In this document: piece by piece, positions 1 through 64,000 of the stretch | Position numbering within the stretch: the first letter of the stretch is position 1 | How the letters are laid out: the number at the start of each line of letters is the position of its first letter | From: Thalassovita sp. | Lineage (GTDB): Bacteria > Bacteroidota > Bacteroidia > Cytophagales > Flammeovirgaceae | Length of the DNA stretch: 64,000 nucleotides | Direction: 5' to 3' | Assembly (NCBI GenBank): GCA_002729595.1 | Contig: PBYL01000482.1 | Span: 1 to 64,000, forward strand | Notes under the pieces: generated by a model | The model's input: only the letters and a program-made list of their open reading frames with translations | Databases searched by the model: none | Told to the model about the DNA's origin: nothing | Translations under genes and position numbers: made by a program

Positions 1-655
1 ATGTTTGTGTGACATCAAAATCTTCAAATTCATATATGATTTTGCGATAAAGTCCATAGTCATAAGAAACTTGAACTAAATATGATTTTAAATCTAAGCC
101 TGCCCCGAACTTAATACCATAGTCTAACTTATTAGAAAAAGGCTCACCTTGCAATTCTTCAGTTTCTAATGATGCAAGATTAGGATCATATTCAGTTTTT
201 GAAGATTCAAATAAAAACAAACCTAGATAAGGACCAGCTATACCATAAAAATCTAATTTACCTATGGGTAATTTCATTTTTAAAGGCATGGGCACATCTA
301 AATAAAATTCATTCATAGTTGATTTATAACCGACATTCACGACTCCGAACTCATCATTTTCATCAAAAACGACTGCAGGCATATAGTAATACATTTTCTG
401 TGTTTCTCTTTTTAATGAGAAAAGTAAACTCGGCATAAATGAAAGTTTTTCACTTATTTTTAAATCTACCGTTGAGCCAATACTAAACCCAGGTCTTAAT
501 AATCTATTTGGTTCTAGATTTCGGCCACCTTTGTATTGATCAAATTTTGAAAAGTTTACTCCACCTGTCAAATAGAAATTTTGTGCATGTAGAAATGATG
601 ACTTTTGAACAGAAAGAATAAAAAGCAGTAGTAATGTGCTATATAAATATTTCAA
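1..655 (-). CDS. Outer-membrane beta-barrel protein, C-terminus cut by window edge
   Basis: Reading the minus strand from a TTG at 655 gives an open frame to the left edge. It starts M-K-Y-L-Y-S-T followed by a Leu/Ile-rich signal peptide ending near SSFLHAQ. The rest alternates polar and hydrophobic residues in short strands with turns, such as FYLTGGVNFSKF, FYGIAGPYLGLF and YLVQVSYDYGLYRKI. This is typical of small PorT/OMP_b-brl-type barrels of Bacteroidota. No ATG lies in frame before the upstream stop, so TTG (or the preceding ATA) is the start. The protein is presumably inserted in the outer membrane; its ligand is unknown. At least 218 residues are present. Confidence 0.72.
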   Translation of the reverse strand, partial: MKYLYSTLLLLFILSVQKSSFLHAQNFYLTGGVNFSKFDQYKGGRNLEPNRLLRPGFSIGSTVDLKISEKLSFMPSLLFSLKRETQKMYYYMPAVVFDENDEFGVVNVGYKSTMNEFYLDVPMPLKMKLPIGKLDFYGIAGPYLGLFLFESSKTEYDPNLASLETEELQGEPFSNKLDYGIKFGAGLDLKSYLVQVSYDYGLYRKIIYEFEDFDVTQT

Positions 656-887
656 TATTCTAGTGTTTTATAGTTTAGCTTAAAAGCATATTAGAATTAT
701 ACTATTACTAACTATAAATAGTGATGTTAATTATTGGTAGTATTCACTTTTAGATACCATTCTTACAATTTTATAACAATTTTTTCAAACTGACCTTCTC
801 AGTCAATTCCTTGAACCTTACAGGACACCCGGTCTGCTTCAATCCCGCTTACTTTGTAATATAATCATTCAACAAAATATAGAAATC

Positions 888-1256
888 ATGAGCACAAAAA
901 AGAAAGTAGTAGTATTGATCAGCAAAGGAATGGACGACGAAAGAGCATCTGTAGCATGGAGCATCGCCAATGGAGGTATTAAAAGCGGATTAGAAGTAAG
1001 CATCTTCTTGGTAAGTTCAGGTGTAGATTGGGTAAGAAAAGGTGCTTACAATCACGCACATCTCAACCCCAAAGACCCAACCATGAAAGACATGATCGAA
1101 ACTGTTATAGAAAACAGATGTAGAATTATGGTTTGTCCACCTTGTTCGGCTGTAAGAGGCTACACACCCGAAGATTTAATCGATCAAGTAGAATTGGTCG
1201 GATCACCAGCATTGCACCAACTAATTCTTGAAGGCGCAGAAACTATCTCTATTTAA
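888..1256 (+). CDS. DsrE/DsrF-like family protein
   Basis: The 122-residue product opens with KKKVVVLISKGMDDERASVAWSIANGG, the beta strand and nucleotide-like loop of DsrE/F/PeroxiRedoxin-like domains. It ends with the family-typical short strand and helix. A CPPCSAVRGY segment at about residues 83-92 carries two cysteines, which may serve sulfur relay. It is cytoplasmic. It lies 29 bp before a rhodanese gene, and the two probably form an operon handling sulfane sulfur or related intracellular redox work. The substrate is not predictable from sequence. The start ATG is the first in frame, after a long upstream region. Confidence 0.8.
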   Translation: MSTKKKVVVLISKGMDDERASVAWSIANGGIKSGLEVSIFLVSSGVDWVRKGAYNHAHLNPKDPTMKDMIETVIENRCRIMVCPPCSAVRGYTPEDLIDQVELVGSPALHQLILEGAETISI

Positions 1257-1285
1257 CATTCTATCCAATTTTAAAGCAAAATATC

Positions 1286-1675
1286 ATGGAAGATAAAAAA
1301 TCAAAAGTTCACTATTCTAATGAAATTATCGAGCAAATTACTTCAGCACAACTAGACGAAGTTATAGCCAAAGGAGAGTTTACCATCATAGATGTAAGAC
1401 CTCCACAAGGAATTGAAAGTCAAGGAGAAATCCCTACTGCGATCAATATTCCTTTAGATGAGGTTAAAAAACAGATTGACCAAAGAAAGCAAAAACCAGA
1501 ATCTATTTTGAATGGTGAAGGTCCCTTCTTATTTGCTTGTACAGGTGGCGTAATGTCTTACATGGCAGCTATACACGCGCAGGAAAACGGAATAAAACGA
1601 GTTTACAACTTAGAAGGTGGACATTCTGCTTGGAAAAAGCTAAAAAAGTCGCAGGAAGAAAATCAACTGATATAG
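1286..1675 (+). CDS. Rhodanese-like domain protein
   Basis: This 129-residue single-domain protein has the rhodanese fold: FTIIDVRPPQGIESQGEIPTAINIP near residues 32-56, and a cysteine in the active loop (FACTGGVMSYMAA, Cys near 85). It ends with the GGHSAWKK signature at about 112-119. Members of the family carry sulfane sulfur on the active-site Cys. The loop here has a Gly-Gly-Val-Met make-up rather than the Arg-rich loop of thiosulfate sulfurtransferases, so the acceptor may differ. It follows the DsrE-like gene closely in the same direction and is probably co-transcribed with it. Confidence 0.88.
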   Translation: MEDKKSKVHYSNEIIEQITSAQLDEVIAKGEFTIIDVRPPQGIESQGEIPTAINIPLDEVKKQIDQRKQKPESILNGEGPFLFACTGGVMSYMAAIHAQENGIKRVYNLEGGHSAWKKLKKSQEENQLI

Positions 1676-1686
1676 AAAAATTCATA

Positions 1687-1729
1687 AAAGTATCCACCAA
1701 TGACTGAGCTTGTTATTGATGGATACTTT
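1687..1729. terminator. Bidirectional terminator hairpin
   Basis: The arms AAAGTATCCA (1687-1696) and TGGATACTTT (1720-1729) pair perfectly over 10 bp. The hairpin lies exactly between the convergent rhodanese and AraC genes. The outer A/T pairs can supply a U-tract in either direction. Confidence 0.75.
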
Positions 1730-1733
1730 CCTT

Positions 1734-2606
1734 TTAAACTGTTTGTGTTTTGCTTACTCGCCAAGCATTTGGCGTAACTCCATATTCTGCTTTAAAACTC
1801 CTGATAAAATGAGAGTCACTTTCGAAACCGCAATCGTAACAAATTTCCTGCACTGTAAAGTCAGTAGAAAGCAGCAATTCACGAGCAAGGTTTAACCTCT
1901 TTGTTTGCAACCATTTGGCTGGCGTTGTATCGTACACCTTTTTAAAATATCTCTTAAATGATGATGCACTTTTTCCACAAAGTCTGGCATATTCTTCCAC
2001 TTTTAGGTTGTAGATATACTGCTCTTCCATAACCTGCTCAATGGTGTACCCAGAGTTTGATGCCAGCGTATATAGCACATTTTTAATTTCTCTATTTCCC
2101 GGATCTAGACAAATGTTCATCAACATCTCCCTAAATTTTAATTCTATAATTTTCTGGGGAGTTTTCTGCGGTTGTTTGAGATAAGAAAAAAAGGAATGAT
2201 ACAACACTCGTAAACTTTCTTCCACATTTATTCTATAGATAAACTCTGGATGGTCTACCCTTTGCAAAGCCGACATTTCTTTCTCAATGTCGCTATCCAT
2301 ACATCTTTTAATAAAATCATCCTTCATAAAAAACATCAAAACACAAAAGCTCTCTTCAAAATACTGTTGATTTTTAAAGGCTCCTTTTCGCACAAAAATG
2401 GATTGATCTTCTTTCACCAAAAACTCATTAGATGGTGTAATCCATTTTTTTTGTCCATTTAGCACATATACTACACTGTGGCATTCAGACCAGGCATCAA
2501 ATAGTTCTTCCTTAATCGGACATTTGAATTCTACAATCAGATAATCTTCTCCAATAATTTTATGGTATCCTGGAGTTTCTAAGAAGTGTTTATACGAATC
2601 AAACAT
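1734..2606 (-). CDS. AraC-family transcriptional regulator
   Basis: The 290-residue protein has an N-terminal cupin-like sensing half (about 1-150) and a C-terminal double helix-turn-helix (about 200-283). The latter includes VEEYARLCGKSASSFKRYFKK and the classical AraC signature around TVQEICYDCGFESDSHFIRSFKAEYGVTPNAWR. This family binds DNA as dimers and usually activates neighbouring or own transcription. The gene converges on the rhodanese gene and diverges from the Nudix-type regulator. The 190-bp divergent region (2607-2797) contains a TGTGCACA palindrome at 2687-2694 that could be its own site. The effector is unknown. Confidence 0.9.
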   Translation of the reverse strand: MFDSYKHFLETPGYHKIIGEDYLIVEFKCPIKEELFDAWSECHSVVYVLNGQKKWITPSNEFLVKEDQSIFVRKGAFKNQQYFEESFCVLMFFMKDDFIKRCMDSDIEKEMSALQRVDHPEFIYRINVEESLRVLYHSFFSYLKQPQKTPQKIIELKFREMLMNICLDPGNREIKNVLYTLASNSGYTIEQVMEEQYIYNLKVEEYARLCGKSASSFKRYFKKVYDTTPAKWLQTKRLNLARELLLSTDFTVQEICYDCGFESDSHFIRSFKAEYGVTPNAWRVSKTQTV

Positions 2607-2720
2607 TTGCTATTGAGGTGTAATTAGTGTAAACCAATTTAATAAAATTATAATTTAACTCCTATAAAAACCCTCACCAAACTTACTGTGCACACTGTTA
2701 TAAATCAATCAATTCACCAA

Positions 2721-2737
2721 TGTGTAAATAAAACACA
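2721..2737. promoter_or_regulatory. Operator-like inverted repeat 1 upstream of the Nudix regulator
   Basis: TGTGT-N7-ACACA. The same 17-bp architecture recurs at 2773-2789, 52 bp further on, a little over five turns for full alignment on one DNA face. Two matched palindromes directly before a gene for a Nudix-fused DNA-binding protein suggest autoregulation. Confidence 0.6.
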
Positions 2738-2772
2738 AAGAATTAGGATTTATCATTTTATCCATTTTACTT

Positions 2773-2789
2773 TGTGTTTAAATAACACA
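2773..2789. promoter_or_regulatory. Operator-like inverted repeat 2 upstream of the Nudix regulator
   Basis: TGTGT-N7-ACACA, extended here to TGTGTT-N5-AACACA. It ends 8 bp before the start codon at 2798, so binding would block transcription or translation initiation of the regulator and of the overlapping receptor gene. Confidence 0.62.
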
Positions 2790-2797
2790 TTGAAATT

Positions 2798-3496
2798 ATG
2801 GATTCAAAAAAATATTGTTATGAATATCCCAGACCATCAGTTACTACAGACTGTGTAATTTTTGGTTTTGATGGAGTCGATCTCAATGTTTTGCTCATTG
2901 AGAGAGGTATTGAACCATACAAAGGAAAGTGGGCTTTTCCGGGTGGTTTCGTGCAAATGGATGAAAGTGCAGAGGCATGTGCTAAAAGAGAATTGTTCGA
3001 AGAAACTGGAATTAAAGATGTTTTTATTGAGCAGCTTTACACATTTAGCGATGTAGAGCGTGACCCCAGAGGCAGAGTTATTACGGTGGCATTTTTCGCA
3101 TTGGTAAAAACATCTGAATATCAATTGCTCGCTGGTGATGATGCCATTAAAGCTCAGTGGTTTAAAATTAAAGACATTCCTGCTCTTGCCTTCGACCACG
3201 ATTTAATTCTTCGAATTGCGCAAAACAGAATAAAAGGAAAGATTAGGTATCAGCCAATTGGATTCGAATTGCTGGATAAAAAGTTTACCATGCCCCAATT
3301 ACAATTACTTTATGAATCTATTCTGGAAGTAAAATTTGATCGCCGAAACTTTAGTACCAAACTGATGAAAACAGGGCTTTTAATACAGCTAAATGAGAAA
3401 ATGGAAAATGTTCCCCACAGAGCCCCTAGATATTTAATGTTCGACAAAAAGAAATACAACGAGCTACAAAGTAGTGGATTTAACTTCGAAATCTAA
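2798..3496 (+). CDS. Nudix-domain transcriptional regulator (NrtR/AraR-like)
   Basis: Residues 10-140 form a Nudix domain with a box at about 49-72 (GGFVQMDESAEACAKRELFE then ETGI). The REL-EE core is intact, so hydrolysis cannot be excluded. Residues about 150-232 form a basic winged-helix-like extension. This two-part design is that of NrtR and of the Bacteroidota AraR-type regulators, where the Nudix domain senses ADP-ribose or a sugar. The stop codon TAA shares its last base with the ATG of the TonB receptor, so the two are translationally coupled. Two palindromes at 2721-2737 and 2773-2789 are likely its operators. The effector could be NAD-related or a sugar; sequence does not decide. 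Confidence 0.85.
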   Translation: MDSKKYCYEYPRPSVTTDCVIFGFDGVDLNVLLIERGIEPYKGKWAFPGGFVQMDESAEACAKRELFEETGIKDVFIEQLYTFSDVERDPRGRVITVAFFALVKTSEYQLLAGDDAIKAQWFKIKDIPALAFDHDLILRIAQNRIKGKIRYQPIGFELLDKKFTMPQLQLLYESILEVKFDRRNFSTKLMKTGLLIQLNEKMENVPHRAPRYLMFDKKKYNELQSSGFNFEI

Positions 3497-5502
3497 TGAA
3501 AAACATATTTACATTTTTACTAGTGTTAGTCTCACTGGCTACTTATAGCCAAAGTGATGATATTGTGATTACCAATGAGCCAACAGATACGATTTTTCTG
3601 AAGGAAACTACAATTCAAGCTTACAGAGCTTATGAAAGCACGCCGGTTACCTTTAAAAACATCTCCAAAAAAGAGATTGATTTGTTAAACACTGGGCAAG
3701 AGCCATCTATTATTTTAAGCTATACTCCATCCATCAATTCTTATTCAGATGCAGGTAACTACCAAGGTTACTCATACTTTAGATTGAGAGGAATCGACCA
3801 AACTAGGGTGAACATGACTCTGGATGGAATTCCACTAAACGAGCCTGAAGATCAAGGAGCTTATTTCTCCAATTATCCAGATTTCTTTAACTCTATCAAT
3901 TCTATTCAAATTCAGCGTGGAGTTGGTACAAGCACAAATGGAGTGGCCAGTTATGCCGGAAGCATCAATTTTCAATCTCCAAATTTTTTGGCTAAGCAGT
4001 CGATGGCAGTGGGTGCAAATTACGGTTCATTTAATACTTATAGGCTTTTTGCCGAGTACAATAGTGGTTTACAAAAAGATAAGGCCATTTATACCAGAGT
4101 TTCTCACCTCAATTCAGATGGATATAAGTACCATTCTGGTAATGAGTCAAACTCTGCCTTTGTGAGTGCAGGTCTTTTTAAAGAAAAGCACCAATTAAAA
4201 TTTACAGGCTTTATTGGCAATCAAAAAAATGAATTGGCATGGATCGGTGTTCCGCTAGAAACAATTAACAAAGAGCCTCGAACCAATGCAGACTCAGATG
4301 AACACGATAGCTTTTTACAAGGTTTAATGAGCCTACAACACTCTTGGACACTTGATAAAAACATAGTGCTTAACAACACAGTGTACTATAATTTTCTGGA
4401 TGGAAATTACGATTTTGACTTGAATAATTTCCTTGGTTTTCCATCAACCGAAGAGATGTATAACTACGATTTTAGACATAATTTCATTGGCTATTTCAGT
4501 AACATCAACTGGTATTTAGATAACCTAAAAATAGATGCAGGTATTCATTTAAATACCTTTAATAGAAGACATATAGGTTCAGAAAGATCACTTGGAAAAC
4601 TGTATGAAAATACTGGTTACAAAAATGAATTTAGCACTTTTGTTAAGGCCAGATATTCAATCAATAACTTTGTACTATTTGGTGATGTGCAATATAGACA
4701 CACCAATTTCGATTACGAAGGTTCTGTAGATTTTGAGCAAATAAGTTGGAATTTTATCAATCCTAAAGTGGGTGTAAGCTATTTCTTAGATGAAGAAACT
4801 AGTATTTATGCAAGTTTTGGAACCTCTGGCAGAGAACCTACTCGCAACGATTTGTTTAATGGCGAAGACGATTTACTTGCCAATGAAGATGGCAGTGCTG
4901 CCTTTACCAATGTGGAACCAGAAGAAGTACAAAATTACGAAGCAGGTCTAAAGTTGATGCACGATAGATGGCATTTATTAGCCAATGTCTACTACATGAA
5001 TTTCAAAAATGAGATTGTGCTAAATGGTCAATATGGTCCAAATGGACTTCCACTACACAGCAATGTAGCTAAAAGTTTTAGAAGTGGTGTTGAGCTAGAT
5101 TTTAAAGTGAAAATCTTAGAAGATTTCTATTATACAAATACATCGTCTTACTCATATAATAGAATTCAAGAAAATGAAATTGAGTTTTCACCGATTCTCA
5201 CTCCTACTGTAATCGTCAATCAATCTATAGGATTCCAGAAAAATGCTTTGCAAGCAGGTATGTTCTTTAAATACCAAAACGAATCTTATATCGATTTCGA
5301 AAACAGTTACCAAACACCATCTTATTTTACTATCGATATATTCGGTAGCTATACTTACAAATCTTTAGATTTTAGAGTGGGTGTAAACAACCTGACTAAC
5401 AGAACCATTATCTCGAATGGTTACATCGGTCTCGATGGTACGCCATTGTATTTTGTGCAAGCTCCGATAAATTTCACAACAGGAATTACCTGGAAAATTT
5501 AA
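3496..5502 (+). CDS. TonB-dependent outer-membrane receptor
   Basis: The 668-residue protein has a signal peptide ending at about residue 19 (SLATYSQ). A plug domain at about 35-160 carries the typical FRLRGIDQTRVNMTLDGIPLNE and IQIQRGVGTS segments. A large beta-barrel follows and ends in a strand closing with W-K-I. It lacks the carboxypeptidase-like N-domain of SusC proteins, so it resembles iron or cofactor receptors more than glycan receptors. It overlaps the Nudix regulator by one base and is presumably controlled by it. If that regulator is NrtR-like, a vitamin or nucleoside cargo is conceivable; if AraR-like, a sugar. Confidence 0.88.
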   Translation: MKNIFTFLLVLVSLATYSQSDDIVITNEPTDTIFLKETTIQAYRAYESTPVTFKNISKKEIDLLNTGQEPSIILSYTPSINSYSDAGNYQGYSYFRLRGIDQTRVNMTLDGIPLNEPEDQGAYFSNYPDFFNSINSIQIQRGVGTSTNGVASYAGSINFQSPNFLAKQSMAVGANYGSFNTYRLFAEYNSGLQKDKAIYTRVSHLNSDGYKYHSGNESNSAFVSAGLFKEKHQLKFTGFIGNQKNELAWIGVPLETINKEPRTNADSDEHDSFLQGLMSLQHSWTLDKNIVLNNTVYYNFLDGNYDFDLNNFLGFPSTEEMYNYDFRHNFIGYFSNINWYLDNLKIDAGIHLNTFNRRHIGSERSLGKLYENTGYKNEFSTFVKARYSINNFVLFGDVQYRHTNFDYEGSVDFEQISWNFINPKVGVSYFLDEETSIYASFGTSGREPTRNDLFNGEDDLLANEDGSAAFTNVEPEEVQNYEAGLKLMHDRWHLLANVYYMNFKNEIVLNGQYGPNGLPLHSNVAKSFRSGVELDFKVKILEDFYYTNTSSYSYNRIQENEIEFSPILTPTVIVNQSIGFQKNALQAGMFFKYQNESYIDFENSYQTPSYFTIDIFGSYTYKSLDFRVGVNNLTNRTIISNGYIGLDGTPLYFVQAPINFTTGITWKI

Positions 5503-5524
5503 GTTTAATAAATTGAATGTTATT

Positions 5525-5553
5525 GGCAAGTATCAGAATTTTTGGTACTTGCC
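5525..5553 (+). terminator. Terminator after the TonB receptor
   Basis: The arms GGCAAGTA (5525-5532) and TACTTGCC (5546-5553) form an 8-bp stem followed by TATTTTGTTT. It sits 23 bp after the receptor stop. Confidence 0.65.
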
Positions 5554-5637
5554 TATTTTGTTTAGTAAAATGTAATACTTTTAGCTTCTACACGACAATT
5601 AATATTAGAAACATCATAAATACAGCTTAACCAATAA

Positions 5638-6684
5638 ATGAAACGAACAATACTTCTTCTTAGAATCATCATGGCAATTGTAGCTATCACTTGCATGGTG
5701 ATTTTCGTACCTTGGATATTATTAAGAGCTTGGATAACCCCACTTCCCGATACAATTCAAGAGCAAGCAAACGATGCCATTGAATATGGTTTTGATGGTA
5801 TTATTATTTATGTAGATGAAGCAGGCAAAGCAGCAGAGTTTTATACTGCCGGATGGAAAAATAGAGAGAATAAAATTCCCGCCGATTCTAAAGCACTCTT
5901 TAAAATTGCCAGTATAAGTAAATTGTACATCGCCACGGCTGTAGCTAAATTGGTAAATGATAAAACCTTATCACTAGACAAAACACTGGCTGAATATTTA
6001 CCAGAACTCAGTAAAAGAATTGCTAATGCTGAAAAAATCACTTTGAGAATGTTGGTGCAACATCGAAGTGGAATTCCCAATTTTACTGATCTTTCTCATT
6101 ACCCTTGGGATAATCCAATCAAAGATAATAAGGAAACCCTTACCCTGATTTACGACATGCCCGCTGATTTTGAACCTAACAGTGATTACAGTTATTCAAA
6201 TACAAATTATCTATTAATCGGTGAGATTCTCGATAAGGAGTTGGGTTATAGCCACCATCAATATATACATAATGAGATTGTAAAACCACTTGGGCTTAGT
6301 CATACTTATAGTTTGCTCAATGAAGTAAATTTGGATGATGTTAGCAGTGGTTATTCTGTTGGTTATGATAAAGACATAAAGCCGAATGATTATGTAACTC
6401 CGGGTGGCTCGATGGTCGCAACTATACAAGATGTGGGTGTTTTTTTAAGGGCTTTAAATGATGGTTCATTATTAAATGATGAGGAACAAGCTATTTATTC
6501 ATCAATCTATGTATATGAACATACAGGACTTTTACCCGGCTACCAAAGCATTGCTCGCTATTATAAAGATTTAGATACAGTGGTAATTCAGTTTGTAAAC
6601 ACCAGTGGTGAAAATTCATGGCCATTATCTGAGATTGTATATAACCGAATAGTAAAAATTATTAGTGAGAGAAATCAGGAATAA
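5638..6684 (+). CDS. Serine hydrolase, class C beta-lactamase-related
   Basis: The 348-residue protein has a membrane-anchoring N-terminus (about 7-30) followed by a periplasmic penicillin-binding-like domain. The catalytic S92-I-S-K95 motif (SxxK), the Y186-S-N188 motif and a late HTG triad (HTGLLPGY) are all visible, so it should be active. This family includes D-Ala-D-Ala carboxypeptidases, esterases and class C lactamases; sequence does not choose among them. The HTG in place of KTG is common in esterase-like members. It stands alone, with a terminator before it and a 300-bp gap after it. Confidence 0.87.
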   Translation: MKRTILLLRIIMAIVAITCMVIFVPWILLRAWITPLPDTIQEQANDAIEYGFDGIIIYVDEAGKAAEFYTAGWKNRENKIPADSKALFKIASISKLYIATAVAKLVNDKTLSLDKTLAEYLPELSKRIANAEKITLRMLVQHRSGIPNFTDLSHYPWDNPIKDNKETLTLIYDMPADFEPNSDYSYSNTNYLLIGEILDKELGYSHHQYIHNEIVKPLGLSHTYSLLNEVNLDDVSSGYSVGYDKDIKPNDYVTPGGSMVATIQDVGVFLRALNDGSLLNDEEQAIYSSIYVYEHTGLLPGYQSIARYYKDLDTVVIQFVNTSGENSWPLSEIVYNRIVKIISERNQE

Positions 6685-6984
6685 TGAACTCATGAAACAT
6701 ACTTTTTATCTGTAATTCCCTCCTATTTGCTTCCAAAAACTCCTAATGAAAGATGTAACCCATTTTAACTACATTATTTGTTAACAAGTAAAAATGAAAG
6801 CAATAAAACTGTAAACTTTATTGGGTAAAAACGTAAATATCAATGTAAATTAGCAATCATCACTTGCCATACCGAAGTTTTTTAAGATTAACATCAACTT
6901 CCAAAACTTACTATTTTTTTATTAACATTTAGCACAAACTTTTTAAAAGTATGCTACTAGTTTTTTACTAAATACACAGTAACG
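6685..6984. other. Intergenic region upstream of the MBOAT gene
   Basis: 300 bp, strongly AT-rich, with no plausible coding frame. It should contain the promoter of the MBOAT/SGNH pair. I see no convincing inverted repeat or conserved RNA motif. Confidence 0.6.
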
Positions 6985-8427
6985 ATGTTATTTGATTCCC
7001 TAAATTTCGCTATCTTTTTGCCAATAGTGTTTGTCTTGTATTGGTACGTTTTTAATAAAAATTTAAAAGTTCAGAATTTTCTCATTTTGGTTGCCAGTTA
7101 CATTTTTTATGGTTGGTGGGATTGGCGATTTTTATCTTTAATTGTTCTTAGCACTTTGGTAGATTATTCTATCGGAAGAGCTTTATCCACGCAAGAAAAT
7201 GAATTTAAAAGAAAAGCTTTACTATGGACAAGTATTACTTTTAATCTAGGCACACTTGGTTTCTTTAAGTACTTCAACTTCTTTATCTGCTCACTTTACG
7301 ATGCTGTACCTACTTTACAATCATCTGTAGGCTTTAATACACTCGAAATAATTCTACCTGTTGGGATCAGCTTCTACACATTCCAAACTTTGAGTTACTC
7401 AATTGATGTGTACAAGCAAAAACTGACTCCCTCAAAAGATTTTATTGCCTTTTCTGCCTTCGTTTGTTTCTTTCCGCAATTGGTTGCAGGCCCTATCGAA
7501 AGAGCAACTCACCTATTACCTCAATTTTACAGAAGCAGAAAAATAAACAGCCAACAAGCTACAGACGGGTTAAAACAAATTTTATGGGGCTTGTTTAAGA
7601 AAGTAGTAATTGCAAATAACTGCGCTGTATTTGCCAATATGGCTTTTAATAATCATGCAGATTACTCAGGTATAGAATTATTTATTGGTGCATTGTTTTT
7701 CACATTCCAGATTTACGGAGATTTCTCAGGTTATTCAGACATCGCCATTGGTACTTCTAAACTCTTCGGCTTTGATTTGATGAAAAATTTTGCAACTCCC
7801 TATTTCTCTAGAGACATCGCAGAATTTTGGAGAAGATGGCACATTTCGCTTTCAACATGGTTTAGAGATTACCTATATATTCCATTGGGCGGCAGCAAAG
7901 GCAGTAAATTGTTTAAAGTGAGAAATACCTTTATCATATTTATTGTGAGTGGATTGTGGCACGGAGCCAACTGGACATTTGTAATTTGGGGAGCATTAAA
8001 CGCCATTTATTTCTTACCACTTTTACTATTAAACAAGAACAGAAGCAACTTAGACATAGTCGCCAAAGGCAAGCTAATTCCTACATTAAGAGAAGCTTCT
8101 TCTATGATTATCACATTCTGCCTAACAGTTTTAGCCTGGATTTTCTTTAGAGCAAATACAGTTACAGATGCCTTTGCTATACTAGGCGAAATCTTCTCAG
8201 AATCGCTTTTTGAAGTTCCAGTTTTACCAATAGAGTCAATTGTAACACTTCTAATTGTAGCTGTCTTTTTAGTGATTGAATGGCTTGGCAGAGAGTCTGA
8301 ATATTCAATTAAAGATATGTTTAATAGCTACCCAAAAGCCGTACGCTGGACGGTGTATTATGTAATGATTATTCTCTTCTTCGGATTTACAGGTGGAGAA
8401 CAGGAATTTATTTACTTTCAATTCTAA
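6985..8427 (+). CDS. MBOAT-family membrane O-acyltransferase (AlgI/DltB-like)
   Basis: The 480-residue polytopic protein begins MLFDSLNFAIFLPIVFVLYW. It contains the family landmarks FFPQLVAGPIERA (about 164-176), IYGDFSGYSDIAIG (about 248-261), FWRRWHISLSTWFRDYLYIPLGGS (about 287-310) and the catalytic-His segment SGLWHGANW (about 330-338). These enzymes move acyl groups, usually acetyl, across the membrane to exopolysaccharide or wall polymer with a partner protein. The next gene, 6 bp downstream, encodes an SGNH-like partner, as in AlgI/AlgJ and DltB/DltD systems. The acceptor polymer is unknown. Confidence 0.93.
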   Translation: MLFDSLNFAIFLPIVFVLYWYVFNKNLKVQNFLILVASYIFYGWWDWRFLSLIVLSTLVDYSIGRALSTQENEFKRKALLWTSITFNLGTLGFFKYFNFFICSLYDAVPTLQSSVGFNTLEIILPVGISFYTFQTLSYSIDVYKQKLTPSKDFIAFSAFVCFFPQLVAGPIERATHLLPQFYRSRKINSQQATDGLKQILWGLFKKVVIANNCAVFANMAFNNHADYSGIELFIGALFFTFQIYGDFSGYSDIAIGTSKLFGFDLMKNFATPYFSRDIAEFWRRWHISLSTWFRDYLYIPLGGSKGSKLFKVRNTFIIFIVSGLWHGANWTFVIWGALNAIYFLPLLLLNKNRSNLDIVAKGKLIPTLREASSMIITFCLTVLAWIFFRANTVTDAFAILGEIFSESLFEVPVLPIESIVTLLIVAVFLVIEWLGRESEYSIKDMFNSYPKAVRWTVYYVMIILFFGFTGGEQEFIYFQF

Positions 8428-8433
8428 TTAGCT

Positions 8434-9501
8434 ATGAAAACCTTAAAGACCAAAGTGCTGCCATTCGTTTTGGCAGTGCTACTCATCAATTTGATGCTTA
8501 ACTTAATCTTCTCGAATAGAATTACAGAAGATAGATTTACGACACGATATAACTATTTAAAAAAGAATTTAACATCGTACAACACTTTGTTTTTTGGTTC
8601 GAGTAGAACGCTACGCCACACAATTCCAGCTACTTTCGATGCTGCAAATCAATTAAACGGAATAGAAACAAACAGCTTCAACTTAGGCACTCCCGGCAAC
8701 TCTTCTTTCGAAACCTATATGCAATACGAAACATTTTTAGATTATTATGAAGGTTTAGAAGAGCGACCAATCCAAACAGTATTTCTAGAGATTTTCCCGT
8801 TAACAAGAGTCTCTTGGGAGAATAGCACATCTTCTAAATCTGTGTATTGGATGTCTCTAAAAAATGCCAAAAGATTATATGGCTATGTAAACGATAAAGA
8901 AGATTATACTCTCAAAAGAAAAGCTTCTTATTCTATCTTTTCAATCCCATTGTTTTTAAAATACTTTGGTTTCGGATATATCAACTTTTCATCTGATAGT
9001 GCCGATAAAAAAATCTGGTTGGGAAAAAATGTGGATGGTTTTTTAAGCTACGAAGAGGAAATTGCCCTTTCTAAAAGTGAGCATAACAAAAAATCGCTTC
9101 TCGAACAAAGGAATGATTTTGTAAAGGATACAACTCAACTAGAAAGCAGAAAACAAGCAATTTTAGAAGAGATGAAAAACGAGGATAATGCATCCAATTT
9201 TAATCCATCTCATGCAGAAGTTTTAAAAGAGTTAATGGCAAAATCTGAGGAAGTAGGAATCAACTTAATCTTTACTGTTCATCCCAGATTAAATCCAATT
9301 AACGAGATGCAAGCTTTAAAAGAAGCTTTGCCTAATAGAATCATTGATATGTCTAACCCGAATGAGTATGCCGAGTTCTGGAAGGTAGAAACATCTTTTA
9401 ATCATGGGCACTTAAATACATCAGCTGCAAATATTTACACCAAGAAGTTAGCTAAAATATTCGAAGCTAACAGAGCTGAACAATTCACAAAAACGAATTA
9501 A
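8434..9501 (+). CDS. SGNH-hydrolase-like partner of the MBOAT protein
   Basis: The 355-residue protein has one N-terminal membrane helix (about 8-28) and a periplasmic domain. A GSSR block (NTLFFGSSRTLRH) at about 52-64 matches the nucleophile loop of SGNH/DltD-like proteins. A late FNHGHLNTSAANIYTKKLA block holds a His in the position of the Asp-x-x-His motif. It starts 6 bp after the MBOAT stop, so the two form a transcription unit. By analogy with AlgJ/DltD it would pass or finish the acyl transfer outside the cytoplasm. The family identity is inferred from motifs and position. Confidence 0.75.
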   Translation: MKTLKTKVLPFVLAVLLINLMLNLIFSNRITEDRFTTRYNYLKKNLTSYNTLFFGSSRTLRHTIPATFDAANQLNGIETNSFNLGTPGNSSFETYMQYETFLDYYEGLEERPIQTVFLEIFPLTRVSWENSTSSKSVYWMSLKNAKRLYGYVNDKEDYTLKRKASYSIFSIPLFLKYFGFGYINFSSDSADKKIWLGKNVDGFLSYEEEIALSKSEHNKKSLLEQRNDFVKDTTQLESRKQAILEEMKNEDNASNFNPSHAEVLKELMAKSEEVGINLIFTVHPRLNPINEMQALKEALPNRIIDMSNPNEYAEFWKVETSFNHGHLNTSAANIYTKKLAKIFEANRAEQFTKTN

Positions 9502-9528
9502 TTAAAGCCTCATCAACTTAAAATAAAA

Positions 9529-9563
9529 TAGGTAAGTGATCTAGAAATTTGATCACTTACCTA
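9529..9563. terminator. Bidirectional terminator hairpin, 13-bp stem
   Basis: TAGGTAAGTGATC (9529-9541) pairs perfectly with GATCACTTACCTA (9551-9563) around a 9-nt loop. It separates the MBOAT/SGNH pair from the minus-strand small ORF, whose stop codon (9553-9555) lies inside the right arm. Confidence 0.8.
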
Positions 9564-9738
9564 CACTTTTTCCAGTCGGGTTTGCATAATATTTTGTATG
9601 GTTCATCGGCATATTTTCAGCGGCAGGCTCGTATGAATCGTGTTCAAACTCAAAGCTGAAAGAATAATACCTCTTCCAATCTTTAATAGTCATTCCGTTA
9701 TAGTCAGACCCAGATTCTTCTAGTAATTGATCTTGCAT
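9553..9738 (-). CDS. Small hypothetical protein (61 aa)
   Basis: I do not recognise it. It is rich in Glu, Asp and aromatic residues (WKRYYSFSFEFEHDSYEPAAE) and ends in a short basic tail, NPTGKSVGK. An internal Met (MTIKDWKRYY, residue 16) is an alternative start. There is no signal peptide and no Cys. Its stop lies inside a strong hairpin, consistent with a genuine gene end. It sits just outside the biosynthetic operon on the same strand, but a terminator at 10425-10456 and two other genes separate them. It could also be a chance frame. Confidence 0.45.
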   Translation of the reverse strand: MQDQLLEESGSDYNGMTIKDWKRYYSFSFEFEHDSYEPAAENMPMNHTKYYANPTGKSVGK

Positions 9739-10007
9739 ATCTTAATGGCTTAGTTTAAAAAAATTAATTTCGATTGCTCTGATGTTTCAAATATGTAGAA
9801 GGATTTTGCTCTAAAAAAAATCTTTACACCAACCTGCTTATTAGCAGTATGAATATTAAAAATAAGTCTCAAAATCGCTGCGTAAGTGTAATAAATGGGG
9901 CTTGTACTGCGACTATCTAAATAAACACAGCTAAGAAAAAACATTGGTACAATTGATAAAAATTGCACCTTCTCTCCTACATCTTATTGATTAAATTGAT
10001 TATTAAC

Positions 10008-10424
10008 ATGAACTATTTTTCACATCTATCTCTCCTCAAATACGATTACCTCTTGTATTTTGAATACTTGTCTAATGACGATATGTTATTAGAATTTGGC
10101 TGTATGCATATTTACCCTTCTAGAGATTTTTTTAACCTGTGGGATATTTTTTGGAATGACATTCCACTAAAGAAAAAGGAGAAAAAAATCCGCTTGCTAT
10201 ATAGAAAACAAGCTCATCAATTTTACTTTGGTAACTTTATAAGAACAGTTTCTTTTAAAGAACAAAGGTTGCTCGAAAGAGCTATTGCAAAAATTGAATT
10301 GGATTATTTATCTAGCTACCAAAGAGTAAAAAAACATGCGATATCACTTAAGGGTATTTCTGATCGCAGGAGTGTAAAATATTTTGAAACACCTTATAAA
10401 GTAAAACTTAAAATTACCGAATAA
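10008..10424 (+). CDS. Hypothetical protein (138 aa)
   Basis: The ATG at 10008 (MNYFSHLSLLKYDYLLYFEY) is preferred over an upstream non-ATG start at 9963. The product is rich in aromatic and basic residues, has no obvious signal peptide or catalytic motif, and ends RSVKYFETPYKVKLKITE. I do not recognise the family. It is followed directly by an 11-bp hairpin and converges on the thioesterase gene at the end of the biosynthetic operon. Its composition resembles cytoplasmic orphan proteins of Bacteroidota. It has a long open frame but no further support. Confidence 0.55.
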   Translation: MNYFSHLSLLKYDYLLYFEYLSNDDMLLEFGCMHIYPSRDFFNLWDIFWNDIPLKKKEKKIRLLYRKQAHQFYFGNFIRTVSFKEQRLLERAIAKIELDYLSSYQRVKKHAISLKGISDRRSVKYFETPYKVKLKITE

Positions 10425-10456
10425 CCTCTCTGATAGTACAAAACTTATCAGAGAGG
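10425..10456. terminator. Terminator hairpin at the end of the biosynthetic operon
   Basis: CCTCTCTGATA (10425-10435) pairs perfectly with TATCAGAGAGG (10446-10456) over 11 bp with a 10-nt loop. It lies between the convergent 138-aa gene and the thioesterase. A good U-tract is lacking on both sides, so it may be bidirectional or a protective 3' end. Confidence 0.68.
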
Positions 10457-10466
10457 TAGGTAATTG

Positions 10467-11237
10467 TTAGTACATCACTTTCGCGACACTTTTCATAGAT
10501 TGATTAGGAACAAAATTTATAATATTTGATTTAGGCTTTTGATGGAGCTGAAGATTTCTAGCTATCAATTCAAGGATTTCTTTTGTATGATCGAACAAGA
10601 AAAAATGCCCACCTGGAAACCAAACTACTTCCACTTTTTTACTGGTTTCTACTTGCCAATCTGTTATTTGATGGGTGGTAATGTTTTCATCAGTACCTAA
10701 CAGAAGCGTAATCGGCAAATTGAATGGCGGCGTTCTCTGGTAATTGAAATTTTTAATCACCTGAAAATCTGCCTGTAAAATTGGTTTAAGTATTTTAATC
10801 AGCCTTGGGCTATTCAAGATCTTTTCTGGTATACCTCCAATTTCTATAAGCTGGGTGATAAACTCTTGTTTATCAAGCACTTTTAAAATGGGTTCATCTT
10901 CTAAAGTCGAAGGCGCTTTACCACCAGATAGAAACAAATGCAGTGGCAAAGGAAGTCTACTTCGAGTAATCTTCTTAGTAAGCAAATAAGCCAATAAAGT
11001 ACCCATGCTGTGGCCATAAATGGCATAAGGTGGCTCTAAATAAGATTCTATTTGCTTGAGTATATCATCAATAATTTTATCCGGATTATAAATCAGTTGC
11101 TCAGTAAACCGAGTTCCTCTTCCTGGTAAATCAACAGGTATAATTTGTAAACTGGATGGAGCCATTTCTACAAATTGTTTGTAAGCAAACCTGCTTCCTC
11201 CTGCATATGGGAGGCATATTAAATTGGCTTTTTCCAT
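10467..11237 (-). CDS. Type II thioesterase (GrsT/TesA-like)
   Basis: This 256-residue alpha/beta hydrolase starts with the family-typical LICLPYAGGSRFAYKQF. Its triad is visible: S77 in GHSMG, D183 in LLGTDENI and H211 in FPGGHFFLFD. Type II thioesterases remove wrong or stalled acyl groups from carrier-protein phosphopantetheine arms; some release the finished chain. It is the last gene of the minus-strand operon containing an ACP, two ketosynthase-type proteins, reductase and dehydratase, so a proofreading role for that ACP is the natural reading. The preceding 186 bp contain several hairpins, so its expression may be tuned separately. Confidence 0.92.
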   Translation of the reverse strand: MEKANLICLPYAGGSRFAYKQFVEMAPSSLQIIPVDLPGRGTRFTEQLIYNPDKIIDDILKQIESYLEPPYAIYGHSMGTLLAYLLTKKITRSRLPLPLHLFLSGGKAPSTLEDEPILKVLDKQEFITQLIEIGGIPEKILNSPRLIKILKPILQADFQVIKNFNYQRTPPFNLPITLLLGTDENITTHQITDWQVETSKKVEVVWFPGGHFFLFDHTKEILELIARNLQLHQKPKSNIINFVPNQSMKSVAKVMY

Positions 11238-11274
11238 AAGTTAAAGATTGTGTAATTTAGAAATGTAATTTGAG

Positions 11275-11424
11275 AATCAATCCGCAGATAACACCACGGA
11301 TTGATTGTTTGAATTATAGCAGAAAAGCAAACGAGCTATAATACTACTTTATAAATCAGGTCTTCAATTAGTGAAATCACTAATAAATATCTTTATCAAA
11401 TCTGTTATCAACGTAAATGTTGAT
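11275..11424 (-). promoter_or_regulatory. Cluster of four intercistronic hairpins before the thioesterase gene
   Basis: Four inverted repeats fill the gap between the TonB receptor and the thioesterase: ATCAAC 11407-11412 with GTTGAT 11419-11424; ATTAGTGA 11367-11374 with TCACTAAT 11377-11384; ATTATAGC 11313-11320 with GCTATAAT 11335-11342; and AATCAATCCG 11275-11284 with CGGATTGATT 11297-11306. None has a clear U-tract. They may attenuate read-through or stabilise the upstream mRNA. Confidence 0.5.
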
Positions 11425-13610
11425 TAGAGTAAACCGTCAATAGTTTGTTGTCTTCTATCCATTCCCCATGTTAAGAATACGCCCATCATCACGAATCTTG
11501 GAGCCAAAGGAGTAACTTCTCTCCTAATTCCTGTATCTACATTTGAGTATTCGTAACCAAACACTTGCTTGCTACCTAGAAGATTGCTCATAGAAAGAAC
11601 TACAATGGCATTGGCTTTTCTAATCTTGGTAAGATATGCCAGCAAAAAGCTTACATTGTGGTAATTCTGCACTTTGTCTGAAAGGAACTCGCTATCTGGT
11701 CTGTTTGGGTTAAAATATGGACGACCAGAACTATAACTATAAGTTAAACCAGTGCTCAAAGAAAGTTCGGGGATATATCTTTTCATTACCAAAGAAGCAG
11801 TGTGGTTAGCGGCAAAAGTTGGTTGAGCCAATATCGGATAATCCATAAACTTTCTTTTCGTATCGAGATAGGAATAAGACACCCAATAATCCAGATTTCT
11901 TATGGTCTTTTTGTCTCTCCAAAACAACTCAAAACCTTTTGCATAACCATATCCACCATTGGTGACACTAGGAACAGTTTCTATTAGGTTATGATATTTT
12001 TTATAGAAAATTTCTGTACGAATCGTACGCAAACTACTTCTTTTCTGATAACTCACAATGTAATGGTCGCTTCTACCATAATCAAGTCCATCGTAATACA
12101 AATACTCTCTATTTGGCTTTTGGTAATACTGTCCGTAAGAAACTAAAAACTGCTCTTGTTCGCTCAGTAAATAGGCTAGAGAAAGCCTTGGAGCTATATT
12201 CATTTTTTGTAAGAGCGTAGAATATTCCATTCTTACACCGGCTCTAGCTTTCAAGTTCTTAACTAATTCAATATTACTTTCGATAAATACTGAAGAAAAA
12301 TTATCTGTAAAACCTGCTACAGAATCGCTTCCCGATTCCACATCTCTCCATGTTGAATTTTCTGCCACATGTTGTACTTCACCTCCAAAATTAAGCTCGA
12401 AGTAATTGCTGAAATATTTGGTTAAAACTGTTCTTGCTTGGTACAACTGCGAACCATATTTTACACCTTGTTTGCTGTGTATTTGGTCATCTCCTCTTAC
12501 TTCGGTATAGTACTTATCGGTATTGGTACTTGCAGAGAGTCCGGTGTTAATTTTGAGATCGTCTTTTAACCAATCGCTGTAAGTCAGGTTGGTGTAAATA
12601 TTCGAATTATCTACATCTGCAAAGTCTTTATTGCCCAGATAATCCAGACTATTTTCATTTAAAGAAACAGCGCTAGTTCCGTACATACCTAAAAATTTAA
12701 GCATGCCTGTTTTAGAAGTCTTGGTTCTAAAATTGACTGAGCCGTTCAAATATTCTGGCATTTTCACAAAGTCTTTCGACTGTTTTACCACATTGTAGTA
12801 AGGTGCCAAGTTCATATAATTTACGGAGGAAGTAAACGATGACTTTTCGTTCTTGGCAAGTAGGTTCAAGTCTGCGCTTACTCCTACTGATGTAACGGAA
12901 GCTTCTGTGGTGCTTTGCTCTGGTAAATCTTGTGTTTCGAGAATGAGTGTAGATGATAATGCTTGACCGTACAAAGCAGAATAACCACCACTGCTAAAAT
13001 GTGAGCCTTTAAATAAATCGGGAGAAAAACGCCCTCTTTGTGCCACACCTGGTGTGCCTCTTTGGTAAAAGTTATTTACCATCATTCCATCTACAAATAT
13101 CTTGGTCTCATCTCCTGTTCCACCTCTTACAAACAAGCCTTCTTGTTCGCCAATTTGCTGTGTGCCGGGCATGGTTCTTAATGCTGATGTAATGTCTGAA
13201 TTAGAACCTCCGGTGGTCATTATATCTATGGGTTTTAATACAGTGGCTCGGTTTTGATCACTTGCTTCAAAATAGCGTGATGAGGTAACAGTAGCTTCTG
13301 CGAGTTCTAAAAACATCTCTTCCATACTGCCAGAAACTTCTATCGGTTCTGAGCCAACTGTTATTTTTTGTTCACTGTCTTTAAATCCCATTAGGTGGAA
13401 AACCAGTGTTTGCTCTCCGGTTTTTCTTGTGGTGAAAGTGAAAAATCCGTCGGGTCTGGATGTGGTGCCATCGTAACTGTCTTTTATGAACACATTGGCA
13501 CCCACAATGGGATTGTTTCTTTTGTCTTTTACATACCCTTGAATGGTAGTCTGTGCGTACAAAATCGTACTTGTAAGCACAAATAAAATGTTAAGTAATA
13601 ATGCTTTCAT
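11424..13610 (-). CDS. TonB-dependent receptor with carboxypeptidase-like N-domain
   Basis: The 728-residue protein has a signal peptide (ends at about ILYAQ, residue 20). A CarboxypepD_reg-like domain follows (about 23-105: IQGYVKDKRNNPIVGANVFI). The plug at about 125-240 includes FVRGGTGDETKIFVDGMMVNN. A barrel ends in strand VMMGVFLTWGMD plus a short tail. It is embedded in the biosynthetic operon, between the arginase-like and thioesterase genes. It could take up the finished product, for example as a metal complex, or provide self-recognition at the outer membrane. No SusD partner is present, so a glycan role is less likely. Cargo is unknown. Confidence 0.87.
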   Translation of the reverse strand: MKALLLNILFVLTSTILYAQTTIQGYVKDKRNNPIVGANVFIKDSYDGTTSRPDGFFTFTTRKTGEQTLVFHLMGFKDSEQKITVGSEPIEVSGSMEEMFLELAEATVTSSRYFEASDQNRATVLKPIDIMTTGGSNSDITSALRTMPGTQQIGEQEGLFVRGGTGDETKIFVDGMMVNNFYQRGTPGVAQRGRFSPDLFKGSHFSSGGYSALYGQALSSTLILETQDLPEQSTTEASVTSVGVSADLNLLAKNEKSSFTSSVNYMNLAPYYNVVKQSKDFVKMPEYLNGSVNFRTKTSKTGMLKFLGMYGTSAVSLNENSLDYLGNKDFADVDNSNIYTNLTYSDWLKDDLKINTGLSASTNTDKYYTEVRGDDQIHSKQGVKYGSQLYQARTVLTKYFSNYFELNFGGEVQHVAENSTWRDVESGSDSVAGFTDNFSSVFIESNIELVKNLKARAGVRMEYSTLLQKMNIAPRLSLAYLLSEQEQFLVSYGQYYQKPNREYLYYDGLDYGRSDHYIVSYQKRSSLRTIRTEIFYKKYHNLIETVPSVTNGGYGYAKGFELFWRDKKTIRNLDYWVSYSYLDTKRKFMDYPILAQPTFAANHTASLVMKRYIPELSLSTGLTYSYSSGRPYFNPNRPDSEFLSDKVQNYHNVSFLLAYLTKIRKANAIVVLSMSNLLGSKQVFGYEYSNVDTGIRREVTPLAPRFVMMGVFLTWGMDRRQQTIDGLL

Positions 13611-13762
13611 GATTTATAAAGTTTAATAATCGCCTGTTAAGACTGTAATTGCCGATTGAATTCTGCTTTTAATGTTTTTGAGTGATAATTGATTTTTTGA
13701 TGACCGAAACAAAGCCATCACATTTGGTAGTGAAGGATAAAATAGTCGACTGTTAGTGAAAT

Positions 13763-15004
13763 TTAATTTTTGATGTTAATCAGGTTTAGTAGATAAAGAA
13801 TTGTTTGTATGGCGGTTTGCATCGTGAGGTTTTCCTTGTCGTAATCTGGGTTGGTTTCTACCAGATCTAGACCGACTATATTTTTGTTTTGCAACACAAC
13901 CGAAAATAATTGCTTTATCTCTTCGAAATTGAAACCACCTGGAACTGGCGTAGCGGTACCTGGAGCCACAGATGGATCAAGTACATCAATATCAAAAGTG
14001 ACATAGTAAGGAACATCTGTTGGCAAATCGAAAGTTTTTCCTGCTTCCATCGCTCTTTTTATATCACTAAACCAGTAGATTTTTTGTCGGGCTTCTGGTC
14101 TTTGCCCCATGTTAGAAATTCCCCTAATTCCAAACTGATAAATTTGATTGAATCGAGCATCTTCTAAGCATTTAGAAACAAAATTACCATGATGGTGTGT
14201 TTTGTTACGATGCGTTAAATAATCGTATCGCGATCCGTAGGTATCTGTGTGAGCATCAAAATGAATGACATGTAGATCGGAATAATTATTTAAGGCAGCT
14301 TTTATGAGTGGATAACTAATTGAATGATCGCCACCCAAAAAAAACAGAACTACTTTTTTACTGAAAAGCTCATTGGCAATGGTGAATATTTTGTCGTACA
14401 CAAAGTTTCCTTCTTCACTTGTATTGATAAAGATATTGCCATAATCCTTAATCAACTCTTGCTGAAACAAAGAAGCTAGGTTTGTGAAATCTGCCTCTCC
14501 ATCTAGAAATTTGAAGTCTTCTGCTGTTGCACTTTTATTCAAATTAATCTTATAATGCTTCACCATTTCGCGCAGCTTATATGGAAAATTTCTAGAACCT
14601 GTAGACTCATTATTTCCTTTACCAAATGGTACGCCTACAAAAGAAATTTGTGGTTCAGATGAATGATTTTGATCTAACAATAAATTGCCTGTATTAAAAA
14701 GCCTGTTGGCAACAGGAGTAACTGTAATAGTTGCTTCTTCCTGCATTTCAGTGTCGAGTATCAATCCTTTTGACAGAAGAAAAGCAATCGTTTTTTCTAA
14801 TAAGGCATCTTGCAAGTCAAAGTGTTTTTCAATCTCAGTAAACAAGCGAGGCTTTTTTACATATTCGAGTATATCGACTATCATCGGCCCTACTTCGAAC
14901 ATATTTCCGCTGATAATGCTGTAAACTTTGGCTTTGCCATTTGGCTGCCAGTCAATCTCTGTAAATGGAGATTTCATTAAGCTGGTGATGGCATAATCTA
15001 TCAT
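13763..15004 (-). CDS. Peptide-arginase-like ureohydrolase with N-terminal PqqD-like domain
   Basis: The 413-residue protein is about 100 residues longer than ordinary arginases and agmatinases. The C-terminal domain keeps the binuclear-metal ligands: H227 in GGDHS, D250, H252 and D254 in DAHTD, and D338 and D340 in DIDVLDP. Residues about 24-85 (AKVYSIISGNMFEVGPMIVD then a helical and wing-like part to KGLIL) look like a PqqD-type leader-binding domain (RRE). The known OspR-type peptide arginases convert Arg to ornithine in ribosomal peptides. The invariant D-R-C of the nine neighbouring precursors supplies such an Arg. Its ATG overlaps the M50 stop in ATGA. The ureohydrolase fold is certain; a peptide substrate is inference. 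Confidence 0.87.
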   Translation of the reverse strand: MIDYAITSLMKSPFTEIDWQPNGKAKVYSIISGNMFEVGPMIVDILEYVKKPRLFTEIEKHFDLQDALLEKTIAFLLSKGLILDTEMQEEATITVTPVANRLFNTGNLLLDQNHSSEPQISFVGVPFGKGNNESTGSRNFPYKLREMVKHYKINLNKSATAEDFKFLDGEADFTNLASLFQQELIKDYGNIFINTSEEGNFVYDKIFTIANELFSKKVVLFFLGGDHSISYPLIKAALNNYSDLHVIHFDAHTDTYGSRYDYLTHRNKTHHHGNFVSKCLEDARFNQIYQFGIRGISNMGQRPEARQKIYWFSDIKRAMEAGKTFDLPTDVPYYVTFDIDVLDPSVAPGTATPVPGGFNFEEIKQLFSVVLQNKNIVGLDLVETNPDYDKENLTMQTAIQTILYLLNLINIKN

Positions 15005-16257
15005 ACTTTTTGAGCTCTGATGTTACGAACATAATTGCGAGAAACCTTGGTGTACTTGTAAGAGAAGTAAGTAATTACTCCCAAAGAGAAAAACGTTTTG
15101 GCATAAAACTCAATCGCACATATTGAAAAATCCATCGCTGCTATCTGGCTGAAAACCAAGCCTAAATCCATAATAGATTGAGCAATTAGTATCACTATAA
15201 ACTTAGCTATGTAGATAAAAAATGCATACTTCAATACAGAGTAAACTATCAAAAATGGATTTTTTAAGTTGATGTTTTTTAAAGCACTTTCATTCAGATT
15301 AATCGGTGCTTTAGGGAATAAATACTTTATAGCTTTCAACAAGTAAACATTTGATTGCTTTCTCAGATTTGGCAGATTAAACAAGTCGCTGTAAATCCAG
15401 TAACCATCGAACCTGAAAAATGGATTGAGATTAATTACCACTGTGCCCATGTTTAATATGATGATGTACATCAACACTTCAATTACTGTACTGTCGGTTA
15501 AATAGCGAAGTACATAAAATATCACCGTGTTTATGAGCAATTGCATGTAAATACCACCTAAGTTAATAATGGTTCGTTTCCAGCGATTCAGCTTCCAAAC
15601 GCCTGTGATATCAGCATACAAAACAGGCAAGGCTAGATAAAATCCGAAGCCAATGTTCTTAGGTTTTACACCATACATATATGAAGCTGCGGCATGTCCC
15701 ATTTCATGGAAAAACAAAACCATAAAAGCCAGTGGATAAAAGAGCAAAACATAATTGGCATTTCTTAAACACTCGCCAGTTTGTGCAGCAGTAGTGGCTG
15801 TATTGGCACCCAAAAACTGATTTACATAAAAGTAATTTACAGAGGCAGATCCAATAAACAAGATGGTAAACACTACCGGATGAAATGCATATTTAAATAC
15901 TTCTAGAAATATTCTGAGATGTTCAAATTTTACCAATGTCCACTGACCTTGAATGCCTGTAAGCGGTAACTGCTTTTTCTGACCTTCTGGAAGTGCTTTT
16001 TCAAACAAACCCAGCGGCTTAATGTGCTGCTCTATAATTCCAAATAAAGTGTCTTTGGTAAATTTATATTGATTGTTGCTCCAAATATTGAGAGATTCTA
16101 GCATCTCATCTGTAGATTTTTTCTCGGAAAGAAACCTGATAATTAAATACACAAGCTCCCCTACGTAATATGGTTTGTCGTTTACAGTTAGTAAAAATTT
16201 CTTCTTACCAGAAGCATCGATTTCTTCTATGGTATAGGTGGCTGTTAACTCATACAT
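15001..16257 (-). CDS. M50-family membrane metalloprotease with PqqD-like N-domain
   Basis: The 418-residue polytopic protein contains the zinc motif H184-E-M-G-H188 in a membrane segment. The second-half motif LNPFFRFDGYW carries D284 as third ligand; both are typical of M50 site-2-type proteases found in peptide natural-product loci. Residues about 5-88 precede the membrane part and look like a PqqD-type winged-helix domain (KKFLLTVNDKPYYVGELVYL then a helical part to PLGLF). It lies directly after the last precursor gene and overlaps the arginase gene by four bases. A leader-removing or release role at the inner membrane is likely; no dedicated exporter gene is seen nearby. Confidence 0.85.
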   Translation of the reverse strand: MYELTATYTIEEIDASGKKKFLLTVNDKPYYVGELVYLIIRFLSEKKSTDEMLESLNIWSNNQYKFTKDTLFGIIEQHIKPLGLFEKALPEGQKKQLPLTGIQGQWTLVKFEHLRIFLEVFKYAFHPVVFTILFIGSASVNYFYVNQFLGANTATTAAQTGECLRNANYVLLFYPLAFMVLFFHEMGHAAASYMYGVKPKNIGFGFYLALPVLYADITGVWKLNRWKRTIINLGGIYMQLLINTVIFYVLRYLTDSTVIEVLMYIIILNMGTVVINLNPFFRFDGYWIYSDLFNLPNLRKQSNVYLLKAIKYLFPKAPINLNESALKNINLKNPFLIVYSVLKYAFFIYIAKFIVILIAQSIMDLGLVFSQIAAMDFSICAIEFYAKTFFSLGVITYFSYKYTKVSRNYVRNIRAQKV

Positions 16258-16462
16258 AGCGAAAGTTTAAAAGAGTTTACAATAGGAAATAGAGGTTGGT
16301 TGTAGATTTAATCCATCATCAACCCTATTCATTATTTTTTTTGATTGTGTAGCGAGATATTAATCAGAGAAAAAGATTAAAGTCTGATTTTGAGAGAGTA
16401 CTTGAAGTACCAGACTGGCAGATAGCACCAGCCTGGCGAACACACTAGTTAACTGCTATCTA
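16258..16462 (-). other. Spacer between last precursor and M50 gene, with nested hairpins
   Basis: In this 205-nt spacer AGTCTG (16381-16386) pairs with CAGACT (16411-16416) around an inner GTACT (16398-16402) / AGTAC (16406-16410). Next to it AGATAGCA (16420-16427) pairs with TGCTATCT (16454-16461). There is no clear U-tract. The hairpins may separate the abundant precursor transcript from the downstream enzyme genes. Confidence 0.55.
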
Positions 16463-16573
16463 TTATTTTTCACTGTAGATGCAACGATCTGCATCTGCTG
16501 CAACGGCAGTCATTTCGTGTCTTTCTTCAAGTTCTACTATGTTTAATGAGTCTTTAAGTATTTCTTTTGACAT
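16463..16573 (-). CDS. Precursor peptide 1 (type A, 36 aa)
   Basis: It starts MSKEILKDSLNIVELEERHE and continues M-TAVAADADRCIYSEK. I choose the ATG at 16573; an upstream extension to 16684 crosses a spacer and has no counterpart in the other copies. The leader of about 21 residues is nearly identical in copies 1-8. The core holds one Thr, one Cys and one Arg in the invariant DRC. Its protein is identical to copy 2. It is the last precursor before the M50 gene. Family resemblance to a published RiPP was not recognised; Arg is the presumed site for the arginase-like enzyme. Confidence 0.9.
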   Translation of the reverse strand: MSKEILKDSLNIVELEERHEMTAVAADADRCIYSEK

Positions 16574-16610
16574 GGTGATAAAGTTTATAATTGAATGAAA
16601 ATTGAAAAAT

Positions 16611-16688
16611 GCAAGTGGCTTCAAATCAATAGAACAAGCATTACTGGGTGTAACAAAAAATCTGTTTTCAAGAGATGTTACCACTTGC
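16611..16688 (-). other. Structured spacer RNA 1
   Basis: The long spacer between precursors 2 and 1 has outer arms GCAAGTGG (16611-16618) and CCACTTGC (16681-16688). An inner stem is GTAACA (16650-16655) with TGTTAC (16676-16681), sharing one base with the outer arm. The outer-arm sequence differs from that of the other long spacers but still pairs, which is compensatory change. Confidence 0.55.
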
Positions 16689-16730
16689 TGTAAGTAAAAA
16701 TTAAGGTATTACTGATTTTACTTGTTAGAA

Positions 16731-16841
16731 TTATTTTTCGCTGTAGATGCAACGATCTGCGTCAGCTGCAACAGCAGTCATTTCGTGTCTTTCTTCCAAT
16801 TCTACGATGTTTAATGAGTCTTTTAAGATTTCTTTTGACAT
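16731..16841 (-). CDS. Precursor peptide 2 (type A, 36 aa)
   Basis: The translated product is identical to precursor 1 (leader ending ELEERHEM, core TAVAADADRCIYSEK), though the DNA differs at several codons. The start is the ATG at 16841, preceded in the transcript by the same CTATCACC-type context as its sisters. The synonymous differences argue that the protein sequence is under selection rather than being a very recent copy. The stop is TAA. It is followed in the transcript by structured spacer 1. Confidence 0.9.
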   Translation of the reverse strand: MSKEILKDSLNIVELEERHEMTAVAADADRCIYSEK

Positions 16842-16879
16842 GGTGATAGAGTTTAAAATTTTATAAATATTTGAGGAGA

Positions 16880-16968
16880 AAGCAGTATCAATTTCACTAA
16901 AACAGCTATTGAGTTCGGGCGAACAGACAAGAATCTGTAAAGATGTGCTTCGTGGTTAATTACTGCTT
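16880..16968 (-). other. Structured spacer RNA 2
   Basis: The spacer between precursors 3 and 2 has outer arms AAGCAGTA (16880-16887) and TACTGCTT (16961-16968), 8 bp. The inner stem is ACAGA (16923-16927) with TCTGT (16934-16938). It has the same layout as spacers 1, 3 and 4. Confidence 0.55.
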
Positions 16969-17000
16969 ACTTATTAAAAGATTTGCATGAAAATGATCGC

Positions 17001-17111
17001 TTATTTTTCGCTATAGATGCAACGGTCTGCATCAGCTGCAACAGCAGTCATTTCGTGTCTTTCTTCTAACTCTACAATGTTTAATGAATCTTTTAATACT
17101 TCTTTTGACAT
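17001..17111 (-). CDS. Precursor peptide 3 (type A, 36 aa)
   Basis: The leader differs from copies 1 and 2 only by Val for Ile at residue 5 (MSKEVLKDSL). The core TAVAADADRCIYSEK is unchanged. Stop TAA at 17001. It is separated from copy 4 by a short 69-bp spacer upstream and followed by a long structured spacer. The conserved DRC supplies Arg and Cys; Thr22 and Ser34 are the only hydroxy residues of the core. Confidence 0.9.
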   Translation of the reverse strand: MSKEVLKDSLNIVELEERHEMTAVAADADRCIYSEK

Positions 17112-17180
17112 GGTATTTTATTTAAAAAATGAGTAATGATTTAGTATGTATTTGGGTGAGAATCTAGGTCGAAAGCTTAC

Positions 17181-17294
17181 TTATACTGCTTCTGTAATTG
17201 TGCAACGATCTGCTTCTGCTGCAATAGCAGTTAATTCGTGTCTTTCTTCTAATTCTACGATATTTAGTGCGTCTTTTAAGATTTCTTTTGACAT
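17181..17294 (-). CDS. Precursor peptide 4 (type B, 37 aa)
   Basis: It has leader changes S9 to A and M21 to L (ELEERHEL), and core TAIAAEADRCTITEAV. The stretch after DRC is CTITEAV in place of the CIYSEK tail of type A, giving two extra Thr. Like the other type B copies it is followed by a short spacer (69 bp) without the nested hairpins. Start ATG at 17294, stop TAA. Confidence 0.9.
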   Translation of the reverse strand: MSKEILKDALNIVELEERHELTAIAAEADRCTITEAV

Positions 17295-17332
17295 GGTGAT
17301 AAAGTTTTAAAATTGTATAAAGATTTTAGTTA

Positions 17333-17422
17333 AGCAGCGTAGTTTTCACTTTAACAGAGATAAATAGCTAGGTAGACAGATAAAACATCCGTGAAGATTT
17401 GTTTTGTGTAAACTTAGCTGCT
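17333..17422 (-). other. Structured spacer RNA 3
   Basis: The spacer between precursors 5 and 4 has outer arms AGCAGC (17333-17338) and GCTGCT (17417-17422). The inner stem is ACAGAT (17376-17381) with ATCCGT (17387-17392), whose one DNA mismatch is a U-G pair in the minus-strand transcript. Confidence 0.5.
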
Positions 17423-17455
17423 GTAAGTATTCATTTATTCGATCAAATGATTTGA

Positions 17456-17566
17456 TTAAGCCTCTTTGTAAATGCAACGGTCAGCGTCAGCTGCAACAGC
17501 AGTCATTTCGTGTCTTTCTTCTAATTCTACAATGTTTAGCGCGTCTTTTAGGATTTCTTTTGACAT
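17456..17566 (-). CDS. Precursor peptide 5 (type A, 36 aa)
   Basis: The leader is as in copies 6 and 7 (MSKEILKDAL); the core TAVAADADRCIYKEA has no Ser or Thr after the Cys. The only hydroxy residue of the core is therefore Thr22, the only thiol Cys31. It is followed by a long structured spacer, as for all type A copies. Its start is exactly 190 bp from that of copy 6. Confidence 0.9.
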   Translation of the reverse strand: MSKEILKDALNIVELEERHEMTAVAADADRCIYKEA

Positions 17567-17639
17567 GGTATTTTATTTAAAAAAATGAGTAATAATTTAA
17601 TGTATGTATATGGGTGAGAATATAAGTCGAAAGCTTAGC

Positions 17640-17756
17640 TTATACTAAGTCACCAGTAATGGTGCAACGATCTGCTTCTGCTGCTACAGCAGTCATTTCG
17701 TGTCTTTCTTCTAACTCTACAATGTTTAATGCGTCTTTTAGGATTTCTTTTGACAT
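17640..17756 (-). CDS. Precursor peptide 6 (type B, 38 aa)
   Basis: The leader ends ELEERHEM; the core is TAVAAEADRCTITGDLV. Compared with type A it has E for D at the sixth core residue and a CTITGDLV tail. Start ATG at 17756, stop TAA at 17640. It is a product of the 190-bp tandem duplication and is followed by a 73-bp spacer without the nested stems. Confidence 0.9.
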   Translation of the reverse strand: MSKEILKDALNIVELEERHEMTAVAAEADRCTITGDLV

Positions 17757-17829
17757 GGTCTTCTATTTAAAAAAATGAGTAATAATTTAATGTATGTATA
17801 TGGGTGAGAATATAAGTCGAAAGCTTAGC

Positions 17830-17946
17830 TTACACTAAGTCAGCACTAATAGTGCAACGATCTGCTTCTGCTGCTACTGCAGTCATTTCGTGTCTTTCTT
17901 CTAATTCTACAATGTTTAATGCGTCTTTTAAGATTTCTTTTGACAT
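17830..17946 (-). CDS. Precursor peptide 7 (type B, 38 aa)
   Basis: It is nearly identical to precursor 6; the tail is CTISADLV rather than CTITGDLV, so variation is confined to the residues after DRC. Start ATG at 17946, stop TAA at 17830. The spacer that follows is almost the same as that after copy 6, marking recent duplication. Confidence 0.9.
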   Translation of the reverse strand: MSKEILKDALNIVELEERHEMTAVAAEADRCTISADLV

Positions 17947-17984
17947 GGTGTTAAAGTTTTAATTGTGAAAAATAATTTAAGATT

Positions 17985-18071
17985 AAGCAGTATCGAATTC
18001 ACTAAAACTGAGCTATGAGGGTGACAGATAAAGTATCTGTAAAAATTCGGTTTGGATATTCTGAACTGCTT
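17985..18071 (-). other. Structured spacer RNA 4
   Basis: The spacer between precursors 8 and 7 has outer arms AAGCAGT (17985-17991) and ACTGCTT (18065-18071). It has the strongest inner hairpin of the set, ACAGATA (18024-18030) with TATCTGT (18034-18040), 7 bp around a 3-nt loop. Confidence 0.55.
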
Positions 18072-18106
18072 TAGGTGGTAAATCAAGTTTGGGCGAATCT
18101 TCTAGA

Positions 18107-18217
18107 TTAAGCTTCTTTGTAGATGCAACGGTCGCCATCTGCAGCAACTGCTGTCATTTCGTGTCTTTCTTCTAATTCTACAATGTTCAATGCGTCTTTA
18201 AGTACTTCTTTTGACAT
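18107..18217 (-). CDS. Precursor peptide 8 (type A, 36 aa)
   Basis: The leader begins MSKEVLKDAL. The core TAVAADGDRCIYKEA has Gly for Ala directly before the invariant DRC. Start ATG at 18217, stop TAA at 18107. It is followed by a long structured spacer and preceded by the short 55-bp spacer after precursor 9. Confidence 0.9.
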   Translation of the reverse strand: MSKEVLKDALNIVELEERHEMTAVAADGDRCIYKEA

Positions 18218-18272
18218 GATTCTAAAATTTATGATTTTGAAATTGATTGATTCTATTTGATGATTGCGAAGA

Positions 18273-18410
18273 TTAGATATCTACTTTGCCTGAACCAGTA
18301 TCTTTGCAGCGGTCTATATCAACCGATGCTGCTGTTAGTTCAAACCTGCTTTCAAGTTCTACAATTGAAAGTGCATCTTTAAGCTCTCCACTTATTAGTT
18401 TCTTATTCAT
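18273..18410 (-). CDS. Precursor peptide 9 (divergent, 45 aa)
   Basis: This is the first precursor after the ACP gene. The start is MNKKLISGEL, then KDALSIVELESRFEL and core TAASVDIDRCKDTGSGKVDI. It keeps the IVELE-R-E leader signature, the T-A at the core start and the DRC. It differs at most other positions and has a longer Thr/Ser/Gly-containing tail. It shows which residues are required by the shared enzymes. It may be the ancestral copy or yield a distinct product. Stop TAA at 18273. Confidence 0.87.
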   Translation of the reverse strand: MNKKLISGELKDALSIVELESRFELTAASVDIDRCKDTGSGKVDI

Positions 18411-18609
18411 GGTTGAAAATTTTTGATTGTTGATGTGTTTATCTTGTTATTAAATAGCCTTAAAGCGATTAAGCTAACTATTTAATTATCAGAATCTTAA
18501 ACAACAGACTTCCATTTATTTATTCAGCCCTAAATGTGTACCGAATGAGTATCTTTCTTTTAATTGCTGGCTGCTCTATAAAAGGAATTACTGCTGCTTC
18601 TTTGAGTGA

Positions 18610-18897
18610 TTATTGTACTAGTGATTCTTCAGCCAAACGGTTGTAGATCATTTCACTTAATACATTCACATTCTGGAAAGATGTTTCATTAAACTCAGAA
18701 GGAAGTATGCCGAACTCTTCAGACAAGCGAGAAGCAATTTCAAGAATAGCTAAAGAATCTTGGATGATACCTGGCTCTTCATCAGTTCCGAAAAATGGAT
18801 CTTCGTTTCCGATATCTTCTGGAGATGCGCCATCGATTTCAAGAGCTTCAATAATGCATACTTTGATTTTTTCCTGAATTTGAGATAAAGTTTCCAT
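18610..18897 (-). CDS. Acyl carrier protein
   Basis: This acidic 95-residue protein has the carrier-protein helix II motif QDSLAILEIA. S48 is the expected phosphopantetheine attachment site (DSL). The sequence is longer at the front than FabI-pathway ACPs and carries an EDPFFGTDEEPG loop before the DSL, which resembles carrier proteins of dedicated type II pathways rather than housekeeping AcpP. The pantetheinyl transferase at 23598-24251 would activate it. It lies between the active ketosynthase and the precursor array, and its cargo is presumably the chain for the peptide acyltransferase. Confidence 0.9.
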   Translation of the reverse strand: METLSQIQEKIKVCIIEALEIDGASPEDIGNEDPFFGTDEEPGIIQDSLAILEIASRLSEEFGILPSEFNETSFQNVNVLSEMIYNRLAEESLVQ

Positions 18898-18989
18898 AGT
18901 TTTTAAAAATTTTAGGGTTGTAAAAATTGATATATTTTGAAATTGTTTTTTAGAATTTTGAATAGATAAATTTTACTCTGAGACTGAAC

Positions 18990-20201
18990 TCAGCTAAAAC
19001 TTTGTATCGCAATGGCCGACATATTTCCAGCAAAACCAAAGGAGTTCGAAATCGCCGTATCGAATTTGTAATCGAGACCTTTGTCTTTTACGATTACCAA
19101 ATTGTGGTCTTCTGCTTCCAAAATCGGATCAGAAAGATTAATAGTTGGCGGAATAAATCCATCGTGCATAGCCACTGTTGTTGCAACCAGTTCCACACTG
19201 CCTGCTGCGCCTAAAGTATGCCCAGTCATAGACTTGGTAGAGCTTACAAACACCGGTCTTTTGTCTGCCAGTTTTCTTATGGCTTTAATCTCCATCGTAT
19301 CATTAGCAGCGGTAGCCGTACCATGCGCATTGATGTATTCCACTTTGCCTATATCGATCTTGCCTTGCAATAAAGCTTTTTGCATTGCTGAGTAAGCAAA
19401 ACCTCCATCAGGACAAGGAGCCGTTGCGTGATACGCTTCATTAATGGTCGAATAACCTTTTATTTCAGCATAGATCTTTGCATTTCTCTTCTTTGCAGAA
19501 CTTAGGCTTTCTAGTATTACAAATGCACCAGCATCACCTAAATTAAGACCATCTCTGTTTTTATCAAATGGCTTACATGCTCCTTTTGAGATTGCTTGTA
19601 GTGCATTAAAACCACTGTAAGTTAGTTCTGTAAATACATCTACACCACCGGCAATCATGTAATCTACTCTTCCTTTCGAGATAAAGTCGAAGCCTCTGCC
19701 TATTGAGTTCGTTCCTGCTGCGCAAGCTGTCGAGATAGTTGAAATAGGACCTCTTAGATCGTATTGCTTGGCAATGTTACCTCCGATAGTAGAAGTTGTA
19801 TGAAAGAGCAAGTTGATATCTTTAGCAGGTTCTCCGTCAATTTTGTTTTTTACCCATCTCATAAATGGATAACTCGCTCCTACTGAAGTAGCTACGGCTA
19901 CTCCCATTCTTCTATTATTTATTTTATCCATTTGCAAGCCTGCATCTTCAATGGCATCCTGTACTACTTTTTTAGATAGATCACTGAGAATCGTTGCGTC
20001 TTTTTCGTATAAATCGTCGTACAGTTCTGGTTCCAATATGCAAGCACTGTTGTTTCTGTAAACAGGCAAGCTGGTGTCAAATCTTCGAGTGGGAATTTGC
20101 TTTAATCCGGAGTTTCCATTGCGCAAATTGGTTTTAAATTCTTGCAAGTCTTTACCGATTGAGCATAGTATTCCCAGTCCAGTTATTACAACTCGTTCCA
20201 T
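18990..20201 (-). CDS. Beta-ketoacyl-ACP synthase, catalytically intact (KS-alpha type)
   Basis: I place the start at ATG 20201 (MERVVITGLG), giving 403 residues; the 26-residue extension to 20279 would overlap the reductase gene and lacks family residues. The catalytic set is complete: C160 in STACAAG, H293 in NAHGT, K323 and H328 in STKSMTGH. It is therefore a condensing FabF-like enzyme that elongates acyl-ACP with malonyl units. The operon also encodes a KS-like protein without the catalytic Cys, so the two could form an alpha/beta pair as in type II polyketide or aryl-polyene systems. It follows the FabG-like gene by 61 bp. Confidence 0.93.
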   Translation of the reverse strand: MERVVITGLGILCSIGKDLQEFKTNLRNGNSGLKQIPTRRFDTSLPVYRNNSACILEPELYDDLYEKDATILSDLSKKVVQDAIEDAGLQMDKINNRRMGVAVATSVGASYPFMRWVKNKIDGEPAKDINLLFHTTSTIGGNIAKQYDLRGPISTISTACAAGTNSIGRGFDFISKGRVDYMIAGGVDVFTELTYSGFNALQAISKGACKPFDKNRDGLNLGDAGAFVILESLSSAKKRNAKIYAEIKGYSTINEAYHATAPCPDGGFAYSAMQKALLQGKIDIGKVEYINAHGTATAANDTMEIKAIRKLADKRPVFVSSTKSMTGHTLGAAGSVELVATTVAMHDGFIPPTINLSDPILEAEDHNLVIVKDKGLDYKFDTAISNSFGFAGNMSAIAIQSFS

Positions 20202-20262
20202 AGCGTTTAATATTTGATGATTGATTATGAAATTGAATAAAGGTGTTTTACAATCATCTGCA

Positions 20263-21012
20263 TTATACGCCGATGCCACCGTCTATGGTAATCTCCTGCC
20301 CGATGATGTATTGAGGGGCTGCACTTGCTAGATAACTAACCAAATTTGCTACTTCTATAGAAGTTCCCATTCTTTTAAGCGGGCTTCTCGACATGCGCTC
20401 TTCAAAATAACCATTGTTTAGGTTTGAAGTCATATCTGTCTCGATTAAGCCAGGAGAAACACAGTTTATAATTACTCCTGAGCGAGCTACTTCTTTGGTA
20501 AGTGCTTTAGAGAATGAAACAATCGCTGCTTTTGAAGCTGAATAAGCTGATTGTCCTGGATTGCCTTTTTGGCCTGATAGGGATGTGATATTGATAATTA
20601 CTCCACGCTTCTGGCGAATCATCATCGGTAGTACATTGCGACAGGTGTTTACCACACTAGCCACATTGGTTTTTACTACCTTCCACCATTCATCGTCTGT
20701 AGTGAACATAAACGGGCGGCTATTTCCAAGAATTCCTGCATTGTTTACTACTACATCAATCTTCGGAAATTCTTTTTTGATATTTTTAAATAAGCTGGCT
20801 ACTTCTTTACTATCGCTCATATCGCACTTAAGTGCTTTTGCTGTCGGTAAATTGTGTTCTGCGATTTCATTTACGAGTGACTCAGCCATTTCTACCTTGC
20901 TTAAGTAGGTAAATATTACTCTGTAACCTTGATGAGCAAGTTCTAGTGAGATAGCTCTACCTATTCCCCGAGTGCCACCAGTTACAAGGGCTATTTTTTG
21001 ATGTGCTTCCAT
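20263..21012 (-). CDS. 3-oxoacyl-ACP reductase, FabG-like SDR
   Basis: The 249-residue classical SDR has nucleotide loop TGGTRGIGRA (11-20), NNAG (90-93), and catalytic S144 with Y157-x-x-x-K161 in SAYSASKAA. It ends in the family-typical IIGQEITIDGGIGV. It would reduce the beta-keto group made by the adjacent ketosynthase with NADPH. Its place between the TPR gene and the KS gene, and the dehydratase in the same operon, give a full reduce-and-dehydrate cycle. No enoyl reductase is present, so an unsaturated or polyene chain is the likely product. Confidence 0.93.
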   Translation of the reverse strand: MEAHQKIALVTGGTRGIGRAISLELAHQGYRVIFTYLSKVEMAESLVNEIAEHNLPTAKALKCDMSDSKEVASLFKNIKKEFPKIDVVVNNAGILGNSRPFMFTTDDEWWKVVKTNVASVVNTCRNVLPMMIRQKRGVIINITSLSGQKGNPGQSAYSASKAAIVSFSKALTKEVARSGVIINCVSPGLIETDMTSNLNNGYFEERMSRSPLKRMGTSIEVANLVSYLASAAPQYIIGQEITIDGGIGV

Positions 21013-21080
21013 AATTGCTTTTCTGATGTTAATTCAATTTGTGTATGTATCTGATTTGCTAGTGATTATTGACTTAGGAA

Positions 21081-21743
21081 TTAATCTTCTTCAACTTGAT
21101 CTTTATAGCGACCTAAAGCGTGCTCTAGTGGTGCTCTTCCCCAGTGAGGCTTGATAGTGTTTTCGTCTGCGATATTTTCTGCAAAAAGTCTGGCTGAGTT
21201 ATCGAATAATCTCTTTGCAGCTTCAGGGCCACCACCAAAATCAGCAGGTACATTGTACAAGTTTTGAGCTAAGAGATAGTAAGCTCTTGGATTGTTTTTG
21301 TCTATCGCACAAGCTTCTTTAAGGTAAGAGTTAGATTTAGATACGAATTTCATTCCACGACCCATTACATCTACTTTAATTCTACTGCTATAAGAAAGCG
21401 CTTTTAAGCATAAAATCTCTGAGTTATTCGGTGAAAGCGAATCAGCAACTTCGAGATACTTGTTTGCCTTTTGAGCAAGCACATCTATATCGTTGATGTC
21501 TTTGGTAACCATTGCTTGGTTAATCTTGCTGAAAGCTGCGTAGTAGTAAGGCAACCATTTGTCTTTTTCAGCGAGTGCAATTCTTTCAAAGTTATTTGCC
21601 ATCGTTAAGAAAGTCGCTTCTGTAACTGCCGTATCTAATATTTGAACATTCTCTAGCACAGCAGCTTCGTAAGCATTGTCTTGAGCAAGTACAACAGCAT
21701 AAGTAAATGCCAATGTTAATAGGGTGAAAATCAGTTTTTTCAT
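21081..21743 (-). CDS. Secreted TPR-like protein of unknown role
   Basis: The 220-residue protein has a signal peptide (MKKLIFTLLTLAFTYAVVLAQ). Helical repeats resembling tetratricopeptides follow, for example KANKYLEVADSLSPNNSEILCLKALS and KNNPRAYYLLAQNLYN, then ADFGGGPEAAKRLFDNSARLF. No catalytic motif is seen. It would sit in the periplasm or outer-membrane space. In the middle of the operon it may scaffold export or assembly of the lipidated product, a role otherwise missing because no transporter is encoded. That role is inference only. Confidence 0.75.
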   Translation of the reverse strand: MKKLIFTLLTLAFTYAVVLAQDNAYEAAVLENVQILDTAVTEATFLTMANNFERIALAEKDKWLPYYYAAFSKINQAMVTKDINDIDVLAQKANKYLEVADSLSPNNSEILCLKALSYSSRIKVDVMGRGMKFVSKSNSYLKEACAIDKNNPRAYYLLAQNLYNVPADFGGGPEAAKRLFDNSARLFAENIADENTIKPHWGRAPLEHALGRYKDQVEED

Positions 21744-21797
21744 GATAATAAAGTTTTAAAAGATTGAATGAATGATTTATAAAGTATTAGTGGTTGA

Positions 21798-23042
21798 TTA
21801 ATATTTCTTGAGAACCATACTGGTGGTATTACCTCCCAAATGGATGGAGTTTACAATAGCATAGTTGATTTTATCTTTTACCTCTATACTTTCTTCTGGT
21901 ATAATAATCTGCTTATTTACACCTTCCAGTACTTGATTTGGAAAGCCTGTGCCTGGTACCATTTCGTATTTTACACCCAGTGCTCCTGTAGCCAGCGAAA
22001 GTGTTGCTGATGCTCCCAGTGTTTCACCAGTTTTAGATTTAATAGTGGTATAGTAAACCTCTTCTTTTTTACACACATTTTCGATGGCTTTCGCTTCGTA
22101 GCTTTTTACCTGCCAAGGCAAGCAAGAACCGCCAACTACCAAATCCACATCGTTTTCGCTAATTCCTGTGTGTTGGATGGAATCTAACATAACAGAAGCC
22201 AAGTCGGTATGGGAGCGCTCTGTTAGCAAGTGATTTCCAATACCATCGCATCCGGTAGAATAGCCCAATACTTCTGCGTAGATAGGTGCATTTCTTTCGA
22301 GTGCGTGCTCCAGTTTTTCCATTACTACAAAGGCAGAACCTTCACCAAGAATAAGTTTTCCTTCCTCTTCAGGAGTGCCCAATTTTTCTTTGAGTGAAAC
22401 ATATTCTCCCTTTTCATTTTTAGGTGATAGTACTTTATCACTCAATACATAATTAAAAAAAGTAGAATCTCTTAGTTCATCAAAACCGCCACAGATCATA
22501 ACATCTGCTTTGTCGTCTTGCAGCAGATCGAAACCATAAGCTGCGCTGTTTTCTCCCAAAAGCATAGAGCTTGGGCCTCTTAATTTAAAAAAGCGAGTTA
22601 CATCTCCCAGAGCACAATTGGCCACTGTTTTAGTAAAGTTCAGCGGACTTACCTTATCTGCACCTCTTTCATACAGTTTAGTCAAGTAACTCTCGACCGC
22701 TGCATTAGCAGCTATATCTGTATTTAAGATCAACCCTAATCTTTCTGGTGAGAATGAAGGTAGGTCTAGCTGTGCGTCATCAATCGCCAAATGACAGCCC
22801 AGCATAGCCAATTGCGAATACCTCAGGGGAAATGGAAAACGTAAACCAGCTAAATAATTCTTTATTGAAAACTCTGTGCAAACGCCACAGTATTGTTTTT
22901 CTATTTCTTGGTATTCCCACTTTTCTCTAAGCGAGATACCAGATAAGTTTTGAGTAATTTTATCGATAAACGAAGCTTTTCCCACACCCATGCTAGACAC
23001 CGTTCCAACTCCGGTAATTACAATTCTTTGTTGATTTTCCAT
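21798..23042 (-). CDS. Ketosynthase-like protein lacking catalytic Cys (KS-beta / chain-length-factor type)
   Basis: The 414-residue protein has the overall thiolase fold of FabF (IVITGVGTVSSMGVGKASF at the start, KSKTGETLGASATLSLATGAL near the end). The active-site segment reads RGPSSMLLGENSAAYGF, placing N165 where Cys should be. The NAHGT His is replaced (VVGGSCLPWQ) and the KSMTGH His is Glu (KSKTGE). Such degenerate partners act as chain-length factors with an active KS. Together with the KS at 18990-20201 it implies a type II PKS or aryl-polyene-like chain. A structural or decarboxylating role is possible. Confidence 0.85.
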   Translation of the reverse strand: MENQQRIVITGVGTVSSMGVGKASFIDKITQNLSGISLREKWEYQEIEKQYCGVCTEFSIKNYLAGLRFPFPLRYSQLAMLGCHLAIDDAQLDLPSFSPERLGLILNTDIAANAAVESYLTKLYERGADKVSPLNFTKTVANCALGDVTRFFKLRGPSSMLLGENSAAYGFDLLQDDKADVMICGGFDELRDSTFFNYVLSDKVLSPKNEKGEYVSLKEKLGTPEEEGKLILGEGSAFVVMEKLEHALERNAPIYAEVLGYSTGCDGIGNHLLTERSHTDLASVMLDSIQHTGISENDVDLVVGGSCLPWQVKSYEAKAIENVCKKEEVYYTTIKSKTGETLGASATLSLATGALGVKYEMVPGTGFPNQVLEGVNKQIIIPEESIEVKDKINYAIVNSIHLGGNTTSMVLKKY

Positions 23043-23084
23043 GATGTTATTTTTTTGATTGTTGAATAAAACAGGCTCTTATTA

Positions 23085-23555
23085 TCAGGAGATATGAACA
23101 GTTACGCTACCTTTTGCTGCTACTTTGCCTTCGCAAATTACTTTGGCATCAAACTCAGAGAAACCCATTAGTTTGTGTTTAAACTTTACTTCTATTTCAA
23201 GTTTGCTCTCTGGCCTCACCTCTTTGTGAAAAGATACATTTTTAATTTTGATAGCTCTGCCAGAAGCTGGTTTCTGCGGAACCTGAACTTGTTCGGAATT
23301 GCCAAAGTTGAGCGCTTCTAATCTGCCGTATAAGCCGCAGGTTTGGAACATCATCTCTACCAGAATTACACCTGGCAAAAGTGGGTAGCCCGGAAAATGA
23401 CCTTGGAAAAAGATTTCATCTTTGCCAATCTCTTTATTGGCTGTGAGTGATTCACCAAACTTAAAGTCAACGATATTATCTACCAATAAAAATGGCGGGC
23501 GATGTGGCAATAGCGTTTCTGGTTTTGGGTAATCAATTTTCGTTTCGGTAATCAT
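23085..23555 (-). CDS. 3-hydroxyacyl-ACP dehydratase, FabZ-like hot-dog protein
   Basis: The 156-residue protein has LLPHRPPFLLVD (15-26), the motif FFQGHFPGYPLLPGVILVEMMFQ (split here as FFQGHFPGYPLLPG and VILVEMMFQ) with H53 and E67 as the expected catalytic pair, and the hot-dog end strand GKVAAKGSVTVHIS. It would dehydrate beta-hydroxyacyl-ACP to the trans-2-enoyl form. Without an enoyl reductase, repeated cycles would leave conjugated double bonds. It is shorter than typical DH domains of PKS and close to FabZ length. Confidence 0.92.
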   Translation of the reverse strand: MITETKIDYPKPETLLPHRPPFLLVDNIVDFKFGESLTANKEIGKDEIFFQGHFPGYPLLPGVILVEMMFQTCGLYGRLEALNFGNSEQVQVPQKPASGRAIKIKNVSFHKEVRPESKLEIEVKFKHKLMGFSEFDAKVICEGKVAAKGSVTVHIS

Positions 23556-23597
23556 GATTTTGAGTTTTAAAATGTTGATGTTTTGGGTTGATCTTTC

Positions 23598-24251
23598 TTA
23601 AAATTCTTTGACTAATTGGACTAAATCCACCTCTTTCGTTTCGATATCCACCGACTTCTGGTGAAAAGCGATACAACACACATAATCGGTATGAATATCT
23701 AGTTGATGGATGTAATAAGTATTTTGACCTTGATAGTAAATATTTTCTGGGCAGTAAATCTCTGTAAAAGCCATTCCGAGTCCGTTTCCATCTACTTTTC
23801 CTATTGCTTCTTTCTTTGCCCAAACAGTAATCTTGCTATGATTATCCATATCTTGATCTTCTAATGGATGGAGAAAAAAACTCGATGCTCTTTTACTAAT
23901 TTTTACCACATGTTGTATATCTATTCCCACTTTACACTGGGGAGCAATGGCGCAAATAATGATATCTTTTGAGTGCGAGATATTAAAATCTATCTGTAAG
24001 TTTTGAAAAAATGGTCTGCCATTTCCAGAATAATATATCTCTTGTAAAGCATCCTCATAATAGCCCATGTCTTTTAAACCATGTGATAACAGCAACTTGC
24101 CCGTGAGTGATAATGCTCTTGCTCTTTCTGCTTTATACATAGACAGACGCTTCTTTAGCACTGGAGGAAAACGCTCCATAATGCTTGTTACCAGCTCTGC
24201 AGAGGGTAACTGATCTATCTTTGTATAATATACCTGACAACTTTTGAGCAT
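23598..24251 (-). CDS. 4'-phosphopantetheinyl transferase, Sfp type
   Basis: The 217-residue protein has the PPTase motifs NISHSKD (90-96), VGID at 108-111 and W144-x-x-K147-E148-A-I-G-K152. D111 and E148 are magnesium ligands. The usual Glu after GIDI is Gln here (GIDIQ, Q113), a tolerated change in some members. It would attach phosphopantetheine to S48 of the ACP in this operon. It ends 42 bp before the FabZ-like gene. Encoding its own PPTase makes the module self-contained, as is common in transferred secondary-metabolite clusters. Confidence 0.88.
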   Translation of the reverse strand: MLKSCQVYYTKIDQLPSAELVTSIMERFPPVLKKRLSMYKAERARALSLTGKLLLSHGLKDMGYYEDALQEIYYSGNGRPFFQNLQIDFNISHSKDIIICAIAPQCKVGIDIQHVVKISKRASSFFLHPLEDQDMDNHSKITVWAKKEAIGKVDGNGLGMAFTEIYCPENIYYQGQNTYYIHQLDIHTDYVCCIAFHQKSVDIETKEVDLVQLVKEF

Positions 24252-24273
24252 AGTTAATTAGTTTATCAATTGC

Positions 24274-25698
24274 CTATTTTGCGACTTTAACAGAATTGGC
24301 TTTTAGGAACTCAATTTTCACTTTTTCCCATGCATTAAACTGGAAGTGCTCGCACAGTAACAAGTAGACTGATTCGTGCGTGAGCTTACAAGCTGGCATG
24401 GTGACTATAGAAATAATGGTTTCGCCATTTTTTACATCTACTATGGCTTTTAGCACTTTTCCGGTGCTGTAGATTGCATTGGCTATTTCTTGAAACCAGA
24501 TGCTGCGACCTTCCACTTCAATCTGGTTTTTACTTCTGCCTAACACAAAGAGTTTTCCTGTTTCAGAGAAGTAAGCCATGTCTTCTGTGAGTATATTTTG
24601 TTGTGGCTTTACATGAGGAGGCAACTCATGCATATATCCATTCATTACCGAAGGACTCTCAATTAACACTCTGCCAATTTCGTTCGATTTGGTATCATTC
24701 CCTTTGGCATCCAACACCCTCATTTTCACACCTTCTAGTGGATAACCAACTGAATCGATTTCAGGATCTGTTGGCGTTTCAACTTTGTAAGTACTCACTC
24801 TTGGTCCAGCCTCTGCAAGTCCGTATGTTTTTATAAATGGACAGCTAAAAACATTCATGGCTCTTTGTAGAGACTCTTTTTCTATGTGATTCCCACCTAC
24901 TGTAATAAACCTCAGCGAGCTAAAATCACCTGTAAAAAATCCTTTCTCCTGCATGTAATTGATCTGCCTAATCATAGGTGGCACAGTAAACAAAGAGGTT
25001 GCTTTACTAGCAGGAATCAATCTTGGAATTTGGGTAATGGCAAACCTTGCATCTGCCAAAACAATTTTACTACCTACATACAAATGGCTGAGAAACTGTG
25101 CGATCAAACCATATGAATAGTTCATGGGTAAAGCCATTATGGTAGTATCATCTGGGCGAATCCCGATCGATTTTACATTGGCTTTGATGTTAGCAATGGT
25201 GCCAACTGCACTCAGTTTTATCACCTTGCTAATGCTTGTACTTCCAGAACTAGTCACGAGCAAAGCGGTATCTTCTAAGTACTTATGAGGATTATAGTGA
25301 CCGTTTTTAAAGAGAAAGCTGATATTGAAAATAGATTCGCATTTCAGCTTTCTTTCAATCAGAGATTTGTAAAGTGCCGAACTCGTATTTTTTTCGTGAG
25401 CCAGATAGCCATAGCAGTTCAATTTTTCAAAATCGATGGCATTTTCTTGTAATTCATTTACAATAAGCGGAATGGCTTCGAGCTGTAAAAGTGCTAAGAA
25501 TATAATAGATAGTTCAATAGAATTCGGGAACGAGAGCACAATGATTTTTCCCTTATCAATTCCCTGCTTTTCTAGCTCTTTTGCATAGAGGTTTACTTTT
25601 GCCCATAGCTCGCTATAAGTAATACCTTTTCCGCTTTCGATGAGTGCAACTGAGTTACTACAATTCTCTTTGAGAATATTAATGATGGAATGATTCAT
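24274..25698 (-). CDS. AMP-dependent acyl/aryl-acid ligase
   Basis: The 474-residue adenylate-forming enzyme has the Ser/Thr/Gly-rich loop LLVTSSGSTSISKVIKL (about 154-170), ITVGGNH, KTYGLAEAGPRVSTY, and hinge LGRSKNQIEVEGRSIWF. The C-terminus ends NSVKVAK, where the catalytic Lys is expected. Enzymes of this type load a carboxylic acid on CoA or carrier protein, often the starter unit of type II or aryl-polyene chains. The substrate pocket cannot be read reliably by eye. It is preceded by the acyltransferase and followed by the PPTase in the same operon. Confidence 0.88.
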   Translation of the reverse strand: MNHSIINILKENCSNSVALIESGKGITYSELWAKVNLYAKELEKQGIDKGKIIVLSFPNSIELSIIFLALLQLEAIPLIVNELQENAIDFEKLNCYGYLAHEKNTSSALYKSLIERKLKCESIFNISFLFKNGHYNPHKYLEDTALLVTSSGSTSISKVIKLSAVGTIANIKANVKSIGIRPDDTTIMALPMNYSYGLIAQFLSHLYVGSKIVLADARFAITQIPRLIPASKATSLFTVPPMIRQINYMQEKGFFTGDFSSLRFITVGGNHIEKESLQRAMNVFSCPFIKTYGLAEAGPRVSTYKVETPTDPEIDSVGYPLEGVKMRVLDAKGNDTKSNEIGRVLIESPSVMNGYMHELPPHVKPQQNILTEDMAYFSETGKLFVLGRSKNQIEVEGRSIWFQEIANAIYSTGKVLKAIVDVKNGETIISIVTMPACKLTHESVYLLLCEHFQFNAWEKVKIEFLKANSVKVAK

Positions 25699-25734
25699 AT
25701 TTTTATCATAGCAAAGGTTTAGAAAATTTGGGTT

Positions 25735-26907
25735 TTAAGACGCCAATTTAGATTGAATTAAAACCCGTTTTTCTATCAGGTTTTGTAAGAGTGAGTCAGA
25801 GAGATTTGCAGCAATGCTATACTCAGGATTCACGGTTTCTCGCTTATCCAAAAAGCTTAATAACTCTTCGTTAATTTCGTAGGCACTATAGCTTGCCCTG
25901 TTAAACAGAAAACAGTTTTCGTCTAGTTTAAAAAGGCTATACTCCGTTTTATTGAAGACTAAATTTTCCACAGCTCCGCCATTATCTGTTGTATTTTCTA
26001 TACTGATTACACGCTTTATATTATCCCAATCGAGGTATTTGTGCACATAAAGCCAACCCTCCCATTGGTCGTAATAAGTAAGCAGTTTTTCTTCGAGTAT
26101 CTTATACAAATAAGAGGTAACTGTGTAGCAATAATCTTCTTTTCCTTTGGTCCACTCAAGTGGATTAATCGGATCATAAAATTTGAGTTTTACGTCTTGT
26201 TCATGGTCATCATACCAGGAGATCACCGGAATAACAGGCACTTTTGCGGCATAAGAAAGGGTGGTAATTCCCTTTCTCGAATAGAGGTTTTGATGTAAAA
26301 AAGGAATATTCAAAAATTGAGGGTCTTTTTTATAGATACCTCCTACTCCGGTGTTACCATCCAGGTATGCTACAACTGATCTGCCAGATCGAATGTGTTT
26401 AAATAGTCGGATTGCAATGTCGTGTTGTTCTGCTGCTTCGAGCCCAAAATAGGACGATTGGTTAAAGTTGGCATGTATTGAGTTTACAATTTCAGTAACT
26501 TTTATGTGCTGCTTATTATAGGTGTTTTGGTCTACCAAAAGTACAAAGTCTATGCCTGCACTGGCCAATACCCCTATAATTGACCGGTAAGAACCCAAAT
26601 GATAAGTACAGTATATAGCTGGTGTTTGTTGTTCTAGACAACTGGTGTCGCCTATGCGGTTGATGTTGTTTATAAGGTCAGGATACGACGGTTCTGTCAC
26701 CAATCGTGAGTTGTTGTAAAGGATGTTATAGTATATGTTTTCATGCGATGATACTGGAACAGTTGGCAAAAAGTTGGATAAATTTGCTGATAAAAAATTG
26801 AAATCTTTTAGTTGCTTTTCTTGCTTCTTACGCTGTTCGCGTTTGGTAATATGCTCTTTGAGACGATGATAGTTTTGTTTGTAAAGTTGGCTGCTGATAG
26901 TTTCCAT
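25735..26907 (-). CDS. LpxL/HtrB-like acyltransferase with C-terminal PqqD-like domain
   Basis: The 390-residue protein has the lysophospholipid/lipid A acyltransferase layout: TYHLGSYRS (H103 as the catalytic His of an H-x4-[D/E]-like motif, here ending in Arg), then YLDGNTGVGG, and KGITTLSYAAKVPVIPVISW. Residues about 310-388 (FKLDENCFLFNRASYSAYEI then a helical and wing-like part to EKRVLIQ) look like a PqqD-type leader-binding domain. No transmembrane anchor is visible at the start. An acyltransferase carrying a RiPP leader reader should move the ACP-made chain to the peptide, perhaps to ornithine formed by the arginase-like enzyme. That substrate is inference. Confidence 0.8.
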   Translation of the reverse strand: METISSQLYKQNYHRLKEHITKREQRKKQEKQLKDFNFLSANLSNFLPTVPVSSHENIYYNILYNNSRLVTEPSYPDLINNINRIGDTSCLEQQTPAIYCTYHLGSYRSIIGVLASAGIDFVLLVDQNTYNKQHIKVTEIVNSIHANFNQSSYFGLEAAEQHDIAIRLFKHIRSGRSVVAYLDGNTGVGGIYKKDPQFLNIPFLHQNLYSRKGITTLSYAAKVPVIPVISWYDDHEQDVKLKFYDPINPLEWTKGKEDYCYTVTSYLYKILEEKLLTYYDQWEGWLYVHKYLDWDNIKRVISIENTTDNGGAVENLVFNKTEYSLFKLDENCFLFNRASYSAYEINEELLSFLDKRETVNPEYSIAANLSDSLLQNLIEKRVLIQSKLAS

Positions 26908-26974
26908 AGGGGTATTTTTTAGTCGTTGATAATTGAAATAGATAGCGATTGATGTTTGTGTTAGGTTGAGTTTA

Positions 26975-27496
26975 TTAGCTAAATGTGCAAGTGCTCAAAT
27001 AATCTTTAGAGATATCGATTGAAACAGATTGTTTTAAAGCTTGTAACTGAACTACAAATCTGCTTTTACCATTTTCTCTTACTAGTATGCCTTCTGTTCC
27101 TGCAAACTGGCCTTTGGTAATTGTTACTCTGTCGCCAATGTGGTAGTTATCTGCGGTAGAAGATACTACTGGGTTTCCACAAAGTACTTTTTTGATTGAT
27201 TCAATCTCTTCTTCAGGAATTGAAACTGGTGAACCTCCAAAAGAAATGAAGTTTACTAAACCTCTCACTTTCATTAAATTGAATCTCTCTTGCGAGCTAG
27301 TTTTTACAAATACATAGTTTGGAAAAAGCGGTGTTTCAATTTCTTTTTTGCGATCGCTCCATTGGCGAACTTCTTTTTGCATGGGAAGAAATGTTTCGTA
27401 ACCCAATTCATTTACTTTGTTTCTAACTTGCTTTTCAGCTTGCGGATATGTGTAAACAACATACCAAGACGGATTTAAATGAGCGTTTTTTTTCAT
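26975..27496 (-). CDS. Specialised NusG paralog (UpxY/LoaP-like antiterminator)
   Basis: I start at ATG 27496 (MKKNAHLNPSWYVVYTYPQAEKQV), giving 173 residues; the longer frame to 27547 adds a basic stretch without family similarity. It has the NGN domain (WYVVYTYPQAEKQVRNKVN; PLFPNYVFVK; VRGLVNFISFGGSP) and a KOW motif (GDRVTITKGQFAGTEGILV). Paralogs at the head of long secondary-metabolite or capsule operons (UpxY, LoaP) stop premature termination across them. Here it is the first gene of a 17-kb operon with strong hairpins in the precursor spacers. Confidence 0.92.
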   Translation of the reverse strand: MKKNAHLNPSWYVVYTYPQAEKQVRNKVNELGYETFLPMQKEVRQWSDRKKEIETPLFPNYVFVKTSSQERFNLMKVRGLVNFISFGGSPVSIPEEEIESIKKVLCGNPVVSSTADNYHIGDRVTITKGQFAGTEGILVRENGKSRFVVQLQALKQSVSIDISKDYLSTCTFS

Positions 27497-27933
27497 GGTT
27501 TTATAGTTTTTGCGTTTTCTTCTTCTTTGGATATGGCTTCGCCACATTGGGTCACAAGCCCTATTTTTAATAAATTATATGTCTCCTCCGCCTCTTTCAG
27601 GTTTCTTAAAAACTCTGGAGCTTCTTTCTTTTTGTCTTCCCTTCATCTCCTTTGTTATTTCAAAGATGCACCAGAATATTCGCCATTTGAAAATTATTAC
27701 ACGAACCCGCTTTTTATAAGTACTAATATTTCAAAAAAGATTTTTATAGTGTTTATGGTGGATAAAACCCCGGTTTTGGAGGTATAAACCAGAAATAAAA
27801 TAGATAACTATGGACTAATCCGGTATTTTGAGATGAATAGCAATGATTTCTTTATAACTAATTAATAGTAATTCTGGATTTGAAGGATATTTTCTATATT
27901 ACCCAATAGAAAAATTTGACTTGCTATACCATT
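27497..27933. other. Divergent control region between the NusG-like and LanB genes
   Basis: 437 bp that must hold both the promoter of the biosynthetic operon (minus) and that of LanB (plus). It is AT-rich (for example TAGATAACTATGGACTAATC near 27799-27818). I see no strong palindrome or recognisable riboswitch. Frames crossing it, such as 27479-27787, lack coding features. A long 5' leader for NusG-type regulation is possible. Confidence 0.6.
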
Positions 27934-30900
27934 ATGAAATCAGACTACAACTTTCATCCAAAACTAATACTACGCACGCCCACACTGGCATTTCAAGAAG
28001 ATGTTAGTAGAGAAGTCATTATCGAGCAATTGCAAAATCCTCACTTTCTCGAAGCACTTTACCTGGCATCACCAAGTGTATATAGTAAATGTCAACTTTT
28101 AGTAAATAATCAAATAACTAATCCTAAAGAGGAACAGAAAATCCTAAACACACTTATAAAGTATTATACACGCATGTTTAGCCGCTGTACTCCTTTTGGT
28201 TTGTTTGCTGGTTGCACAGTGGTTAATTGGGATGAAAGTCAAAATCTGAAAATAGATACAAGTAAAAAGCAGCAGCATACCCGTTTGGATATGCATTACC
28301 TCTGTGCACTCTCTCAACATTTGGCACAAAAAGAATTTCTTAAATATGAATTAAAGTATTTCCCCAATAGCAGTGTTTACAAAATTGGAGATGAGATACG
28401 CTATATAGAATACCAGTATGTAGATGGCAAGCGCATCCACCAGATAAGTGCGGTTGAAAACTCTGAGTATTTGCAAAAAGCTTTTGAGATATGTAAGACG
28501 GGATGTAACCCTCAAAATATTGCTCCTTATATAATAGATGATGAAATTGATAATGACACTGCCCTTGAGTTTATAGATCAACTCATCTCTGCACAACTGT
28601 TAGTAAGTGAGTTAGAACCAGCCATCACTGGTGAAGAGTTTATCTATCAATTATTAAAAGTTTTAGTGCGAATCGACAGTTCGAATCCAGATGAAGAGTT
28701 GCAACAAATCATTCATCACCTTAAACAAATTGATGAACTACTCAAAAGTATTGATGGAGGTAATGGAAACAACCTAGCTGCTTATGAGGAAATTATTAGC
28801 ATTTTGGAAAAACTGGAAGTGCCATTCGAAAAGAATAAGCTCTTTCAAACTGACACAATGTTTCCAGATGAGGAACAGAAATTAGATAAAAAGTATCAGG
28901 AACAGATAATGGAAGCTTTTGAGCTGCTTCAATACCTCACTCCAAAAAGAGATAATAAACTGCTCGACAATTTTATAAAGGAGTTTTATACCCGATACGA
29001 AGATAAGGAAATGCCACTACTGCAAGTCTTAGATACAGAATCGGGAATTGGTTTTGGCGAAGTTGATAATAGTGGCAATACGCCATTAGTAGAAGATATT
29101 GAATTGAATGATGATCACATCAAAACAACAAAGATTGAAAGATCGGAAGCTGTGCAGTATTTATATGATAAAGTAAGAGCCGCAGAAAAAAATGGTCAAT
29201 ACAGCATTCAATTAGATAAGCAAGTTTTTAATAAGCTTACAAAGCAAGAGTTTAACTTATCACCTTCTCTTTCTGTAATGTTCCGCATGTTGGATGATGA
29301 AAAGCTTTTTATAGAATCTTTTAGTGGTTCGAGTGCCGCCAATTTACTTGGCAGGTTTGCGCATGCAAATCCAGAAATCCATGAAGTAGTAAATGAGATT
29401 ACGGAGCTTGAACAAGCTAAAAATACTGATGTGATATTTGCAGAGATTGTTCATTTACCAGAAAGCAGAATTGGAAACATTTTGTTAAGACCTGTTTTTC
29501 GCGAATATGAGATCCCCTATCTCACAAAGTCTGCTGTTGCGGCTGATCAACAAATTAGCTTACAAGACTTATATATATCTGTAAAAAACAATCAGCTTGT
29601 ATTGAGGTCTAAAAAATTGAATAAGATGATAGTGCCACGATTGAGTTCGGCACATAATTATACTAACCGATCAATGCCGATTTATCATTTTTTGGCTGAG
29701 CTACAAAATCAAGGTTTGCAGACATATTTACAATTGCAGCCAGATCACAAGCAAATGGGCACTGCTTTTATTCCGAGAATCACATATAAAGATATCATTC
29801 TCTACCCTGCTACATGGAAGTTGCAAAAAGATGATTTTAATATGTTGATTAAAGGAAAAGATATACCAGAAGCGATAAAGCAATTTCAGCAAAAATGGAA
29901 TTTGCCTCGCTATTTTGTTTTGGCAGATGCCGACAGAGAATTAATGATTGATCTTGAAAATGATTTAATGACCAAAGCCTGGCTTGACACCATTAAGAGC
30001 CGAGATGAGATCACATTAAAGGAATTTATTTTTGATAAAAAGGATAACCCGGTAACAGATGAACAAGGCAAACCTATAGTAAACCAGTTTATTGCCAGTT
30101 TGGTAAAACAGAAAGCAGCACACCAAATCAATATTTTCGCTGATGATAAAACAGATGAAGACGTACAAAGAGAGTTTTCGCTGGGTTCAGAATGGATATA
30201 CTATAAATTATACTGCGGAGTAGATGCAGCAGATAAAATCTTAGTAGAAACTATTAAACCACTTGCAAAACTGCTCCTTTCTGAAAAACTGATTGATAAA
30301 TGGTTTTACATCAGATTTGTCGATCCTGATCATCATTTAAGAATCCGGTTCCATTTGCCTAAAGTCTCTGTAATTGGAAAGGTGATCTTGCAGATAAATA
30401 CATATCTCAAACCTTATGAAGAAGAAAACATCATTTGGCAAACACAAACTGCTATTTATAGAAGAGAGCTAGAAAGATATGGCAAGCAAAGCATCACCGA
30501 AATAGAAAGTTTGTTTGCGGCCGATAGCCAGTTTATTTTAGAAGCCCTAGAACAATTAGCTTTTAGTGATGAATCTACCCACCATCGCTGGTTATTTGGC
30601 ATTAGTGTTTGTAATTCCATATTAGATGCTTTCAATTATAGCTTAGAAGATAAATTAGAGCTGGCAAAAAAACTCAGAGATTCTTTTGCAGAAGAATTTA
30701 ATATGGATAAAAACTTGAAACTTCAACTAGACAAAAAATACAGAAGTTTCCGTCCAGAAATTACGACTTTGCTCACCCAAAATGCCCCAGAAGAAATTGA
30801 ATTTCTACAATTCTTATGTGAACCTTATAGTAAACTAGAATTCTTGGCAGAAAAGATAATCATTCACCATACAAAGCCATCGCTTGATGGAGCTGTAAGC

Positions 30901-31065
30901 AGTCTTTTGCATATGCACTTAAACAGACTTTTGCCAGCAAAACAGCGATTACATGAGTTATTGATCTACGACTTTATGTTTCGACATTATATGTCTCAAC
31001 AGGCAATATTGAAGAAAAAGAAAGATTTTTCTCATGGACACGCTTCAGAGAAACATCTTTCGTGA
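27934..31065 (+). CDS. Full-length class I lantibiotic dehydratase (LanB-like)
   Basis: I choose ATG 27934 (MKSDYNFHPKL) over TTG 27916. The 1043-residue protein carries both LanB halves. The N-half (Lant_dehydr_N) includes FSRCTPFGLFAG at about 82-93, RPVFREYEIPYL and PRITYKDIILYPATWKL. The SpaB-type C-half includes GSEWIYYKLYCG, WFYIRFVDPDHHLRIRFHLP, RRELERYGKQSITEIESLF and RWLFGI. Both glutamylation and elimination appear intact. It would dehydrate Ser/Thr through glutamyl-tRNA. It converges with the LytTR gene after 11 bp and shares the 437-bp region with the hybrid operon. Its most likely substrate is the 43-aa peptide at 33201. Confidence 0.93.
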   Translation: MKSDYNFHPKLILRTPTLAFQEDVSREVIIEQLQNPHFLEALYLASPSVYSKCQLLVNNQITNPKEEQKILNTLIKYYTRMFSRCTPFGLFAGCTVVNWDESQNLKIDTSKKQQHTRLDMHYLCALSQHLAQKEFLKYELKYFPNSSVYKIGDEIRYIEYQYVDGKRIHQISAVENSEYLQKAFEICKTGCNPQNIAPYIIDDEIDNDTALEFIDQLISAQLLVSELEPAITGEEFIYQLLKVLVRIDSSNPDEELQQIIHHLKQIDELLKSIDGGNGNNLAAYEEIISILEKLEVPFEKNKLFQTDTMFPDEEQKLDKKYQEQIMEAFELLQYLTPKRDNKLLDNFIKEFYTRYEDKEMPLLQVLDTESGIGFGEVDNSGNTPLVEDIELNDDHIKTTKIERSEAVQYLYDKVRAAEKNGQYSIQLDKQVFNKLTKQEFNLSPSLSVMFRMLDDEKLFIESFSGSSAANLLGRFAHANPEIHEVVNEITELEQAKNTDVIFAEIVHLPESRIGNILLRPVFREYEIPYLTKSAVAADQQISLQDLYISVKNNQLVLRSKKLNKMIVPRLSSAHNYTNRSMPIYHFLAELQNQGLQTYLQLQPDHKQMGTAFIPRITYKDIILYPATWKLQKDDFNMLIKGKDIPEAIKQFQQKWNLPRYFVLADADRELMIDLENDLMTKAWLDTIKSRDEITLKEFIFDKKDNPVTDEQGKPIVNQFIASLVKQKAAHQINIFADDKTDEDVQREFSLGSEWIYYKLYCGVDAADKILVETIKPLAKLLLSEKLIDKWFYIRFVDPDHHLRIRFHLPKVSVIGKVILQINTYLKPYEEENIIWQTQTAIYRRELERYGKQSITEIESLFAADSQFILEALEQLAFSDESTHHRWLFGISVCNSILDAFNYSLEDKLELAKKLRDSFAEEFNMDKNLKLQLDKKYRSFRPEITTLLTQNAPEEIEFLQFLCEPYSKLEFLAEKIIIHHTKPSLDGAVSSLLHMHLNRLLPAKQRLHELLIYDFMFRHYMSQQAILKKKKDFSHGHASEKHLS

Positions 31066-31076
31066 GTAAGGTTTGT

Positions 31077-31811
31077 TTACTTTTTACCGCCCATTATTTT
31101 TTCTTTTAGCACTTCAAAAAATGGTTGGCGGTAAGTATCTCCAAGAGGCAAATAAGCTTTCATGTTATAAAGTAGAATTTGGTTTCCATCTACCGCTTTA
31201 ATTTGATCTAAAGCTACAATATATGAGCGATGCACACGCATAAACTTCTTTTCTGGCAGTCTAGCTTTTAGATCTTTGATGTTTAGCAATGTTACCACTC
31301 TTTCACCATCGCTGGTATAAATGGAAACATAATTTTTTAGTCCCTCTACATAGGTAATATCTTTAAAATTAACCTTTACCATTTTTCCCTTGTTCTCTGT
31401 TTTCACAAAGATGTAATCGTCTTCATTTTCTTCAGACTGCCAGTCGGGCATATTGAAAATATCTTTGTTAAGCGCTTTTTGTGCCGCAGTTAAAAAACGT
31501 TGAAAAGGAATAGGTTTTAAAAGGTAATCGAGCGCCTCATACTCAAAACCTTCAATTGCAAATTCGCTATAAGCTGTGGTAAAAATTACTTTACATTTGC
31601 CTCCAAGCATCTTAATTAGATCAATCCCAGTAAGATGTGGCATTTGGATGTCCATAAAAATAAGATCAATCTGGTGGTTATTTACCAGTTGCAATACTTC
31701 CATGGGGTTGGTAGTGGTATCAATGAGTTTTAAAAATGGGGTACGCTCAATATATTCTTTCAAAATATTGATAGCACCTTGTTCGTCGTCAACGACCAGA
31801 CATGTAATCAT
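31077..31811 (-). CDS. LytTR-family response regulator
   Basis: The 244-residue protein has a receiver domain with the acidic pocket and Asp in LIFMDIQMPHLTG, then LKPIPFQRF. A LytTR DNA-binding domain at about 135-240 includes DITYVEGLKNYVSIYTSDGE and FMRVHRSYIVALDQIKAVDGN. The gene overlaps the histidine-kinase gene by 4 bp. This pair type is common in Bacteroidota. It lies between LanB and the precursor/LanC genes but on the opposite strand, so a regulatory role for this RiPP locus is likely though not shown. Confidence 0.93.
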   Translation of the reverse strand: MITCLVVDDEQGAINILKEYIERTPFLKLIDTTTNPMEVLQLVNNHQIDLIFMDIQMPHLTGIDLIKMLGGKCKVIFTTAYSEFAIEGFEYEALDYLLKPIPFQRFLTAAQKALNKDIFNMPDWQSEENEDDYIFVKTENKGKMVKVNFKDITYVEGLKNYVSIYTSDGERVVTLLNIKDLKARLPEKKFMRVHRSYIVALDQIKAVDGNQILLYNMKAYLPLGDTYRQPFFEVLKEKIMGGKK

Positions 31812-32809
31812 AGCATTATCTTTAAGTTAGTTGAGTAAAATTCTCCTTCGTTTTTTGAATTAAATGAGTAGTTTTTTCCGTAAATAGCATCGAGTCTTTT
31901 TAAAGTATTGGTAAGCCCAACACCAGTAGACTTTTCTGCTGGAATAGCCCTTTTCTTATTAAATGTACTAAAAATTAAATAATCATCCTTCACATCTAGT
32001 GTAATGATGATCGGATGTTCTGGATCGTTGGCATTTCCATGTTTAAAACAATTCTCCACTAGTGTAATAAGCACCAATGGGATGATCATTCTAAATTGTG
32101 TTTTACCAATTATCTCGAATTTAATTTGTAGGGTGTTCTCGAATCGTAGTTGATTAATGGCAATGTAATTCTTAATGTGTATCACTTCTTCTTCCAGCAT
32201 CACTTTACCTTCTATATCTTCTTGAAAAGCATAGCGCATAATATCTGAAAGTAAGAGTATTCCTTCGGCAGTTTTCTCAGATACTTTATGAATCTTTGAA
32301 TACAAAAAATTAAGAGTATTAAACAAAAAATGTGGATTAATCTGACTCTTTAACATGGCCACTTCTACCTTTCTTCGCTCTTTCTCTGTTTTAATCATAT
32401 TGGTGGCAAACCAATATCCGATACTCAACATAATAAAATAACCACCACGCCAGATTGATTCTGCTAAAAAACGATTCGATGTTCTAAACTCATATACCAA
32501 GTCATATCCAAAAAGTGGGATAATATATATTTTCAAAATATACCTTAGTGATACAAAAATCGCAATAGTTAATAATAGACTAGGAACAAGTAACAAATAC
32601 TTTCCTCTTTTATAGAAGTTTGGAAAAATTACTAGCGCATTGGTGTAAAAAAGCGCAGCATAGAGAGAGAAGTTGAAGAATGTTTCCCAGAAATTAAAAT
32701 AGTTACTATCTATAATAAATATCGTGGAGAGTTCATAAATCACATAAAAAATCCATACAAAGACATGGATTGAGATAGTCTTTAATTCTTTCTGCTTTAA
32801 TTGGATCAT
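31808..32809 (-). CDS. LytS-like sensor histidine kinase
   Basis: The 333-residue protein has four or more N-terminal membrane helices (about 12-140). The phosphoacceptor His sits in KSQINPHFLFNTLNFLYSK, followed by an ATPase part with LVENCFKHG and GVGLTNTLKRL. These kinases sense membrane or envelope signals and phosphorylate a LytTR partner. The ATG of the regulator overlaps its stop, so the two are coupled. Its promoter lies in the 391-bp region shared with the 43-aa precursor. Confidence 0.93.
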   Translation of the reverse strand: MIQLKQKELKTISIHVFVWIFYVIYELSTIFIIDSNYFNFWETFFNFSLYAALFYTNALVIFPNFYKRGKYLLLVPSLLLTIAIFVSLRYILKIYIIPLFGYDLVYEFRTSNRFLAESIWRGGYFIMLSIGYWFATNMIKTEKERRKVEVAMLKSQINPHFLFNTLNFLYSKIHKVSEKTAEGILLLSDIMRYAFQEDIEGKVMLEEEVIHIKNYIAINQLRFENTLQIKFEIIGKTQFRMIIPLVLITLVENCFKHGNANDPEHPIIITLDVKDDYLIFSTFNKKRAIPAEKSTGVGLTNTLKRLDAIYGKNYSFNSKNEGEFYSTNLKIML

Positions 32810-33200
32810 ACAGCACTAAATAATAGAAGCTAGGCGATTAGTTTATTTATTTTTTAGTAATAAAGTAATTAATGGATACAGCATAAACTTAAAAAAAGAT
32901 TTCCAAAATTCTGGCATAAAGTATTGCTTAAATTTTAGGGATTAATCATTTAAATAAGCTTGTTTATCCAATTTACTAAAATATTCGTCCTATTCTTTTT
33001 GGTTGTTTGTATTGAGCAAAATCTAGATTTGTACAAAAAAACAGGCTACTTATACGAATGTTTTTCTGGTTTGTACTTCCAATCACCGTGTTGGTGTAAT
33101 AATTTTTCTTATCGCTCCAATCCTTTGCATGTTTGTAATGTTGCTAGCGGACAAAAACTCAATAAAACTTATACAACCCTAATACAAAACTTTTACAAAC
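32810..33200. other. Divergent region between kinase and Cys-free precursor
   Basis: 391 bp with promoters for the kinase pair (minus) and the precursor/LanC-like genes (plus). A frame from 32960 reaches 33286 but overlaps the precursor in another frame and shows no coding character, so I leave it out. I found no clear LytTR direct repeat by eye. Confidence 0.5.
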
Positions 33201-33332
33201 ATGAAAACGCAAAATTCTATCTCAAAAAAAATCGTCCTAAGAAAAAGAACAATAACAAAATTAGACACAGTAAAATCTGTAAATAAGAAACAATCGACTA
33301 CGATTACAACGACAAGCACTATTTCTTTTTAA
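33201..33332 (+). CDS. Bacteroidota class I lanthipeptide precursor without cysteine (43 aa)
   Basis: The leader MKTQNSISKKIVLRKRTITK followed by LD matches the Bacteroidota class I lanthipeptide pattern, in which a basic L-x-L-x-K-x-T-I-x-x-L stretch precedes the core. The remaining residues, ending KKQSTTITTTSTISF, contain nine Ser/Thr in the last 13 and no Cys anywhere in the peptide. LanB could dehydrate several of them, but no thioether can form within it. The gene sits 83 bp before a LanC-like gene whose zinc ligands are altered. It is too short for usual gene callers. The start is the only ATG in frame. Confidence 0.8.
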   Translation: MKTQNSISKKIVLRKRTITKLDTVKSVNKKQSTTITTTSTISF

Positions 33333-33415
33333 AAATTGATAACCAGCTATCTTTCAACCGGCTATACTAAACTTATTTATCAACAAGACAATTATTAATA
33401 ATAAATGATAGATAA

Positions 33416-34558
33416 ATGTTAAAATCAGAAGAATATATCGTAAGTATTAATTCTATAATAGATAAACATTATAAAAACCTGAATGACTATTCAAGAATAG
33501 AGCTAATACTTTACTATTATACTCTTCATAAAGTATACAATAAGGATGAAAATGCTGAAAGATTTGAGTCCGTATTAAATGATTATTTGAAGTTGCTATC
33601 TAGCCATAGTTCTAACATTCAATCGCAAGCTGATCATTTTATATACGGGCTCTTTATTTTATCTGAGCCAGAAAACTCAAGCTTTGTAAATTCAACCACT
33701 AGAAGTCAAATCGAGAGAATTGATCATAATCTCTTTAACTATGCTTTTGCGGTTTTAAGAGAGAAACAAACAGATAATTTACAATACATTACTACCATTA
33801 TTAACTACTTTACTTCTAAATTACCAGAAGGAAAATACGCTGAATATCTGAATCAGCTTTTACCACTCATATTTAATTGCATCGAAAAATATACTGATTA
33901 CAATGCCGCCAAAAATGGAACGACCCAAGCACTCTATTTAGGTTTTGGCAACGGATTAGCAGGCTTGTTACTTTCTTTGGTAAATCTCCACATGGTGGGC
34001 ATTAAAAATGACCAAACCGAAAAAGTGATTACAAAAGCTATTAAGTATATTTTTTCACTTAAAAGAGAAATAGATTTTTCTCCAGGCAATTACTCTATGT
34101 TCCCCTATCGAGTAAACAAGCACGAAAAAGACATTGCTTATTCGTCTCAATTAAGCTGGGCAAATAGTGATCTAAACCACTCTATTCTATTCTATAAGTC
34201 TGATCAGATTTTGCACAACCATAACTTGCATAGAATCGCAGAACTTATTGGTTTAAATACCCTTATTCGCAAAGATATTGCTTCTACTCAGGTGATGAAT
34301 TCTTGCTTTTTTAATGGTGCTGCTGGTGTGGCTGAATCTTACAGAGCTTTGTATCAATTGAGCAAGCAAACTGCTTACAAAGAAGGTTACGAATATTGGA
34401 TTGACAAAACCATGTTTTACTTAGATCAGGAAATCAAAGAAAACAAACACCTACATCCAAACTTTAACTTTTTAAAAGGATTAACTGGTGTTGGTCTAAC
34501 CCTCTTATCACACATTTCTCAAGATGAATTGAGCTGGAATAAGCTTTTATTTGCTTGA
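33416..34558 (+). CDS. LanC-like protein with altered zinc-ligand positions
   Basis: The 380-residue protein has the alpha-toroid look of LanC: LGFGNGLAGLLLSL (about 175-188), LSWANSDLN (246-254), CFFNGAAGVAESY (297-309) and LKGLTGVGLTLLSH near the end. In LanC the zinc ligands are the Cys of WCxG and the Cys-His of CHG. Here W248 is followed by A249, and the CHG position reads F299-N300-G301. C297, two residues upstream, is the only nearby thiol. Cyclase activity is therefore doubtful. It may chaperone the dehydrated Cys-free peptide, or be a remnant. It follows the precursor by 83 bp. Confidence 0.82.
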   Translation: MLKSEEYIVSINSIIDKHYKNLNDYSRIELILYYYTLHKVYNKDENAERFESVLNDYLKLLSSHSSNIQSQADHFIYGLFILSEPENSSFVNSTTRSQIERIDHNLFNYAFAVLREKQTDNLQYITTIINYFTSKLPEGKYAEYLNQLLPLIFNCIEKYTDYNAAKNGTTQALYLGFGNGLAGLLLSLVNLHMVGIKNDQTEKVITKAIKYIFSLKREIDFSPGNYSMFPYRVNKHEKDIAYSSQLSWANSDLNHSILFYKSDQILHNHNLHRIAELIGLNTLIRKDIASTQVMNSCFFNGAAGVAESYRALYQLSKQTAYKEGYEYWIDKTMFYLDQEIKENKHLHPNFNFLKGLTGVGLTLLSHISQDELSWNKLLFA

Positions 34559-34733
34559 TAAAATTTCGAGTCTTTAAGCTTATTCTGCTCTCCCATCAAT
34601 TACATTTATCTTAAGAAATATTTTCTTCCCAACAGAATCTATATTTATCCAGATTCACACCATTTCTTTTTCCTTCTTTCAAACATTCTTCTTTTAAAAC
34701 CCTAACTTGCTTGTATCCAAAACCTGCAATTTT

Positions 34734-35306
34734 ATGAGTGAAAAAGAAAAAATGCTGAATGGTGAATTTTACAATTCTAGAGACCCAGAATTGCTTGCCA
34801 TGTATCACAAAGCGAGAAAGCTTTTAAAAGCTTACAATAATCTCGACTCCGAAAACCTAGCTGAACGCGAACGCATTTTATCAGACCTATTCGAATACAA
34901 AGCAGCAGGAGTTTGGATTGAAACTCCTTTCTTTTGTGATTATGGAGCCAATATTTCTATTGGAGAAAATACCTTTGTAAACACCAATTGCATGTTTTTG
35001 GATAACAACAAAATCACCATTGGTAAGAATGGATTAATTGCTCCTTACGTACAAATTTACACTGCCATTCATCCACTCAAAGCATCAGATAGAATTATTA
35101 AAGAAGGCAAGAGCTCGCGCTACCTCACTTCTACCAAACCTGTAAGCATAGGTGACAATGCCTGGATTGGTGGCAACTCGGTCATTTTTCCGGGAGTTAC
35201 TATTGGCAACAATGTTACCATTGGTGCAGGTAGCGTTGTCACCAAAGATATTCCAGACAATGTGCTAGCTTTTGGCAATCCATGTGTAGTTCAAAAAGAA
35301 TTATAG
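34734..35306 (+). CDS. Maltose O-acetyltransferase-like hexapeptide-repeat enzyme
   Basis: ATG 34734 (MSEKEKMLNGEFYNSRDPEL) fits the family start; the TTG at 34707 does not. The 190-residue protein has the Mac domain and a left-handed beta-helix with hexapeptide repeats (ISIGENTFVN, ITIGKNGLIA, VSIGDNAWIGGNSVIFPGVTIGNNV). The catalytic His lies in YTAIHPL. It transfers acetyl from CoA to sugars or similar hydroxyls. It stands alone between the LanC-like gene and the patatin gene, and there is no evidence tying it to either. Confidence 0.93.
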   Translation: MSEKEKMLNGEFYNSRDPELLAMYHKARKLLKAYNNLDSENLAERERILSDLFEYKAAGVWIETPFFCDYGANISIGENTFVNTNCMFLDNNKITIGKNGLIAPYVQIYTAIHPLKASDRIIKEGKSSRYLTSTKPVSIGDNAWIGGNSVIFPGVTIGNNVTIGAGSVVTKDIPDNVLAFGNPCVVQKEL

Positions 35307-35313
35307 CCTAACA

Positions 35314-36396
35314 CTAGACTATAGATTCTTTACTTTCTTCTTGCACTAAAAGCTCTATAAAACTATCTAAAGTATGATCGCCAGATTTCTTTTCGTTTGC
35401 TTGTTTAATTGCCATTTTACCCGCTTCTTTTAAAAGCTTTATATTGGATTTAGAAGCATCAGCCATGTTTTTAGCATATCTTTTCTCACCATAAAAATCG
35501 ACTCTCTTATAGTTGCAAGTATTGCCTTCTTCTTTCCTGAACAATTGCTTCATCTGATAGTCTACTGTATCAAAACTTCCATCCATCATAATTTCTGGGA
35601 TCGACTTCGCCCAGTTTAAAACTCCCCAATGATCGCTTGACATAATATCTGGCAAATCGAACTGTCCACCACCTGTTCCGATCGATAGAATCAGCATATC
35701 ATCTGTACTAGTTTTTGCTTGATAATAAGAGCTAGAGCTTTCTGCATAAGCACACATCGCCGGATTATTGGCAAAAACTCCCCCATCAAGATTCACCATC
35801 TTTTTATCGGTAATTAAGTTTTTAATAACTGCTGGTGGAAAATAGGTAGGCGCCGCTGAAGTCGATCTGGCAACATCTTTCACATAAAAATCCCTTTTAG
35901 ACTCTGGTCTTTCTGTACTACTAAAAAAGAAAGCAGACTTTGTAACCATGTTGTATGTGGTTATAATACAAGGCTTTAAAAGTTGACTTAGCTTAAGTTC
36001 CTTAAACTCATCATCTAAAAGCTTTTCTATAAAGTCAGGTTTGTATTGGTTGGCATTAAATAACTGTCTTAACCCAAACCAATCATTCCTTTTCGATTCA
36101 TTAAAAATCTTATAACCATTTTCTACATAAAAGTTAAGTGCTCTTGTAGCTGAATACTTCGCATTTGGTGCATCTTCATTTTTATCTGGATTGGGTGTTA
36201 AATAGATACAGGTTAATATACCACCAGTGCTTGTACCTGCGATCAAATCGAAATAATCTGCAATTCTCGCATTCGGATTTTCGGTGATTTCTGCGATTTT
36301 TTTCTCCACATATTCCAATACAACAGCAGGTATTACACCACGAATACCTCCACCATCAATAGATAAAATTCTAACTTTCTTTTTAGAGTCTGACAT
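35314..36396 (-). CDS. Patatin-like phospholipase
   Basis: The 360-residue protein has oxyanion loop DGGGIRGVIPA (about 15-25), nucleophile elbow GTSTGG (about 54-59, Ser at 56) and catalytic-Asp motif DGGVFANNP (about 198-206). It has no signal peptide, so it acts in the cytoplasm on phospholipid acyl esters. Relatives include CapV-type phospholipases used in antiphage signalling, but no cyclase or sensor is adjacent. The preceding gene at 36409-37044 lies 12 bp upstream and is probably co-transcribed; its function is unknown. Confidence 0.9.
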   Translation of the reverse strand: MSDSKKKVRILSIDGGGIRGVIPAVVLEYVEKKIAEITENPNARIADYFDLIAGTSTGGILTCIYLTPNPDKNEDAPNAKYSATRALNFYVENGYKIFNESKRNDWFGLRQLFNANQYKPDFIEKLLDDEFKELKLSQLLKPCIITTYNMVTKSAFFFSSTERPESKRDFYVKDVARSTSAAPTYFPPAVIKNLITDKKMVNLDGGVFANNPAMCAYAESSSSYYQAKTSTDDMLILSIGTGGGQFDLPDIMSSDHWGVLNWAKSIPEIMMDGSFDTVDYQMKQLFRKEEGNTCNYKRVDFYGEKRYAKNMADASKSNIKLLKEAGKMAIKQANEKKSGDHTLDSFIELLVQEESKESIV

Positions 36397-36408
36397 TTTT
36401 AAATTTAT

Positions 36409-37044
36409 TTAAGCGATAAGGTCTGCCTGTGGTGGTTTTCGATCTAATCTTTTAAGATCAAAAACAACTCGGGCATTCGTAAAACCTTTTTTCAATCTAA
36501 TTTCTTTGGTTTTACCGTGAATTGTCTGTGTAATAGTAAGGTCGTCTGGAACTGAAAGTTGAACTAAAAAATCTCCTTCCGGAGTTAGTTCTGTAATAGG
36601 CATCTCTCCTTCTGCTATTACGCTAATATTGTTTTGAGGTTCTGTTAATTCGAAAATTGAGCTCGTTAAATCGGTCGCTACTGCCGTAAATACCGCACCT
36701 ACACCTGTAAAAGCACCTACCACTGTAGTTAATGCAGTACCAAATAATCGATTCAAGATTTTCTCGAACTTGCTTACTCGCTCAATCGCAGAAATTTTTA
36801 CTTGCAAAAAAGTGTCACCTTGTATCTCTTGCTTAAAAAGTAACTTCTCAGTAAATGGTCTGGAAATGAACGACATAGGCTCTCTGTCTTTCAGTCTCAA
36901 AGTACGCAATGTTTCAACAGATGGCACACCCGATTTTGGATAAAAAAGTGAAAACGAAATACCGTTTACTCCTTCCACTTTTTCTACCGTTCCGTTTTCT
37001 ATGATCAATATTTCTTTGAGTTGAATCTGAATTAAGTAAGACAT
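36409..37044 (-). CDS. Hypothetical protein upstream of patatin gene (211 aa)
   Basis: I do not recognise it. The N-terminal two thirds are beta-rich. A Gly/Ala/Thr/Val-rich hydrophobic segment (TALTTVVGAFTGVGAVFTAV, about 103-122) looks like a membrane-spanning or pore-like hairpin. The C-terminal part is again beta-rich and basic (KTKEIRLKKGF). No signal peptide is visible. Its start is 12 bp from the end of intergenic sequence and its stop 12 bp before the patatin start, so they form a unit. A membrane-acting partner or sensor for the phospholipase is plausible, not proven. Confidence 0.75.
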   Translation of the reverse strand: MSYLIQIQLKEILIIENGTVEKVEGVNGISFSLFYPKSGVPSVETLRTLRLKDREPMSFISRPFTEKLLFKQEIQGDTFLQVKISAIERVSKFEKILNRLFGTALTTVVGAFTGVGAVFTAVATDLTSSIFELTEPQNNISVIAEGEMPITELTPEGDFLVQLSVPDDLTITQTIHGKTKEIRLKKGFTNARVVFDLKRLDRKPPQADLIA

Positions 37045-37230
37045 GCTTAGCTGAGTTTATTAAGTTGAAAAAATTCTTTTTATAGCTAGTTATAATAAGT
37101 ATTTGGCATGAATTTAAGACATACAACTATTGAAATCAATGAATAATCTAATTTACAATTTTTATATTTTTTGATGATGATGATTGTAAATAGACACTTT
37201 AAATGATTTTTAATATTCAATTACCAATAT

Positions 37231-38346
37231 ATGAAATCTAGAATCCAATATTATCTAACTGTATTTTGCTCAGTCTGTTTATTAATGTTTGCCTGCAAAG
37301 ATGATGGCGAAGGAGTGGTGAACGAAGTTGAAAATCTTTTAGAAAATCCAGAAGATGGACCAGCCGCTGGTTATGCTGAGGGAAATTACCCGATACCGAA
37401 TGAGGGAACCCCAGAAGATGTTAGCACACCAGATCAAATTGTGGGAAACGGCACACCTGAAAGCTGCACTGCCAAAGCTTTTATAGAAGCTGTTGCCAAA
37501 GGTGGAAAAATTGTTTTTGATTCGGGAAACGAACCAGTTACGATTGTTTTAGATGAAACCGCTAAAATTTTCAATGATGCTAATGATGAAGTAGTGATTG
37601 ATGGTGGTGGATTAGTAACTCTAAGTGGTGCTGGCAAAAACAGAATCTTGTATATGAACACCTGCGATTCAGATCAAAACTGGACTACTTCGCATTGCCA
37701 AGATCAAGAATTCCCTAAACTTACAGTACAAAATATCACCTTTGCCAATGGCAATTCTACAAGTGATTCAGAATATACTGGAGGTGGTGCAATTTGGGCC
37801 AGAGGCGGACAGCTAAAGGTAGTAAACTGTAGGTTTTTTAATAACATTTGTGCCAGTACAGGCCCTGATTTAGGAGGTGGTGCAATTCGAGCTTTTGACC
37901 AATATCAAGTTAAACCAATCTACATTGTAAACAGCACTTTTGGTGGTGCAGATGGCTATGGAAACGTAGGTTCAAATGGTGGTGCCATTAGCAGTATAGG
38001 TGTTTCATGGACGATCATCAACAGCTTATTTTCTTACAACCAAGCTATTGGAAATGGAGGTAATCCTGCACAAAATGGAACTCCCGGTGGAGGAAGCGGT
38101 GGAGCCATTTACAACGATGGCAATACCATGTCGCTTAAAATTTATGGTTCCAAAATCGAAAATAACGAAGTAAATGCTTATGGTTCTGCCATATTCTTTG
38201 TTTCGAATGATCATAGTGGCAACATCGTGATTGATCAATCAATCATTACCCAAAATCATGGTGGTTCTTGGTATCCTGTTTATCCGGGAATTTCTATGCA
38301 TTCCGATACACAGATTGATGTTTCTAATTCTACCATAGAAGAATAA
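37231..38346 (+). CDS. Secreted beta-helix lipoprotein
   Basis: The 371-residue protein has a lipoprotein signal (VCLLMFACKDD, Cys near 22) and a linker rich in Pro, Glu and Gly. From residue about 65 on it carries repeats of a right-handed parallel beta-helix, such as VVIDGGGLVTLSGAGKNR, LTVQNITFANGN and LKIYGSKIENNEVNAYGSAI. Such folds bind or cut polysaccharide or act as surface adhesins. No catalytic Asp pair of pectate-lyase type stands out. It is surface-exposed in Bacteroidota by default. Promoter region 37045-37230 separates it from the patatin operon. Confidence 0.8.
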   Translation: MKSRIQYYLTVFCSVCLLMFACKDDGEGVVNEVENLLENPEDGPAAGYAEGNYPIPNEGTPEDVSTPDQIVGNGTPESCTAKAFIEAVAKGGKIVFDSGNEPVTIVLDETAKIFNDANDEVVIDGGGLVTLSGAGKNRILYMNTCDSDQNWTTSHCQDQEFPKLTVQNITFANGNSTSDSEYTGGGAIWARGGQLKVVNCRFFNNICASTGPDLGGGAIRAFDQYQVKPIYIVNSTFGGADGYGNVGSNGGAISSIGVSWTIINSLFSYNQAIGNGGNPAQNGTPGGGSGGAIYNDGNTMSLKIYGSKIENNEVNAYGSAIFFVSNDHSGNIVIDQSIITQNHGGSWYPVYPGISMHSDTQIDVSNSTIEE

Positions 38347-38374
38347 TATTTCAGTCAATTAAAATCCTTTTTCT

Positions 38375-38428
38375 AAGGCTATCTTCTCTATTTCGCATAC
38401 AATTTTGCTGAGAGGATAGCCTTTTTAC
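38375..38428 (+). terminator. Terminator after the beta-helix lipoprotein
   Basis: The arms AAGGCTATC (38375-38383) and GATAGCCTT (38415-38423), 9 bp, are followed by TTTTAC. They stand 29 bp after the stop codon at 38346. Confidence 0.7.
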
Positions 38429-38542
38429 TATTTCCATAAGTATCCATATTGAAGATGGATTGATAAAATTCAACTTCACTTTAGGCAAAAAGCCTTTTGG
38501 CTATAGCCTGTTTCTAAATGTGAGATACTTAACCATTTTAAA

Positions 38543-39931
38543 ATGTCTGTAAAACATTATTTTATTTTTCTTATCCTAGTTTCTGCCTTCGTAAGATGTT
38601 CTTCTCCACAAACTTCTGAAAAAGAAGTAACTGAAGAAACCAAAGACCAACCTGTAACGGCTGAAACTGCTTTGCAAAGCTACCTAAACAATGGAGACAC
38701 CACTTATAAGTGGGAAGTAATTGAATCTTACCCAATTGAAGGAGCTGCTACAGCTTACGATTTAAAACTTACTTCGCAAAACTGGCGCGACCACATCTGG
38801 ACGCATCAATTAACTATTCTGGTACCAGAAGAAGTAAATCAAGAAGAAGCTATGCTATTTATTACTGGTGGAAGCATTAAAGATGGCGAGCCAAATTACA
38901 AATCTCATACAGATGATTTAACTGTAAGCCTTGCTTTTACTGCAAAGAAGACCAAAGCAATTTGTAGCATTATCCGTCAAACGCCCAACCAACCATTGTA
39001 TGATGGTTTAGTAGAAGATCAACTCATTTCTTTTACCTTACATAACTTTAAAAATGATGGTGATTTTACTTGGCCTTTGCTTTTCCCAATGGTGAAAACT
39101 GCGGTTACGGCAATGGATGCAGTACAAGAGTTTTCTAAAAAAGAATTAAGCAAAGACATCAGCGAATTTGTGGTTTCTGGTGCATCTAAAAGAGGTTGGA
39201 CAACTTGGTTAACTGGTGCGAATGACAGCAGAGTGAAAGCCATTGCCCCGATGGTAATTGATGTACTTAATATGCCAGTGAGTTTACAGTACCAAATAGA
39301 GGTTTGGCAAGAATACAGCGTACAAATTGAAGACTATGTAAAGTTAGAGATTCCTCAAACAGTACAATCTAAAAGTGGTAGTGATATCACCACAATGGTT
39401 GACCCTTATTCTTACAGAGATAAACTTACCATGCCTAAAATGATTTTTAATGGCACTAATGATGAGTATTGGCCAGTTGATGCTATTAAAAATTATCTCG
39501 ATAGTATTCCGGGTAAAAACTACTTACAATATGTACCAAATGCAGGTCATGGTTTGGGAGATAAAAAGCAGGCTTTTCAAGCGTTGAGTTCTTTCTTTGC
39601 CACAACCATTATGGATGAACCTTACCCAACTTGTACTTGGGATTTAGTTGAAAACAATGGTAAATTACAGCTAAAAGCTACTGCTACACCAGAACTTTTA
39701 CAAGATGTGCTTTTATGGTCAGCCGTTTCTGAAGATAGAGATTTTAGAGACGAAAAATGGTCTAGCGAAAGTTTACATTTGAAAAACATAAAAGATATTG
39801 AAACTCAAATCGATTATCCTCAATCTGGTTTTAAAGCTTTCTACCTAGACTTAAAATACAAAGATCCATTGGGCGACGAATATGTAGAAAGCACGAGAAT
39901 GTTTGTTACAGATAGTCTGCACGTATTTTAA
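38543..39931 (+). CDS. PhoPQ-activated pathogenicity-related (PqaA-type) lipoprotein
   Basis: The 462-residue protein has a lipoprotein signal ending in FVRCSS (Cys near 19). An alpha/beta-hydrolase-like core carries VSGASKRGWTTWL (nucleophile elbow G-A-S-K-R-G) and FNGTNDEYWPVDA. The late AGHGLGDKK has the His. This is the PhoPQ-regulated protein family (PqaA). The natural substrate is unknown. It appears monocistronic, with a terminator before and 467 bp of mostly empty sequence after it. Confidence 0.88.
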   Translation: MSVKHYFIFLILVSAFVRCSSPQTSEKEVTEETKDQPVTAETALQSYLNNGDTTYKWEVIESYPIEGAATAYDLKLTSQNWRDHIWTHQLTILVPEEVNQEEAMLFITGGSIKDGEPNYKSHTDDLTVSLAFTAKKTKAICSIIRQTPNQPLYDGLVEDQLISFTLHNFKNDGDFTWPLLFPMVKTAVTAMDAVQEFSKKELSKDISEFVVSGASKRGWTTWLTGANDSRVKAIAPMVIDVLNMPVSLQYQIEVWQEYSVQIEDYVKLEIPQTVQSKSGSDITTMVDPYSYRDKLTMPKMIFNGTNDEYWPVDAIKNYLDSIPGKNYLQYVPNAGHGLGDKKQAFQALSSFFATTIMDEPYPTCTWDLVENNGKLQLKATATPELLQDVLLWSAVSEDRDFRDEKWSSESLHLKNIKDIETQIDYPQSGFKAFYLDLKYKDPLGDEYVESTRMFVTDSLHVF

Positions 39932-40397
39932 TCTATATTTATGATCGATGCTGCTTTTAAGAAAAAAAAGTGGCATCGATTTCAACTCAAATCTACTCTA
40001 TACAATCCATTTGTTTTATCCATCTCAAAGCCAAAGTCTGAAAACAACAAGAATACCACAGGAATATTTAGTTTTACATTGAACTTCCCCTTTATTCCTT
40101 TGTCTACCTATAAAGCAAAGCTTAAAAAATTGGATAGAAAAGTCTGTTTAAAAATTTCATTAATTGCATCATTCTTATTTCGATAGAGTTAAATAACACT
40201 ATGTAAAATATGTCGAATTATAGAGTACTTTCTCAGCATTTATCTCAAAAAATTAATTTCACTATCAATAGGTATATGCTCTACAAGTAGGATTAAGTAT
40301 ATTAGACATATCATTACATTGAAAACCTTCCATTTAGGTCTAACCAATACAGCATCAATACTACCTCCATAAAATTTACCCCTAGCTCTAAATTAAC
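39932..40397. other. Intergenic region, no convincing gene
   Basis: The 466 bp contain a possible 81-codon frame at 39941-40186 (MIDAAFKKKKWHRFQLKST), which is Lys-rich, has no visible domain and lies tail to tail with nothing that supports it. No repeat or RNA gene was seen. Confidence 0.45.
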
Positions 40398-41114
40398 ATG
40401 AATTCTAAAAGTATCTTTTTAGTAATTTTTGCTTTATGTGCCTTTCTAAAATCCTTTGGACAAGAAACGGCTCATACAAAAGAAATACAAATATTCCTTC
40501 ATACTGGTGTTAACTTATTTGGCACATCCTCAGACATAAAAACAGGTATGGAAAAATCTGGAATGGCGGATTCTCAAACATCATATTTTTTATTTAGTGC
40601 TAGTAAAACCGAATATCCCATTGTATATAAATATCCCTTGGCAAACCTTGGAGTATCTTATTTTTTCACAAAAAGAAGTGGCTTGTTTTTTAACTTGGGA
40701 ACAGCAGATGTCACGAATGTAAGAGGCTACGATTCTGGATATGGCAAAACCATAGATTTAGCAAGTACAATTTGGTCTGGTTATGTGAATTATAATTTTC
40801 GATCAAAAGATAAAAAGAATCAATTTATAATTGGGCCATCAGTTTATTTACACCATGCAAAAGCCGAAAATACTGATGCTACCAATAATATAAAGTTTGG
40901 ATTAAACTTGAGCCATATCTTTGAATTAGTCACTTTTAAAAACGATTTATTCTTGGGTTTTAAAACAGACTACAGTTGGGCACCTAAATCTGAAATAGGA
41001 CCTTTTGTAATTAATCCCAATGCGGAATACGAAACTACTTTTAGAAAAAAAGCTGTAGATATGTATTGTTTAAGTTTTGGTTTGTGTTTTGGCAAAAAAT
41101 CATATCTAGAATAA
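40398..41114 (+). CDS. Hypothetical outer-membrane-type protein (238 aa)
   Basis: A clear signal peptide (FLVIFALCAFLKSFGQ, cleaved near residue 22) is followed by short amphipathic strands such as IWSGYVNYNFRSKDKKN, QFIIGPSVYLHH and MYCLSFGLCFGKK at the end. This suggests a small beta-barrel. No family was recognised and its cargo is unknown. The start is the ATG at 40398. It is separate from the GyrI-like gene by 82 bp and may share its transcript. Confidence 0.7.
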   Translation: MNSKSIFLVIFALCAFLKSFGQETAHTKEIQIFLHTGVNLFGTSSDIKTGMEKSGMADSQTSYFLFSASKTEYPIVYKYPLANLGVSYFFTKRSGLFFNLGTADVTNVRGYDSGYGKTIDLASTIWSGYVNYNFRSKDKKNQFIIGPSVYLHHAKAENTDATNNIKFGLNLSHIFELVTFKNDLFLGFKTDYSWAPKSEIGPFVINPNAEYETTFRKKAVDMYCLSFGLCFGKKSYLE

Positions 41115-41195
41115 TTTTTTCTCATTCCATTTTCACAATGTCAATAGGCTGTCACAAACCTTCTTTCCTTTGTATTAACAACAAACGAAATTAAA

Positions 41196-41828
41196 ATGAC
41201 AGCTATAAAACACGAGTGGCGTAAAGCAGAAAAAGGTTTTTACTTACCTAAAAACAAACCCGAAGTAATTGAAATACCAGAATTTAACTTTGTTACGCTT
41301 AATGGAGAAGGCAATCCGAATAGCGAGTATTTTTCTGAGTGTATTGGTGCTCTATATGCCATTTCATACACCATTAAAATGAACTTGAAAAAGGATGAAA
41401 ACAAGCCAATAGGTTATTCTGATTACACCGTTTACCCACTAGAAGGTGTTTGGGACATAAATGATGAAGCCAAAGCGAATTACAATGGCACACTAGATAA
41501 AGATTCTTTGGTATTTAAAATAATGATTCGGCAGCCAGATTTTGTGGATGAAAACTACTTCAATAAAATGCTTGAACTTGCTCTTGAGAAAAATGCAAAT
41601 CCATTATTGAAGCAAGTAAAATTTGAAAAAATTATTGAAGGTCGTTGTGTTCAAATGCTACATATCGGTAGTTATGACGACGAACCAGCCAGCTTTGAAC
41701 GCATGGAAAAATTTGCGGAAACAGAAAACCTAATAAGACAATCTAAAATACACCGAGAAATCTATTTATCAGATTTTAGAAAAGTACCGGCAGAAAAACT
41801 AAAAACGATATTAAGGTTTAAGGTATAA
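41196..41828 (+). CDS. GyrI-like small-molecule binding domain protein
   Basis: The 210-residue protein begins with an extended lead and then EVIEIPEFNFVTLNGEGNPNSEYF and YPLEGVWDI, and includes KFEKIIEGRCVQMLHIGSYDDEPASF. This is the GyrI/SOUL-like fold used by AraC effector domains and by stand-alone toxin- or drug-binding proteins. It has no DNA-binding part. It is cytoplasmic. It is not obviously linked to neighbours; an 8-bp-plus hairpin follows its stop. Confidence 0.85.
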   Translation: MTAIKHEWRKAEKGFYLPKNKPEVIEIPEFNFVTLNGEGNPNSEYFSECIGALYAISYTIKMNLKKDENKPIGYSDYTVYPLEGVWDINDEAKANYNGTLDKDSLVFKIMIRQPDFVDENYFNKMLELALEKNANPLLKQVKFEKIIEGRCVQMLHIGSYDDEPASFERMEKFAETENLIRQSKIHREIYLSDFRKVPAEKLKTILRFKV

Positions 41829-41831
41829 AAA

Positions 41832-41864
41832 AGGCTTACAATTTCTAGATGAAATTATAAGCCT
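41832..41864. terminator. Bidirectional terminator between GyrI-like and nitroreductase genes
   Basis: AGGCTTA (41832-41838) pairs with TAAGCCT (41858-41864), extended inside by ATTTC (41841-41845) with GAAAT (41851-41855). The arm is preceded by AAAAA, so the U-tract serves the minus strand best. Confidence 0.7.
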
Positions 41865-41884
41865 AATAGATAGAGTATGTCAGA

Positions 41885-42517
41885 TTATTTTACTTCGGTT
41901 ATAAAGCTTTCTTTTGGTGTTCTCACCTTTTTCATGCTAATTAACCAGTCATTTTCTTCGTCTCTGTAACCTAATGGAAGAATAACAGTACTTCTTAAAC
42001 CTTGCTTTTCAAGATCGAGCAGTTTGTCTAATTCTTTGTTTACAAAACCTTCCATTGGAGTTGCATCTACTTTTACCTCTGCTGCTGCTGCAATCGCCAT
42101 AGCAAAAGCAATATAACTTTGCTTCGCACTGTGGCTAGCTTGCCATTCTTGACCAAGTGGCTCGTATAAGCTCAAAATGTTTTGCTTGTAAGCATCCATT
42201 TGGCTATGAGGCAAACCTCTTTCGTCCATCATAAAATTAAATACAGAAGAAATTCTTTCGTCGCTGTATCCATCCCAAGCAGCAAAAACTAACAAATGCG
42301 AGCAGTCCACTACTTGACTTTGGTTCCAAGCAATGTCTTTAATTTTTCCTAGCAATTCTTCATTAGTAATTACAAATATTTTATATGGTTGTAGCCCTGA
42401 AGATGATGGAGCAAGTCTAGCAGCCTCTAAGATGTAGTCTAATTTTTCTTGTGGCACTTTCTTGCCATTCATTTTTTTAGTAGCATATCGCCACTGTAAG
42501 TTTTCTATTAAGCTCAT
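41885..42517 (-). CDS. NAD(P)H-dependent nitroreductase-family oxidoreductase
   Basis: The 210-residue protein has the NfsB-like start RYATKKMNGKKVPQEKLDYI, LAPSSSGLQPYKIFVI (FMN phosphate loop), AMAIAAAAEVKVDATPMEGF, and a C-terminal GYRDEENDW. It would reduce nitro compounds or quinones with FMN. It diverges from an HxlR-type regulator, a common pairing in which the regulator represses the oxidoreductase until a thiol-reactive or electrophilic compound appears. Confidence 0.93.
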   Translation of the reverse strand: MSLIENLQWRYATKKMNGKKVPQEKLDYILEAARLAPSSSGLQPYKIFVITNEELLGKIKDIAWNQSQVVDCSHLLVFAAWDGYSDERISSVFNFMMDERGLPHSQMDAYKQNILSLYEPLGQEWQASHSAKQSYIAFAMAIAAAAEVKVDATPMEGFVNKELDKLLDLEKQGLRSTVILPLGYRDEENDWLISMKKVRTPKESFITEVK

Positions 42518-42629
42518 TAATTGCGGTTTAAATTTGCTTCAAAGCTATAGAAAGTATATTTAAATAAGTAACTTGGTGACAAAAAGTAATAGTGACAAAA
42601 AAGTAACAAGCTAACCTTTTAAGGAAGTA

Positions 42630-42980
42630 ATGAAGAAATTAGAACACAAAGCCTGTAGTAAAAGAATTTTGGCAATACACGATGTAATGGATATAATCGG
42701 TGGAAAATGGAAAATTTCGATTATTGCCTGTTTATGCAGTCGTAAAATGAGGTATTCAGAATTATTACACGAGGTAAATGGCATATCTGGAAAAATGCTC
42801 AGCAGAGATTTAAAAGATTTGGAGATGAACCAACTCATTACACGAAGAGTTGTAGATACCCAACCTATTTCAGTAGAATATGAGATTTCTGAATACGGTT
42901 CCACATTAAAGCAACTTACAGATGATATTGCCAATTGGGGCTTAGAACATCGCAAACGCATTTTTGAAACCACTGAGTAA
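42630..42980 (+). CDS. HxlR-family transcriptional regulator
   Basis: The 116-residue winged-helix protein has the HxlR hallmark Cys near the start (LEHKACSKR), then IIGGKWKISIIACLCSRKMRYSELL, GISGKMLSRDLKDLEMNQL and the wing RRVVDTQPISVEYEISEYG. The N-terminal Cys (C9 from ATG 42630) may sense quinones or aldehydes, as in HypR/QorR. It diverges from the nitroreductase gene with a 112-bp shared control region. Confidence 0.92.
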   Translation: MKKLEHKACSKRILAIHDVMDIIGGKWKISIIACLCSRKMRYSELLHEVNGISGKMLSRDLKDLEMNQLITRRVVDTQPISVEYEISEYGSTLKQLTDDIANWGLEHRKRIFETTE

Positions 42981-43019
42981 TTTTTGTTTTCGTTACACTG
43001 ATCATATAAATCTGTAAGT

Positions 43020-43565
43020 ATGAAATACATCGTTTTATATTTTACAATGCTTTTATTTGTTGCATGCAGCGAAGACAGTTCCTTGATACCAAATATTTAC
43101 ACTGGAAAAGTAACGGCACTTAAAAACGGACAAACTTGGGAAACTCCAGCCTATTTTGACAAGCTCACCACTGAGACTGGAAAATACATGTTAAGAGCTG
43201 ATTTTTATGATAAAAACTCTTTGAAACAAGCTTCTTTTTCAATTAGAAATATTGCTGTTACGCTAGAAAAGCAAAATATAAGAGCTTTAAATAATGACAA
43301 TAACGGTTTAACTTATGCTGATTTTATGATACTAATTGATGGTGATGCCATTGATACAATTTATGAATTAGATACCAGTGCAATTGATAATTACATTAAA
43401 ATAACAAACTACGATTCTAGATTAAACGAGATAAAAGGAGAGTTTAAAGTATCTTTTAAAATTACAGACAGAGATGCAAATAATACAAGTGGTAAAAATT
43501 CAGAGAAAATTGAATTTTCTAATGGGAACTTCAATGTAAAAGTCAATCCGGAATGGTTTGAATAG
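43020..43565 (+). CDS. Hypothetical lipoprotein (181 aa)
   Basis: It has a lipoprotein signal (MLLFVACSEDSS, Cys near 16). The rest is beta-rich with segments such as SFSIRNIAVTLEKQNIRAL and EIKGEFKVSFKITDRDAN, and no catalytic motif is visible. I do not recognise it beyond a resemblance to small surface lipoproteins of Bacteroidota. It converges on the GH-like gene at 43632. Confidence 0.72.
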   Translation: MKYIVLYFTMLLFVACSEDSSLIPNIYTGKVTALKNGQTWETPAYFDKLTTETGKYMLRADFYDKNSLKQASFSIRNIAVTLEKQNIRALNNDNNGLTYADFMILIDGDAIDTIYELDTSAIDNYIKITNYDSRLNEIKGEFKVSFKITDRDANNTSGKNSEKIEFSNGNFNVKVNPEWFE

Positions 43566-43631
43566 CACGTTTCACAGAAAAAAAGGCCATTGTTAACCAA
43601 CAGCCTCTCTTATATTTTGAATCATCAACTT

Positions 43632-46280
43632 CTACTCGATTAATATCTCATTGGCAAATAACCAAGAAGTGGAACCTGTAAACAGATAACCTTCTGGTAT
43701 TTTTCCGAAAGCTTTTGCCACTAATCGGATGTATCTGACTGATTTTCCTTTTAGTGAAACTGATATTTGATGTAGCTGCGGTTCACCTCTTACATTGCCC
43801 GCTAAATTCTCTTGCTCACCTACTAAATCAAACTTATCCCCATCTACAGAAGTGTAAACCAAGATTTTAGAAGGCAAGAAAATACCACTGTTGGGGTCAC
43901 ACAGAAAACTTCCACTTACTTTGTTTACCTTGGTTTTCGCTTGCAAATCGATAGTAGCACTCAAGTCTTCACCGCTAAAGCCTAGCCATTTGCCATCTTT
44001 AAATGCAGTAGAACCCATTGTTCCATCAGTTAAGCTATTATTCCCATTAGCAGCATATTTCTCATGAAAAGGAATGGCTAATGTAACTGGCTTACCCAAA
44101 GCAAGATTCACCGGAATAAACAATTTAGAAGCGGCAACTTGTCTCGAACCTTCAAAAATACCTGCGTAAACTGTGCTTGCCTTTTTAATCGTAATCGGTT
44201 TTTGATATAAACTGCTTTTAGCATCCGATGCTTTGTCTATCGCATATCTGATTTGCCCATCGTTTGGTGCTCCTTCAATCTTCACCTCTGCCGTCTTATC
44301 TTCTTCAATTTCATATTGAATTACAGGTGTTGGAGACATTTGCAGAAGATCGAACCAAGCTGTTCCTTTCCTCAATAATTCTAATGATAAAATGTTGTTG
44401 GTAGATGAAGAAGGCGCTGTAAATACAAATGAATATTCTTGCCATTCTGTAGATAACTCATAAGTATGAATTTCATTCATTAAGCCCATAGATAACCTGA
44501 AAGTCGGCATTTCTTCCTGTGCTTTTGCCTTTGCCCAAATCGTGACCACATAACTATTATCCTTGTTTACGACCAATGGTAAAAATCTAATTTTGTTTCC
44601 TCCACTATCCACAGGATTAATCAATCTCAAACTCACCATACCTTCTACACTTTGTCTAGAGTCTGCAAATGTGGTAGCACCAAGGTCTTTCTTTTCATAG
44701 CTTGTATAAGTCTTGTTAAAGCCAATTGGCTGCCCAGGACTAGCTAATATTTCGAAACTTGGGTTTACAATTAAGTTTCTAGAAGATATCTGGCTTTTCT
44801 TTTCAGTTTCTTTTTGATCGACTAAATACACTCTCGTGCCATGCGCATCAATCATGTCATTGATCTGTTTTCCATCAAAATCTACTGATCTGTTTTCAAA
44901 CCAAAGTTCAGCTTCATCTTCATAATTACCACCATCATTATCAACCTTAATACTCAATTCTTTAGGCTGATTATCTTCGTTAATTGCCATAACTAGCAAC
45001 TTGCCTTTGTATTTAAATGCCCTGGTCAATATACGTTCATCAGATGCACTCACCTCAGGAGCATCATCTGCAGATAATAAAAATGGCGCCATTTGAGAGG
45101 TCTCAACAGCCATATTGCTACACTCCGACCAAGCCGAAACCGACTGAGGATTAAGATTCCCTTCACCTCTAATATAGTACTGAATTCCTTTCGCTCCTGA
45201 AAGCAAACCCATGTAAGTCATCACTCTTAACTCTTTCGCTGTCGGCTCTCTGTTCCACATTTCTTGAGCACCAAAAGCTTGCGGCACCAACCAAACAGAC
45301 TTTTCATATTTATAAGCTTCACTATATCCATTGAGGTTATTAAGAACTTGCTCTGGCGGTCCGGGAATTGGATATGGGTCTGTCATGGCAATATCCATCG
45401 TATTTTTAAAATCTTCTGCTTGCGAAGGCATCATAAAAACAATAGAAACCGGGTGGTAAGGATCAAGCTCGTGTATTACATTGTATGCATCTTCTAAGAT
45501 TTCTGGTGGTCTGCCCTGTCCGTCTGGTTCATCGTTGATATACCAAGAAAGCAATGCCGGATGATCGCGAAAAGTCTTAATCTCGCTTTTTAGTAAGGCT
45601 AGCTTGTCTTCGTCAGACATATCCAAACCTCTAGAACCATTATGCCCGCTGCCAATCAGTGAGTTTACCGAATATTGCACACGAATACCTAATTGCGCAC
45701 ATCTATCCATATAAGCTTTGCGCTCCTCCAAACCTTCTGGCATATTACTTTGATATGGTCCAATTAGATTCATGCCATGTACTACTTCTTTCTCTGGTAA
45801 ATCTCCAACTGGCACACAGTAAAAACCAAAAGGAAAGAATGGCAAACCGTCTGCAATGAGCCCTCCAGTTAACTTATCGATTTGTACAGCATTGGCTTTA
45901 GCATCATTCAACACAATATCTAAATTCCCCTCTTGTACAGTGTTATTATTTTGTTTTATTGAATAGTGTATTGATGTTGTACCCACAGATAACGTAGAAG
46001 CCTTAAAAGAAGCTGATAACCTTTGCCCTTCTATATCGCTAGAAACTTCAATCGCTTTAGCTCCTTGAGCTAGATTAATTTGAAACGCTGATGCGGTTGC
46101 ATCATCTGGTAAAATTGCAATTATGCTAATTTCATTATTAGGTAAGTAATAATTATATCGACTAAAAACTTTAATTGTCTCCGCTTTTAGCACAGTAAAA
46201 CTTGATAAAAATATGATAGTTATGGGTATGAAAGCGAACCATAGCTTTCTCCCACTCTTCTGATAATCTACTTGCTCCAT
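43632..46280 (-). CDS. Large glycoside-hydrolase-like (clan GH-A) protein
   Basis: The 882-residue protein has a hydrophobic N-terminus (FAFIPITIIFLSSFTVLKA). A TIM-barrel-like domain at about 150-450 includes FFPFGFYC, YINDEPDGQG (an N-E-P motif that looks like the acid/base of clan GH-A) and YYIRGEGNLNP (candidate nucleophile region). A carbohydrate-binding stretch at about 530-660 (NPSFEILASPGQPIGFNKTY) follows, and a discoidin-like C-domain (about 735-880: LTDGTMGSTAFKDGKWLGF). The exact GH family is not recognised. It sits next to the fucose-type PUL on the same strand and probably processes a related glycan. Confidence 0.75.
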   Translation of the reverse strand: MEQVDYQKSGRKLWFAFIPITIIFLSSFTVLKAETIKVFSRYNYYLPNNEISIIAILPDDATASAFQINLAQGAKAIEVSSDIEGQRLSASFKASTLSVGTTSIHYSIKQNNNTVQEGNLDIVLNDAKANAVQIDKLTGGLIADGLPFFPFGFYCVPVGDLPEKEVVHGMNLIGPYQSNMPEGLEERKAYMDRCAQLGIRVQYSVNSLIGSGHNGSRGLDMSDEDKLALLKSEIKTFRDHPALLSWYINDEPDGQGRPPEILEDAYNVIHELDPYHPVSIVFMMPSQAEDFKNTMDIAMTDPYPIPGPPEQVLNNLNGYSEAYKYEKSVWLVPQAFGAQEMWNREPTAKELRVMTYMGLLSGAKGIQYYIRGEGNLNPQSVSAWSECSNMAVETSQMAPFLLSADDAPEVSASDERILTRAFKYKGKLLVMAINEDNQPKELSIKVDNDGGNYEDEAELWFENRSVDFDGKQINDMIDAHGTRVYLVDQKETEKKSQISSRNLIVNPSFEILASPGQPIGFNKTYTSYEKKDLGATTFADSRQSVEGMVSLRLINPVDSGGNKIRFLPLVVNKDNSYVVTIWAKAKAQEEMPTFRLSMGLMNEIHTYELSTEWQEYSFVFTAPSSSTNNILSLELLRKGTAWFDLLQMSPTPVIQYEIEEDKTAEVKIEGAPNDGQIRYAIDKASDAKSSLYQKPITIKKASTVYAGIFEGSRQVAASKLFIPVNLALGKPVTLAIPFHEKYAANGNNSLTDGTMGSTAFKDGKWLGFSGEDLSATIDLQAKTKVNKVSGSFLCDPNSGIFLPSKILVYTSVDGDKFDLVGEQENLAGNVRGEPQLHQISVSLKGKSVRYIRLVAKAFGKIPEGYLFTGSTSWLFANEILIE

Positions 46281-46418
46281 TATTCTGATTAATTAGATTG
46301 TTGTTTATTCAACTTTTTGTAAAGTAAAGAGAGAGAATCTACAATTCCTTTACTTGCAAAGTGCTAAAATACTGTATCCGGTTTTTTTTAATCTGAAAAT
46401 GCGAACAACTCTCACATC

Positions 46419-46535
46419 ATGAAAAAGAAAAGAGGGAAATCAGATTTTAATGGGAAGATTTTCATTACAACATATTCCGGTGTTTTTACCAAATCGAAAG
46501 AATATTTTTGGGATATAAAACCAGTGGAAGAATAA
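46419..46535 (+). CDS. Possible small protein (38 aa)
   Basis: MKKKRGKSDF then NGKIFITTYSGVFTKSKEYFWDIKPVEE, opposite to the PUL and in the gap between the GH-like gene and the dehydrogenase. It is basic at the start and acidic at the end, with no Cys. I do not recognise it. The composition is coding-like, but the length gives weak support. Confidence 0.35.
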   Translation: MKKKRGKSDFNGKIFITTYSGVFTKSKEYFWDIKPVEE

Positions 46536-46572
46536 GAAGTTAACCGCTTCTTATCCTTCTTTAGGAATTTAT

Positions 46573-47592
46573 TTACATAGATACTACCGCTTTAATCACA
46601 CCTGATTCAGGTTTGAGCCAAGTTTCAAAATTATCGGTTAGCTCATTAAAGTTGCATCTATGTGTAATCCAAGGCTGGGTATTTACCTTGCCTTCTTCAA
46701 TCATTTTAATGATTTGCTCAAAATCGCTTGGTAAGGCATTTCTGCTTCCCATAATGGTAAGTTCTTTTTTATGAAAATATGGATCGTTAAAAGAGAAATC
46801 ACCTTGAAAAAGTCCAACAAAAACGATTCTTCCGGCAGATGCCGAATACTCTAAAGCTTTTTGCATAGAGTGTTTATTGCCTGTTGCATCTAAAACTACC
46901 GTTGGCAAATCTCCATCAAACTGTGCTCTTAAATTTGCTTCGGTTTGGTCATTTCCAGCGATTACAGTTCCATCCACTTTCATTACTTCTTTGCAAAAAT
47001 CTAATCGCTTTTGGTTGATATCCATCATCACAGTTTTAGCACCAGTAGCTTTCGCAAATGTGGCAGTAGCCAAACCAATTGGGCCAGCACCTACCACCAA
47101 CACAAAATCGTTGGAGGTAATTCTCGCTCTATTTACCGCATGGCAACCAATTGCCAAAGGTTCTACTAAAGCTAATTGATCGTAACTAAGTTTATCCGAT
47201 TTATGTAAATACTTCGCAGGTAATTTGATGATATCTCGCATACCGCCATCTTCATGCACGCCAAACACAGAAATGTTCTCACCGCAATTTGTAAAGCCAT
47301 TTCGAACTGCCTGATCTTGCGTTTTATTTTGATAAGGTTCAACTGTGCATTTATCTCCAACAGTTACATTATCCACCTCCGAGCCAATTTTAAGGACTTC
47401 CACACCTAACTCATGCCCCAAAACTCGCGGATAAGAAAAGAAAGGCTGATTACCCGCAAATGCATGATAATCTGTACCGCAAATGCCAATGCGATGTACT
47501 TTAAGCAAAGCCTCGTTTGGCTCTAAATGTTGGTTTATTTCGCTATTTATGTATTCAAATTTGCCCGGTTCTTCTAGTCTTAGCGTGTTCAT
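46573..47592 (-). CDS. Zinc-type alcohol/sugar dehydrogenase (MDR family)
   Basis: The 339-residue protein has catalytic-zinc residues in GICGTDYHAF and GHELGVEV, and Rossmann loop GAGPIGLATATFAKATG. The structural-zinc four-Cys lobe is not obvious. It resembles sorbitol/L-threonine/galactonate-type dehydrogenases. Its ATG overlaps the aldo-keto reductase stop by 4 bp, so they act together. With the GH95 gene in the same direction, it probably oxidises an intermediate of L-fucose or a related 6-deoxy sugar. Substrate is inferred. Confidence 0.88.
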   Translation of the reverse strand: MNTLRLEEPGKFEYINSEINQHLEPNEALLKVHRIGICGTDYHAFAGNQPFFSYPRVLGHELGVEVLKIGSEVDNVTVGDKCTVEPYQNKTQDQAVRNGFTNCGENISVFGVHEDGGMRDIIKLPAKYLHKSDKLSYDQLALVEPLAIGCHAVNRARITSNDFVLVVGAGPIGLATATFAKATGAKTVMMDINQKRLDFCKEVMKVDGTVIAGNDQTEANLRAQFDGDLPTVVLDATGNKHSMQKALEYSASAGRIVFVGLFQGDFSFNDPYFHKKELTIMGSRNALPSDFEQIIKMIEEGKVNTQPWITHRCNFNELTDNFETWLKPESGVIKAVVSM

Positions 47593-48554
47593 ATTTTATT
47601 TGATTCTGAAAGGATAAGTTGAGTTATTTCGTCAAAAAGTTCTTTGGATAAAGCTCCCTGCTGCCAATCTGCAACTGTCGATTTAATTTGTGTTAGATTG
47701 CTAGCACCGATTGAAATTCTACCTGCTTCTTTAATCGAGAACAAATATCTTTGCGCTAATGTTGGAAGCGACATATCATTTTTAGCAGCCAACTTATTTA
47801 CTGCATCAGCCACTTTTACATTTTGCATCGTAATCCACTCCGTGTTGGGAGGATTTTTCACATATTCTTCAAACTTGTTTCCTAAAAGTGCCATATGTAA
47901 TGCAGAAGCGGCATAGTATACAATTCCTTCTTTTTCGAATTGTGGTATATCTTTTTCGAATGCTGATAAATTGCAAGCATCCATTTTTAAGAAACCAGAA
48001 ACTGCCTGAAAATTTTCTTTAACTACATACGGTCTAAATCCTTCGGTAGGATTCCCACCCACACCCAACATGCTTACATAACCTTCTTCTACAAAACATT
48101 TTAGCGTATCGAGTATTCGGTCAATCTCTTCTATTGGTACCAAATGCGGCTCGTGAAGAAACAGCAAGTCTATCTTTTCAAGACCCAATTTATCCAAACT
48201 TCGTTTGAGACTATCTTCTAGACTTTTGGTAGAATAATCGACATAACATTCATCTGCTTTTTCTGCTGGTAATCTGCCGATTTTCGTACTAATAAATGGA
48301 AGTTCACCTTTCCATCTTTTGAGGGCTTTGCCTACAAACTCTTCGCTTCTGCTGTAAGATGGCGCTGAGTCTACTGTTGTAATTCCGTTTTCAAATGCAT
48401 ACAGCAAACAATCTATACTTTCTTCTTCATCCACTTTGCCCCAAACACCTCCAATACCAGATGTGCCAAAAACCAGCCTACTACCTTTATTAAATATTGA
48501 TGGGACTTTGTAAATATCAGGTTGATAGCTTGGTAATTGAAACTGGTTGTTCAT
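47589..48554 (-). CDS. Aldo/keto reductase, L-fucose/D-threo-aldose dehydrogenase-like
   Basis: The 321-residue protein has the AKR catalytic set: Asp in TTVDSAPSYSRSE (D, then Y of the same segment), Lys in FISTKIGR and His in LFLHEPH. Nucleotide contacts lie in ISIGASNLTQIKS near the end. Members close to this type oxidise L-fucose or L-galactose with NAD(P). It overlaps the zinc dehydrogenase by 4 bp and lies downstream of GH95, suggesting oxidative L-fucose degradation instead of the fucI/K/A route. Confidence 0.87.
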   Translation of the reverse strand: MNNQFQLPSYQPDIYKVPSIFNKGSRLVFGTSGIGGVWGKVDEEESIDCLLYAFENGITTVDSAPSYSRSEEFVGKALKRWKGELPFISTKIGRLPAEKADECYVDYSTKSLEDSLKRSLDKLGLEKIDLLFLHEPHLVPIEEIDRILDTLKCFVEEGYVSMLGVGGNPTEGFRPYVVKENFQAVSGFLKMDACNLSAFEKDIPQFEKEGIVYYAASALHMALLGNKFEEYVKNPPNTEWITMQNVKVADAVNKLAAKNDMSLPTLAQRYLFSIKEAGRISIGASNLTQIKSTVADWQQGALSKELFDEITQLILSESNKI

Positions 48555-48629
48555 TATAATTTGAGGTTGTTTAGATTAAAAAATGTAAAACATTAAGCCA
48601 AATTCTGGCATAATTTACTAAATGTAAAT

Positions 48630-51600
48630 TTATATGTTTTGATCATTCGACATAGAAATAATTCTATTTTTCCCAGTAGAATCAAAAATTTTGACAGAAA
48701 CTACATCTTTGGGAATATATAAAATTCGAGAAGCTTGAGAGAGATAACCAACTCCATAATAAAACTCTTCTTTTATTACCGAACCATCTTGCATATTTAG
48801 CTCCGCATGAGTTTCAAGCGGTTGAATATTTATTGATGTGAGAGATTCTTGAACATAAGAAAAAGCTTTCAATTTGCCATTGTTGGCTAGAGAAAATACT
48901 AATGGCTTTCCATCTGTACTATGAATGCTTGTAAGACTCTTTCTATCACCATCAGCCATAAAACCACTTTCTGCTAAACTAGCTGGCTTAAACTTTCCAT
49001 TTCCATCACCAGTGAGTAATTGCCCATAAGAAGCATCGTACTGACCAGACATGTAATCTGCGGAATAGGAATTTCCAGTGAGTAAAATATCCAGATTTCC
49101 ATCTGTGTTCATATCGGCTACTAAGATTCCATACACCGGAGTAGTTTGAGCTTCAGCAGGTAAATCGTGCATTTTAAATTGACCATTACCCAAATTTTCC
49201 ACATAAGCACTTTTGAAATAGGTAGCTTTTGCTTTGTAAGCCTCATTCAACTTTTGCTCAGAGAATAGATCGTTTATCGTCACATCTGCATATTGATCGT
49301 ATCTAGGAAATTTTTTTCTGGTGTAAATCATCATTTGGCTAATCAGCTCATCTCTGCCAGCAACCGGATAGCTCACTCCTTGTGTGTATTTGGTTAGAAT
49401 TGGATCAAGACTGCCATTGTCATCAAAATCGTGTGCATACACTTGCACTGGCTCTTTTACCGAAGCTTGAAACTTCGAGTTTAGACCAAGATTTCCTGCA
49501 ATGTAATCTATGTCGCCATCTTTGTCGAAGTCTGCCGCAGCCAAGCTATTCCACCAACCAGCATGTTGCTGAATGCCAGAATTCTCTGTAACATTTATAA
49601 ATCTACCATTTTGATTTTTAAAGAAAGTAAGTGCCATCCACTCTCCTACAACAATTAAATCTATATTTTGATCATTATCAAAATCTGTCCAGATGGCAGA
49701 AGTAACCAAGCCCAAACCAAACATTTCTCTACAAGCTTCTAGCGTTACATCACTAAACTTACCGCCCTCATTTCTCAAAATATAACTTCTCACTGGCTGC
49801 GGATACCTACCCGTTTCTATTCTTCCTCCCACAAAAAGATCGAGGTCGCCATCTTTGTCGTAATCAGCCGCAGTAACACAAGAACCACTTGCAAACATTT
49901 TAGGCAATGCTCTTGGTTCAAGCTCAAAATTTCCTTTGCCATCATTGAGCATCAACCTATCTTGATAAGGCGGTGTATTTGCCTGATATTCACTACCTCC
50001 ACTCACAATGTATAAATCCAGATCGCTGTCATTATCACAATCGAAGAGCAAGAGCCCCATATCTTCGCGATTGGCATTTTGCGTTATTTCACTTTTTGTA
50101 AATTTCCCTTTAGATGTTTGCTTATAAACCAGAGTACTTTTCCCTAATGATCCACCAATCACAAAATCTTCCAATTCATCACCATTTATATCTCCTACTG
50201 CAATTCCCGGCCCTTGTTTAGAATAAAGATGTGGCAATAAAAACTCAGCTTTAAATTCATCAAAATCATTCTCAGCATGCGCATAATCGACACCGATTTT
50301 ATTAGTGATTTCTGTAAGTAGTTGATTTGAATTGTTGGTAGATGGAGTTAAATCTGAACTTTGGGCATTTTTATAATAAATATCTAAAACCTGCCCTGTT
50401 GCTATATCTTTCAAAACTTGCTGCTTACCATCTGGCCATATTATTTCAAGTTGATCGACTGTATGTACATTGCCCAAACCAAAATGCAAAATTGGTTCTT
50501 GGGAAGATTGAAAACCTCTCACCAATGATTGATGTTGCGATTGAATGTGATCGCCATATTTAATGCTTACAGTACTTCCAATTCCATCAAGGTTTTGAGC
50601 AGTGCCATGTAAGCGAACTCTTAAAGATTTCTGTTTGTCAACTTTGCTTGTATTCTCATAAACAAAAGCTCGCTGATTTACATTATTGATTACCAAATCT
50701 AAATCGCCATCATTATCTAAATCGGCATAGCCAGCACCGTTTGAGCAAGTCTTCACATCGAATCCCCAACTCTTAGACATATCGGTGAAAGTAAAGGCAC
50801 TTTCGCTGCTATCCCAACCATTATTTCGATACAAGTAATTGGCAAAATCTGTATTTGGTAACTGTTCGATGTAGTTCAAGAAATCTTTCTTTAAAACATC
50901 ATAATCCGCATTGGGGTTGATGTGGCTTTCTCTATAAGCAATATAATCGTTGTTGGTAATGTCTTTGGGAATGCCATTGGTAATAAACAAATCTCTGTAA
51001 CCATCATTATCTAAATCAACAATCAGTGGCGACCAGCTCCAATCTGTTTTGTATATGCCTGCCTGATAACCCACTTCACTAAACACGTTTTTACCTGCCT
51101 CATTTTTACCCTTGTTTAATTGGAAGATGTTGCGGCTGTATTGCGGCTGATAACCACGATTTAATTCAATTTTAAACTTCTCGTAACTGGTAGCTGTACT
51201 CATCATTTTTTGTCGATGATTATCAGCCGGAAGCATATCCAACACCACAATATCCATCAAATTATCATTGTTTACATCGGCTATATCGCAGCCCATAGAA
51301 AAGCGGCTTTGATGTTTTAGGTAATTGGCAGCTTCTTCTTTAAATGAACCATTGCCTTGGTTGATGTATAGCAAATCGTCGTAAATGAAATCATTTGCCA
51401 CATAAATATCTTCCCAACCATCTCCATTGATATCGTTAATGGCAATGCCTAGCCCATAACCTTCAAAAGTAATTCCTGCCAAGCTCGAAACATTAGTGAA
51501 TTTTGGCAAACCATTTTCAGATAAACCATCATTTCTGTACAATCGATCTGTACTAGGAGACTCACCATTGTTCACTTTGTTTTTTGGGAAATTAGGATTC

Positions 51601-52229
51601 GATTTATCGTGATAAGCTGTAAGGATGTAAGCATCTAAATCGCCATCTTTGTCATAATCGAAAAAAGCAGCTTGCGTAGAATAACCTATGTCTGCCAAAC
51701 CTGTTTCAGTTGCCATGTCTTTAAATACTGGCTGACCATCCTCAGAAATTCCTTGATTGATATAGAAACTATTTTTTCGTGAAGCATCAGTACCCAGACC
51801 AGAAAAACAAACATAGATATCTAGTAAACCATCTTCGTTGATGTCTACCATTGTTGCACCAGTTGCCCATCTATCTGTTTGCAAGCCTGCGTTGTTTGTT
51901 ACCTCTTCAAATTTTAAATCTCCTTGATTGAGATATAAAGCCGAGCTTACCATATTTCCTGTAAAGAAAACATCTGTTTTGCCATCGTTATTTACATCTC
52001 CAAGTGCCACACCTCCTCCATTGTAGAAGTAGTTAAATTCAATGATGTTGTTGTCGTAACTCGGGCTGAGTTGATTGCTAAAACTGATACCAGATTCCTC
52101 AGCATCTAATAGCCTAAAAAGTGTTTGAGTTGATTCTATCGTATTCCCTTTTTGCTTAGTACAACTTTCAGCAATAATGAATAACATTACCACTAAACTA
52201 TTGATTATTAAATAGTTAATACTTTTCAT
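48630..52229 (-). CDS. Large FG-GAP/VCBS-repeat lipoprotein with ASPIC/UnbV domain
   Basis: The 1199-residue protein has a lipoprotein signal (VVMLFIIAESCTKQ, Cys near 23). At least a dozen FG-GAP/VCBS repeats follow (pattern DVNNDGKTDVFFTGN, DYDKDGDLDLFVGGR, DMNTDGNLDILLTGN), each with Ca-binding acidic loops. An ASPIC/UnbV domain lies near 530-610 (RVRLHGTAQNLDGIGSTVSI then FGLGNVHTVDQLEIIWPDG). Such proteins sit on the cell surface in PULs and likely bind the substrate. It lies between GH95 and the AKR gene. Confidence 0.92.
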   Translation of the reverse strand: MKSINYLIINSLVVMLFIIAESCTKQKGNTIESTQTLFRLLDAEESGISFSNQLSPSYDNNIIEFNYFYNGGGVALGDVNNDGKTDVFFTGNMVSSALYLNQGDLKFEEVTNNAGLQTDRWATGATMVDINEDGLLDIYVCFSGLGTDASRKNSFYINQGISEDGQPVFKDMATETGLADIGYSTQAAFFDYDKDGDLDAYILTAYHDKSNPNFPKNKVNNGESPSTDRLYRNDGLSENGLPKFTNVSSLAGITFEGYGLGIAINDINGDGWEDIYVANDFIYDDLLYINQGNGSFKEEAANYLKHQSRFSMGCDIADVNNDNLMDIVVLDMLPADNHRQKMMSTATSYEKFKIELNRGYQPQYSRNIFQLNKGKNEAGKNVFSEVGYQAGIYKTDWSWSPLIVDLDNDGYRDLFITNGIPKDITNNDYIAYRESHINPNADYDVLKKDFLNYIEQLPNTDFANYLYRNNGWDSSESAFTFTDMSKSWGFDVKTCSNGAGYADLDNDGDLDLVINNVNQRAFVYENTSKVDKQKSLRVRLHGTAQNLDGIGSTVSIKYGDHIQSQHQSLVRGFQSSQEPILHFGLGNVHTVDQLEIIWPDGKQQVLKDIATGQVLDIYYKNAQSSDLTPSTNNSNQLLTEITNKIGVDYAHAENDFDEFKAEFLLPHLYSKQGPGIAVGDINGDELEDFVIGGSLGKSTLVYKQTSKGKFTKSEITQNANREDMGLLLFDCDNDSDLDLYIVSGGSEYQANTPPYQDRLMLNDGKGNFELEPRALPKMFASGSCVTAADYDKDGDLDLFVGGRIETGRYPQPVRSYILRNEGGKFSDVTLEACREMFGLGLVTSAIWTDFDNDQNIDLIVVGEWMALTFFKNQNGRFINVTENSGIQQHAGWWNSLAAADFDKDGDIDYIAGNLGLNSKFQASVKEPVQVYAHDFDDNGSLDPILTKYTQGVSYPVAGRDELISQMMIYTRKKFPRYDQYADVTINDLFSEQKLNEAYKAKATYFKSAYVENLGNGQFKMHDLPAEAQTTPVYGILVADMNTDGNLDILLTGNSYSADYMSGQYDASYGQLLTGDGNGKFKPASLAESGFMADGDRKSLTSIHSTDGKPLVFSLANNGKLKAFSYVQESLTSINIQPLETHAELNMQDGSVIKEEFYYGVGYLSQASRILYIPKDVVSVKIFDSTGKNRIISMSNDQNI

Positions 52230-52289
52230 AATTTACTAGCTTTAAATAAATATGCAGACCAACTCAAACAACCTTCTGTTCTGATTAGG

Positions 52290-54776
52290 CTATTTTTTCA
52301 TACCAAATGAATATGTTTTTCCTTTCTCAGTTTCTACATCTAATTGTAAAGTTTGAGGCAATGCCAACTTGCTAAAATTGACTTGATTAGAAACCAAAGG
52401 ATCTTTAATTCCTGCTTTTTGAAAGAATGGATTTGGGTTTTCTCCTTCTGCCACTGCTAACTCAAAACTGCCTTCTGGTTGTAGTTCATGAGGCACTCGC
52501 AAACGCAGCTTGCCACCCAAATTAGATTGAATAGTTAATGTTTTAATTTTACCGTTTTCCCAAGTAAGTTCTTTAATATCAAAACCACCTCTAGCTCTTA
52601 AACCTTTTACGGTTCCAGTTTTCCAACTATCTGGCACAGCCGGAAGTATTTGTATTGCGCCATCGTGGCTTTGCACCAACATTTCTGCAATACCAGAAGT
52701 ACAACCAAAATTACCATCAATCTGGAAAGGTGGATGCGCATCAAACAAGTTTGGATAAGTACCTCCTTTGCTAGAACTTTCACCTTCTGGCACAGGACTC
52801 AGTTGATCTGCGATTAATTTAAATGCCCTGTTACCATCTAGCAAGCGTGCCCAAAGGTTAACCTTCCAACCCATTGACCAACCAGTTGATTCATCTCCTC
52901 TGTAGACTAATGAATTTTTAGAAGCTTGAAATAATTCTGGATGCGAGTAAGGTGAAATCTGATTAGAAGGGAATAATCCGTATAAATGAGAAACATGTCT
53001 GTGTTTGTCGTCTTCTCTGTCCCAATCGTACATCCATTCTTGCAACTGGCTCAGTTTTCCGATTTGCATCGGAGGCAATTTGGCTCTTTTTTGCTCAACT
53101 ATCTTTGCAAAATCAGTATCAGTATTGAGCACATTGCTAGCGGTAATTAAATTAGAAAATACATCAAATACCAATTGATTATCCATTGTAGTACCTGCTG
53201 TAATAGAAACGCCACTGTGATGCGAATTTTCTGGTGACATAGAAGGTACAACTACCAACCAACCATGTTCCGGCTCTTCTTGTAGTGCATCTACATAAAA
53301 CTGCGCTGCTCCTTTTAAAATCGGATAAACCTCTTGCAAAAATGCCTCATCACCAGAATACAAATAATGTTGCCATAAATGCTGACTCAACCATGCGCCA
53401 CCCATTGGCCACAAGCCATAAAAAGCACCATCTATCGGGCCAGTCATACGCCATAAATCGGTGTTGTGGTGCATGCTCCATCCACCTGCATCATACATTT
53501 CTTTTGCAGTTTGTTGGCCAGTGACCGATAAATCTTTGAGCATATCGAAAAGTGGCTCATGCATTTCTGGTAAATTAGTTACCTCTGCCGGCCAATAATT
53601 CATTTCGGTATTGATGTTTACTGTGTATTTGCTATCCCAAGGTGGTGAAATCATATCATTCCAAATACCTTGTAAGTTGGCTGGCTGACCTCCCGGTTGC
53701 GAGCTTGAAATCAACAAATATCTACCGAACTGGAAATAAAGAGAAACGAGTTGTGGATCGTTGGCTTTAGCAAATTCTGCGATTCTAACATCGGTTGTTT
53801 TTTTAAGAGAATCAGTTTCACCAAGATCAAGACTTACCCTATCGAATAAATTTTTGTAAAAAGCTGTATGCTCACTCAATGAAGCATCAAAAGAGTTTTT
53901 GATCGCTTTATCTAAATATTGATTGGCAGTAGCTAATGCATCGCCAGATACATCTTTATAATTTTTAAAGTTGGTTCCTATAGAAATGTACAGGGTTACT
54001 GAATTTGCAGATTTGATGCTCAAACCATTCTCAGTCTCACTCAATTCTCCGCCATCTAACACTGGTTTGCAAAGCGTTACAAACTCCACTTTACCCTGCT
54101 TATTATCAACATCACCAGAAACTCCAGAAAGCATTAAAACACCATTTTCTGCTTTTACTGAATGATTTAATTGCGGAGTATCAAAACCGAGATTCACATT
54201 AATACTTTTAGCAGCATCTGCAGTTAGTTTAATCATGATCACATTGTCGGTGAAAGAAGAAATCATTTCTCTTTTATAATTCACACCATCAACTTGGTAC
54301 GAAACCGAAGCAACTGCATCAGAAATATTTAAATCACGGTAGTAGTTTTTTACATTTTGATGCTTTGGAAACTCCAGAAATAGATTGCCTACAGTTTGAT
54401 AAGGCATTCCATAATTATTATCTTCTGTAGCATGCCTAGGCAATGCAGACATGGCTAAATCATGTGCTTCTTTGTGCTTACCTGCAAATATCAATTTCCT
54501 TATTTCAGGCAGTTTATCTTTTAAAGCTGGCAAAACATTGTTTCCCGGTTCGCCTGCCCAAACTGTTTCTTCGTTGAGTTGAATTTGGTCTTTTTCTGTG
54601 CCACCAAAAACCATAGCACCTAATCGCCCATTACCAATTGGAAGCGCCTCGTTCCAATTGCTTGCAGGTTCATCGTACCATAACTTATAGTCGCTATCTT
54701 CAGTTGCGGTTTGTCTATTATCTAGGCAGCTGATTAAAAATATTGATAGTAATAAAATTGATAAAGTATATCTCAT
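52290..54776 (-). CDS. GH95 family alpha-L-fucosidase/galactosidase lipoprotein
   Basis: The 828-residue protein has a lipoprotein signal ([12 protein letters not shown], Cys near 17). It has the GH95 N-domain start [20 protein letters not shown] with [12 protein letters not shown]. The (alpha/alpha)6 barrel core includes [45 protein letters not shown] and [22 protein letters not shown], where the catalytic Asp/Glu/Asn residues of the family reside. The enzyme removes terminal alpha-1,2-linked L-fucose or L-galactose. It directly follows SusD in the transcript. Confidence 0.95.
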
Positions 54777-54866
54777 ACCGTTTGAAAAATTAGCGTAACA
54801 TTCATTAAATCTATTCTAAAAAAGGAGGGAAAAATCCCTCCCATAATTTACAAATTATCTTATAGA

Positions 54867-56564
54867 TTACTCCCAACCCGGACTTTGAACTACTCCAGTA
54901 TTTTTATTTATCTCGGAGCGTGGAATTGGTATGTAATAGAATTTATCTTGCCATTCTGGTCGCTCAATTAGCACTTTGTCTACATAATAAAGTGAGTTAT
55001 CTGGCATCTTGAAAATATCTACCCCTCGTATATCTTCTGACTCAACTTCTGGCGCAATTTTCCATCTTCTTATGTCAAAAAAGCGATGGCCTTCAAACAC
55101 TAATTCGATTCGTCTTTCATGCCTAATTCTGTCTCTCAATGCTTCTCCTGTTAAACTTTCGTCTAAGTCTGGCATGCCAGCTCTTTGCCTAATCAAATTC
55201 ACATATTGCTTGGCTGCACTTTCATCACCTAACTCATACATAGCCTCTGCATAGTTCAAATAGATTTCTCCCAATCTAAAGAATATCCAAGGTTGAGGAT
55301 AACCACCATTTGACCTACTGATAATCAGGTTTTTATCTATGAATTTTTTAAGGCTATAAGAAGTCCTTGAATTATCACCATTTACTTTGTAGCAATCGAT
55401 ACCAGTAATACCTGTTAGAATCGGATCACCATTTCCATCTAAACCAGTTGCTTCTTGAGATACATCGTATTCTGGACTTGCAGCACCACGTGCATCTGGT
55501 CTAAAAATATCTCCCTGAAAAATTACAGATTGATAGAATCTTGGGTCTCTGTTTACATATGGATTTTGCGGATCGTAACCAGAAGCTTCGTTAATTGAGC
55601 CATCTGCATTTAATATTAACTCACCATCGGCAGTTTCGTAATCTTCTATCAAGTTTTGAGAAGGAGCATTTCTGCCTCCCCAACCTCCCCAACCACCATA
55701 GGTGTGATTGGTATTCAAGAAAGTAACTAAATGACCATTGGTTTGGCTAAAAGTACGCACATAAATCTGCTCGTTGTTTTCATCTAAAAACGTATTCTCA
55801 TATTCTGGTTCGAGTGCATATGCGCCTAAGTCGATGATTGCTTTAGCAGCATCAGCCGCTTTTTGCCATTTGCTTACATCACCTTCTGGGTTTTCTAACT
55901 CACTCGCTGCATACAGATACAGTCTTGATTTTAATGCCATTGCTGCATGCTTGGTAGCTCTACCAAAATCACCATCGTTTGGTGCATATTGATCTGGTAA
56001 GCTATTCATAGAAGCATCTAACTCAGTAATGATGTAATTGAGCACTTCATCGTAAGAATTTCTGGCAAACTGAACTTCATCTCCCAATTCATAAACTTCA
56101 TCTACGATCGGAACTCCACCGTATCTCCAAAGCAGATTAGCATACACAAAAGCTCTAATAAAGCGCACTTGCGCAGTTAATTCTTGTTGTCTATCTGCTT
56201 CAACAACAGAGTTTTCAATCTCTTGTAAAAAGATGTTCGATTGCCTGATGTATTGGTAGCCTCTCTCGTAATAATCTATCCAGTTACTACTTTGCCCGAA
56301 ACCTGAGATATTATCTGCATTCCAAGTTCCTAATAACCAAGTATTGTCACCATATGCTTCGTCGCAGTATTTAGACCACAAGTGTCTTTCAAAACCGTGA
56401 GGAACTCCCTGATACAATTGATTTACATACAATTCAACCAAATTTGCATCTCCCCAAACTTGCTCAGATACAATTCTATCTGATGGAGTGATATCCAGAT
56501 AGTCTTTTTCACAACTGAATAAGGCTAAAATAAATAGTGATATCCAAATTATATTTTTATGCAT
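54867..56564 (-). CDS. SusD/RagB outer-membrane glycan-binding lipoprotein
   Basis: The 565-residue protein has a lipoprotein signal (LALFSCEKDYLDITP, Cys near 18, with DYLD typical of SusD). Helical repeats follow, and the C-terminal RagB region includes YLNYAEAMYELGDESAAKQYVNLIRQRAG, RHERRIELVFEGHRFFDIRRW and YYIPIPRSEINKN. It binds the target glycan and closes over the SusC barrel encoded just upstream. A Gly/Trp stretch (YGGWGGWGGRNAPSQNL) may be the ligand platform. Confidence 0.96.
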   Translation of the reverse strand: MHKNIIWISLFILALFSCEKDYLDITPSDRIVSEQVWGDANLVELYVNQLYQGVPHGFERHLWSKYCDEAYGDNTWLLGTWNADNISGFGQSSNWIDYYERGYQYIRQSNIFLQEIENSVVEADRQQELTAQVRFIRAFVYANLLWRYGGVPIVDEVYELGDEVQFARNSYDEVLNYIITELDASMNSLPDQYAPNDGDFGRATKHAAMALKSRLYLYAASELENPEGDVSKWQKAADAAKAIIDLGAYALEPEYENTFLDENNEQIYVRTFSQTNGHLVTFLNTNHTYGGWGGWGGRNAPSQNLIEDYETADGELILNADGSINEASGYDPQNPYVNRDPRFYQSVIFQGDIFRPDARGAASPEYDVSQEATGLDGNGDPILTGITGIDCYKVNGDNSRTSYSLKKFIDKNLIISRSNGGYPQPWIFFRLGEIYLNYAEAMYELGDESAAKQYVNLIRQRAGMPDLDESLTGEALRDRIRHERRIELVFEGHRFFDIRRWKIAPEVESEDIRGVDIFKMPDNSLYYVDKVLIERPEWQDKFYYIPIPRSEINKNTGVVQSPGWE

Positions 56565-56576
56565 AATATTCGAGAT

Positions 56577-59500
56577 TTAGAATGAAACATTAACACCGGC
56601 ATTAAACACTCTCAACTGAGGATAGTAATTCGCATCTGTTCTGCTAGAATTCGGATCACTACCATCTGCCCTACCTTCTGGATCCATAAAGTCTATCTCA
56701 CTCAAAGTGAAGACGTTAAATGCGTTGAGATACACGCGTAAATTGCTCAGCTTCAATTTTTGGGCAACTACATTTGGTAAGGTGTAACCAATCTCCACGT
56801 TTTTCAACCTTACAAAAGAGGCACTGTACAAATTGAATTCGCTGAACTGAGCAAAGTTTCCACCTGAAGCCGGCATGGTTCCATCGATGTTATCTACTGT
56901 CCATCTGTCTTGAGCTCTAATAACTGCACTATTGCTAGCACCACCCAAGCTGGTTATACCCGGAAAATAAAGTGCTCTTGCCTGACCTTGGAAGAAAAGG
57001 CTGAGGTCAAAGTTTTTGTAATTGAAATTCATATCCATACCAAAAACTACCTCTGGTGTATTAGATAAATTCGTTCTGTACTGATCGTTACTGTTGATCA
57101 ACCCATCTCCGTTTTTATCTACATATTTTAAATCACCCGGTTTTGCATTGTCTAAGTGAGGCGTTGCATCAATCTCTTCTTGAGTTGAATAAATACCATC
57201 TGTTGGCCAAATGAGCACAGCACCAATTGGGTTACCAGTTTGGTTTTGGTAATCTTCTCCGGCTGGTACTTCATCAAAGAATACATATTTATTTCTAGCG
57301 AAAGACACATTACCACGTATCTTATAATTTAACTTGTTTATTCTGTTGAAGTGAGTTAACACTAGCTCAAAACCGTGGTTTTCTACTTCGCCAATGTTTT
57401 CTGGAGGTAAGCCAGGGAAACCATAAGTACTAGAAATACTCAATTGCCTTTGCGCTAAAATGTTCGTCCTGTTTTGCTTAAATACATCGAGTTCGATTCC
57501 TAATAGATCATTCCACAAAGAAGCTTCGAAACCAACGTTGGTAGTTCTCAAAACCTCCCAAGTATACGTTGGGTTCGGCAATACGCCCGGATACAAACCT
57601 AATACATCTGTGCCACCAAAGTTGTAAGCTGTACCAATTGAATAAGCACTCAAATAAGCATAAGATTCTTCGATGTTGTCATTACCTAATTGACCATAAG
57701 AAGCTCTAATTTTCAAAAAGTCTATAGCTGTTGCACTTTGCAAAAATGGCTCTTCTGAAGCTACCCAACCCACAGATACTCCCGGGAAGAATCCGTATCG
57801 ATTATCTTCTGGAAAAACTGGCGAACCATCGTATCTGAATAAGAATTCAGCTAGATATTTTTCGCTAAAGTTGTATGTGGCTCTACCAAAATAATTGTCT
57901 CTTCTGGTAAGATAAGATGAACCAGAAGTGCTTTGGTCAGCAGGGTCTGAGCTACCAAAATTGATGTCCGGCAACGAGGTTGTCGGGAAGTTTTTTCTAA
58001 ATGCTGAGGCACTATTTCCTTTTGTTTGAGCTCTTTCTGCACCGAGCATCAAATTGATGTTATGTTTTCCAAAATCTCTTTTATAGTTCGCTCTGATGTT
58101 ATAAGTGTTTACAAACATTCTGCTGAATGCATCTGTAACTGTTGGGCTAGAGATTACATTAGATTGCAAATAGTTATACTCCTCTGTTGCCGGATCGTAC
58201 TGCCAGTAGAAATATGGCTTTTCGAATTTTTTGTCAAAACCATTGGTAAAATCGAAGCTATAAGAACCTACAAAAGATAAGCCTTTCACAAACGGTACTT
58301 TATAATCTAAAAACAAAGAAGTTTGTATCGGAATGCTTTCTTGTCTTAAGTAACCTACCTGATCGCGCAACAATGGATTTTCAGTAAATCTACCCGGAGC
58401 AATTAATCCATTTGGATAGCGGGCATGCAATGTTGGCTCTGCCGAAAGAATATTTACAAAGTTTACCCATGTTCCTGTCGATGGATAATTCCTTTTCTCT
58501 AACCTACCAGCTAGGTTCAAAGAAACTTTAAAGTTATCAGTGATATTCGCATCAATATTAGATCTTAGGTTAAACTGTTTGTAATTAGTTGGGTTGTTTT
58601 TGAAGTGACCATCTTGGTTTTGAGCACCAATCGCAATAAAATACTGCACATTTTTGCTTCCTCCATTTACAGACAAATTCATCTTATTCTGTAGCGACCA
58701 AGATTTTAAAGTCTCGTCTACCCAATCGGTATTTGGATGAGTAAGCGGACTAGAACCATCTCTATATTTCTGAATATCTTCATCAGTATAAAGTGCTGTG
58801 GTTGCTCCATTTCTCAACTCAGCTTCGTTTCTTACTTCTGCATAAGTAGCAGCATCTAACACATCCAAAATTCTGGTTGGCTGGCTAAAACCTTGATTAA
58901 AGCTAAAATTGAACTGCGGTTTATCGCTAATTACTCCTCTTTTAGTTTTAATCAGAATTACCCCATTCGCTGCTCTCGCACCATAAATTGCGGCAGATGC
59001 ATCTTTTAGAACAGTTATACTTTCTATGTTTTGAGGGTCAATTCTACCTAAACCATCAGTTGGTCTAATTACACCATCAACTACCAACAATGGCTGAGTA
59101 TTTCCGAAAGTACTTCTACCACGAATAAGAATTTGTGCATCATCTCTACCTGGTTCACCAGTTTGGTTAGTGGCAATTACACCCGGCAATCTACCTTGCA
59201 AAGAATTACTGATGTTGGGCACTGGGCTTCTTTGAAGCACTTCACCAGAAGTACTCACTACTGAACCAGTCAATGTTTCTTTTTTCTGCTCACCGTAACC
59301 AATTACAACAACTTCTTCTAGCTCTTCCAGATCGGCTTCGAGCGTAACATTTATCTGACTTTGGTTATTTATTTCCACTTCTTGCGTGAGAAAACCAATA
59401 TAGCTAAACTGCAAAATATCGCCGCTAGTGGCATTTAAAGAGTAATTACCATCAAGATCAGTCGTAGAACCTGTGGTAGTTCCTTTTATAATTATACTTA

Positions 59501-59966
59501 CTCCCGGTAGCGGTTCGCCATCTTCTTTAGAAGTTACTACACCAGAAACTTTTATCTGGGTGATCTCTTCAATCACTTTTTCTTCTACTACAGGATGTTT
59601 ACTTTCTAAAATACTTAGCGAAATGGTATTATTCACTCTCTTAAAAGACAAGCCTGTGTCTTTAGAAACCTTTCTGAGAATGTTTCCGAGCGACTCACTA
59701 TTATAGTTGAAGCTAAAAACATTATCCAGCCTTTTTATATTACCCGCCTCGTAAACAAATATAAATTCTGTCTTTGCTTCTATTTGGTTCAGCACCTCCT
59801 TTATAGAAGCATTTCTCACATTTACTTCCAAATAAACATCATTGATACTCTTCTGTCCGTAACTGTCTTTGGCAGTAAGCACAGAATAAAGTAATGACTG
59901 AAGTAAAAGTCCAAACAATGCTAATTTAGACATGTATAAAACTTGGTGTATTAATTTCAATTTCAT
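56577..59966 (-). CDS. SusC/RagA TonB-dependent receptor with STN domain
   Basis: The start is ATG 59966 (MKLKLIHQVLYMSK), giving 1129 residues; a longer frame begins at 60074 but has no signal character. Layout: signal/TM region (about 10-33), STN domain (about 40-110: VNVRNASIKEVLNQIEAKTEF), CarboxypepD-like domain, plug with GRLPGVIATNQTGEPGRDDAQILIRG and ITVLKDASAAIYGARAANG, then the barrel ending FNAGVNVSF. The STN domain is used to signal to the FecR protein, whose gene is 261 bp upstream in the transcript. It imports oligosaccharide with SusD. Confidence 0.96.
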   Translation of the reverse strand: MKLKLIHQVLYMSKLALFGLLLQSLLYSVLTAKDSYGQKSINDVYLEVNVRNASIKEVLNQIEAKTEFIFVYEAGNIKRLDNVFSFNYNSESLGNILRKVSKDTGLSFKRVNNTISLSILESKHPVVEEKVIEEITQIKVSGVVTSKEDGEPLPGVSIIIKGTTTGSTTDLDGNYSLNATSGDILQFSYIGFLTQEVEINNQSQINVTLEADLEELEEVVVIGYGEQKKETLTGSVVSTSGEVLQRSPVPNISNSLQGRLPGVIATNQTGEPGRDDAQILIRGRSTFGNTQPLLVVDGVIRPTDGLGRIDPQNIESITVLKDASAAIYGARAANGVILIKTKRGVISDKPQFNFSFNQGFSQPTRILDVLDAATYAEVRNEAELRNGATTALYTDEDIQKYRDGSSPLTHPNTDWVDETLKSWSLQNKMNLSVNGGSKNVQYFIAIGAQNQDGHFKNNPTNYKQFNLRSNIDANITDNFKVSLNLAGRLEKRNYPSTGTWVNFVNILSAEPTLHARYPNGLIAPGRFTENPLLRDQVGYLRQESIPIQTSLFLDYKVPFVKGLSFVGSYSFDFTNGFDKKFEKPYFYWQYDPATEEYNYLQSNVISSPTVTDAFSRMFVNTYNIRANYKRDFGKHNINLMLGAERAQTKGNSASAFRKNFPTTSLPDINFGSSDPADQSTSGSSYLTRRDNYFGRATYNFSEKYLAEFLFRYDGSPVFPEDNRYGFFPGVSVGWVASEEPFLQSATAIDFLKIRASYGQLGNDNIEESYAYLSAYSIGTAYNFGGTDVLGLYPGVLPNPTYTWEVLRTTNVGFEASLWNDLLGIELDVFKQNRTNILAQRQLSISSTYGFPGLPPENIGEVENHGFELVLTHFNRINKLNYKIRGNVSFARNKYVFFDEVPAGEDYQNQTGNPIGAVLIWPTDGIYSTQEEIDATPHLDNAKPGDLKYVDKNGDGLINSNDQYRTNLSNTPEVVFGMDMNFNYKNFDLSLFFQGQARALYFPGITSLGGASNSAVIRAQDRWTVDNIDGTMPASGGNFAQFSEFNLYSASFVRLKNVEIGYTLPNVVAQKLKLSNLRVYLNAFNVFTLSEIDFMDPEGRADGSDPNSSRTDANYYPQLRVFNAGVNVSF

Positions 59967-60226
59967 ATTTTTAATTGTATTGATTAGAAAATAGTCAATC
60001 ATGTCCTTATTCGCCTGGTCTCCGTTCGCCAAAACTTGCCCGGGCAATAAGGATGTTTTACAATATGCATTCAACCCAATTTACTAGTGTAAATGATGTT
60101 TGAGGTTGAATTAAAATATGAGGAAATTAAGTACTGTCGAATGTGTAATAGTCATTTTTCATCTTCACATAAATTAAATTTCAAATTATCATTTGCTTCT
60201 CAAATAGAGAATAATGTGTTAGTTAA

Positions 60227-61189
60227 TTAGTAAATAGTTACTTGCTTATTTTCAATTTTATAATTGAATTTACTAGCATAGCTCAACGTTTCCAGAATAT
60301 TATTAAGACTTTCGTTGTTGTATCTTCCAAAAAATTCTTTCTCTAAAATTACCTTCTTTTTTACCTGAAACTCCACTCCATACCATCTCTCCAACTTCTC
60401 CACAATTTTGTTAAAAGGCTCTCCACTAAAAATTAAAACTCCCTTTCTCCAAGCAACCAAATCTGTATTAAATAGCCCCTTTTTTAATTCGTTTGAGCTT
60501 TTATCAAAAGAAACCATCTCGTCTGCTGTAAGCAAAAAGGTATTCGTATCGGGTGTTTCTTCAGACTCCACTTTTACTTTACCTGTAATTACACTTACTT
60601 CAATATCTTTATTTTCTGGGTAAGCATTTATGTTAAATGATGTCCCCAAAACAGTGGTTTGCAAATTATCTGAATGAATAATAAATGGTCTGTTTTCGTC
60701 TCTAGCAACATCAAAAAAAGCCTCTCCTTTTAAATAAATAATCCTTCTGTCTTTAGAAAAAGTCTCAGGAAAAAGCACCTCACTCTCAGAGTTTAGTTTG
60801 ATAGATGTACCATCGCTTAAAACCAAATCTAGCTTTTGCCCTTTGAGTGTGTTCTTTGTTATATAAGCAATTTCTTTTGGTTGAACTGGCTCTTCTTTTA
60901 GCTGCGAATAAAAAACCCAAGCAGCCAGAATAAACAATGTAACTACTGCTGCAATTTTATAAATGTGATAAAATGGCTTTTGCTCTACTGGTTGTTGAGC
61001 CATTTTATTTTGAAGATTACTATATATTTTGCTACCAATTATATCCATTTGGTTAGAAGAATAATCGCTCTCGGCTTTTCCGTTTTGCTGGCTAGCAGCT
61101 AAAAAATCTTCTAGCAGCTTTTCTTCTTGCAGCGTGCAATCTCCTCGTAAGTATTTTTCATATAATTGGCTTAGCTCTTTCTTATCCAT
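60227..61189 (-). CDS. FecR-type anti-sigma factor
   Basis: The 320-residue protein has an N-terminal cytoplasmic helix (LYEKYLRGDCTLQEEKLLEDFL), one membrane helix (about 73-90: IAAVVTLFILAAWVFY), and periplasmic FecR and secretin-like parts (DLVLSDGTSIKLNSESEVLFPETF, AFFDVARDENRPFIIH, TVLGTSFNINAYPENKDIEVSVITG). It holds the ECF sigma factor encoded next to it and is released when SusC's STN domain signals substrate. Confidence 0.95.
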   Translation of the reverse strand: MDKKELSQLYEKYLRGDCTLQEEKLLEDFLAASQQNGKAESDYSSNQMDIIGSKIYSNLQNKMAQQPVEQKPFYHIYKIAAVVTLFILAAWVFYSQLKEEPVQPKEIAYITKNTLKGQKLDLVLSDGTSIKLNSESEVLFPETFSKDRRIIYLKGEAFFDVARDENRPFIIHSDNLQTTVLGTSFNINAYPENKDIEVSVITGKVKVESEETPDTNTFLLTADEMVSFDKSSNELKKGLFNTDLVAWRKGVLIFSGEPFNKIVEKLERWYGVEFQVKKKVILEKEFFGRYNNESLNNILETLSYASKFNYKIENKQVTIY

Positions 61190-61277
61190 AAATGAACAGT
61201 ATTATGTTCCCTTTTATAGTTAAGTACCGCAAGTCAACAAAAGGTACTATGCGCACTAAGAAAAAAAATATTTTTTT

Positions 61278-61865
61278 TTAAGAATTGAGTAAAATGTAAA
61301 GGATGATGATAAATGAATTGATGGAAGCTCTAATGAATTTAAGCGCCTTACTTACCTGATTTTTAACAGTTTGCGTAGAAATATTAAGCTTTTGGGCAAT
61401 CTCTTGATAAGACTTTTGCTCAAACCTACTCATGTAAAAAATTTCTCGGCATTTTTCAGGAAGTTGCGATATGGATTTGTCTAGCAACTGCTCTAACTCT
61501 TCTACATTGATGTATTCTTCGGTGTTATTTACAAACTGAATTTTATTGATTAATGAAAGGTGTTTTTGCTCAATTTCATTCTTTCTTAAATACTTGAAAA
61601 TTTGAAATTTAACAGACTTGTACAAATATGCTTGCAAGTTAGAAATGAGCAATTCCTTTCTTCTATTCCACAAATCCAGAAATATTTCTTGAATAATATC
61701 TTCGCAAGCAGGCTGATTTTGAATTACATTATAAGCATACTTATACAACCTAGCCCAATACCTTTGATAGATTTCTAAAAATGCAGCTTGCTCGTCTTTG
61801 CGAATAAATACGAGAAGCTTGTCATCTGAAAAGTCACTATAGATGTTAGATTTAGTCATTTCCAT
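61278..61865 (-). CDS. ECF RNA polymerase sigma factor (Bacteroidota FecI-like)
   Basis: The 195-residue protein has region 2 (FLEIYQRYWARLYKYAYNVIQ, ACEDIIQEIFLDLWNRR) and region 4 (LPEKCREIFYMSRFEQKSYQEI then AQKLNISTQTVKNQVSKALKFIR). The last residues (SFIIILYILLNS) form a short hydrophobic tail seen in many family members. It would turn on the PUL once FecR is released. The stop is 88 bp before the FecR start. Confidence 0.95.
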   Translation of the reverse strand: MEMTKSNIYSDFSDDKLLVFIRKDEQAAFLEIYQRYWARLYKYAYNVIQNQPACEDIIQEIFLDLWNRRKELLISNLQAYLYKSVKFQIFKYLRKNEIEQKHLSLINKIQFVNNTEEYINVEELEQLLDKSISQLPEKCREIFYMSRFEQKSYQEIAQKLNISTQTVKNQVSKALKFIRASINSFIIILYILLNS

Positions 61866-61921
61866 ATATCACATGTGATAAATATAGAAATTTTCCAGAT
61901 GAAAAGAAATTTGTATAGCTT

Positions 61922-63646
61922 TTACTCTGCTTTTACCAGTATCTCATTTGTAGTAATTCCATTTTCGTTAAATGCTTCAATGGTAAAGTAATAGTCTAAT
62001 TGGCTGTTCAAAGTATTGATTGTAAGCTCATTTTCTCCATAAACTATGTAATTCTGGTAAAGCTTATCTTTTTCAGTACCATAGCTTATGTTATAACCAA
62101 CAGCATTTGCAGACTTTGCCCAAGAAAGTACTACACTCCTTTTATCCTCTTTCCTTTTTGCAGTTAATTCTTCGATTTTGCTTGGTAAATCACCATTGCC
62201 AACCCCAAAAACTCTAAAACCACTAATAGCAAAATTGCCTCCCGGTACTGCTTTATTGGTCACTTTTAAATACCTACAAGCCACTACTTCTGGCAGTTGC
62301 ATATATTGATGAGAATTATCTGTTTTATTATTTGAAGCATCAATCAACTTTTTCCAATTAGAATTATCACTAGAATATTCCACTGTATATTGATGTTTCA
62401 AACCTTCTTCTCTTCCATAAATATCTGTGGCATGTTCTGCAAAATTGATTTGCAGAGCATAAACATCATAGTCTTTTTCCAAATCGATTACAGCATATTC
62501 ACCTGCGTTTCCGCTAGTTGCTGCCCAATAAGTTCTAATATCTTCATCCAAGATATTTTGTGCAGGCAATGAATCGATACTAGATGAGACTGTCACTTTC
62601 TTAGCATAAGACAAGAGCATCCACGCTGGAAAAATCTCTTTTATATTTTCGATCTTCTTTTGGGGAATAATCAATGGAAAATCTGCATATTTTGTATCGG
62701 CGTATAATGTTCCATCTTTATCGAAAAATGTTGGATACAGACCTAACCTACGCTCAAACATATGTTTTTGAGAAATGGTAATGGTTCCTATATGCCAATA
62801 ATTACCATAGCGATCTTCAAAGGTACTTCCATGCCCTGCTCCTGCAGCAAAACCTTCTGGTTTATAAGCAAATGGATTGTGCTTTTGTGGTTCAAAAGGG
62901 CCTAAGGGATTATCAGACACATAAACTGCATCTGCATAACTTTTATATTCAGTTCCCGGGCCAGAATATTGCAAATAATATCTTCCATCGTGCTTGTTTA
63001 CCCAAGCCCCTTCTATCCAAGGACTTTGCCCGACAATGGTATTGTAATCGCCTGGTACTTCCCAACCAAACTCTTCTGGATTAGGATATTTTAATGCTTT
63101 TGGTTCTCCTATAAAAGTAAAATCATTTTTATAGTCTAGCTCAACACCATATAGCGGATTCTCATTGGAACATCCCCAATACAAATAGAGTTTATTATCA
63201 TCGTCTAACAAAAATGCAGGATCCCAAACAGGCATTTCTAGTTCTTCTTTTGCTACTGTCCATTTTCCACTCATCGGATCAGCCGATTTATATATTGTAC
63301 TTTTCTCGTTAGATGATGCCAAAAAGAAAACAGTATCTTCAATAGCAACTACTGTTGGTGCATATTCTTCTGTTGGTATTTCATCTGTCTGTATAAATTC
63401 CCATTTTAATAAATCTTTTGAATGCCAATATCCTCCAGACTTTGAGGCAAAAAGAAAATACCTATCCTTAAACCACATAATAGTTGGGTCTGCGGCTTCC
63501 CTTCTCGATGGTTTTTCTAAACCAAATCGATAACTCAAATCTAATGGATTACAAAATGTATCTAGGGTGATTGTTTTTTTAGGAAGCTCTTGTTGGCAAG
63601 CAAAGATTACGCATGCCATGATGATAAGTATCGTAAATCGTTTCAT
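61922..63646 (-). CDS. GH43 family glycosidase with discoidin and Fn3-like domains
   Basis: The 574-residue protein has a lipoprotein-type signal (MACVIFACQQELPK, Cys near 16). A five-bladed beta-propeller GH43 core carries the three expected acids in REAADPTIMWFKDRYFLFAS (Asp base), WDPAFLLDDDNKLYLYWG (Asp) and SPWIEGAWVNKHDGRYYLQYSG (Glu acid). A discoidin-like domain follows at about 345-480 (SSIDSLPAQNILDEDIRTYWA), then an Fn3-like end (about 490-574). It likely acts on arabinose- or xylose-containing side chains and precedes the ECF sigma gene. Confidence 0.9.
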   Translation of the reverse strand: MKRFTILIIMACVIFACQQELPKKTITLDTFCNPLDLSYRFGLEKPSRREAADPTIMWFKDRYFLFASKSGGYWHSKDLLKWEFIQTDEIPTEEYAPTVVAIEDTVFFLASSNEKSTIYKSADPMSGKWTVAKEELEMPVWDPAFLLDDDNKLYLYWGCSNENPLYGVELDYKNDFTFIGEPKALKYPNPEEFGWEVPGDYNTIVGQSPWIEGAWVNKHDGRYYLQYSGPGTEYKSYADAVYVSDNPLGPFEPQKHNPFAYKPEGFAAGAGHGSTFEDRYGNYWHIGTITISQKHMFERRLGLYPTFFDKDGTLYADTKYADFPLIIPQKKIENIKEIFPAWMLLSYAKKVTVSSSIDSLPAQNILDEDIRTYWAATSGNAGEYAVIDLEKDYDVYALQINFAEHATDIYGREEGLKHQYTVEYSSDNSNWKKLIDASNNKTDNSHQYMQLPEVVACRYLKVTNKAVPGGNFAISGFRVFGVGNGDLPSKIEELTAKRKEDKRSVVLSWAKSANAVGYNISYGTEKDKLYQNYIVYGENELTINTLNSQLDYYFTIEAFNENGITTNEILVKAE

Positions 63647-64000
63647 TGTTTGTATATGTTGCTAGGTAAACCAAATATATATACAACAGATGAATGATGT
63701 TAATGAAACTAGGTAATGTTTAATTGGATATTTAAAAAAACTTCAATTTATGGTTTTGATCCTAAAAAAATGCAAGTTCCTAAAGGTTGAGGAGAGCTTA
63801 ATTAAAAAAAGAAAAGGAGCTACAAGTGATTGAAGCTCCTGAAGTATAAAAAACCTAGCCATAATTTGATAGTACAAATTAAAAATATATTCCAAAAAAA
63901 TGGCATGTTTTACAAATTAATTTATCTTAATATGATAATATTTAATATTGAAAACCTTCTTAACTTTCTTTACTGTTGATCTTCTGAAGTATATCACAAA
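63647..64000. other. Right-edge intergenic region
   Basis: 354 bp without a supported gene. It contains the terminator at 63802-63840. Minus-strand frames entering from the right edge end at 63960 (residues ...DILQKINSKES) or further left, so the tail of a neighbouring gene may be present, but which frame is coding cannot be told. Confidence 0.4.
63802..63840 (-). terminator. Minus-strand rho-independent terminator
   Basis: The arms AGGAGCT (63815-63821) and AGCTCCT (63834-63840) form a 7-bp stem. In the minus-strand transcript the stem is followed by a strong U-tract (complement of TTAAAAAAAGAAA). It would end a gene lying to the right of the window. Confidence 0.75.

What the first reader, a model, noticed from the sequence alone, without database searches (positions are those of the whole stretch)
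10467..27496. Hybrid operon: nine ribosomal precursors plus a type II fatty-acid/polyketide module, arginase-like enzyme and leader-reading acyltransferase
All fifteen enzyme and structural genes and nine precursors lie on the minus strand between a NusG-like gene and a terminal hairpin. Seen: intact KS, Cys-less KS partner, ACP, FabG, FabZ, PPTase, AMP-ligase, type II thioesterase, LpxL-like acyltransferase, ureohydrolase, M50 protease, and short peptides with a common leader and an invariant D-R-C. Known: OspR-type arginases make ornithine in peptides, and type II modules without an enoyl reductase tend to give polyenes. Inference: Arg becomes Orn, and an ACP-bound chain is placed on it (or on another residue), giving a lipidated or polyene-bearing ribosomal peptide. 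I recall lipolanthines, goadvionins and selidamides as lipidated RiPPs, but not this combination.
Basis: partly seen in the sequence, partly recalled or inferred. Interest (0 to 1): 0.95.

Follow-up and report, generated by a model that had tools for sequence, protein, structure and literature searches.

The report
Ribosomal peptides with dedicated polyketide lipid
A bacterial operon, found again in nine other genomes, appears to make a small ribosomal peptide, change its arginine to ornithine and attach a purpose-built fatty or polyene chain, using an acyltransferase fold that I could not find described for this job.

Summary
The operon is real: 14 genes including the antiterminator, not 15, plus nine precursors. 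It is one pathway. The cysteine-less ketosynthase partner was found in only 5 of 390 genomes sampled from the order and in 8 of 222 from a second family. Every copy lies with precursors, an M50 protease and the LpxL-like acyltransferase. A tenth, truncated copy is in a Cyclobacteriaceae MAG.

Among 51 precursors from nine clusters, Arg precedes the Cys in 48 of 48 from the eight clusters with the arginase. In the one cluster without it, the residue is Val in 3 of 3; that genome has no arginase of this family and is nested among carriers. So this Arg is almost certainly the arginase substrate. The enzyme is PF00491 (agmatinase/KgrD-like), not OspR-type PF12640.

The arginase-less cluster keeps the acyl machinery, and related loci have cores without Lys or Arg. 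So Orn is probably not the general acyl acceptor; the invariant Cys is the best candidate. One locus has precursors, protease, arginase and acyltransferase without polyketide genes, and others pair the same leader with an aryl-polyene-type synthase: the acyl source looks swappable.

Likely a new lipidated RiPP family; no product is known.

The parts
26975..27547 (-). UpxY/RfaH-type NusG paralogue, predicted antiterminator for the long operon (likely start 27496)
   Evidence: NF033644 159.8 bits, above the cut-off of 100; same position in L003
25735..26907 (-). LPLAT-fold (LpxL/LpxM/PatA-like) acyltransferase with a C-terminal beta-beta-beta-alpha-alpha domain (RRE/PqqD-like by topology); active-site His kept, acid of HX4(D/E) replaced by Arg
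   Evidence: AF2 pLDDT 86, Foldseek LpxM/PatA E ~1e-11, alignment
24274..25698 (-). AMP-dependent acyl ligase, predicted to load the starter acid on the ACP
   Evidence: PF00501 E 1.4e-49; best NCBIfam AmcH, below cut-off
23598..24251 (-). 4'-phosphopantetheinyl transferase
   Evidence: PF01648
23085..23555 (-). FabZ/FabA-like dehydratase
   Evidence: PF07977 E 1.5e-22
21798..23042 (-). Ketosynthase-like partner without Cys-His-His (chain-length-factor-like)
   Evidence: Glu replaces the catalytic His (GET) in all six aligned
21081..21743 (-). Signal-peptide-bearing TPR-like protein, role unknown, in all clusters
20263..21012 (-). FabG-like ketoreductase
   Evidence: PF13561/PF00106
18990..20279 (-). 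Ketosynthase with intact Cys-His-His (likely start 20201)
18610..18897 (-). Acyl carrier protein; in eight of nine complete clusters it directly precedes the precursor array
   Evidence: PF00550 20.5 bits, cut-off 20.8
18273..18410 (-). precursor A1, ...DIDRCKDTGSGKVDI
18107..18217 (-). precursor A2, ...DGDRCIYKEA
17830..17946 (-). precursor A3, ...EADRCTISADLV
17640..17756 (-). precursor A4, ...EADRCTITGDLV
17456..17566 (-). precursor A5, ...DADRCIYKEA
17181..17294 (-). precursor A6, ...EADRCTITEAV
17001..17111 (-). precursor A7, ...DADRCIYSEK
16731..16841 (-). precursor A8, ...DADRCIYSEK
16463..16573 (-). precursor A9, ...DADRCIYSEK (the longer GTG-started ORF to 16684 is not the gene)
15001..16257 (-). 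M50 intramembrane metalloprotease with PqqD/RRE-like N-terminus; predicted leader peptidase
   Evidence: PF02163; HEMGH; NF041824 daptide protease 109 bits, below cut-off 300
13763..15004 (-). PF00491 ureohydrolase with RRE-like N-terminal domain; predicted peptide arginase acting on the Arg before Cys
   Evidence: PF00491 E 7.9e-55; metal ligands kept; agmatinase fold; covariation with Arg
11424..13610 (-). TonB-dependent-receptor-like outer membrane protein
   Evidence: PF13715, PF07715; follows the arginase or M50 gene in all nine complete clusters
10467..11237 (-). Type II thioesterase
   Evidence: PF00975 E 6.4e-37
10420..10460 (-). Stable hairpin after the last gene
   Evidence: MFE z = -5.3
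27916..34558 (.). Neighbouring class I lanthipeptide cassette: LanB (+), LytTR/HK (-), Cys-free lant_leader_L1a precursor 33201-33332 (+), LanC (+); associated, not shown to be the same pathway
   Evidence: recurs in L003, G328, G254

Best explanation
The operon makes a lipidated ribosomal peptide. An AMP-ligase loads a starter on the ACP; the ketosynthase pair, FabG and FabZ extend it to an unsaturated chain. The short precursors carry a common leader (xxLxIVELEERxExT). The M50 protease and the arginase, and probably the LPLAT-fold acyltransferase, dock on it through small winged-helix (RRE-like) domains. The arginase turns the Arg before the Cys into Orn. The acyltransferase moves the chain from the ACP to the peptide, most likely to the invariant Cys side chain (possibly passed on to the neighbouring Orn amine), less likely to Orn directly or to the new N-terminus. 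The M50 protease then cuts in the Ala-rich stretch. Shown by comparison: unity of the pathway, identity of the Arg site. Inferred: chain chemistry, acyl transfer to peptide, acceptor, cleavage site, function. My odds: one pathway 0.95; Arg to Orn at that site 0.9; acyl goes on the peptide 0.75; Cys as first acceptor 0.4.
For: Co-occurrence: the CLF-like partner found in 5 of 390 order genomes and 8 of 222 family genomes, always with precursors, M50 and LPLAT in the same cluster; never a close match (E <= 1e-60) elsewhere in a 395-genome phylum sample. The ACP gene sits directly before the precursors in eight of nine clusters. Covariation: R-C in 48/48 precursors of eight arginase clusters, V-C in 3/3 of G313, whose complete genome has no such arginase and which is nested among arginase carriers with support 1.0. 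LPLAT fold. Same leader, M50 and LPLAT with different acyl sources: aryl-polyene-type synthase with flexirubin TAL FlxA in G254, a related set in G356, none in G1142 second locus and G004. Cys is the only side-chain nucleophile found in every core of this leader family that I read, including G254 and G356 cores without Lys or Arg.
Against: No product or enzyme has been tested. The LPLAT lacks the usual catalytic acid (H-x-G-x-Y-R/Q/N). Its tail domain is not significantly similar to the M50 and arginase domains, and paralogues with the same tail occur in loci without RiPP genes. The arginase loss is a single evolutionary event. G313 cores end in Lys, which could stand in for Orn as acceptor. 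The type II thioesterase and TonB receptor would also fit a free small molecule.
Confidence: 0.65

Rival explanations
1. Selidamide-like logic: the acyl chain is attached to the side-chain amine of the newly made Orn, and to a C-terminal Lys in the arginase-less cluster.
For: In selidamides GNATs acylate Orn or Lys (papers PMC12703449, PMC13060382). Orn is invariant in the eight arginase clusters; all three G313 precursors end in Lys.
Against: Lys position in G313 varies (+6 to +8 after Cys) while the acceptor Arg is fixed at -1. G254 and G356 cores have no Lys or Arg but keep the LPLAT. No GNAT in the operon.
Confidence: 0.2
2. Lipolanthine/goadvionin-like logic: the protease first frees the core and the chain is put on the new N-terminal amine.
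For: N-terminal acylation is the known outcome in microvionin, goadvionins and lipoavitides (PMC13060382). It would explain why no single side chain beyond Cys is needed.
Against: If the LPLAT tail is a leader-binding domain, acylation happens before leader removal; known cases use GNATs, none is here.
Confidence: 0.2
3. Two unrelated neighbours: a type II pigment/fatty acid cluster and a RiPP cluster that happen to adjoin.
For: A locus with precursors, M50, arginase and LPLAT but no type II genes exists (L160).
Against: Type II genes never occur without the RiPP half; gene orders differ between clusters yet ACP stays beside the precursors; the acyltransferase stays with the RiPP half even when the synthase is absent.
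Confidence: 0.03
4. The precursors are lanthipeptides: the neighbouring LanB/LanC dehydrate the conserved Thr and join it to the Cys nine residues on.
For: Thr-Cys spacing is 9 in 51/51 precursors; LanB-like genes are beside or inside eight of ten clusters.
Against: The LanB/LanC cassette has its own precursor (33201-33332, NF038153; counterparts in L003, G328, G254 and G356). G319 and G313 have no LanB-like gene nearby. The in-operon LanB-like proteins lack the elimination domain, and most of those clusters lack LanC. The G1142 second-locus core drops the Thr.
Confidence: 0.07

Closest known systems
Lipoavitides, goadvionins, lipolanthines (microvionin)
   Same: Ribosomal peptide joined to a chain made by a dedicated FAS/PKS in the same cluster (ref. 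35 of PMC13060382 describes non-modular fatty acid synthases for N-terminal acylation).
   Different: Those are class III lanthipeptides with GNAT acyltransferases and N-terminal lipids. Here no LanKC, no GNAT, an LPLAT-fold enzyme and a different leader.
Selidamides (phaeornamide, kamptornamide, nostolysamides)
   Same: Arg-to-Orn conversion and a fatty acyl group in one pathway.
   Different: Selidamides use PF12640 arginases, GNATs, NHLP/Nif11-type leaders and no dedicated synthase was noted in what I read; here PF00491 with an extra N-terminal domain, LPLAT, a short LEER leader and a type II synthase.
Enteropeptins (KgrD)
   Same: PF00491 peptide arginase acting on an Arg next to a modified Cys.
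   Different: Enteropeptins need a radical SAM thiomorpholine and N-methylation; no radical SAM gene is in this operon, and no acyl genes there.
Aryl polyene / flexirubin / ishigamide highly reducing type II systems
   Same: KS plus inactive partner, KR, DH, ACP, ligase, thioesterase, no enoyl reductase; KS matches ishigamide KS 6kxd at 1e-56.
   Different: Here the system is tied to ribosomal precursors; KS is closer to PDB 9s5h (4.7e-78) and to FabF-type enzymes than to 6kxd.
DAG-RiPPs of Bacteroidota (dyb cluster)
   Same: Lipidated ribosomal peptides in Bacteroidota, lipid on Cys (PMC12636315).
   Different: They use the general lipoprotein pathway with a signal peptide; here a dedicated synthase and acyltransferase.
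Daptide and YydH/LiaK M50 proteases
   Same: M50 intramembrane protease as RiPP maturation enzyme.
   Different: Window protein scores 109 and 44 bits against cut-offs of 300 and 225; not a member of either.

Membership tests
RiPP (general) | Genetically encoded precursor with conserved leader and variable core beside maturation enzymes | tested here: met
   51 precursors, constant leader, variable C-termini, coding constraint
[quoted passage not shown]
   Only PF00491 matched; motifs are GGDHS, DAHTD, FDIDVLDP
PF00491 peptide arginase (KgrD-like) | PF00491 fold with complete binuclear metal site | tested here: met
PF00491 peptide arginase (KgrD-like) | Acts on a peptide Arg | tested here: inconclusive
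   Indirect: Arg/arginase covariation, 48/48 against 0/3; no assay
Selidamide | GNAT maturase that acylates a side chain | tested here: not met
   No GNAT in the operon; acyltransferase is LPLAT-fold
Selidamide | NHLP or Nif11 leader | tested here: not met
   No Pfam or NCBIfam hit for any window precursor tested
Lipolanthine/goadvionin/lipoavitide | Class III lanthipeptide synthetase (LanKC) in the cluster | tested here: not met
   Absent from the operon and flanks
Highly reducing type II PKS | KS with Cys-His-His plus partner lacking it, KR, DH, ACP, no ER | tested here: met
   ene reductase of another kind only near six relatives
Highly reducing type II PKS | Product is a polyene | not testable with these tools
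   Needs product analysis
LPLAT superfamily (LpxL/LpxM/PatA) | Fold | tested here: met
   Foldseek E 1.1e-11 to 5kn7 LpxM, TM (target) 0.60; PatA 0.75
LPLAT superfamily (LpxL/LpxM/PatA) | HX4(D/E) catalytic dyad | tested here: not met
   His kept, acid replaced by R/Q/N/S in all 18 sequences
Leader-binding RRE/PqqD domain | Winged-helix domain (beta strands then helices) recognised as RRE | tested here: inconclusive
   Predicted topology fits in LPLAT and arginase; M50-arginase profile link 70% probability, LPLAT link 3% and 0.6%; no Pfam PqqD hit
Daptide protease | NF041824 above cut-off | tested here: not met
   109.1 bits, cut-off 300
Class I lanthipeptide | Precursor with class I leader plus LanB/LanC | tested here: not met
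   Operon precursors have no such leader; the separate precursor 33201-33332 does (NF038153)

The most novel reading that the evidence does not exclude
A broad Bacteroidota family of lipidated RiPPs defined by a short LEER leader, an M50 protease and an LPLAT-fold peptide acyltransferase without the usual catalytic acid, which plugs in different chains (type II polyene, aryl polyene, or a primary-metabolism acyl group) and joins them to Cys, with Arg-to-Orn conversion next to it as an optional step. That would be a modular route to peptide-polyene hybrids.
Probability: 0.4. Interest if true: 0.9.

Novelty: new variant of a known kind. Interest (0 to 1): 0.82.

Why it matters
If true, it adds an acyltransferase fold to RiPP lipidation, which in the cases I could read is done by GNATs or the lipoprotein pathway, and links highly reducing type II synthases to genetically encoded peptides. 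The natural Arg/arginase loss and the exchange of acyl sources between clusters give ready-made experiments: they say which residue each enzyme acts on and suggest the parts can be recombined. Several relatives lie in complete or near-complete genomes, so the products may be reachable.

Tried and rejected
Pattern-based scan of genome contigs with the acyltransferase found only one relative; whole-genome searches were far more productive. About 30 of the 40 acyltransferase hits in the order are distant paralogues; those whose surroundings I inspected had no RiPP genes. The class-wide M50 search returned mostly ordinary M50 proteases below 38 bits. The phylum search with the KS partner returned only general FabF-like proteins (about 157-185 bits against 685). 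Rfam found nothing in the window. The consensus terminator scan missed the hairpin because it lacks a U-run (against 82). Lanthionine between the conserved Thr and Cys was considered and set aside. A literature search for the PDB entry 9s5h gave nothing relevant; open-access searches found no description of this gene set, but subscription papers are not covered.
Full report
Between 10467 and 27547 on the minus strand lie, in transcription order: an UpxY-type NusG paralogue, an acyltransferase, an AMP-ligase, a PPTase, a FabZ, a ketosynthase-like protein, a TPR-like protein, a FabG, a ketosynthase, an ACP, nine short precursors, an M50 protease, an arginase-family protein, a TonB-dependent-receptor-like protein and a type II thioesterase. 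That is 14 genes with the antiterminator, against the 15 reported. A strong hairpin follows the last gene. The nine precursors are 36-45 residues long, share the leader and all contain D-R-C; the pattern of differences among eight of them is that of coding sequence (185 synonymous, 63 non-synonymous, 211 of 294 changes at third positions).

Are the two halves one pathway? I searched for the acyltransferase in 390 genomes of the order and for the Cys-less ketosynthase partner in the same genomes and in all 222 held genomes of the family to which most hits belonged. The partner was found in 5 and 8 genomes respectively (four in both sets), nine in all with the window. Every one also has, in the same cluster, the precursors, the ACP, the ketosynthase, FabG, the ligase, the PPTase, the TPR protein, the acyltransferase, the M50 protease and the TonB protein. 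FabZ was found in all but G1244, and the thioesterase was not recovered in G1228, G1227 and G1244; I did not chase these, and in G1244 my ORF picker let a longer frame of a neighbour cover part of the FabZ position. A tenth cluster is cut off by its contig end in a Cyclobacteriaceae MAG (L003). Gene order differs between the window and the other clusters, yet in eight of the nine complete clusters the ACP gene directly precedes the precursor array, and in all nine the array is followed by M50, then arginase where present, then TonB. In G319 the RiPP block and the synthase block are adjacent but separately ordered, with the ACP still in the RiPP block.

In the other direction there is one informative exception. 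G1142 has a second locus (L160) with four precursors (..IVELEERLEMAAA[E/D]RC.NRC.GND..), M50, arginase and acyltransferase but no type II genes on the contig. The acyltransferase thus belongs with the RiPP half, and the type II genes are the acyl supply.

Arginase and Arg. I collected 51 precursors from the nine clusters. In the eight clusters with the arginase, the residue before the Cys is Arg in 48 of 48. In G313 there is no arginase in the cluster and none of this family anywhere in its single-contig genome; its three precursors read SAVC and have no Arg after the leader. A tree of four concatenated proteins puts G313 inside the arginase carriers with support 1.0, so enzyme and Arg were lost on the same branch. 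This is one event, but the concordance is exact. The enzyme is PF00491 with full metal ligands (GGDHS, DAHTD, FDIDVLDP) and an agmatinase fold. It is not PF12640, the OspR family. The enteropeptin arginase KgrD is the PF00491 precedent (PMC12703449). An extra N-terminal domain of about 100 residues has three or four strands followed by three helices in the model, and its profile resembles the M50 N-terminus (hhalign 70%).

Acyltransferase. It has no Pfam or NCBIfam hit and no sequence match in the PDB. A confident model matches LpxM and PatA. The active-site His is invariant in 17 aligned sequences, but the acid of HX4(D/E) is replaced by Arg, Gln, Asn or Ser. So the fold is established; the chemistry is not. 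The C-terminal domain looks RRE-like in topology, but its profile did not match the other two domains, and distant paralogues with the same tail stand near RNase G and regulator genes with no RiPP in sight. I therefore treat leader reading by this protein as likely, not shown.

Where does the chain go? Orn cannot be the only acceptor, since G313 lacks it and retains the full acyl machinery. Related loci with the same leader, M50 and acyltransferase are informative. G254 has ..VLELEERLEMVQTAAASAPVISCCLDG (two copies), G356 ..MVELEERLEMVQLQLSEEAAASLLCDFGSVEVQVAE: no Lys or Arg after the leader. G004 has ..LQLEERLEMVYVAAAAACCGGCGNGSCDNKLK. The one side-chain nucleophile common to all is Cys. I rank Cys first (0.4), then Orn/Lys (0.2) and the N-terminus (0.2). 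An S-to-N shift from Cys to the adjacent Orn amine would reconcile the first two and would give Orn a purpose; this is speculation.

Acyl sources. The window's KS resembles FabF-type enzymes and PDB 9s5h best, then ishigamide KS. Its partner has lost Cys and both His, with Glu in place of the second His in all six aligned. With FabG and FabZ but no enoyl reductase in the operon, an unsaturated chain is expected from established knowledge of highly reducing type II systems. A CurA-like ene reductase (PF16884) follows the TonB gene in six of the nine clusters and sits beside the RiPP genes of G254, so partial reduction is possible there. In G254 the adjacent synthase carries a flexirubin-type tyrosine ammonia-lyase (NF053541, 825 bits, cut-off 700), which points to an aryl polyene; G254 and G356 also have grasp-with-spasm-like maturases (TIGR04192, just under cut-off). 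G463 and G004 pair the same leader with radical SAM proteins.

The neighbouring LanB, LytTR/HK and LanC (27916-34558) recur beside L003, inside the G328 cluster and beside G254; G356 has LanB and LytTR/HK relatives. The cassette has its own precursor, in the window MKTQNSISKKIVLRKRTITKLDTVKSVNKKQSTTITTTSTISF (33201-33332), which matches the class I lanthipeptide leader model and has no Cys. I take it as a second, co-located RiPP. Five clusters also carry an approximately 870-residue protein with only the LanB N-terminal domain inside the operon.

Novelty. Lipidated RiPPs, dedicated synthases for their lipids, and Orn in RiPPs are each known. The combination, the LPLAT-fold acyltransferase, the leader family and the exchange of acyl sources were not found in the open-access literature I could search; subscription journals were not searchable. 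I rate it a new variant of a known kind. The genomes behind G-numbers are unnamed, so I give no species for them.

Noticed in passing
L160:9097-14051 (G1142 contig 393): Minimal relative: four precursors with two R-C motifs each, M50, arginase and LPLAT-like acyltransferase, HK/LytTR, but no type II genes.
   Followed up: partly
window 33201-33332 (+), with LanB 27916-31065 and LanC 33416-34558: Thr-rich, Cys-free class I lanthipeptide-type precursor beside LanB/LanC. A LanC with a substrate that has no Cys, next to an operon of single-Cys peptides, raises the question of a cross-peptide thioether.
   Followed up: partly
L150:13648-16284 and counterparts in G229, G1228, G1227, G1244: LanB-like proteins of about 870 residues with only PF04738, inside the operon; could be PEARL-like aminoacyl ligases adding a residue to the peptide.
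   Followed up: no
L047:13905-17078 and L063 (G254): Same leader, M50 and acyltransferase with grasp-with-spasm-like maturases and an aryl-polyene-type synthase with FlxA-type tyrosine ammonia-lyase: apparent aryl polyene-RiPP hybrid.
   Followed up: partly
L114:8224-8822 (G463), L113:12743-12910 (G577): LEER-type precursors in other orders of the class near M50-type and radical SAM genes; G577 also has a probable cytochrome P450.
   Followed up: partly
G1227 cluster (L146), about 17296-18497 of the stitched region: The acyltransferase gene is split into two overlapping frames, a frameshift or assembly error.
   Followed up: no
L151:7026-8066 and counterparts: CurA-like ene reductase follows the TonB gene in six of nine clusters and lies beside the G254 RiPP genes.
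   Followed up: partly
L041:4956-6071 and similar: Conserved acyltransferase paralogue (about 30% identity) beside RNase G in many genomes of one family, with the same C-terminal domain and no RiPP genes; function unknown.
   Followed up: partly

Follow-up and report, generated by a model that had tools for sequence, protein, structure and literature searches.

In a 64,000-nucleotide stretch of DNA (the window), an arginase, an M50 protease and an LpxL-like acyltransferase had each been proposed in an earlier note to carry an additional leader-binding domain. This raised the question of whether enzymes of three different folds are directed to a common ribosomal peptide, and whether the acyltransferase modifies that peptide.

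Predicted RRE-like domains on three unrelated enzyme folds

The three genes lie on the minus strand where the earlier note had placed them, and each encodes an extra domain of ~75 residues which is conserved across homologues and lies outside the catalytic match (Table 1). The Pfam Arginase match covers residues 119-404 of 413, and the agmatinase matches of the modelled homologue begin downstream of its N-domain; the Pfam M50 match covers residues 179-252 of 418; and in the modelled acyltransferase homologue, the LpxM/PatA match is confined to the catalytic part. Only the boundaries on the acyltransferase had to be moved, from 310-388 to ~315-386.

Structures were taken from AlphaFold models of homologues, L011 for the acyltransferase and L074 for the protease plus arginase, and not of the window proteins themselves. 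By the strict definition, an RRE consists of three strands followed by three helices (bbb-aaa) in a winged helix-turn-helix (PMC12710340). This order was found in all three modelled domains, in agreement with the claim that unrelated enzymes share one kind of accessory: the acyltransferase elements of L011 are E368-373, E376-381, E386-390, H392-399, H407-411 and H413-421, and those of L074 span E122-127 to H184-198 in the protease and E582-586 to H636-645 in the arginase. The acyltransferase C-domain of L011 matched the RRE regions of ThcOx (91-198, Z 4.9) and MccB (1-79, Z 4.0), and the comparison of the M50+arginase model gave, among the matches listed, ureohydrolases only. The label 'PqqD-like' holds for the fold but not for Pfam membership: PF05402 (PqqD) matched none of the three proteins, nothing else in the genome at E 0.01 and none of the relatives, in a search whose control was positive in 3 of 14 known genomes. 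None of the NCBIfam models recognised the three domains with confidence, and a search with the arginase N-terminal domain over 390 genomes of the class returned the window itself as the only confident match.

In profile-profile comparisons (hhalign) among the three segments, the scores exceeded those of nearly all controls. The probabilities were 62-76% for the arginase versus the M50 domain and 34-39% for the arginase versus the acyltransferase domain; control slices reached at most 4.3% in 48 comparisons and, with one exception, at most 5.2% in 123 further ones, the highest control being 10.9% (M50 domain versus the C-terminal part of the AMP ligase). Since they lie far above the control slices, these two relations are clear. 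The acyltransferase versus M50 match (13-25%) and those of an RRE-like region of LanB used as query against the three domains (11-19%) are, as profile scores, only just above the highest control; when the LanB region is the target instead, the M50 and acyltransferase domains drop to 2-3%, the control level.

That these domains are ordinary winged-helix modules for regulation or dimerisation, with no leader binding, would fit a weak HTH_45 match on the arginase segment, under the curated cut-off, and the fact that winged-helix regulators are known RRE false positives (PMC12710340). We regard this as very unlikely, as the domains form part of three catalytic enzymes encoded beside precursor genes, the strands precede the helices as in RREs, and the acyltransferase domain structurally matches RRE-bearing RiPP enzymes.

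Table 1 Features of the window and the evidence for their assignment.
Feature	Coordinates	Strand	Evidence or remark
Type II thioesterase-like hydrolase, end of operon	10467..11237	-	homologues in other clusters
TonB-dependent outer-membrane receptor, travels with cluster	11424..13610	-	relatives in four other full clusters and G969
Arginase, PF00491 ureohydrolase domain, all Mn ligands present (GGDHS, DAHTD, DIDVLDP)	13763..14734	-	Pfam 7.9e-55; agmatinase fold, Z about 30
Arginase, RRE-like N-terminal domain, residues ~14-90	14735..14965	-	bbb-aaa in L074 homologue model; hhalign
M50 site-2-type membrane protease domain, HEMGH and DGYW	15001..15993	-	Pfam 9.2e-9
M50 protease, RRE-like N-terminal domain, residues ~5-88	15994..16245	-	bbb-aaa in L074 homologue model; hhalign
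Precursor 9, core MTAVAADADRCIYSEK	16463..16573	-	
Precursor 8, core MTAVAADADRCIYSEK	16731..16841	-	
Precursor 7, core MTAVAADADRCIYSEK	17001..17111	-	
Precursor 6, core LTAIAAEADRCTITEAV	17181..17294	-	
Precursor 5, core MTAVAADADRCIYKEA	17456..17566	-	
Precursor 4, core MTAVAAEADRCTITGDLV	17640..17756	-	
Precursor 3, core MTAVAAEADRCTISADLV	17830..17946	-	
Precursor 2, core MTAVAADGDRCIYKEA	18107..18217	-	
Precursor 1, variant leader LESRFEL, core ...DIDRCKDTGSGKVDI	18273..18410	-	
Acyl carrier protein (ACP), DSL motif	18610..18897	-	PF00550 0.0006; conserved in homologous clusters
Ketosynthase (KS), Cys-His-His intact	18990..20204	-	
Ketoreductase (KR), SDR	20263..21012	-	
Chain-length-factor-like (CLF) ketosynthase without Cys/His/His	21798..23042	-	
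FabA/FabZ-like dehydratase (DH)	23085..23555	-	PF07977 1.5e-22
4'-phosphopantetheinyl transferase	23598..24251	-	
AMP-forming acyl ligase (starter loading)	24274..25698	-	PF00501 1.4e-49
LpxL-like acyltransferase, RRE-like C-terminal domain, residues 315-386	25750..25965	-	bbb-aaa in L011 homologue model; ThcOx/MccB structural matches
PatA/LpxM-fold acyltransferase domain, HX4E replaced by HX4R (HLGSYR)	25966..26907	-	Foldseek; structural alignment, L011 homologue
UpxY/RfaH-type antiterminator, head of operon	26975..27547	-	NF033644 5.4e-47, over cut-off
Full-length LanB-type dehydratase, divergent	27934..31065	+	PF04738 6e-143, PF14028 2.7e-65
LanC-like protein without usual zinc-ligand motifs	33416..34558	+	PF05147 1.4e-12; motif check

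A common leader on nine tandem precursors

The shared leader assumed in the earlier note is present: all nine tandem precursors, of 36-45 residues each, carry IVELE(E/S)R(H/F)E(M/L), and a leader of the IVELE type was found in 10 of 10 genomes with a cluster-linked M50 relative. The M50-free two-gene operons of precursor and acyltransferase have a different leader. In the precursor cores, a DRC motif is invariant.

For the leader docking models, stop codons were read through, so that precursor and neighbouring enzyme form one chain, and the models are informative for the fold only. In the acyltransferase model, the leader contributed only a short strand (residues 7-9, pLDDT about 64); in the M50+arginase model, it was undocked and disordered behind a linker of ~70 residues of untranslated sequence. 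The models strongly indicate the RRE fold itself, and we infer that the three domains dock the leader.

Arginase and M50 protease

The manganese ligands of the arginase (H227, D250, H252, D254, D338 and D340) are invariant across homologues. The enzyme is of the PF00491 type and gave no match to PF12640, the family of OspR-type peptide arginases, at E up to 1. An Arg directly precedes the conserved Cys of the core in 5 of 5 genomes that encode the RRE-arginase, but in 0 of 6 that lack it (p 0.002, phylogeny ignored). One of the latter is the complete genome G1028, which kept synthase, acyltransferase and M50 protease, has no such arginase and encodes AVC cores. Since the manganese ligands are intact and this Arg covaries with the enzyme, the arginase probably makes ornithine from the Arg of DRC. 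In the distant genome L012, the arginase adjoins the acyltransferase, and an upstream peptide contains AVRCNNRC. Among homologues of the protease, the HExxH and downstream DG residues (H184, E185, H188, D284 and G285) are invariant; the window protein also matched the NCBIfam model daptide_HExxH (2.6e-31, under that model's cut-off).

The acyltransferase and its neighbours

The LpxL family PF03279 matched the window acyltransferase with a Pfam E of 0.01 and one relative with 2.6e-8. For the L011 homologue, Foldseek gave LpxM at 3.2e-12, and the VIA Z to PatA/LpxM was 21.4-22.1 over 231-255 residues (rmsd 2.8-4.1); the predicted fold confirms what the sequence suggested, a remote LpxL homologue. 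Catalysis is not guaranteed, because the acid of the HX4(D/E) motif of LpxL/LpxM is replaced in 32 of 32 homologues (R 26, Q 3, N 2, L 1).

The peptide-modifying role claimed for this enzyme is favoured by its neighbourhoods. In about 20 Cytophagales genomes, it is the sole enzyme beside a precursor gene, in two-gene operons with an intergenic gap of mostly 11-27 bp, and elsewhere the family adjoins radical SAM and ATP-grasp RiPP maturases with the synthase absent. At one such locus (L059), it adjoins a peptide arginase of the FlmR/OhkR family, an FlmE/OhkG radical SAM enzyme and DD(I/V)LF precursors. Genomes of family f123 have the acyltransferase and no visible precursor, and a plasmid collection searched for acyltransferase plus arginase gave no matches. 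As a separate observation, a flexirubin-type tyrosine ammonia-lyase adjoins the acyltransferase in G1071.

In the window, the acyltransferase gene is accompanied by those of a synthase composed of KS/CLF, KR, DH, ACP and ligase, from which an enoyl reductase is absent. The KS/CLF pairing recurs in every cluster checked (KS2 intact in 5/5, KS1 degenerate in 6/6), and the PDB matches of the pair include two different chains, B and C, of the one entry 9s5h. Homologous clusters were found in four other genomes. The only relative from a scan of genome contigs was L001, a syntenic Cyclobacteriaceae MAG whose contig ends within KR, before the precursors; its assembly yielded no M50.

These genes could also be read as two neighbours, a polyene-lipid cluster with an LpxL-type lipid acyltransferase whose C-domain binds a non-leader ligand, beside an unrelated RiPP cluster. 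Aryl-polyene clusters have both KS/CLF and LpxL-type acyltransferases, and from genome to genome LanB can be separate from the synthase genes, LanB being cluster-linked in the window, L001, G1043, G944 and G969 and unlinked in G1028 and G1034. We nevertheless consider this reading improbable: where the synthase is missing, the acyltransferase pairs with precursors alone, with the arginase only or with the above maturases, and in full clusters the precursor genes sit between those of the ACP and the M50 protease.

Proposed pathway

We consider it probable that the locus is a RiPP cluster making acylated peptides, in which the tailoring enzymes reach the precursor via built-in RREs and acylation occurs at an (Orn-)Cys site. 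The RREs of acyltransferase, arginase and M50 protease, and probably also LanB's own RRE, would dock the leader IVELEERHEM. After conversion of the DRC arginine, KS/CLF, KR, DH and ACP, started by the AMP ligase, would build a probably polyunsaturated acyl chain, which the PatA/LpxM-fold acyltransferase would transfer from the ACP to the core. LanB may act as dehydratase on the conserved Thr of the core, and the M50 protease would trim the leader at the membrane. The acceptor may well be the Cys thiol; the ornithine delta-amine is somewhat less likely, and the N-terminus or another residue seems the least likely choice.

A selidamide-like variant, in which the arginase-made ornithine delta-amine is the only acceptor and the Cys is otherwise used, for example in a methyllanthionine with Thr after dehydration by LanB, appears rather doubtful to us. 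N-acyl-ornithine does occur in selidamides (PMC12703449, PMC13060382), two families of peptide arginases (PF00491 with RRE and the FlmR/OhkR type) adjoin the acyltransferase, and the distance between core Thr and Cys is the same in every full cluster. Against it, G1028 lost arginase and Arg and kept acyltransferase and synthase, and the cores of G969, G723 and G1071 have neither Lys nor Arg, which weakens ornithine as sole universal acceptor. The methyllanthionine is further disfavoured by the LanC-like proteins: three of three have W(A/N/T)x(S/G)D and F(F/Y/R)(N/Q)G where zinc ligands are expected. In NisC, these motifs are WCYG and CHG. From its motifs, the LanC-like protein of the window looks catalytically dead; no PDB chain matched it.

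Discussion

Selidamides (kamptornamide, phaeornamide) and nostolysamides share with the proposed pathway acylated Orn/Lys side chains and the logic of arginase plus acyltransferase (PMC12703449, PMC13060382). They use GNATs and pfam12640 arginases, whereas here a PatA/LpxM fold and a PF00491 enzyme are found, each with fused RRE; no GNAT and no LanKC gene was found in the window cluster, and the only candidate for the acyltransfer is the PatA/LpxM-fold enzyme. Lipolanthines, goadvionins and lipoavitides also combine a RiPP with a chain from a cluster-encoded polyketide/fatty-acid system, but are class III lanthipeptides acylated N-terminally by GNATs (PMC13060382), and the system here is a KS/CLF synthase. 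As in class I lanthipeptides, the LanB is full-length; the LanC zinc ligands (Cys, Cys, His) are absent. Aryl-polyene and flexirubin systems resemble the synthase in having KS with a degenerate partner, KR, DH, ACP and ligase and no enoyl reductase, but their acceptor is a lipid and not, as proposed here, a ribosomal peptide.

Enteropeptin KgrD, too, is an arginase of the PF00491 type and modifies a RiPP Arg that adjoins a Cys (PMC12703449), but it works after thiomorpholine formation; in the window cluster, we saw no radical SAM enzyme. The Dyb/Chr lipoprotein-RiPP hybrids are lipidated RiPPs of Bacteroidota as well (PMC12636315), but acquire their lipid via a signal peptide and the ordinary Lgt/Lsp/Lnt lipoprotein route, and no lipobox-type signal was evident in our precursors. 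In the open-access literature, we found no LpxL-type acyltransferase in a RiPP pathway; the papers retrieved there name GNATs or the lipoprotein pathway as the sole means of RiPP lipidation. Published work on the DD(I/V)LF family (FlmR/OhkR), whose precursors, arginase and radical SAM enzyme accompany the acyltransferase in L059, describes Arg-to-Orn conversion only and names no acyltransferase (PMC12703449).

More speculatively, and at present with considerable reserve, RRE-bearing PatA/LpxM-fold enzymes could form a separate, widespread class of Bacteroidota RiPP acyltransferases, which would acylate the Cys thiol first, followed by S-to-N transfer to the preceding ornithine where an RRE-arginase is present; on this view, the two-gene operons would represent peptide lipidation in its minimal form. 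If true, RiPP lipidation would have a further route, through an acyltransferase of the lipid A/PatA fold that is guided by an RRE; having its own leader-reading domain, such an enzyme would be portable. PF00491 arginases with built-in RRE would then join the peptide tailoring enzymes. For the orphan DD(I/V)LF family, the acyltransferase is a candidate next step, and the polyene-type synthase predicts that the products would be coloured lipopeptides.

RRE-like domains in three enzymes of one cluster

An earlier note had claimed an extra domain in the arginase, the M50 protease and the LpxL-like acyltransferase, and this was confirmed, as the catalytic matches take up only the rest of each protein. 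The segments, here called arginase-N, M50-N and acyltransferase-C, are kept in alignments of 5 arginases, 10 M50 proteins and 26 acyltransferases. Precursor and enzyme were modelled as one chain, with stop codons read as glycine, at loci of relatives with the genes in frame. In the model of acyltransferase plus precursor (locus L011, 32 sequences, mean pLDDT 82.9), acyltransferase-C has the order strand-strand-strand-helix-helix-helix (block pLDDT 81-90), and in the model of precursor, M50 protease and arginase (locus L074, 12 sequences, mean pLDDT 68.9), both N-domains consist of three strands followed by three helices (block pLDDT mostly about 60-83). Exactly this order is the strict definition of a RiPP recognition element (RRE) in a paper whose main text uses neither 'acyltransferase' nor 'arginase' as a word (PMC12710340). 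The leader was undocked in the L074 model, and the precursor in the L011 model was mostly disordered (pLDDT <50 over residues 12-54), except for a three-residue strand at 7-9. The catalytic part of the acyltransferase matches LpxM and PatA (Foldseek 3.2e-12, Z 21.4-22.1; L011 model). Two structural matches reached the end of acyltransferase-C, namely ThcOx residues 91-198 (Z 4.9, 83 aligned, range 3..426, which may take in the leader strand of this model) and MccB 1-79 (Z 4.0, 65 aligned). Both are RRE regions of RiPP enzymes, and only because they come from RiPP enzymes do such low Z values carry weight.

Profile-profile comparison (hhalign) related arginase-N to M50-N at 62-76%, arginase-N to acyltransferase-C at 34-39% and acyltransferase-C to M50-N at 13-25%. 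The RRE-like region of LanB itself, used as query, gave 11-19% against each of the three domains; in the reverse direction, the values were 13.5% for arginase-N and 2-3%, i.e. control level, for M50-N and acyltransferase-C. Control slices of the same proteins gave at most 4.3% in 48 comparisons, and slices of other cluster proteins at most 5.2% in 123 comparisons, with the one exception of M50-N versus the C-terminal part of the ligase (10.9%). As some scores lie near the controls, the weakest domain pairs rest mainly on structure. The proposed reading, in which domains of a shared type point to a common peptide leader and make the acyltransferase a peptide-modifying enzyme, is supported, with leader contact remaining putative; the label 'PqqD-like' is right for the fold and in no other respect.

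Precursors and the putative arginase target

The window is part of contig 482 of a draft genome of 487 contigs (8.0 Mb). Relatives from within one order, together with a syntenic Cyclobacteriaceae MAG, point to the Cytophagales. The nine tandem precursor copies read MSKEILKDALNIVELEERHEMTAVAAEADRC..., followed by short variable tails; several intergenic stretches are near-identical, which points to recent duplication. The leader motif was found in the window and nine other genomes, and in each of these the cluster also contains an M50 relative. The RRE-arginase is present in the window and in genomes G1043, G944 and G1034, all of whose cores have Arg immediately before Cys. In G328, the arginase adjoins the acyltransferase, and AVRCNNRC occurs in an upstream peptide whose leader differs. 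The single-contig genome G1028, rated 100% complete, has the synthase, acyltransferase, M50 protease and TonB receptor and cores reading AVC, and no arginase of this family was found anywhere in it at E 1e-10. Over eleven genomes, Arg precedes Cys in 5/5 with the RRE-arginase versus 0/6 without (p 0.002, ignoring shared ancestry), and this split is the best evidence for an action of the arginase on this Arg. The TonB-dependent receptor accompanies the cluster in five other genomes and perhaps serves product uptake or release.

Features of the window and of loci in relatives
Feature	Location	Strand	Content
Long gene run	window 27547 to 10467	minus	UpxY antiterminator, LpxL-like acyltransferase, AMP ligase, PPTase, FabZ-like dehydratase, two ketosynthases, conserved 220-residue protein, ketoreductase, ACP, nine small precursor genes, M50 protease, arginase, TonB receptor, thioesterase
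Upstream genes	upstream of the gene run		LanB, two-component pair, LanC-like gene
Precursor genes	window 16463-18410		
TonB-dependent receptor	window 11424-13610		
LanC-like proteins	window 33416-34558; L001:2658-3740; L074:5146-6255		
Separate polysaccharide-utilisation-like region	window 43632-63646		SusC/SusD-like and glycoside-hydrolase-like proteins, sigma/anti-sigma pair (judged by eye)
Compact two-gene operons	L011:9743-11237; L003-L005, L027-L047		about 20 Cytophagales genomes
G949 cluster	L059:4828-12737		
G1071 genes	L063:10319-11950		
Family f123	L060-L061, L064-L066		

Predicted acyl chain and candidate acceptors

In every cluster checked, the Cys-His-His residues are intact in ketosynthase KS2 and all three are gone in KS1, so the pair is of the ketosynthase/chain-length factor type. 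Together with ketoreductase and dehydratase, and with no enoyl reductase seen among the cluster genes, this predicts a polyunsaturated chain like those of aryl polyenes or flexirubins. The HX4(D/E) motif of the acyltransferase has kept its His and lost its acid in 32/32 homologues, and we therefore filed the enzyme as a fold relative only, not as an LpxL family enzyme.

Candidate acceptors of the chain are the core Cys and Orn. Cys is found in all cores, including those of two-gene precursors with the acyltransferase as sole enzyme, and also in cores that have neither Lys nor Arg. The case for Orn lies in the two kinds of peptide arginase accompanying the acyltransferase and in the precedent of the selidamides. 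A methyllanthionine made from the conserved Thr by LanB and Cys would favour Orn, but LanB is not always linked to the cluster, and the LanC-like proteins have lost the usual zinc-ligand motifs and are probably inactive as cyclases.

The acyltransferase family in other genomes

The family was present in 37/370 sampled genomes of the order. At about 20 loci of family f4, a precursor of the type MKKQFxIK...AKxE...CC immediately precedes the acyltransferase (gap mostly 11-27 bp), and the loci examined showed no further maturase; these operons look like a minimal peptide-acylation system. The 23 distinct precursors of this type share M1, F5, I7, K25 and E27 without exception, and each contains Cys. 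In G949, the acyltransferase adjoins a peptide arginase of the FlmR/OhkR family (E 2.3e-121, above cut-off), in a cluster also holding two DD(I/V)LF precursors and an FlmE/OhkG radical SAM enzyme. The end product of the published DD(I/V)LF family is not known (PMC12703449), and the RRE-acyltransferase inside this cluster suggests an unreported acylation step for that family. In G1071, the acyltransferase is directly followed by a flexirubin-type tyrosine ammonia-lyase (FlxA, above cut-off), which hints at an aryl starter unit; genes for ketosynthase and ACP lie further along. Neighbours elsewhere are grasp-with-spasm enzymes (G969) and radical SAM enzymes (G751 and G076). In family f123 genomes, the acyltransferase was present and no precursor was visible; the enzyme is longer there (440-469 residues) and adjoins a possible lipoprotein gene.

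RiPP lipidation in itself is already known, and the open-access literature searched gave no precedent for a PatA/LpxM-fold or LpxL-type acyltransferase in RiPPs. The novelty rests on a single polyene-RiPP pathway in which an RRE is fused both to such a PatA/LpxM-fold acyltransferase and to a PF00491 arginase.

Follow-up and report, generated by a model that had tools for sequence, protein, structure and literature searches.

The stretch of DNA analysed here (the window) comprises 64,000 nucleotides of a Thalassovita sp. contig and carries a biosynthetic operon, the features of which are listed in Table 1. The open reading frame of the acyltransferase P0001, on the minus strand, is real and complete. 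It lies in a precursor operon, as described in an initial annotation made from the sequence. Nine small precursor ORFs (16463-18410) belong to this operon, together with genes for an arginase and an M50 protease and with fatty-acid or polyketide genes. Loci containing relatives of P0001 are numbered with the prefix L.

Table 1. Features of the acyltransferase operon and the neighbouring regulatory genes, in order of position
Feature	Position	Strand	Remarks
LytS-type histidine kinase (PF06580)	31808..32809	-	syntenic in L024
LytTR response regulator	31077..31811	-	syntenic in L024
UpxY/RfaH-type NusG paralogue	26975..27547	-	operon head; NF033644 over cut-off
LpxL-fold acyltransferase P0001, C-terminal RRE-like domain	25735..26907	-	390 aa, complete ORF, ATG start
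HLGSYR, residues 103-108	26584..26601	-	catalytic His kept; H+5 acid position is Arg
D183 of YxDGN	26359..26361	-	invariant, 81/81; aligned to D of DQ in LpxL
W282-E283-G-W285	26053..26064	-	insertion found in this family and not in canonical LpxL
RRE/PqqD-like C-terminal domain, residues 314-389	25741..25968	-	fold comparison; weak profile support
AMP-ligase, inferred starter acyl loading	24274..25698	-	PF00501; nearest AmcH
4'-phosphopantetheinyl transferase	23598..24251	-	
FabZ/FabA-like dehydratase	23085..23555	-	PF07977
KS-like chain-length factor	21798..23042	-	without Cys-His-His
TPR-like protein, possibly secreted	21081-21743		among polyketide genes; no Pfam match over cut-off
Ketoreductase (FabG-like)	20263..21012	-	
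Ketosynthase	18990..20279	-	Cys-His-His retained; translation probably begins at an internal ATG
Acyl carrier protein	18610..18897	-	PF00550 just under cut-off; QDSLAI motif
Precursor 1	18273..18410	-	...DIDRCKDTGSGKVDI
Precursor 2	18107..18217	-	...DGDRCIYKEA
Precursor 3	17830..17946	-	...EADRCTISADLV
Precursor 4	17640..17756	-	...EADRCTITGDLV
Precursor 5	17456..17566	-	...DADRCIYKEA
Precursor 6	17181..17294	-	...EADRCTITEAV
Precursor 7	17001..17111	-	...DADRCIYSEK
Precursor 8	16731..16841	-	...DADRCIYSEK
Precursor 9	16463..16573	-	...DADRCIYSEK
M50 intramembrane metalloprotease, putative leader protease	15001..16257	-	daptide/epipeptide type
PF00491 ureohydrolase, putative peptide arginase, Orn-forming	13763..15004	-	extra ~95-aa N-terminal domain
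TonB-dependent-type outer membrane receptor	11424..13610	-	
Type II thioesterase	10467..11237	-	PF00975

The polyketide genes make up a highly reducing type II PKS set, with a ketosynthase (KS), a chain-length factor (CLF) devoid of catalytic residues, a ketoreductase (KR), a dehydratase (DH) and an acyl carrier protein (ACP). In five clusters, that of the window included, none of the three catalytic residues (Cys, His and His) is present in the KS2-type partner; its partner KS retains them in the clusters where this was checkable. KS2 is a chain-length factor, a point missed in the initial annotation. No enoyl reductase was seen in the operon, so the KS-CLF pair, KR and DH of the window, judged by gene content, probably make a polyene. 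The TPR-like protein has counterparts at a similar place in L024 (15067-15795) and L087 (4681-5370). As the TonB-dependent-type receptor follows the operon of the window, so outer membrane barrel proteins follow five sister clusters.

The ureohydrolase metal motifs GGDHS, DAHxD and DxDxxDP are conserved in the protein encoded at 13763-15004, which has the ureohydrolase fold (Z ~31, with arginase matches filling the fold-comparison list). It belongs to PF00491, the family of KgrD, and not to pfam12640, the OspR type.

Fold and active site of the acyltransferase

The protein had been described as an LpxL-type acyltransferase, and its homology to LpxL is firm at the level of the family. P0001 alone matches PF03279 (Lip_A_acyltrans) weakly, below the cut-off of a Pfam search (E=0.01); 30 of the 46 family members match it, the best with E 2.4e-8. 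An AlphaFold2 model with those 46 sequences as input (pLDDT 92.1, pTM 0.90) resembles LpxM (5kn7) over residues 31-339 with Z 21.1 and PatA (5f2t) over residues 34-295 with Z 20.9. As modelled, P0001 is a soluble acyltransferase with the LPLAT fold of the LpxM/PatA type and not the GNAT fold, in accordance with the earlier suggestion that it differs in fold from GNAT-type maturases. A search of PDB sequences with P0001 found no match, and NCBIfam holds no model for the acyltransferase family or for the precursors. The A4 profile matched nothing but designed TIM barrels, across ~40 residues, which was taken as chance.

Despite this fold the protein is not classed as an LpxL, because two defining features, the N-terminal anchor and the HX4(D/E) dyad, fail. 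The absence of a membrane anchor, noted previously, is evident from the best 19-residue hydropathy within the first 80 residues, which is 0.65 in P0001 against 1.71 in canonical LpxL; the medians for the family and for canonical LpxL are 0.58 and 1.71. Of the dyad that characterises LpxL and LpxM, the family keeps the His and has lost the acid. The HLGSYR motif lies at the residues originally given for it. Loss of H103 in orthologues had been named as evidence that would count against a peptide acyltransferase, and none was observed: the residue is present in all 81 aligned relatives, which were gathered with a scan pattern that contained the His, and in 10/10 when P0001 is taken with nine relatives from pattern-free searches. 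The acid position, H+5, lay outside this pattern; it is Arg in 71 of the 81 relatives and Asp or Glu in none, as opposed to Glu or Asp in 31/31 canonical PF03279 proteins from the same order, three of them from the window's genome. Across the same alignment W282, like D183, is invariant, and R211 (78/81) and E283 (75/81) are nearly so. A thiol acceptor, being more readily deprotonated than a sugar hydroxyl, could explain this loss of the acid.

The C-terminal part had been called PqqD-like, and residues 314-389 do resemble RRE/PqqD-like domains, with Z 5.8 to the lasso-peptide RRE TbiB1 (5v1v) and Z ~5.7 to the MccB peptide clamp. RRE-type matches of this region span Z 4.9-5.8 over ~72 residues, which is suggestive rather than decisive because a Z below 8 can reflect a common arrangement and is also scored by unrelated structures. 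A profile comparison of this domain with the N-terminal domain of the arginase gave E 6.6e-4, with a probability of only 27% (controls, E 0.3-0.4).

Distribution and neighbours of the family

Members of the family occur sporadically, being present in 6 of the 58 genomes of the relatives search, counting that of the window, and in 7 of 395 genomes of the class; the same search found none in other genomes of the genus and family. A scan of genome contigs yielded 74 loci, nearly all from Bacteroidota, and besides these two proteobacterial MAG contigs. The nine pattern matches in viral contigs include no relative, and plasmids gave no match. In a tree the family forms a clade separate from canonical LpxL (SH-aLRT 99), within which the sister clusters containing polyketide genes, namely L024 (syntenic with the window), L087, L025 and L026, group with the window in one clade (SH-aLRT 95).

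The partners that recur across orders are the precursor, the M50 protease, the arginase and rSAM enzymes. M50, arginase or both are found in L026, L038, L044, L060, L067, L085, L097, L007, L022, L021 and L088, and rSAM maturases in L007, L022, L085, L077 and L080. The M50 gene is mostly absent from the loci of Spirosoma, Larkinella, Runella and Chitinophagaceae, and at many loci the maturation genes consist of the precursor and the acyltransferase alone.

One gammaproteobacterial MAG contig (L097, 1-3147) shows a convincing context of a precursor (TYRCCYECKVP), M50, arginase and the start of an LpxL-like gene, reflecting either transfer beyond Bacteroidota or mis-binning. In L077 (7381-7876) and L080 (7473-7945), small ORFs that occur in pairs and share an RPRGCN motif represent another precursor type with the same enzyme family; these loci carry an rSAM gene as well, together with a series of genes of ~305-320 aa that are cupin/JmjC-like by appearance. 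The Flexibacter/Bernardetia branch (L081, L083, L084, L010 and L011) has proteins of ~430-470 aa with no visible precursor and may have another substrate; in L010 and L011, Ser replaces the Arg at H+5. Tandem LpxL-like genes in the polyketide-containing clusters L025 (9986-12334) and L026 (9980-12288) suggest two acylations or two acceptors.

Precursors, acceptor residue and rival readings

A conserved short precursor adjoining the acyltransferase was called in 70 loci, and 11 of the examined loci had no called precursor. In the window, eight of the nine precursors share the leader LKD(A/S)LNIVELEERHE(M/L)TA(V/I)AA, the ninth having a related one, and all nine contain DRC. A Cys is present within the last 30 residues in 91/91 precursors from the 70 loci, hand-added cases included; since the latter were picked by eye with Cys in view, the fairer figure is 56/56, from the 35/35 and 21/21 ORFs of two precursor families assembled purely by similarity. 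Arg-Cys occurs in the precursors of 6/7 arginase loci and 3/63 others (Fisher p 4e-6, relatedness ignored). One of the three exceptions, L025, is cut by the end of its own contig, and L026 has an arginase yet Lys-Cys precursors. This implies that Cys is a general feature of the system and Orn-Cys a special case. The new acceptor proposed in the initial annotation was an ornithine-containing core peptide. As a general rule ornithine fails, because most loci have no arginase and in ten precursors from ten loci, with ends such as LESSSCFDSD and IETSCYPVP, neither Lys nor Arg is present in the stretch that starts ten residues ahead of the last Cys and runs on to the C-terminus. What stands of that proposal is the retargeting of an LpxL-fold enzyme to a ribosomal peptide, for which the recurrent precursor, M50, arginase and rSAM neighbours, the RRE-like domain and the loss of anchor and acid all argue. 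From these comparisons Cys appears a better general candidate than ornithine.

That the family acylates peptides is considered likely, and P0001 would be the acyltransferase of a RiPP pathway. The C-terminal RRE-like domain of P0001 would bind the leader of a small precursor, and the LpxL fold, with its His and without the canonical Glu, would then move an acyl group from a carrier-protein thioester onto the core peptide. In the window this chain is most likely a polyene produced by the AMP-ligase, ACP, KS-CLF, KR and DH, and the site most likely to accept it is Orn-Cys, derived from Arg-Cys; the favoured first transfer would be to the thiol of the invariant Cys, and the adjacent ornithine, formed by the arginase, would be a possible final N-acceptor. 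The M50 protease would cut off the leader. In the ancestral module of precursor, acyltransferase and LytTR regulator, an acylated peptide signal would be both made and sensed. The fold, the gene partnerships, the residue conservation and the loss of the acid are observed, while the acylation itself, the acceptor, the chain, the sequence of steps and the signalling are inferred. The scheme as a whole is the best explanation and is held with fair confidence, while Cys as the first acceptor is rated just short of evenly balanced. In arginase clusters the ornithine beside Cys may be the final acceptor or a mere neighbour.

Two rival readings keep the peptide as substrate and move the site of attachment. 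In the first, the LpxL fold would acylate the side chain of ornithine directly through an amide bond, as in the selidamides. This would accord with the arginase and the Arg preceding Cys in all nine precursors of the window, and with the way Arg-Cys tracks arginase genes among the relatives; acyl-ornithine exists in selidamides (PMC12703449). However, the arginase is missing from most family members, and neither the ten precursors devoid of Lys and Arg around Cys nor L026 fits, which makes this reading unlikely. Acylation of the new N-terminal amine left by M50 cleavage, resembling that of lipolanthines, is improbable: the protease is a frequent partner, and N-terminal acylation is known in class III lanthipeptides (PMC13060382), but for the most part M50 is missing in Spirosoma, Larkinella, Runella and Chitinophagaceae, an RRE implies that the leader is still attached during the reaction, and the invariant Cys is left unexplained.

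The remaining rivals take the enzyme away from peptide acylation altogether. Replacement of the HX4E acid by Arg across the family raises the question of whether P0001 could be inactive, a catalytically dead LpxL scaffold presenting the peptide to other enzymes, and LpxM E127A is a catalytic-residue mutant, according to the title of PDB entry 5knk. The invariance or near-invariance of His103, Asp183, Arg211 and Trp282 in very diverged sequences argues against this, as do two-gene loci that offer no other enzyme to serve, and it is regarded as quite improbable. The acyltransferases of aryl-polyene and flexirubin clusters are thought to acylate a lipid or glycan, and the window's KS-CLF/KR/DH set resembles aryl-polyene loci. 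Together with the LpxL fold and its matches to lipid acyltransferases, this could suggest that the polyene is put on a lipid or glycan and that the peptides are independent. Yet most relatives have no polyketide genes and still adjoin a precursor, the membrane anchor and catalytic acid have been lost and an RRE-like domain is present, and three canonical LpxL genes exist elsewhere in the genome; this reading is judged very improbable.

Acylation of a ribosomal peptide is the preferred reading, and it can be set against known systems. With LpxL/LpxM/HtrB and PatA (PF03279), P0001 shares the core fold, the position of the catalytic His and the D183 block, and presumably acyl thioester donors; it differs in lacking the HX4E/D acid and the anchor, and in its WEGW insertion, RRE-like domain and peptide-gene neighbourhood. 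Ribosomal peptide fatty acylation, with arginase-made ornithine in some cases, is shared with the selidamide (phaeornamide, kamptornamide), lipolanthine and goadvionin GNATs. These have an unrelated fold, and the residue that the precursors of the present family have in common is Cys rather than Lys or Orn. GNATs are listed for microvionin, for the goadvionins and for lipoavitides and selidamides in a 2026 paper (PMC13060382), among whose references is one on a CoA-transferase for lipolasso peptides. Conversion of Arg to Orn in a RiPP links the putative arginase to the enteropeptin arginase KgrD and the OspR peptide arginases. KgrD is a PF00491 arginase working on Arg beside a Cys-derived ring (PMC12703449); unlike it, the window's enzyme has an extra N-terminal domain and its cluster contains no rSAM thiomorpholine enzyme. 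The DAG-RiPPs of Bacteroidota (DybA; PMC12636315) carry a lipid on a Cys-containing peptide, but use the lipoprotein pathway with a signal peptide and no LpxL-like enzyme. No precedent for LpxL-type RiPP lipidation or for a LytTR signalling cassette was found in the open-licence papers searched.

Through gain of a peptide-binding domain and alteration of its active site, a lipid A-type acyltransferase has apparently been rebuilt in Bacteroidota to put fatty or polyene chains on tiny Cys-containing peptides. This would add a further fold for lipidating ribosomal peptides to the GNATs and the recently reported CoA-transferases, in an enzyme that would work without the textbook catalytic acid. 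At ~1.3 kb, the two-gene versions are compact enough for this chemistry to be tried directly in E. coli.

LytTR regulators and a possible signalling role

LytTR signalling genes accompany the acyltransferase family, a link that the initial annotation missed, and an unexpected minimal module consists of precursor, acyltransferase and LytTR regulator. A LytS-type kinase lies directly downstream on the same strand at 20 of 78 loci, with a LytTR response regulator next in 18 of these, an arrangement spanning Chitinophagaceae, Sphingobacteriaceae and others. At 32/78 loci a divergent membrane LytTR protein and a LuxR-type response regulator are located upstream, although these counts are not independent because the divergent arrangement is one conserved Spirosoma/Larkinella/Runella locus. 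By comparison, of 577 further genes in these loci, 8 encode a kinase of this type, a LytTR regulator or a membrane LytTR protein. The LytS/LytTR assignments were confirmed with Pfam on examples.

Many relatives adjoin genes that sense signals, which would suit a lipidated peptide serving as a message between bacteria, and a signalling role of the family is possible rather than probable. The combination of a precursor with a modifying enzyme, a sensor kinase and a regulator, which in Agr is of the LytTR type, recalls ComQXPA and Agr, of which ComX is lipidated and AgrD has a key Cys. Like these systems the loci have an adjacent sensor kinase and response regulator; unlike them they are found in Gram-negative Bacteroidota, the signal is putative, and the modifying enzyme is of the LpxL fold rather than ComQ or AgrB. 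More tentatively, peptide signalling of this type in Bacteroidota could involve S-acylation of Cys by the RRE-bearing enzyme and sensing by the LytS/LytTR pair, with the window as an elaborated version using a polyene and ornithine. A functional LytTR link would provide a lipidated peptide signal for Bacteroidota, a group for which the open-licence papers searched described no such pheromone.

Between the kinase and regulator pair of the window and the P0001 operon stands a gene for a full-length LanB (27916-31065). Similar small Ser/Thr-rich, Cys-free ORFs were observed just upstream of LANC_like genes in the window (33201-33332, plus strand) and in L024 (3763-3882, minus strand), a Cys-free precursor being odd for a LanC system. 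As such an ORF is present, action of LanB and LanC on the precursors of the P0001 operon was rejected; LanB and the nearby ORF of the window may form a separate or cooperating lanthipeptide-like unit on the same island.

Follow-up and report, generated by a model that had tools for sequence, protein, structure and literature searches.

A putative autoregulated peptide cassette of class I lanthipeptide parts with a LanC-like partner lacking its zinc site in Bacteroidota

In a stretch of 64,000 nucleotides from Thalassovita sp. (contig PBYL01000482.1, hereafter the window), a short peptide gene without Cys codons is accompanied by a LanB dehydratase, a LanC-like protein without zinc ligands and a two-component system of the LytTR type (Table 1). 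On balance we favour the view that this locus is an autoregulated peptide cassette assembled from class I lanthipeptide parts, in which the LanC partner is dead and the product signals to the two-component system. Because a LanC fold lacking its catalytic residues recurs in 24 loci alongside an intact LanB and a precursor free of Cys, the simplest reading of the sequences would be a dehydrated product free of thioethers, with LanC in a pseudoenzyme role, much as the initial annotation had proposed. A signalling role is pointed to by a dedicated two-component system and by its promoter, both of which are additional to that annotation.

Table 1. Features of the cassette and of its surroundings in the window
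Feature	Position	Strand	Basis or remark
Third promoter copy, box1-21-box2-28-CATATTTG	9788..9854	-	95 bp before ATG of 61-aa ORF 9553-9738 (-)
Neighbouring RiPP operon, probably co-regulated	13763..27547	-	Pfam/NCBIfam matches; site at 27706 heads it
Second promoter copy, box1-21-box2-28-CATCTTTG	27661..27727	-	Heads the NusG/acyltransferase RiPP operon
LanB dehydratase, full length	27916..31065	+	Lant_dehydr_N 477.7 bits, Lant_dehydr_C 221.4 bits
LytTR response regulator	31077..31811	-	Response_reg and LytTR matches; homologue in 23/24 cassette loci
Histidine kinase PF06580, divergent from precursor	31808..32809	-	His_kinase 83.4 bits; homologue in 22/24 cassette loci
Regulator box 1 (candidate), GTTTGTACTT	33069..33078	+	Repeat 21 bp before box 2
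Regulator box 2 (candidate), GTTGGTGTAA	33090..33099	+	111 bp before precursor ATG
-7-like promoter element, CATGTTTG	33128..33135	+	Box 2 precedes it by exactly 28 nt
Cys-free precursor peptide, 43 aa, MKTQNSISKKIVLRKRTITKLDTVKSVNKKQSTTITTTSTISF	33201..33332	+	NCBIfam leader model match
LanC-like protein, LanC toroid kept; zinc ligands, catalytic His and Arg absent	33416..34558	+	Pfam LANC_like; AlphaFold2; alignment columns

Precursor, dehydratase and a LanC fold without its zinc site

The initial annotation had drawn attention to an overlooked ORF of 43 aa with a lanthipeptide leader, and the profile search agrees with it: the peptide, whose leader carries the motif IVLRKRTITKL and whose C-terminus is rich in Ser and Thr, matches the NCBIfam class I leader model NF038153 (lant_leader_L1a) with 23.7 bits against a cut-off of 22 and has therefore a leader of the class I type. 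The core bears none of the Cys residues from which (methyl)lanthionine is formed. Counted on the translation, the tail contains, as annotated, no Cys and nine Ser/Thr among its last 13 residues, and at least nine in the final 13 were found in one of 700 control ORFs (38-60 aa) taken from the same loci. The LanB of the window possesses both domains, and its glutamylation and elimination motifs are intact; the aligned motifs, which we take to be those of glutamylation and elimination catalysis, are preserved in all 21 cassette LanBs that were aligned, one of which has RFG instead of RYG. Its listed start is TTG and its seventh codon is ATG. The available genome (7.99 Mb, 77.7% complete) contains above cut-off one LANC_like match, one Lant_dehydr_N match and one NF038153 match.

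The LanC-like ORF lies 83 bp downstream of the precursor, a gap that we confirmed, and its product matches Pfam LANC_like with 47.4 bits (cut-off 23.2). It is a stand-alone protein of 380 aa with the LANC_like match at 36-378, and the fused kinase and lyase domains of a class III LanKC are absent. The AlphaFold2 model (pLDDT 85.9, pTM 0.88) has as best fold matches MadC (Z 33.0, rmsd 3.6, 366 residues) and NisC (Z 32.7, rmsd 2.9, 353 residues). Family and predicted toroid fold are therefore those of a LanC cyclase, whereas the zinc-binding C/C/H and the catalytic His are replaced by A249, F299, N300 and N179.

W248, A249, C297, F298, F299, N300 and G301 are all as first read, and the suspected absence of zinc ligands was upheld by an alignment in which 24 zinc-less proteins of the cassette were compared with 56 zinc-complete homologues. 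A249, F299 and N300 stand where the zinc-complete proteins have C, C and H (56 of 56 at each column), and in the zinc-less set these ligands are found in 0, 2 and 0 of 24 proteins, respectively. Two further losses add to those annotated before: the catalytic His column 179, with H in 56/56 zinc-complete and 1/24 zinc-less proteins, is N in the window, and the Arg column 245, with R in 45/56 and 2/24, is Q. The identities of the catalytic residues in NisC and MadC follow the available text of PMC9889658, while the correspondence of columns comes from the present alignment. C297, considered as a substitute zinc ligand, was discarded because it is not conserved among homologues. The framework residues are retained in the zinc-less proteins (W248 in 23 of 24; D252 and G301 in all). 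The clade also has conserved positions of its own, among them D220, F221, Y260, much of 277-284 (the LVGLNTLL motif), S316 and Y321, of which Y260 and Y321 are invariant in the 24, and the comparison of one pair of loci, L088 and L096 (dN 0.093, dS 0.45), gave a dN/dS of about 0.21, indicating that the zinc-less LanC is maintained by purifying selection.

A cassette shared by 24 loci

LanC-like proteins matching the query at E 0.001 were found in 51 of 390 genomes of the order, and most of those inspected were canonical. In named genomes, no relative was returned when the single window protein served as query; a profile scan yielded 13 loci, distributed over Hymenobacter, Pedobacter and Spirosoma validum, and four of the 13 were removed as duplicates. 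Altogether, 24 distinct loci of Cytophagales and Pedobacter (window included) possess a zinc-less LanC in common company: the regulator is present in 23, the kinase in 22 and LanB, within 6 kb, in 21. The 24 do not include the zinc-less L101, L107, L115, L053 and L073_1830 or the C-- tandem group; L115, whose flank is short, may be a further member. Pedobacter and Hymenobacter belong to different orders, and the cassette, being present in both, crosses orders. The idea of an accident unique to the window genome was rejected, since the cassette is found in relatives.

The 24 loci have no transporter, protease or immunity gene in common. The core cassette includes neither a conserved transporter that would account for export nor a conserved leader protease that would account for leader removal. 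Two of the loci examined, L140 and L150 (contigs C8 and C11 of genome G344), have an identical Cys-free precursor and promoter, as two copies in one genome.

Pairing of precursors and LanC proteins

A leader-type ORF adjoins 23 of the 24 zinc-less lanC genes; at L076 such a precursor was looked for and not found, though the promoter precedes the zinc-less lanC. Eighteen of the 23 precursors, including that of the window, have no Cys, and five have one (L066, L067, L068, L072 and L075); two extra precursor copies of L067, with one Cys each, were counted within that locus. Among the 700 control ORFs of the same size from the same loci the Cys-free share is 23%, and Ser and Thr make up 41% of the last 15 residues in precursors versus 19% in controls. 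Across the cassette loci the leaders are conserved and the tails diverge. A precursor-like ORF lies within 3.5 kb in 32 of the 53 zinc-complete loci; not one of the 32 is wholly Cys-free, and the 21 CCH loci without a detected precursor are not part of the count.

The association of Cys-free precursors with zinc-less LanC gives a Fisher p of 2e-10, a value that is overstated, as kinship leaves few independent pairs. Indeed, the LanC tree (38 of 92 inner branches weakly supported; three fragmentary or odd rows omitted) contains one independent pair on supported branches and two on all branches. The initial annotation had argued that both halves lost the chemistry of thioether formation together. 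This stands insofar as the pairing recurs in 24 loci, but the pairing is not strict, since the five precursors mentioned above keep one Cys and the outlier L101, whose zinc-less LanC reads WSNSD and FYYG, has four Cys-rich GG precursors; and, as a correlated event, joint loss lacks statistical support. With only one or two evolutionary events, 'lost together' is a property of the clade. L047 and L080, the closest of the zinc-complete proteins, are placed within the cassette part of the tree; their precursors bear Cys and have a similar type of leader, and a kinase/regulator pair lies a few kb off.

Some observations concern LanC proteins outside this pairing. Tandem LanC pairs, one zinc-complete, were seen in L046, L048, L049, L053, L077, L079, L081, L082, L083 and L084; the partner LanC lacks the zinc His and, in most cases, one Cys or more, and these pairs are a second, separate route to a degenerate LanC. 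The tandem-LanC clusters also hold additional precursors of the non-GG kind, containing one or two Cys, next to a kinase/LytTR pair (L046 569-742, L049 1337-1486, L084 647-844 and L082 15949-16095), and a similar box pair precedes those of L046, L049 and L084. In L012 / L016, a lanC with an in-frame TAA, probably a broken copy, stands next to a Cys-rich precursor.

A paired-repeat promoter beside a LytTR system

Upstream of the precursors, near-identical 9-mer pairs 21 bp apart were counted 34 times, versus 0.8 in shuffles. The promoter of the cassettes consists of two direct repeats 21 bp apart, then 28 nt, then an element resembling TAnnTTTG, the -7 element of Bacteroidota. Allowing up to two mismatches, the combined pattern matches 29 times in 456 kb of cassette loci versus 1.3 times in shuffles, and in 19 of 24 loci a match precedes the precursor or lanC. 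The same search did not find the promoter in this form at the precursors of L051, L075, L085, L091 and L095, none was found before lanB in the window, and no box of this type precedes the precursors of L047 and L080. This paired-repeat promoter before precursor or lanC is the new element of the cassette.

Searched in the whole genome, GTTSGTGTAA-N28-NANNTTTG has four matches (reversed control: 0), three of which are in the window, at 33090 (+), 27706 (-) and 9833 (-). Box 1 reads GTTTGTACTT at the 33090 site and ATTAGTACTT and ATTCATACTG at the other two. The fourth match, on contig C113, was rejected as a target and ascribed to chance, as it lies, judged by eye, inside a permease-like coding frame. 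With CA in place of TA, the three sites of the window do not fit the strict form of the promoter; a looser form was used to count them. Across 380 genomes, the strict form was matched in 7 of the 14 cassette genomes (in one, G046, on a contig other than that of the cassette) and in 10 of the 366 others. Five of the latter belong to a single genus and share one similar sequence, and we took them as chance.

Sites of LytTR regulators consist of paired repeats about two helical turns apart. In the window, a kinase and a regulator stand next to the peptide gene and paired direct repeats precede it, the arrangement of autoinducing systems of the NisRK/LytTR kind as far as it can be read from sequence; the paired repeats and the adjoining LytTR gene fit a precursor promoter under putative LytTR control. 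The N-terminal half of the kinase diverges faster than the kinase half, which is common among kinases.

The operon headed by the second promoter copy encodes NusG-like and acyltransferase-like proteins, an AMP-ligase, a PPTase, a FabA-like protein, two KS, FabG and a carrier protein, and further tandem precursors, an M50 protease and an arginase-family protein. It is likely a separate RiPP cluster, and its product could perhaps be acylated peptides. Its short precursors, in tandem at 16463-18410 (-), have one Cys each (for example 17640-17756, MSKEILKDALNIVELEERHEMTAVAAEADRCTITGDLV), and no NCBIfam model matched the two that were tested. At 13763-16257 (-), an arginase-family protein with a winged-helix-like N-terminus, possibly a peptide arginase, accompanies the M50 protease, whose nearest model, NF041824 (daptide intramembrane metalloprotease), remains below cut-off. 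The LpxL-like acyltransferase at 25735-26907 (-), a weak Pfam match, ends in 98 aa that look PqqD/RRE-like by eye; queried in a slightly altered copy, these gave no Pfam match, and their single-sequence model has a pLDDT of 45. The 61-aa ORF that follows the third promoter copy has no Pfam match.

In relatives, the neighbours of the cassette include NRPS genes (L070, L076) or, in L085, an A-domain protein. Either the promoter or its paired boxes precede TonB-type outer-membrane proteins in L067 and L070 and, in L096, an ORF that by eye resembles such a protein. These patterns fit a regulatory module travelling with biosynthetic clusters.

Proposed mechanism and alternative explanations

According to the mechanism that we propose, LanB would glutamylate Ser and Thr of the tail and eliminate them to Dha and Dhb, and the zinc-less LanC would bind the leader or the dehydrated chain, serving as scaffold, as shield or for hand-over. 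No thioether is expected to form, because neither Cys nor zinc is present. NisC offers an example of a LanC that can bind peptide without acting on it: according to the accessible part of PMC8546558, it binds even undehydrated NisA. The kinase would then sense the linear dehydropeptide once it is freed, or else the state of its synthesis, and the LytTR regulator would activate the promoter of the precursor and, in the window, that of the adjacent RiPP operon. We infer the feeding of the adjacent kinase by the product with less weight than dehydration and peptide holding. Variable tails with constant leaders would be expected of a specific signal, and equally of a bacteriocin.

That the dehydrated linear peptide is instead a secreted antimicrobial or another effector, its two-component system being a switch for stress or autoinduction, as in nisin, rather than what the system is for, seems to us rather unlikely, even if it deserves attention: the variable tails rich in Ser/Thr behind conserved leaders resemble diversifying RiPP cores, and a dedicated two-component system is a frequent part of lanthipeptide clusters, but the cassettes share no transporter, protease or immunity gene, and the promoter recurs before other genes. 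Another possibility concerns the LanC fold, which could be a different cyclase that links dehydro residues to Lys, backbone or carbon as nucleophile in place of Cys, in the manner of class III, whose LanKC cyclase domains have no zinc ligands according to the available text of PMC7268733. The clade-specific conservation of D220, F221 and Y260 together with the invariant D252 would suit such an enzyme. However, the catalytic His is lost as well, the former ligand column 249 is R, S, A, P, H or Q, unlike an active site, and most tails end poor in Lys, and we consider this cyclase improbable.

A second, Cys-bearing precursor could be the true substrate, with rings closed by a canonical LanC elsewhere; the incompleteness of the genome and the one-Cys precursors of the neighbouring operon leave some room for it. 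Yet the genome has a single LANC_like and a single NF038153 match above cut-off, and the one-Cys precursors, which we do not think are substrates of the LanB/LanC cassette of the window, have a different leader and adjoin other enzymes (arginase, acyltransferase, M50), making this explanation very improbable. Finally, the window LanC-like protein is divergent, its top LanC identity within the tree set being 35%, as it might be in a decaying lanthipeptide locus where both genes are relics and nothing is made. This last explanation is hardly credible and was rejected: the frames are open and keep their shared company in 24 loci, dN/dS is about 0.2, the LanB motifs are intact and the promoter is conserved.

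Returning to the signalling cassette, it may exemplify a wider mode of communication in Bacteroidota, to which we tentatively give a little under even weight. A polydehydrated, thioether-free pheromone would be made by LanB and carried by a dead LanC, and LytTR regulators acting on the paired-repeat promoter would control its own synthesis, natural-product operons (here the RiPP cluster) and, in relatives, TonB-type receptors. If true, this would be a second use of the lanthipeptide machinery, yielding reactive linear dehydropeptides with the help of a pseudo-cyclase, and one possibly missed because published mining pipelines demand a core Cys. Should the circuit indeed be a peptide signal, it would offer a concrete and testable autoinduction system of Bacteroidota whose genes and promoter are named, and for which there is an isolate in a branch that is genetically tractable, that of Pedobacter cryoconitis, a relative of L095, described as such in the consulted text of PMC12181424. 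It would also provide a means to wake adjoining silent biosynthetic clusters.

Comparison with known systems

Linaridins are linear dehydrated ribosomal peptides whose dehydration enzymes are other than LanB. A linear dehydrated peptide is likewise predicted for the cassette, but its enzyme is a LanB of the glutamyl-tRNA type. In nisin NisRK and in Gram-positive LytTR pheromone circuits such as Agr and Com, a peptide gene stands beside a two-component system and paired direct repeats occur. The cassette shares this gene arrangement and the repeats; it differs in belonging to Gram-negative Bacteroidota and in combining LytTR with a LanB product, whose sensing is inferred. In Clostridium, a lanthipeptide-synthetase-like protein is reported to be linked to Agr (PMC10301443).

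The combination of LanB with a cyclase without defined zinc triad, as in the cassette, appears as 'B-Unk' in the available text of PMC11251773, which gives 14 predicted peptides of this kind and limits candidates to ORFs with at least one Cys. The same text includes Cys-free peptides among the substrates of the class II prochlorosin synthetase, so that LanB with a triad-less LanC was already known as a count, and Cys-free substrates were known in class II. Cys-free precursors for B-Unk, a regulator or a promoter link were not found in that text, and some of its 14 peptides may overlap with the present clade. The LanC-like proteins of Bacteroidales without the C-CH triad, from what is accessible of PMC10352776, are triad-less proteins of Bacteroidota like the LanC of the cassette, but have no LanB and adjoin radical SAM or CAZyme genes. 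We did not find the cassette, the precursor family or the promoter described in the open PMC papers that were searched.

The product of the cassette is not definable as a lanthipeptide unless a thioether is shown, lanthipeptide parts being used to make it. These parts, LanB, the LanC fold and the type of leader, are common to the cassette and to the class I lanthipeptides of Bacteroidota of the pinensin kind, whose leader motif LxLxKx5L is given in the accessible text of PMC7268733, where mining drops ORFs without core Cys. Compared with those lanthipeptides, the cassette has most cores without Cys, no zinc cyclase and no GG site, and it possesses a LytTR system and a promoter of its own.
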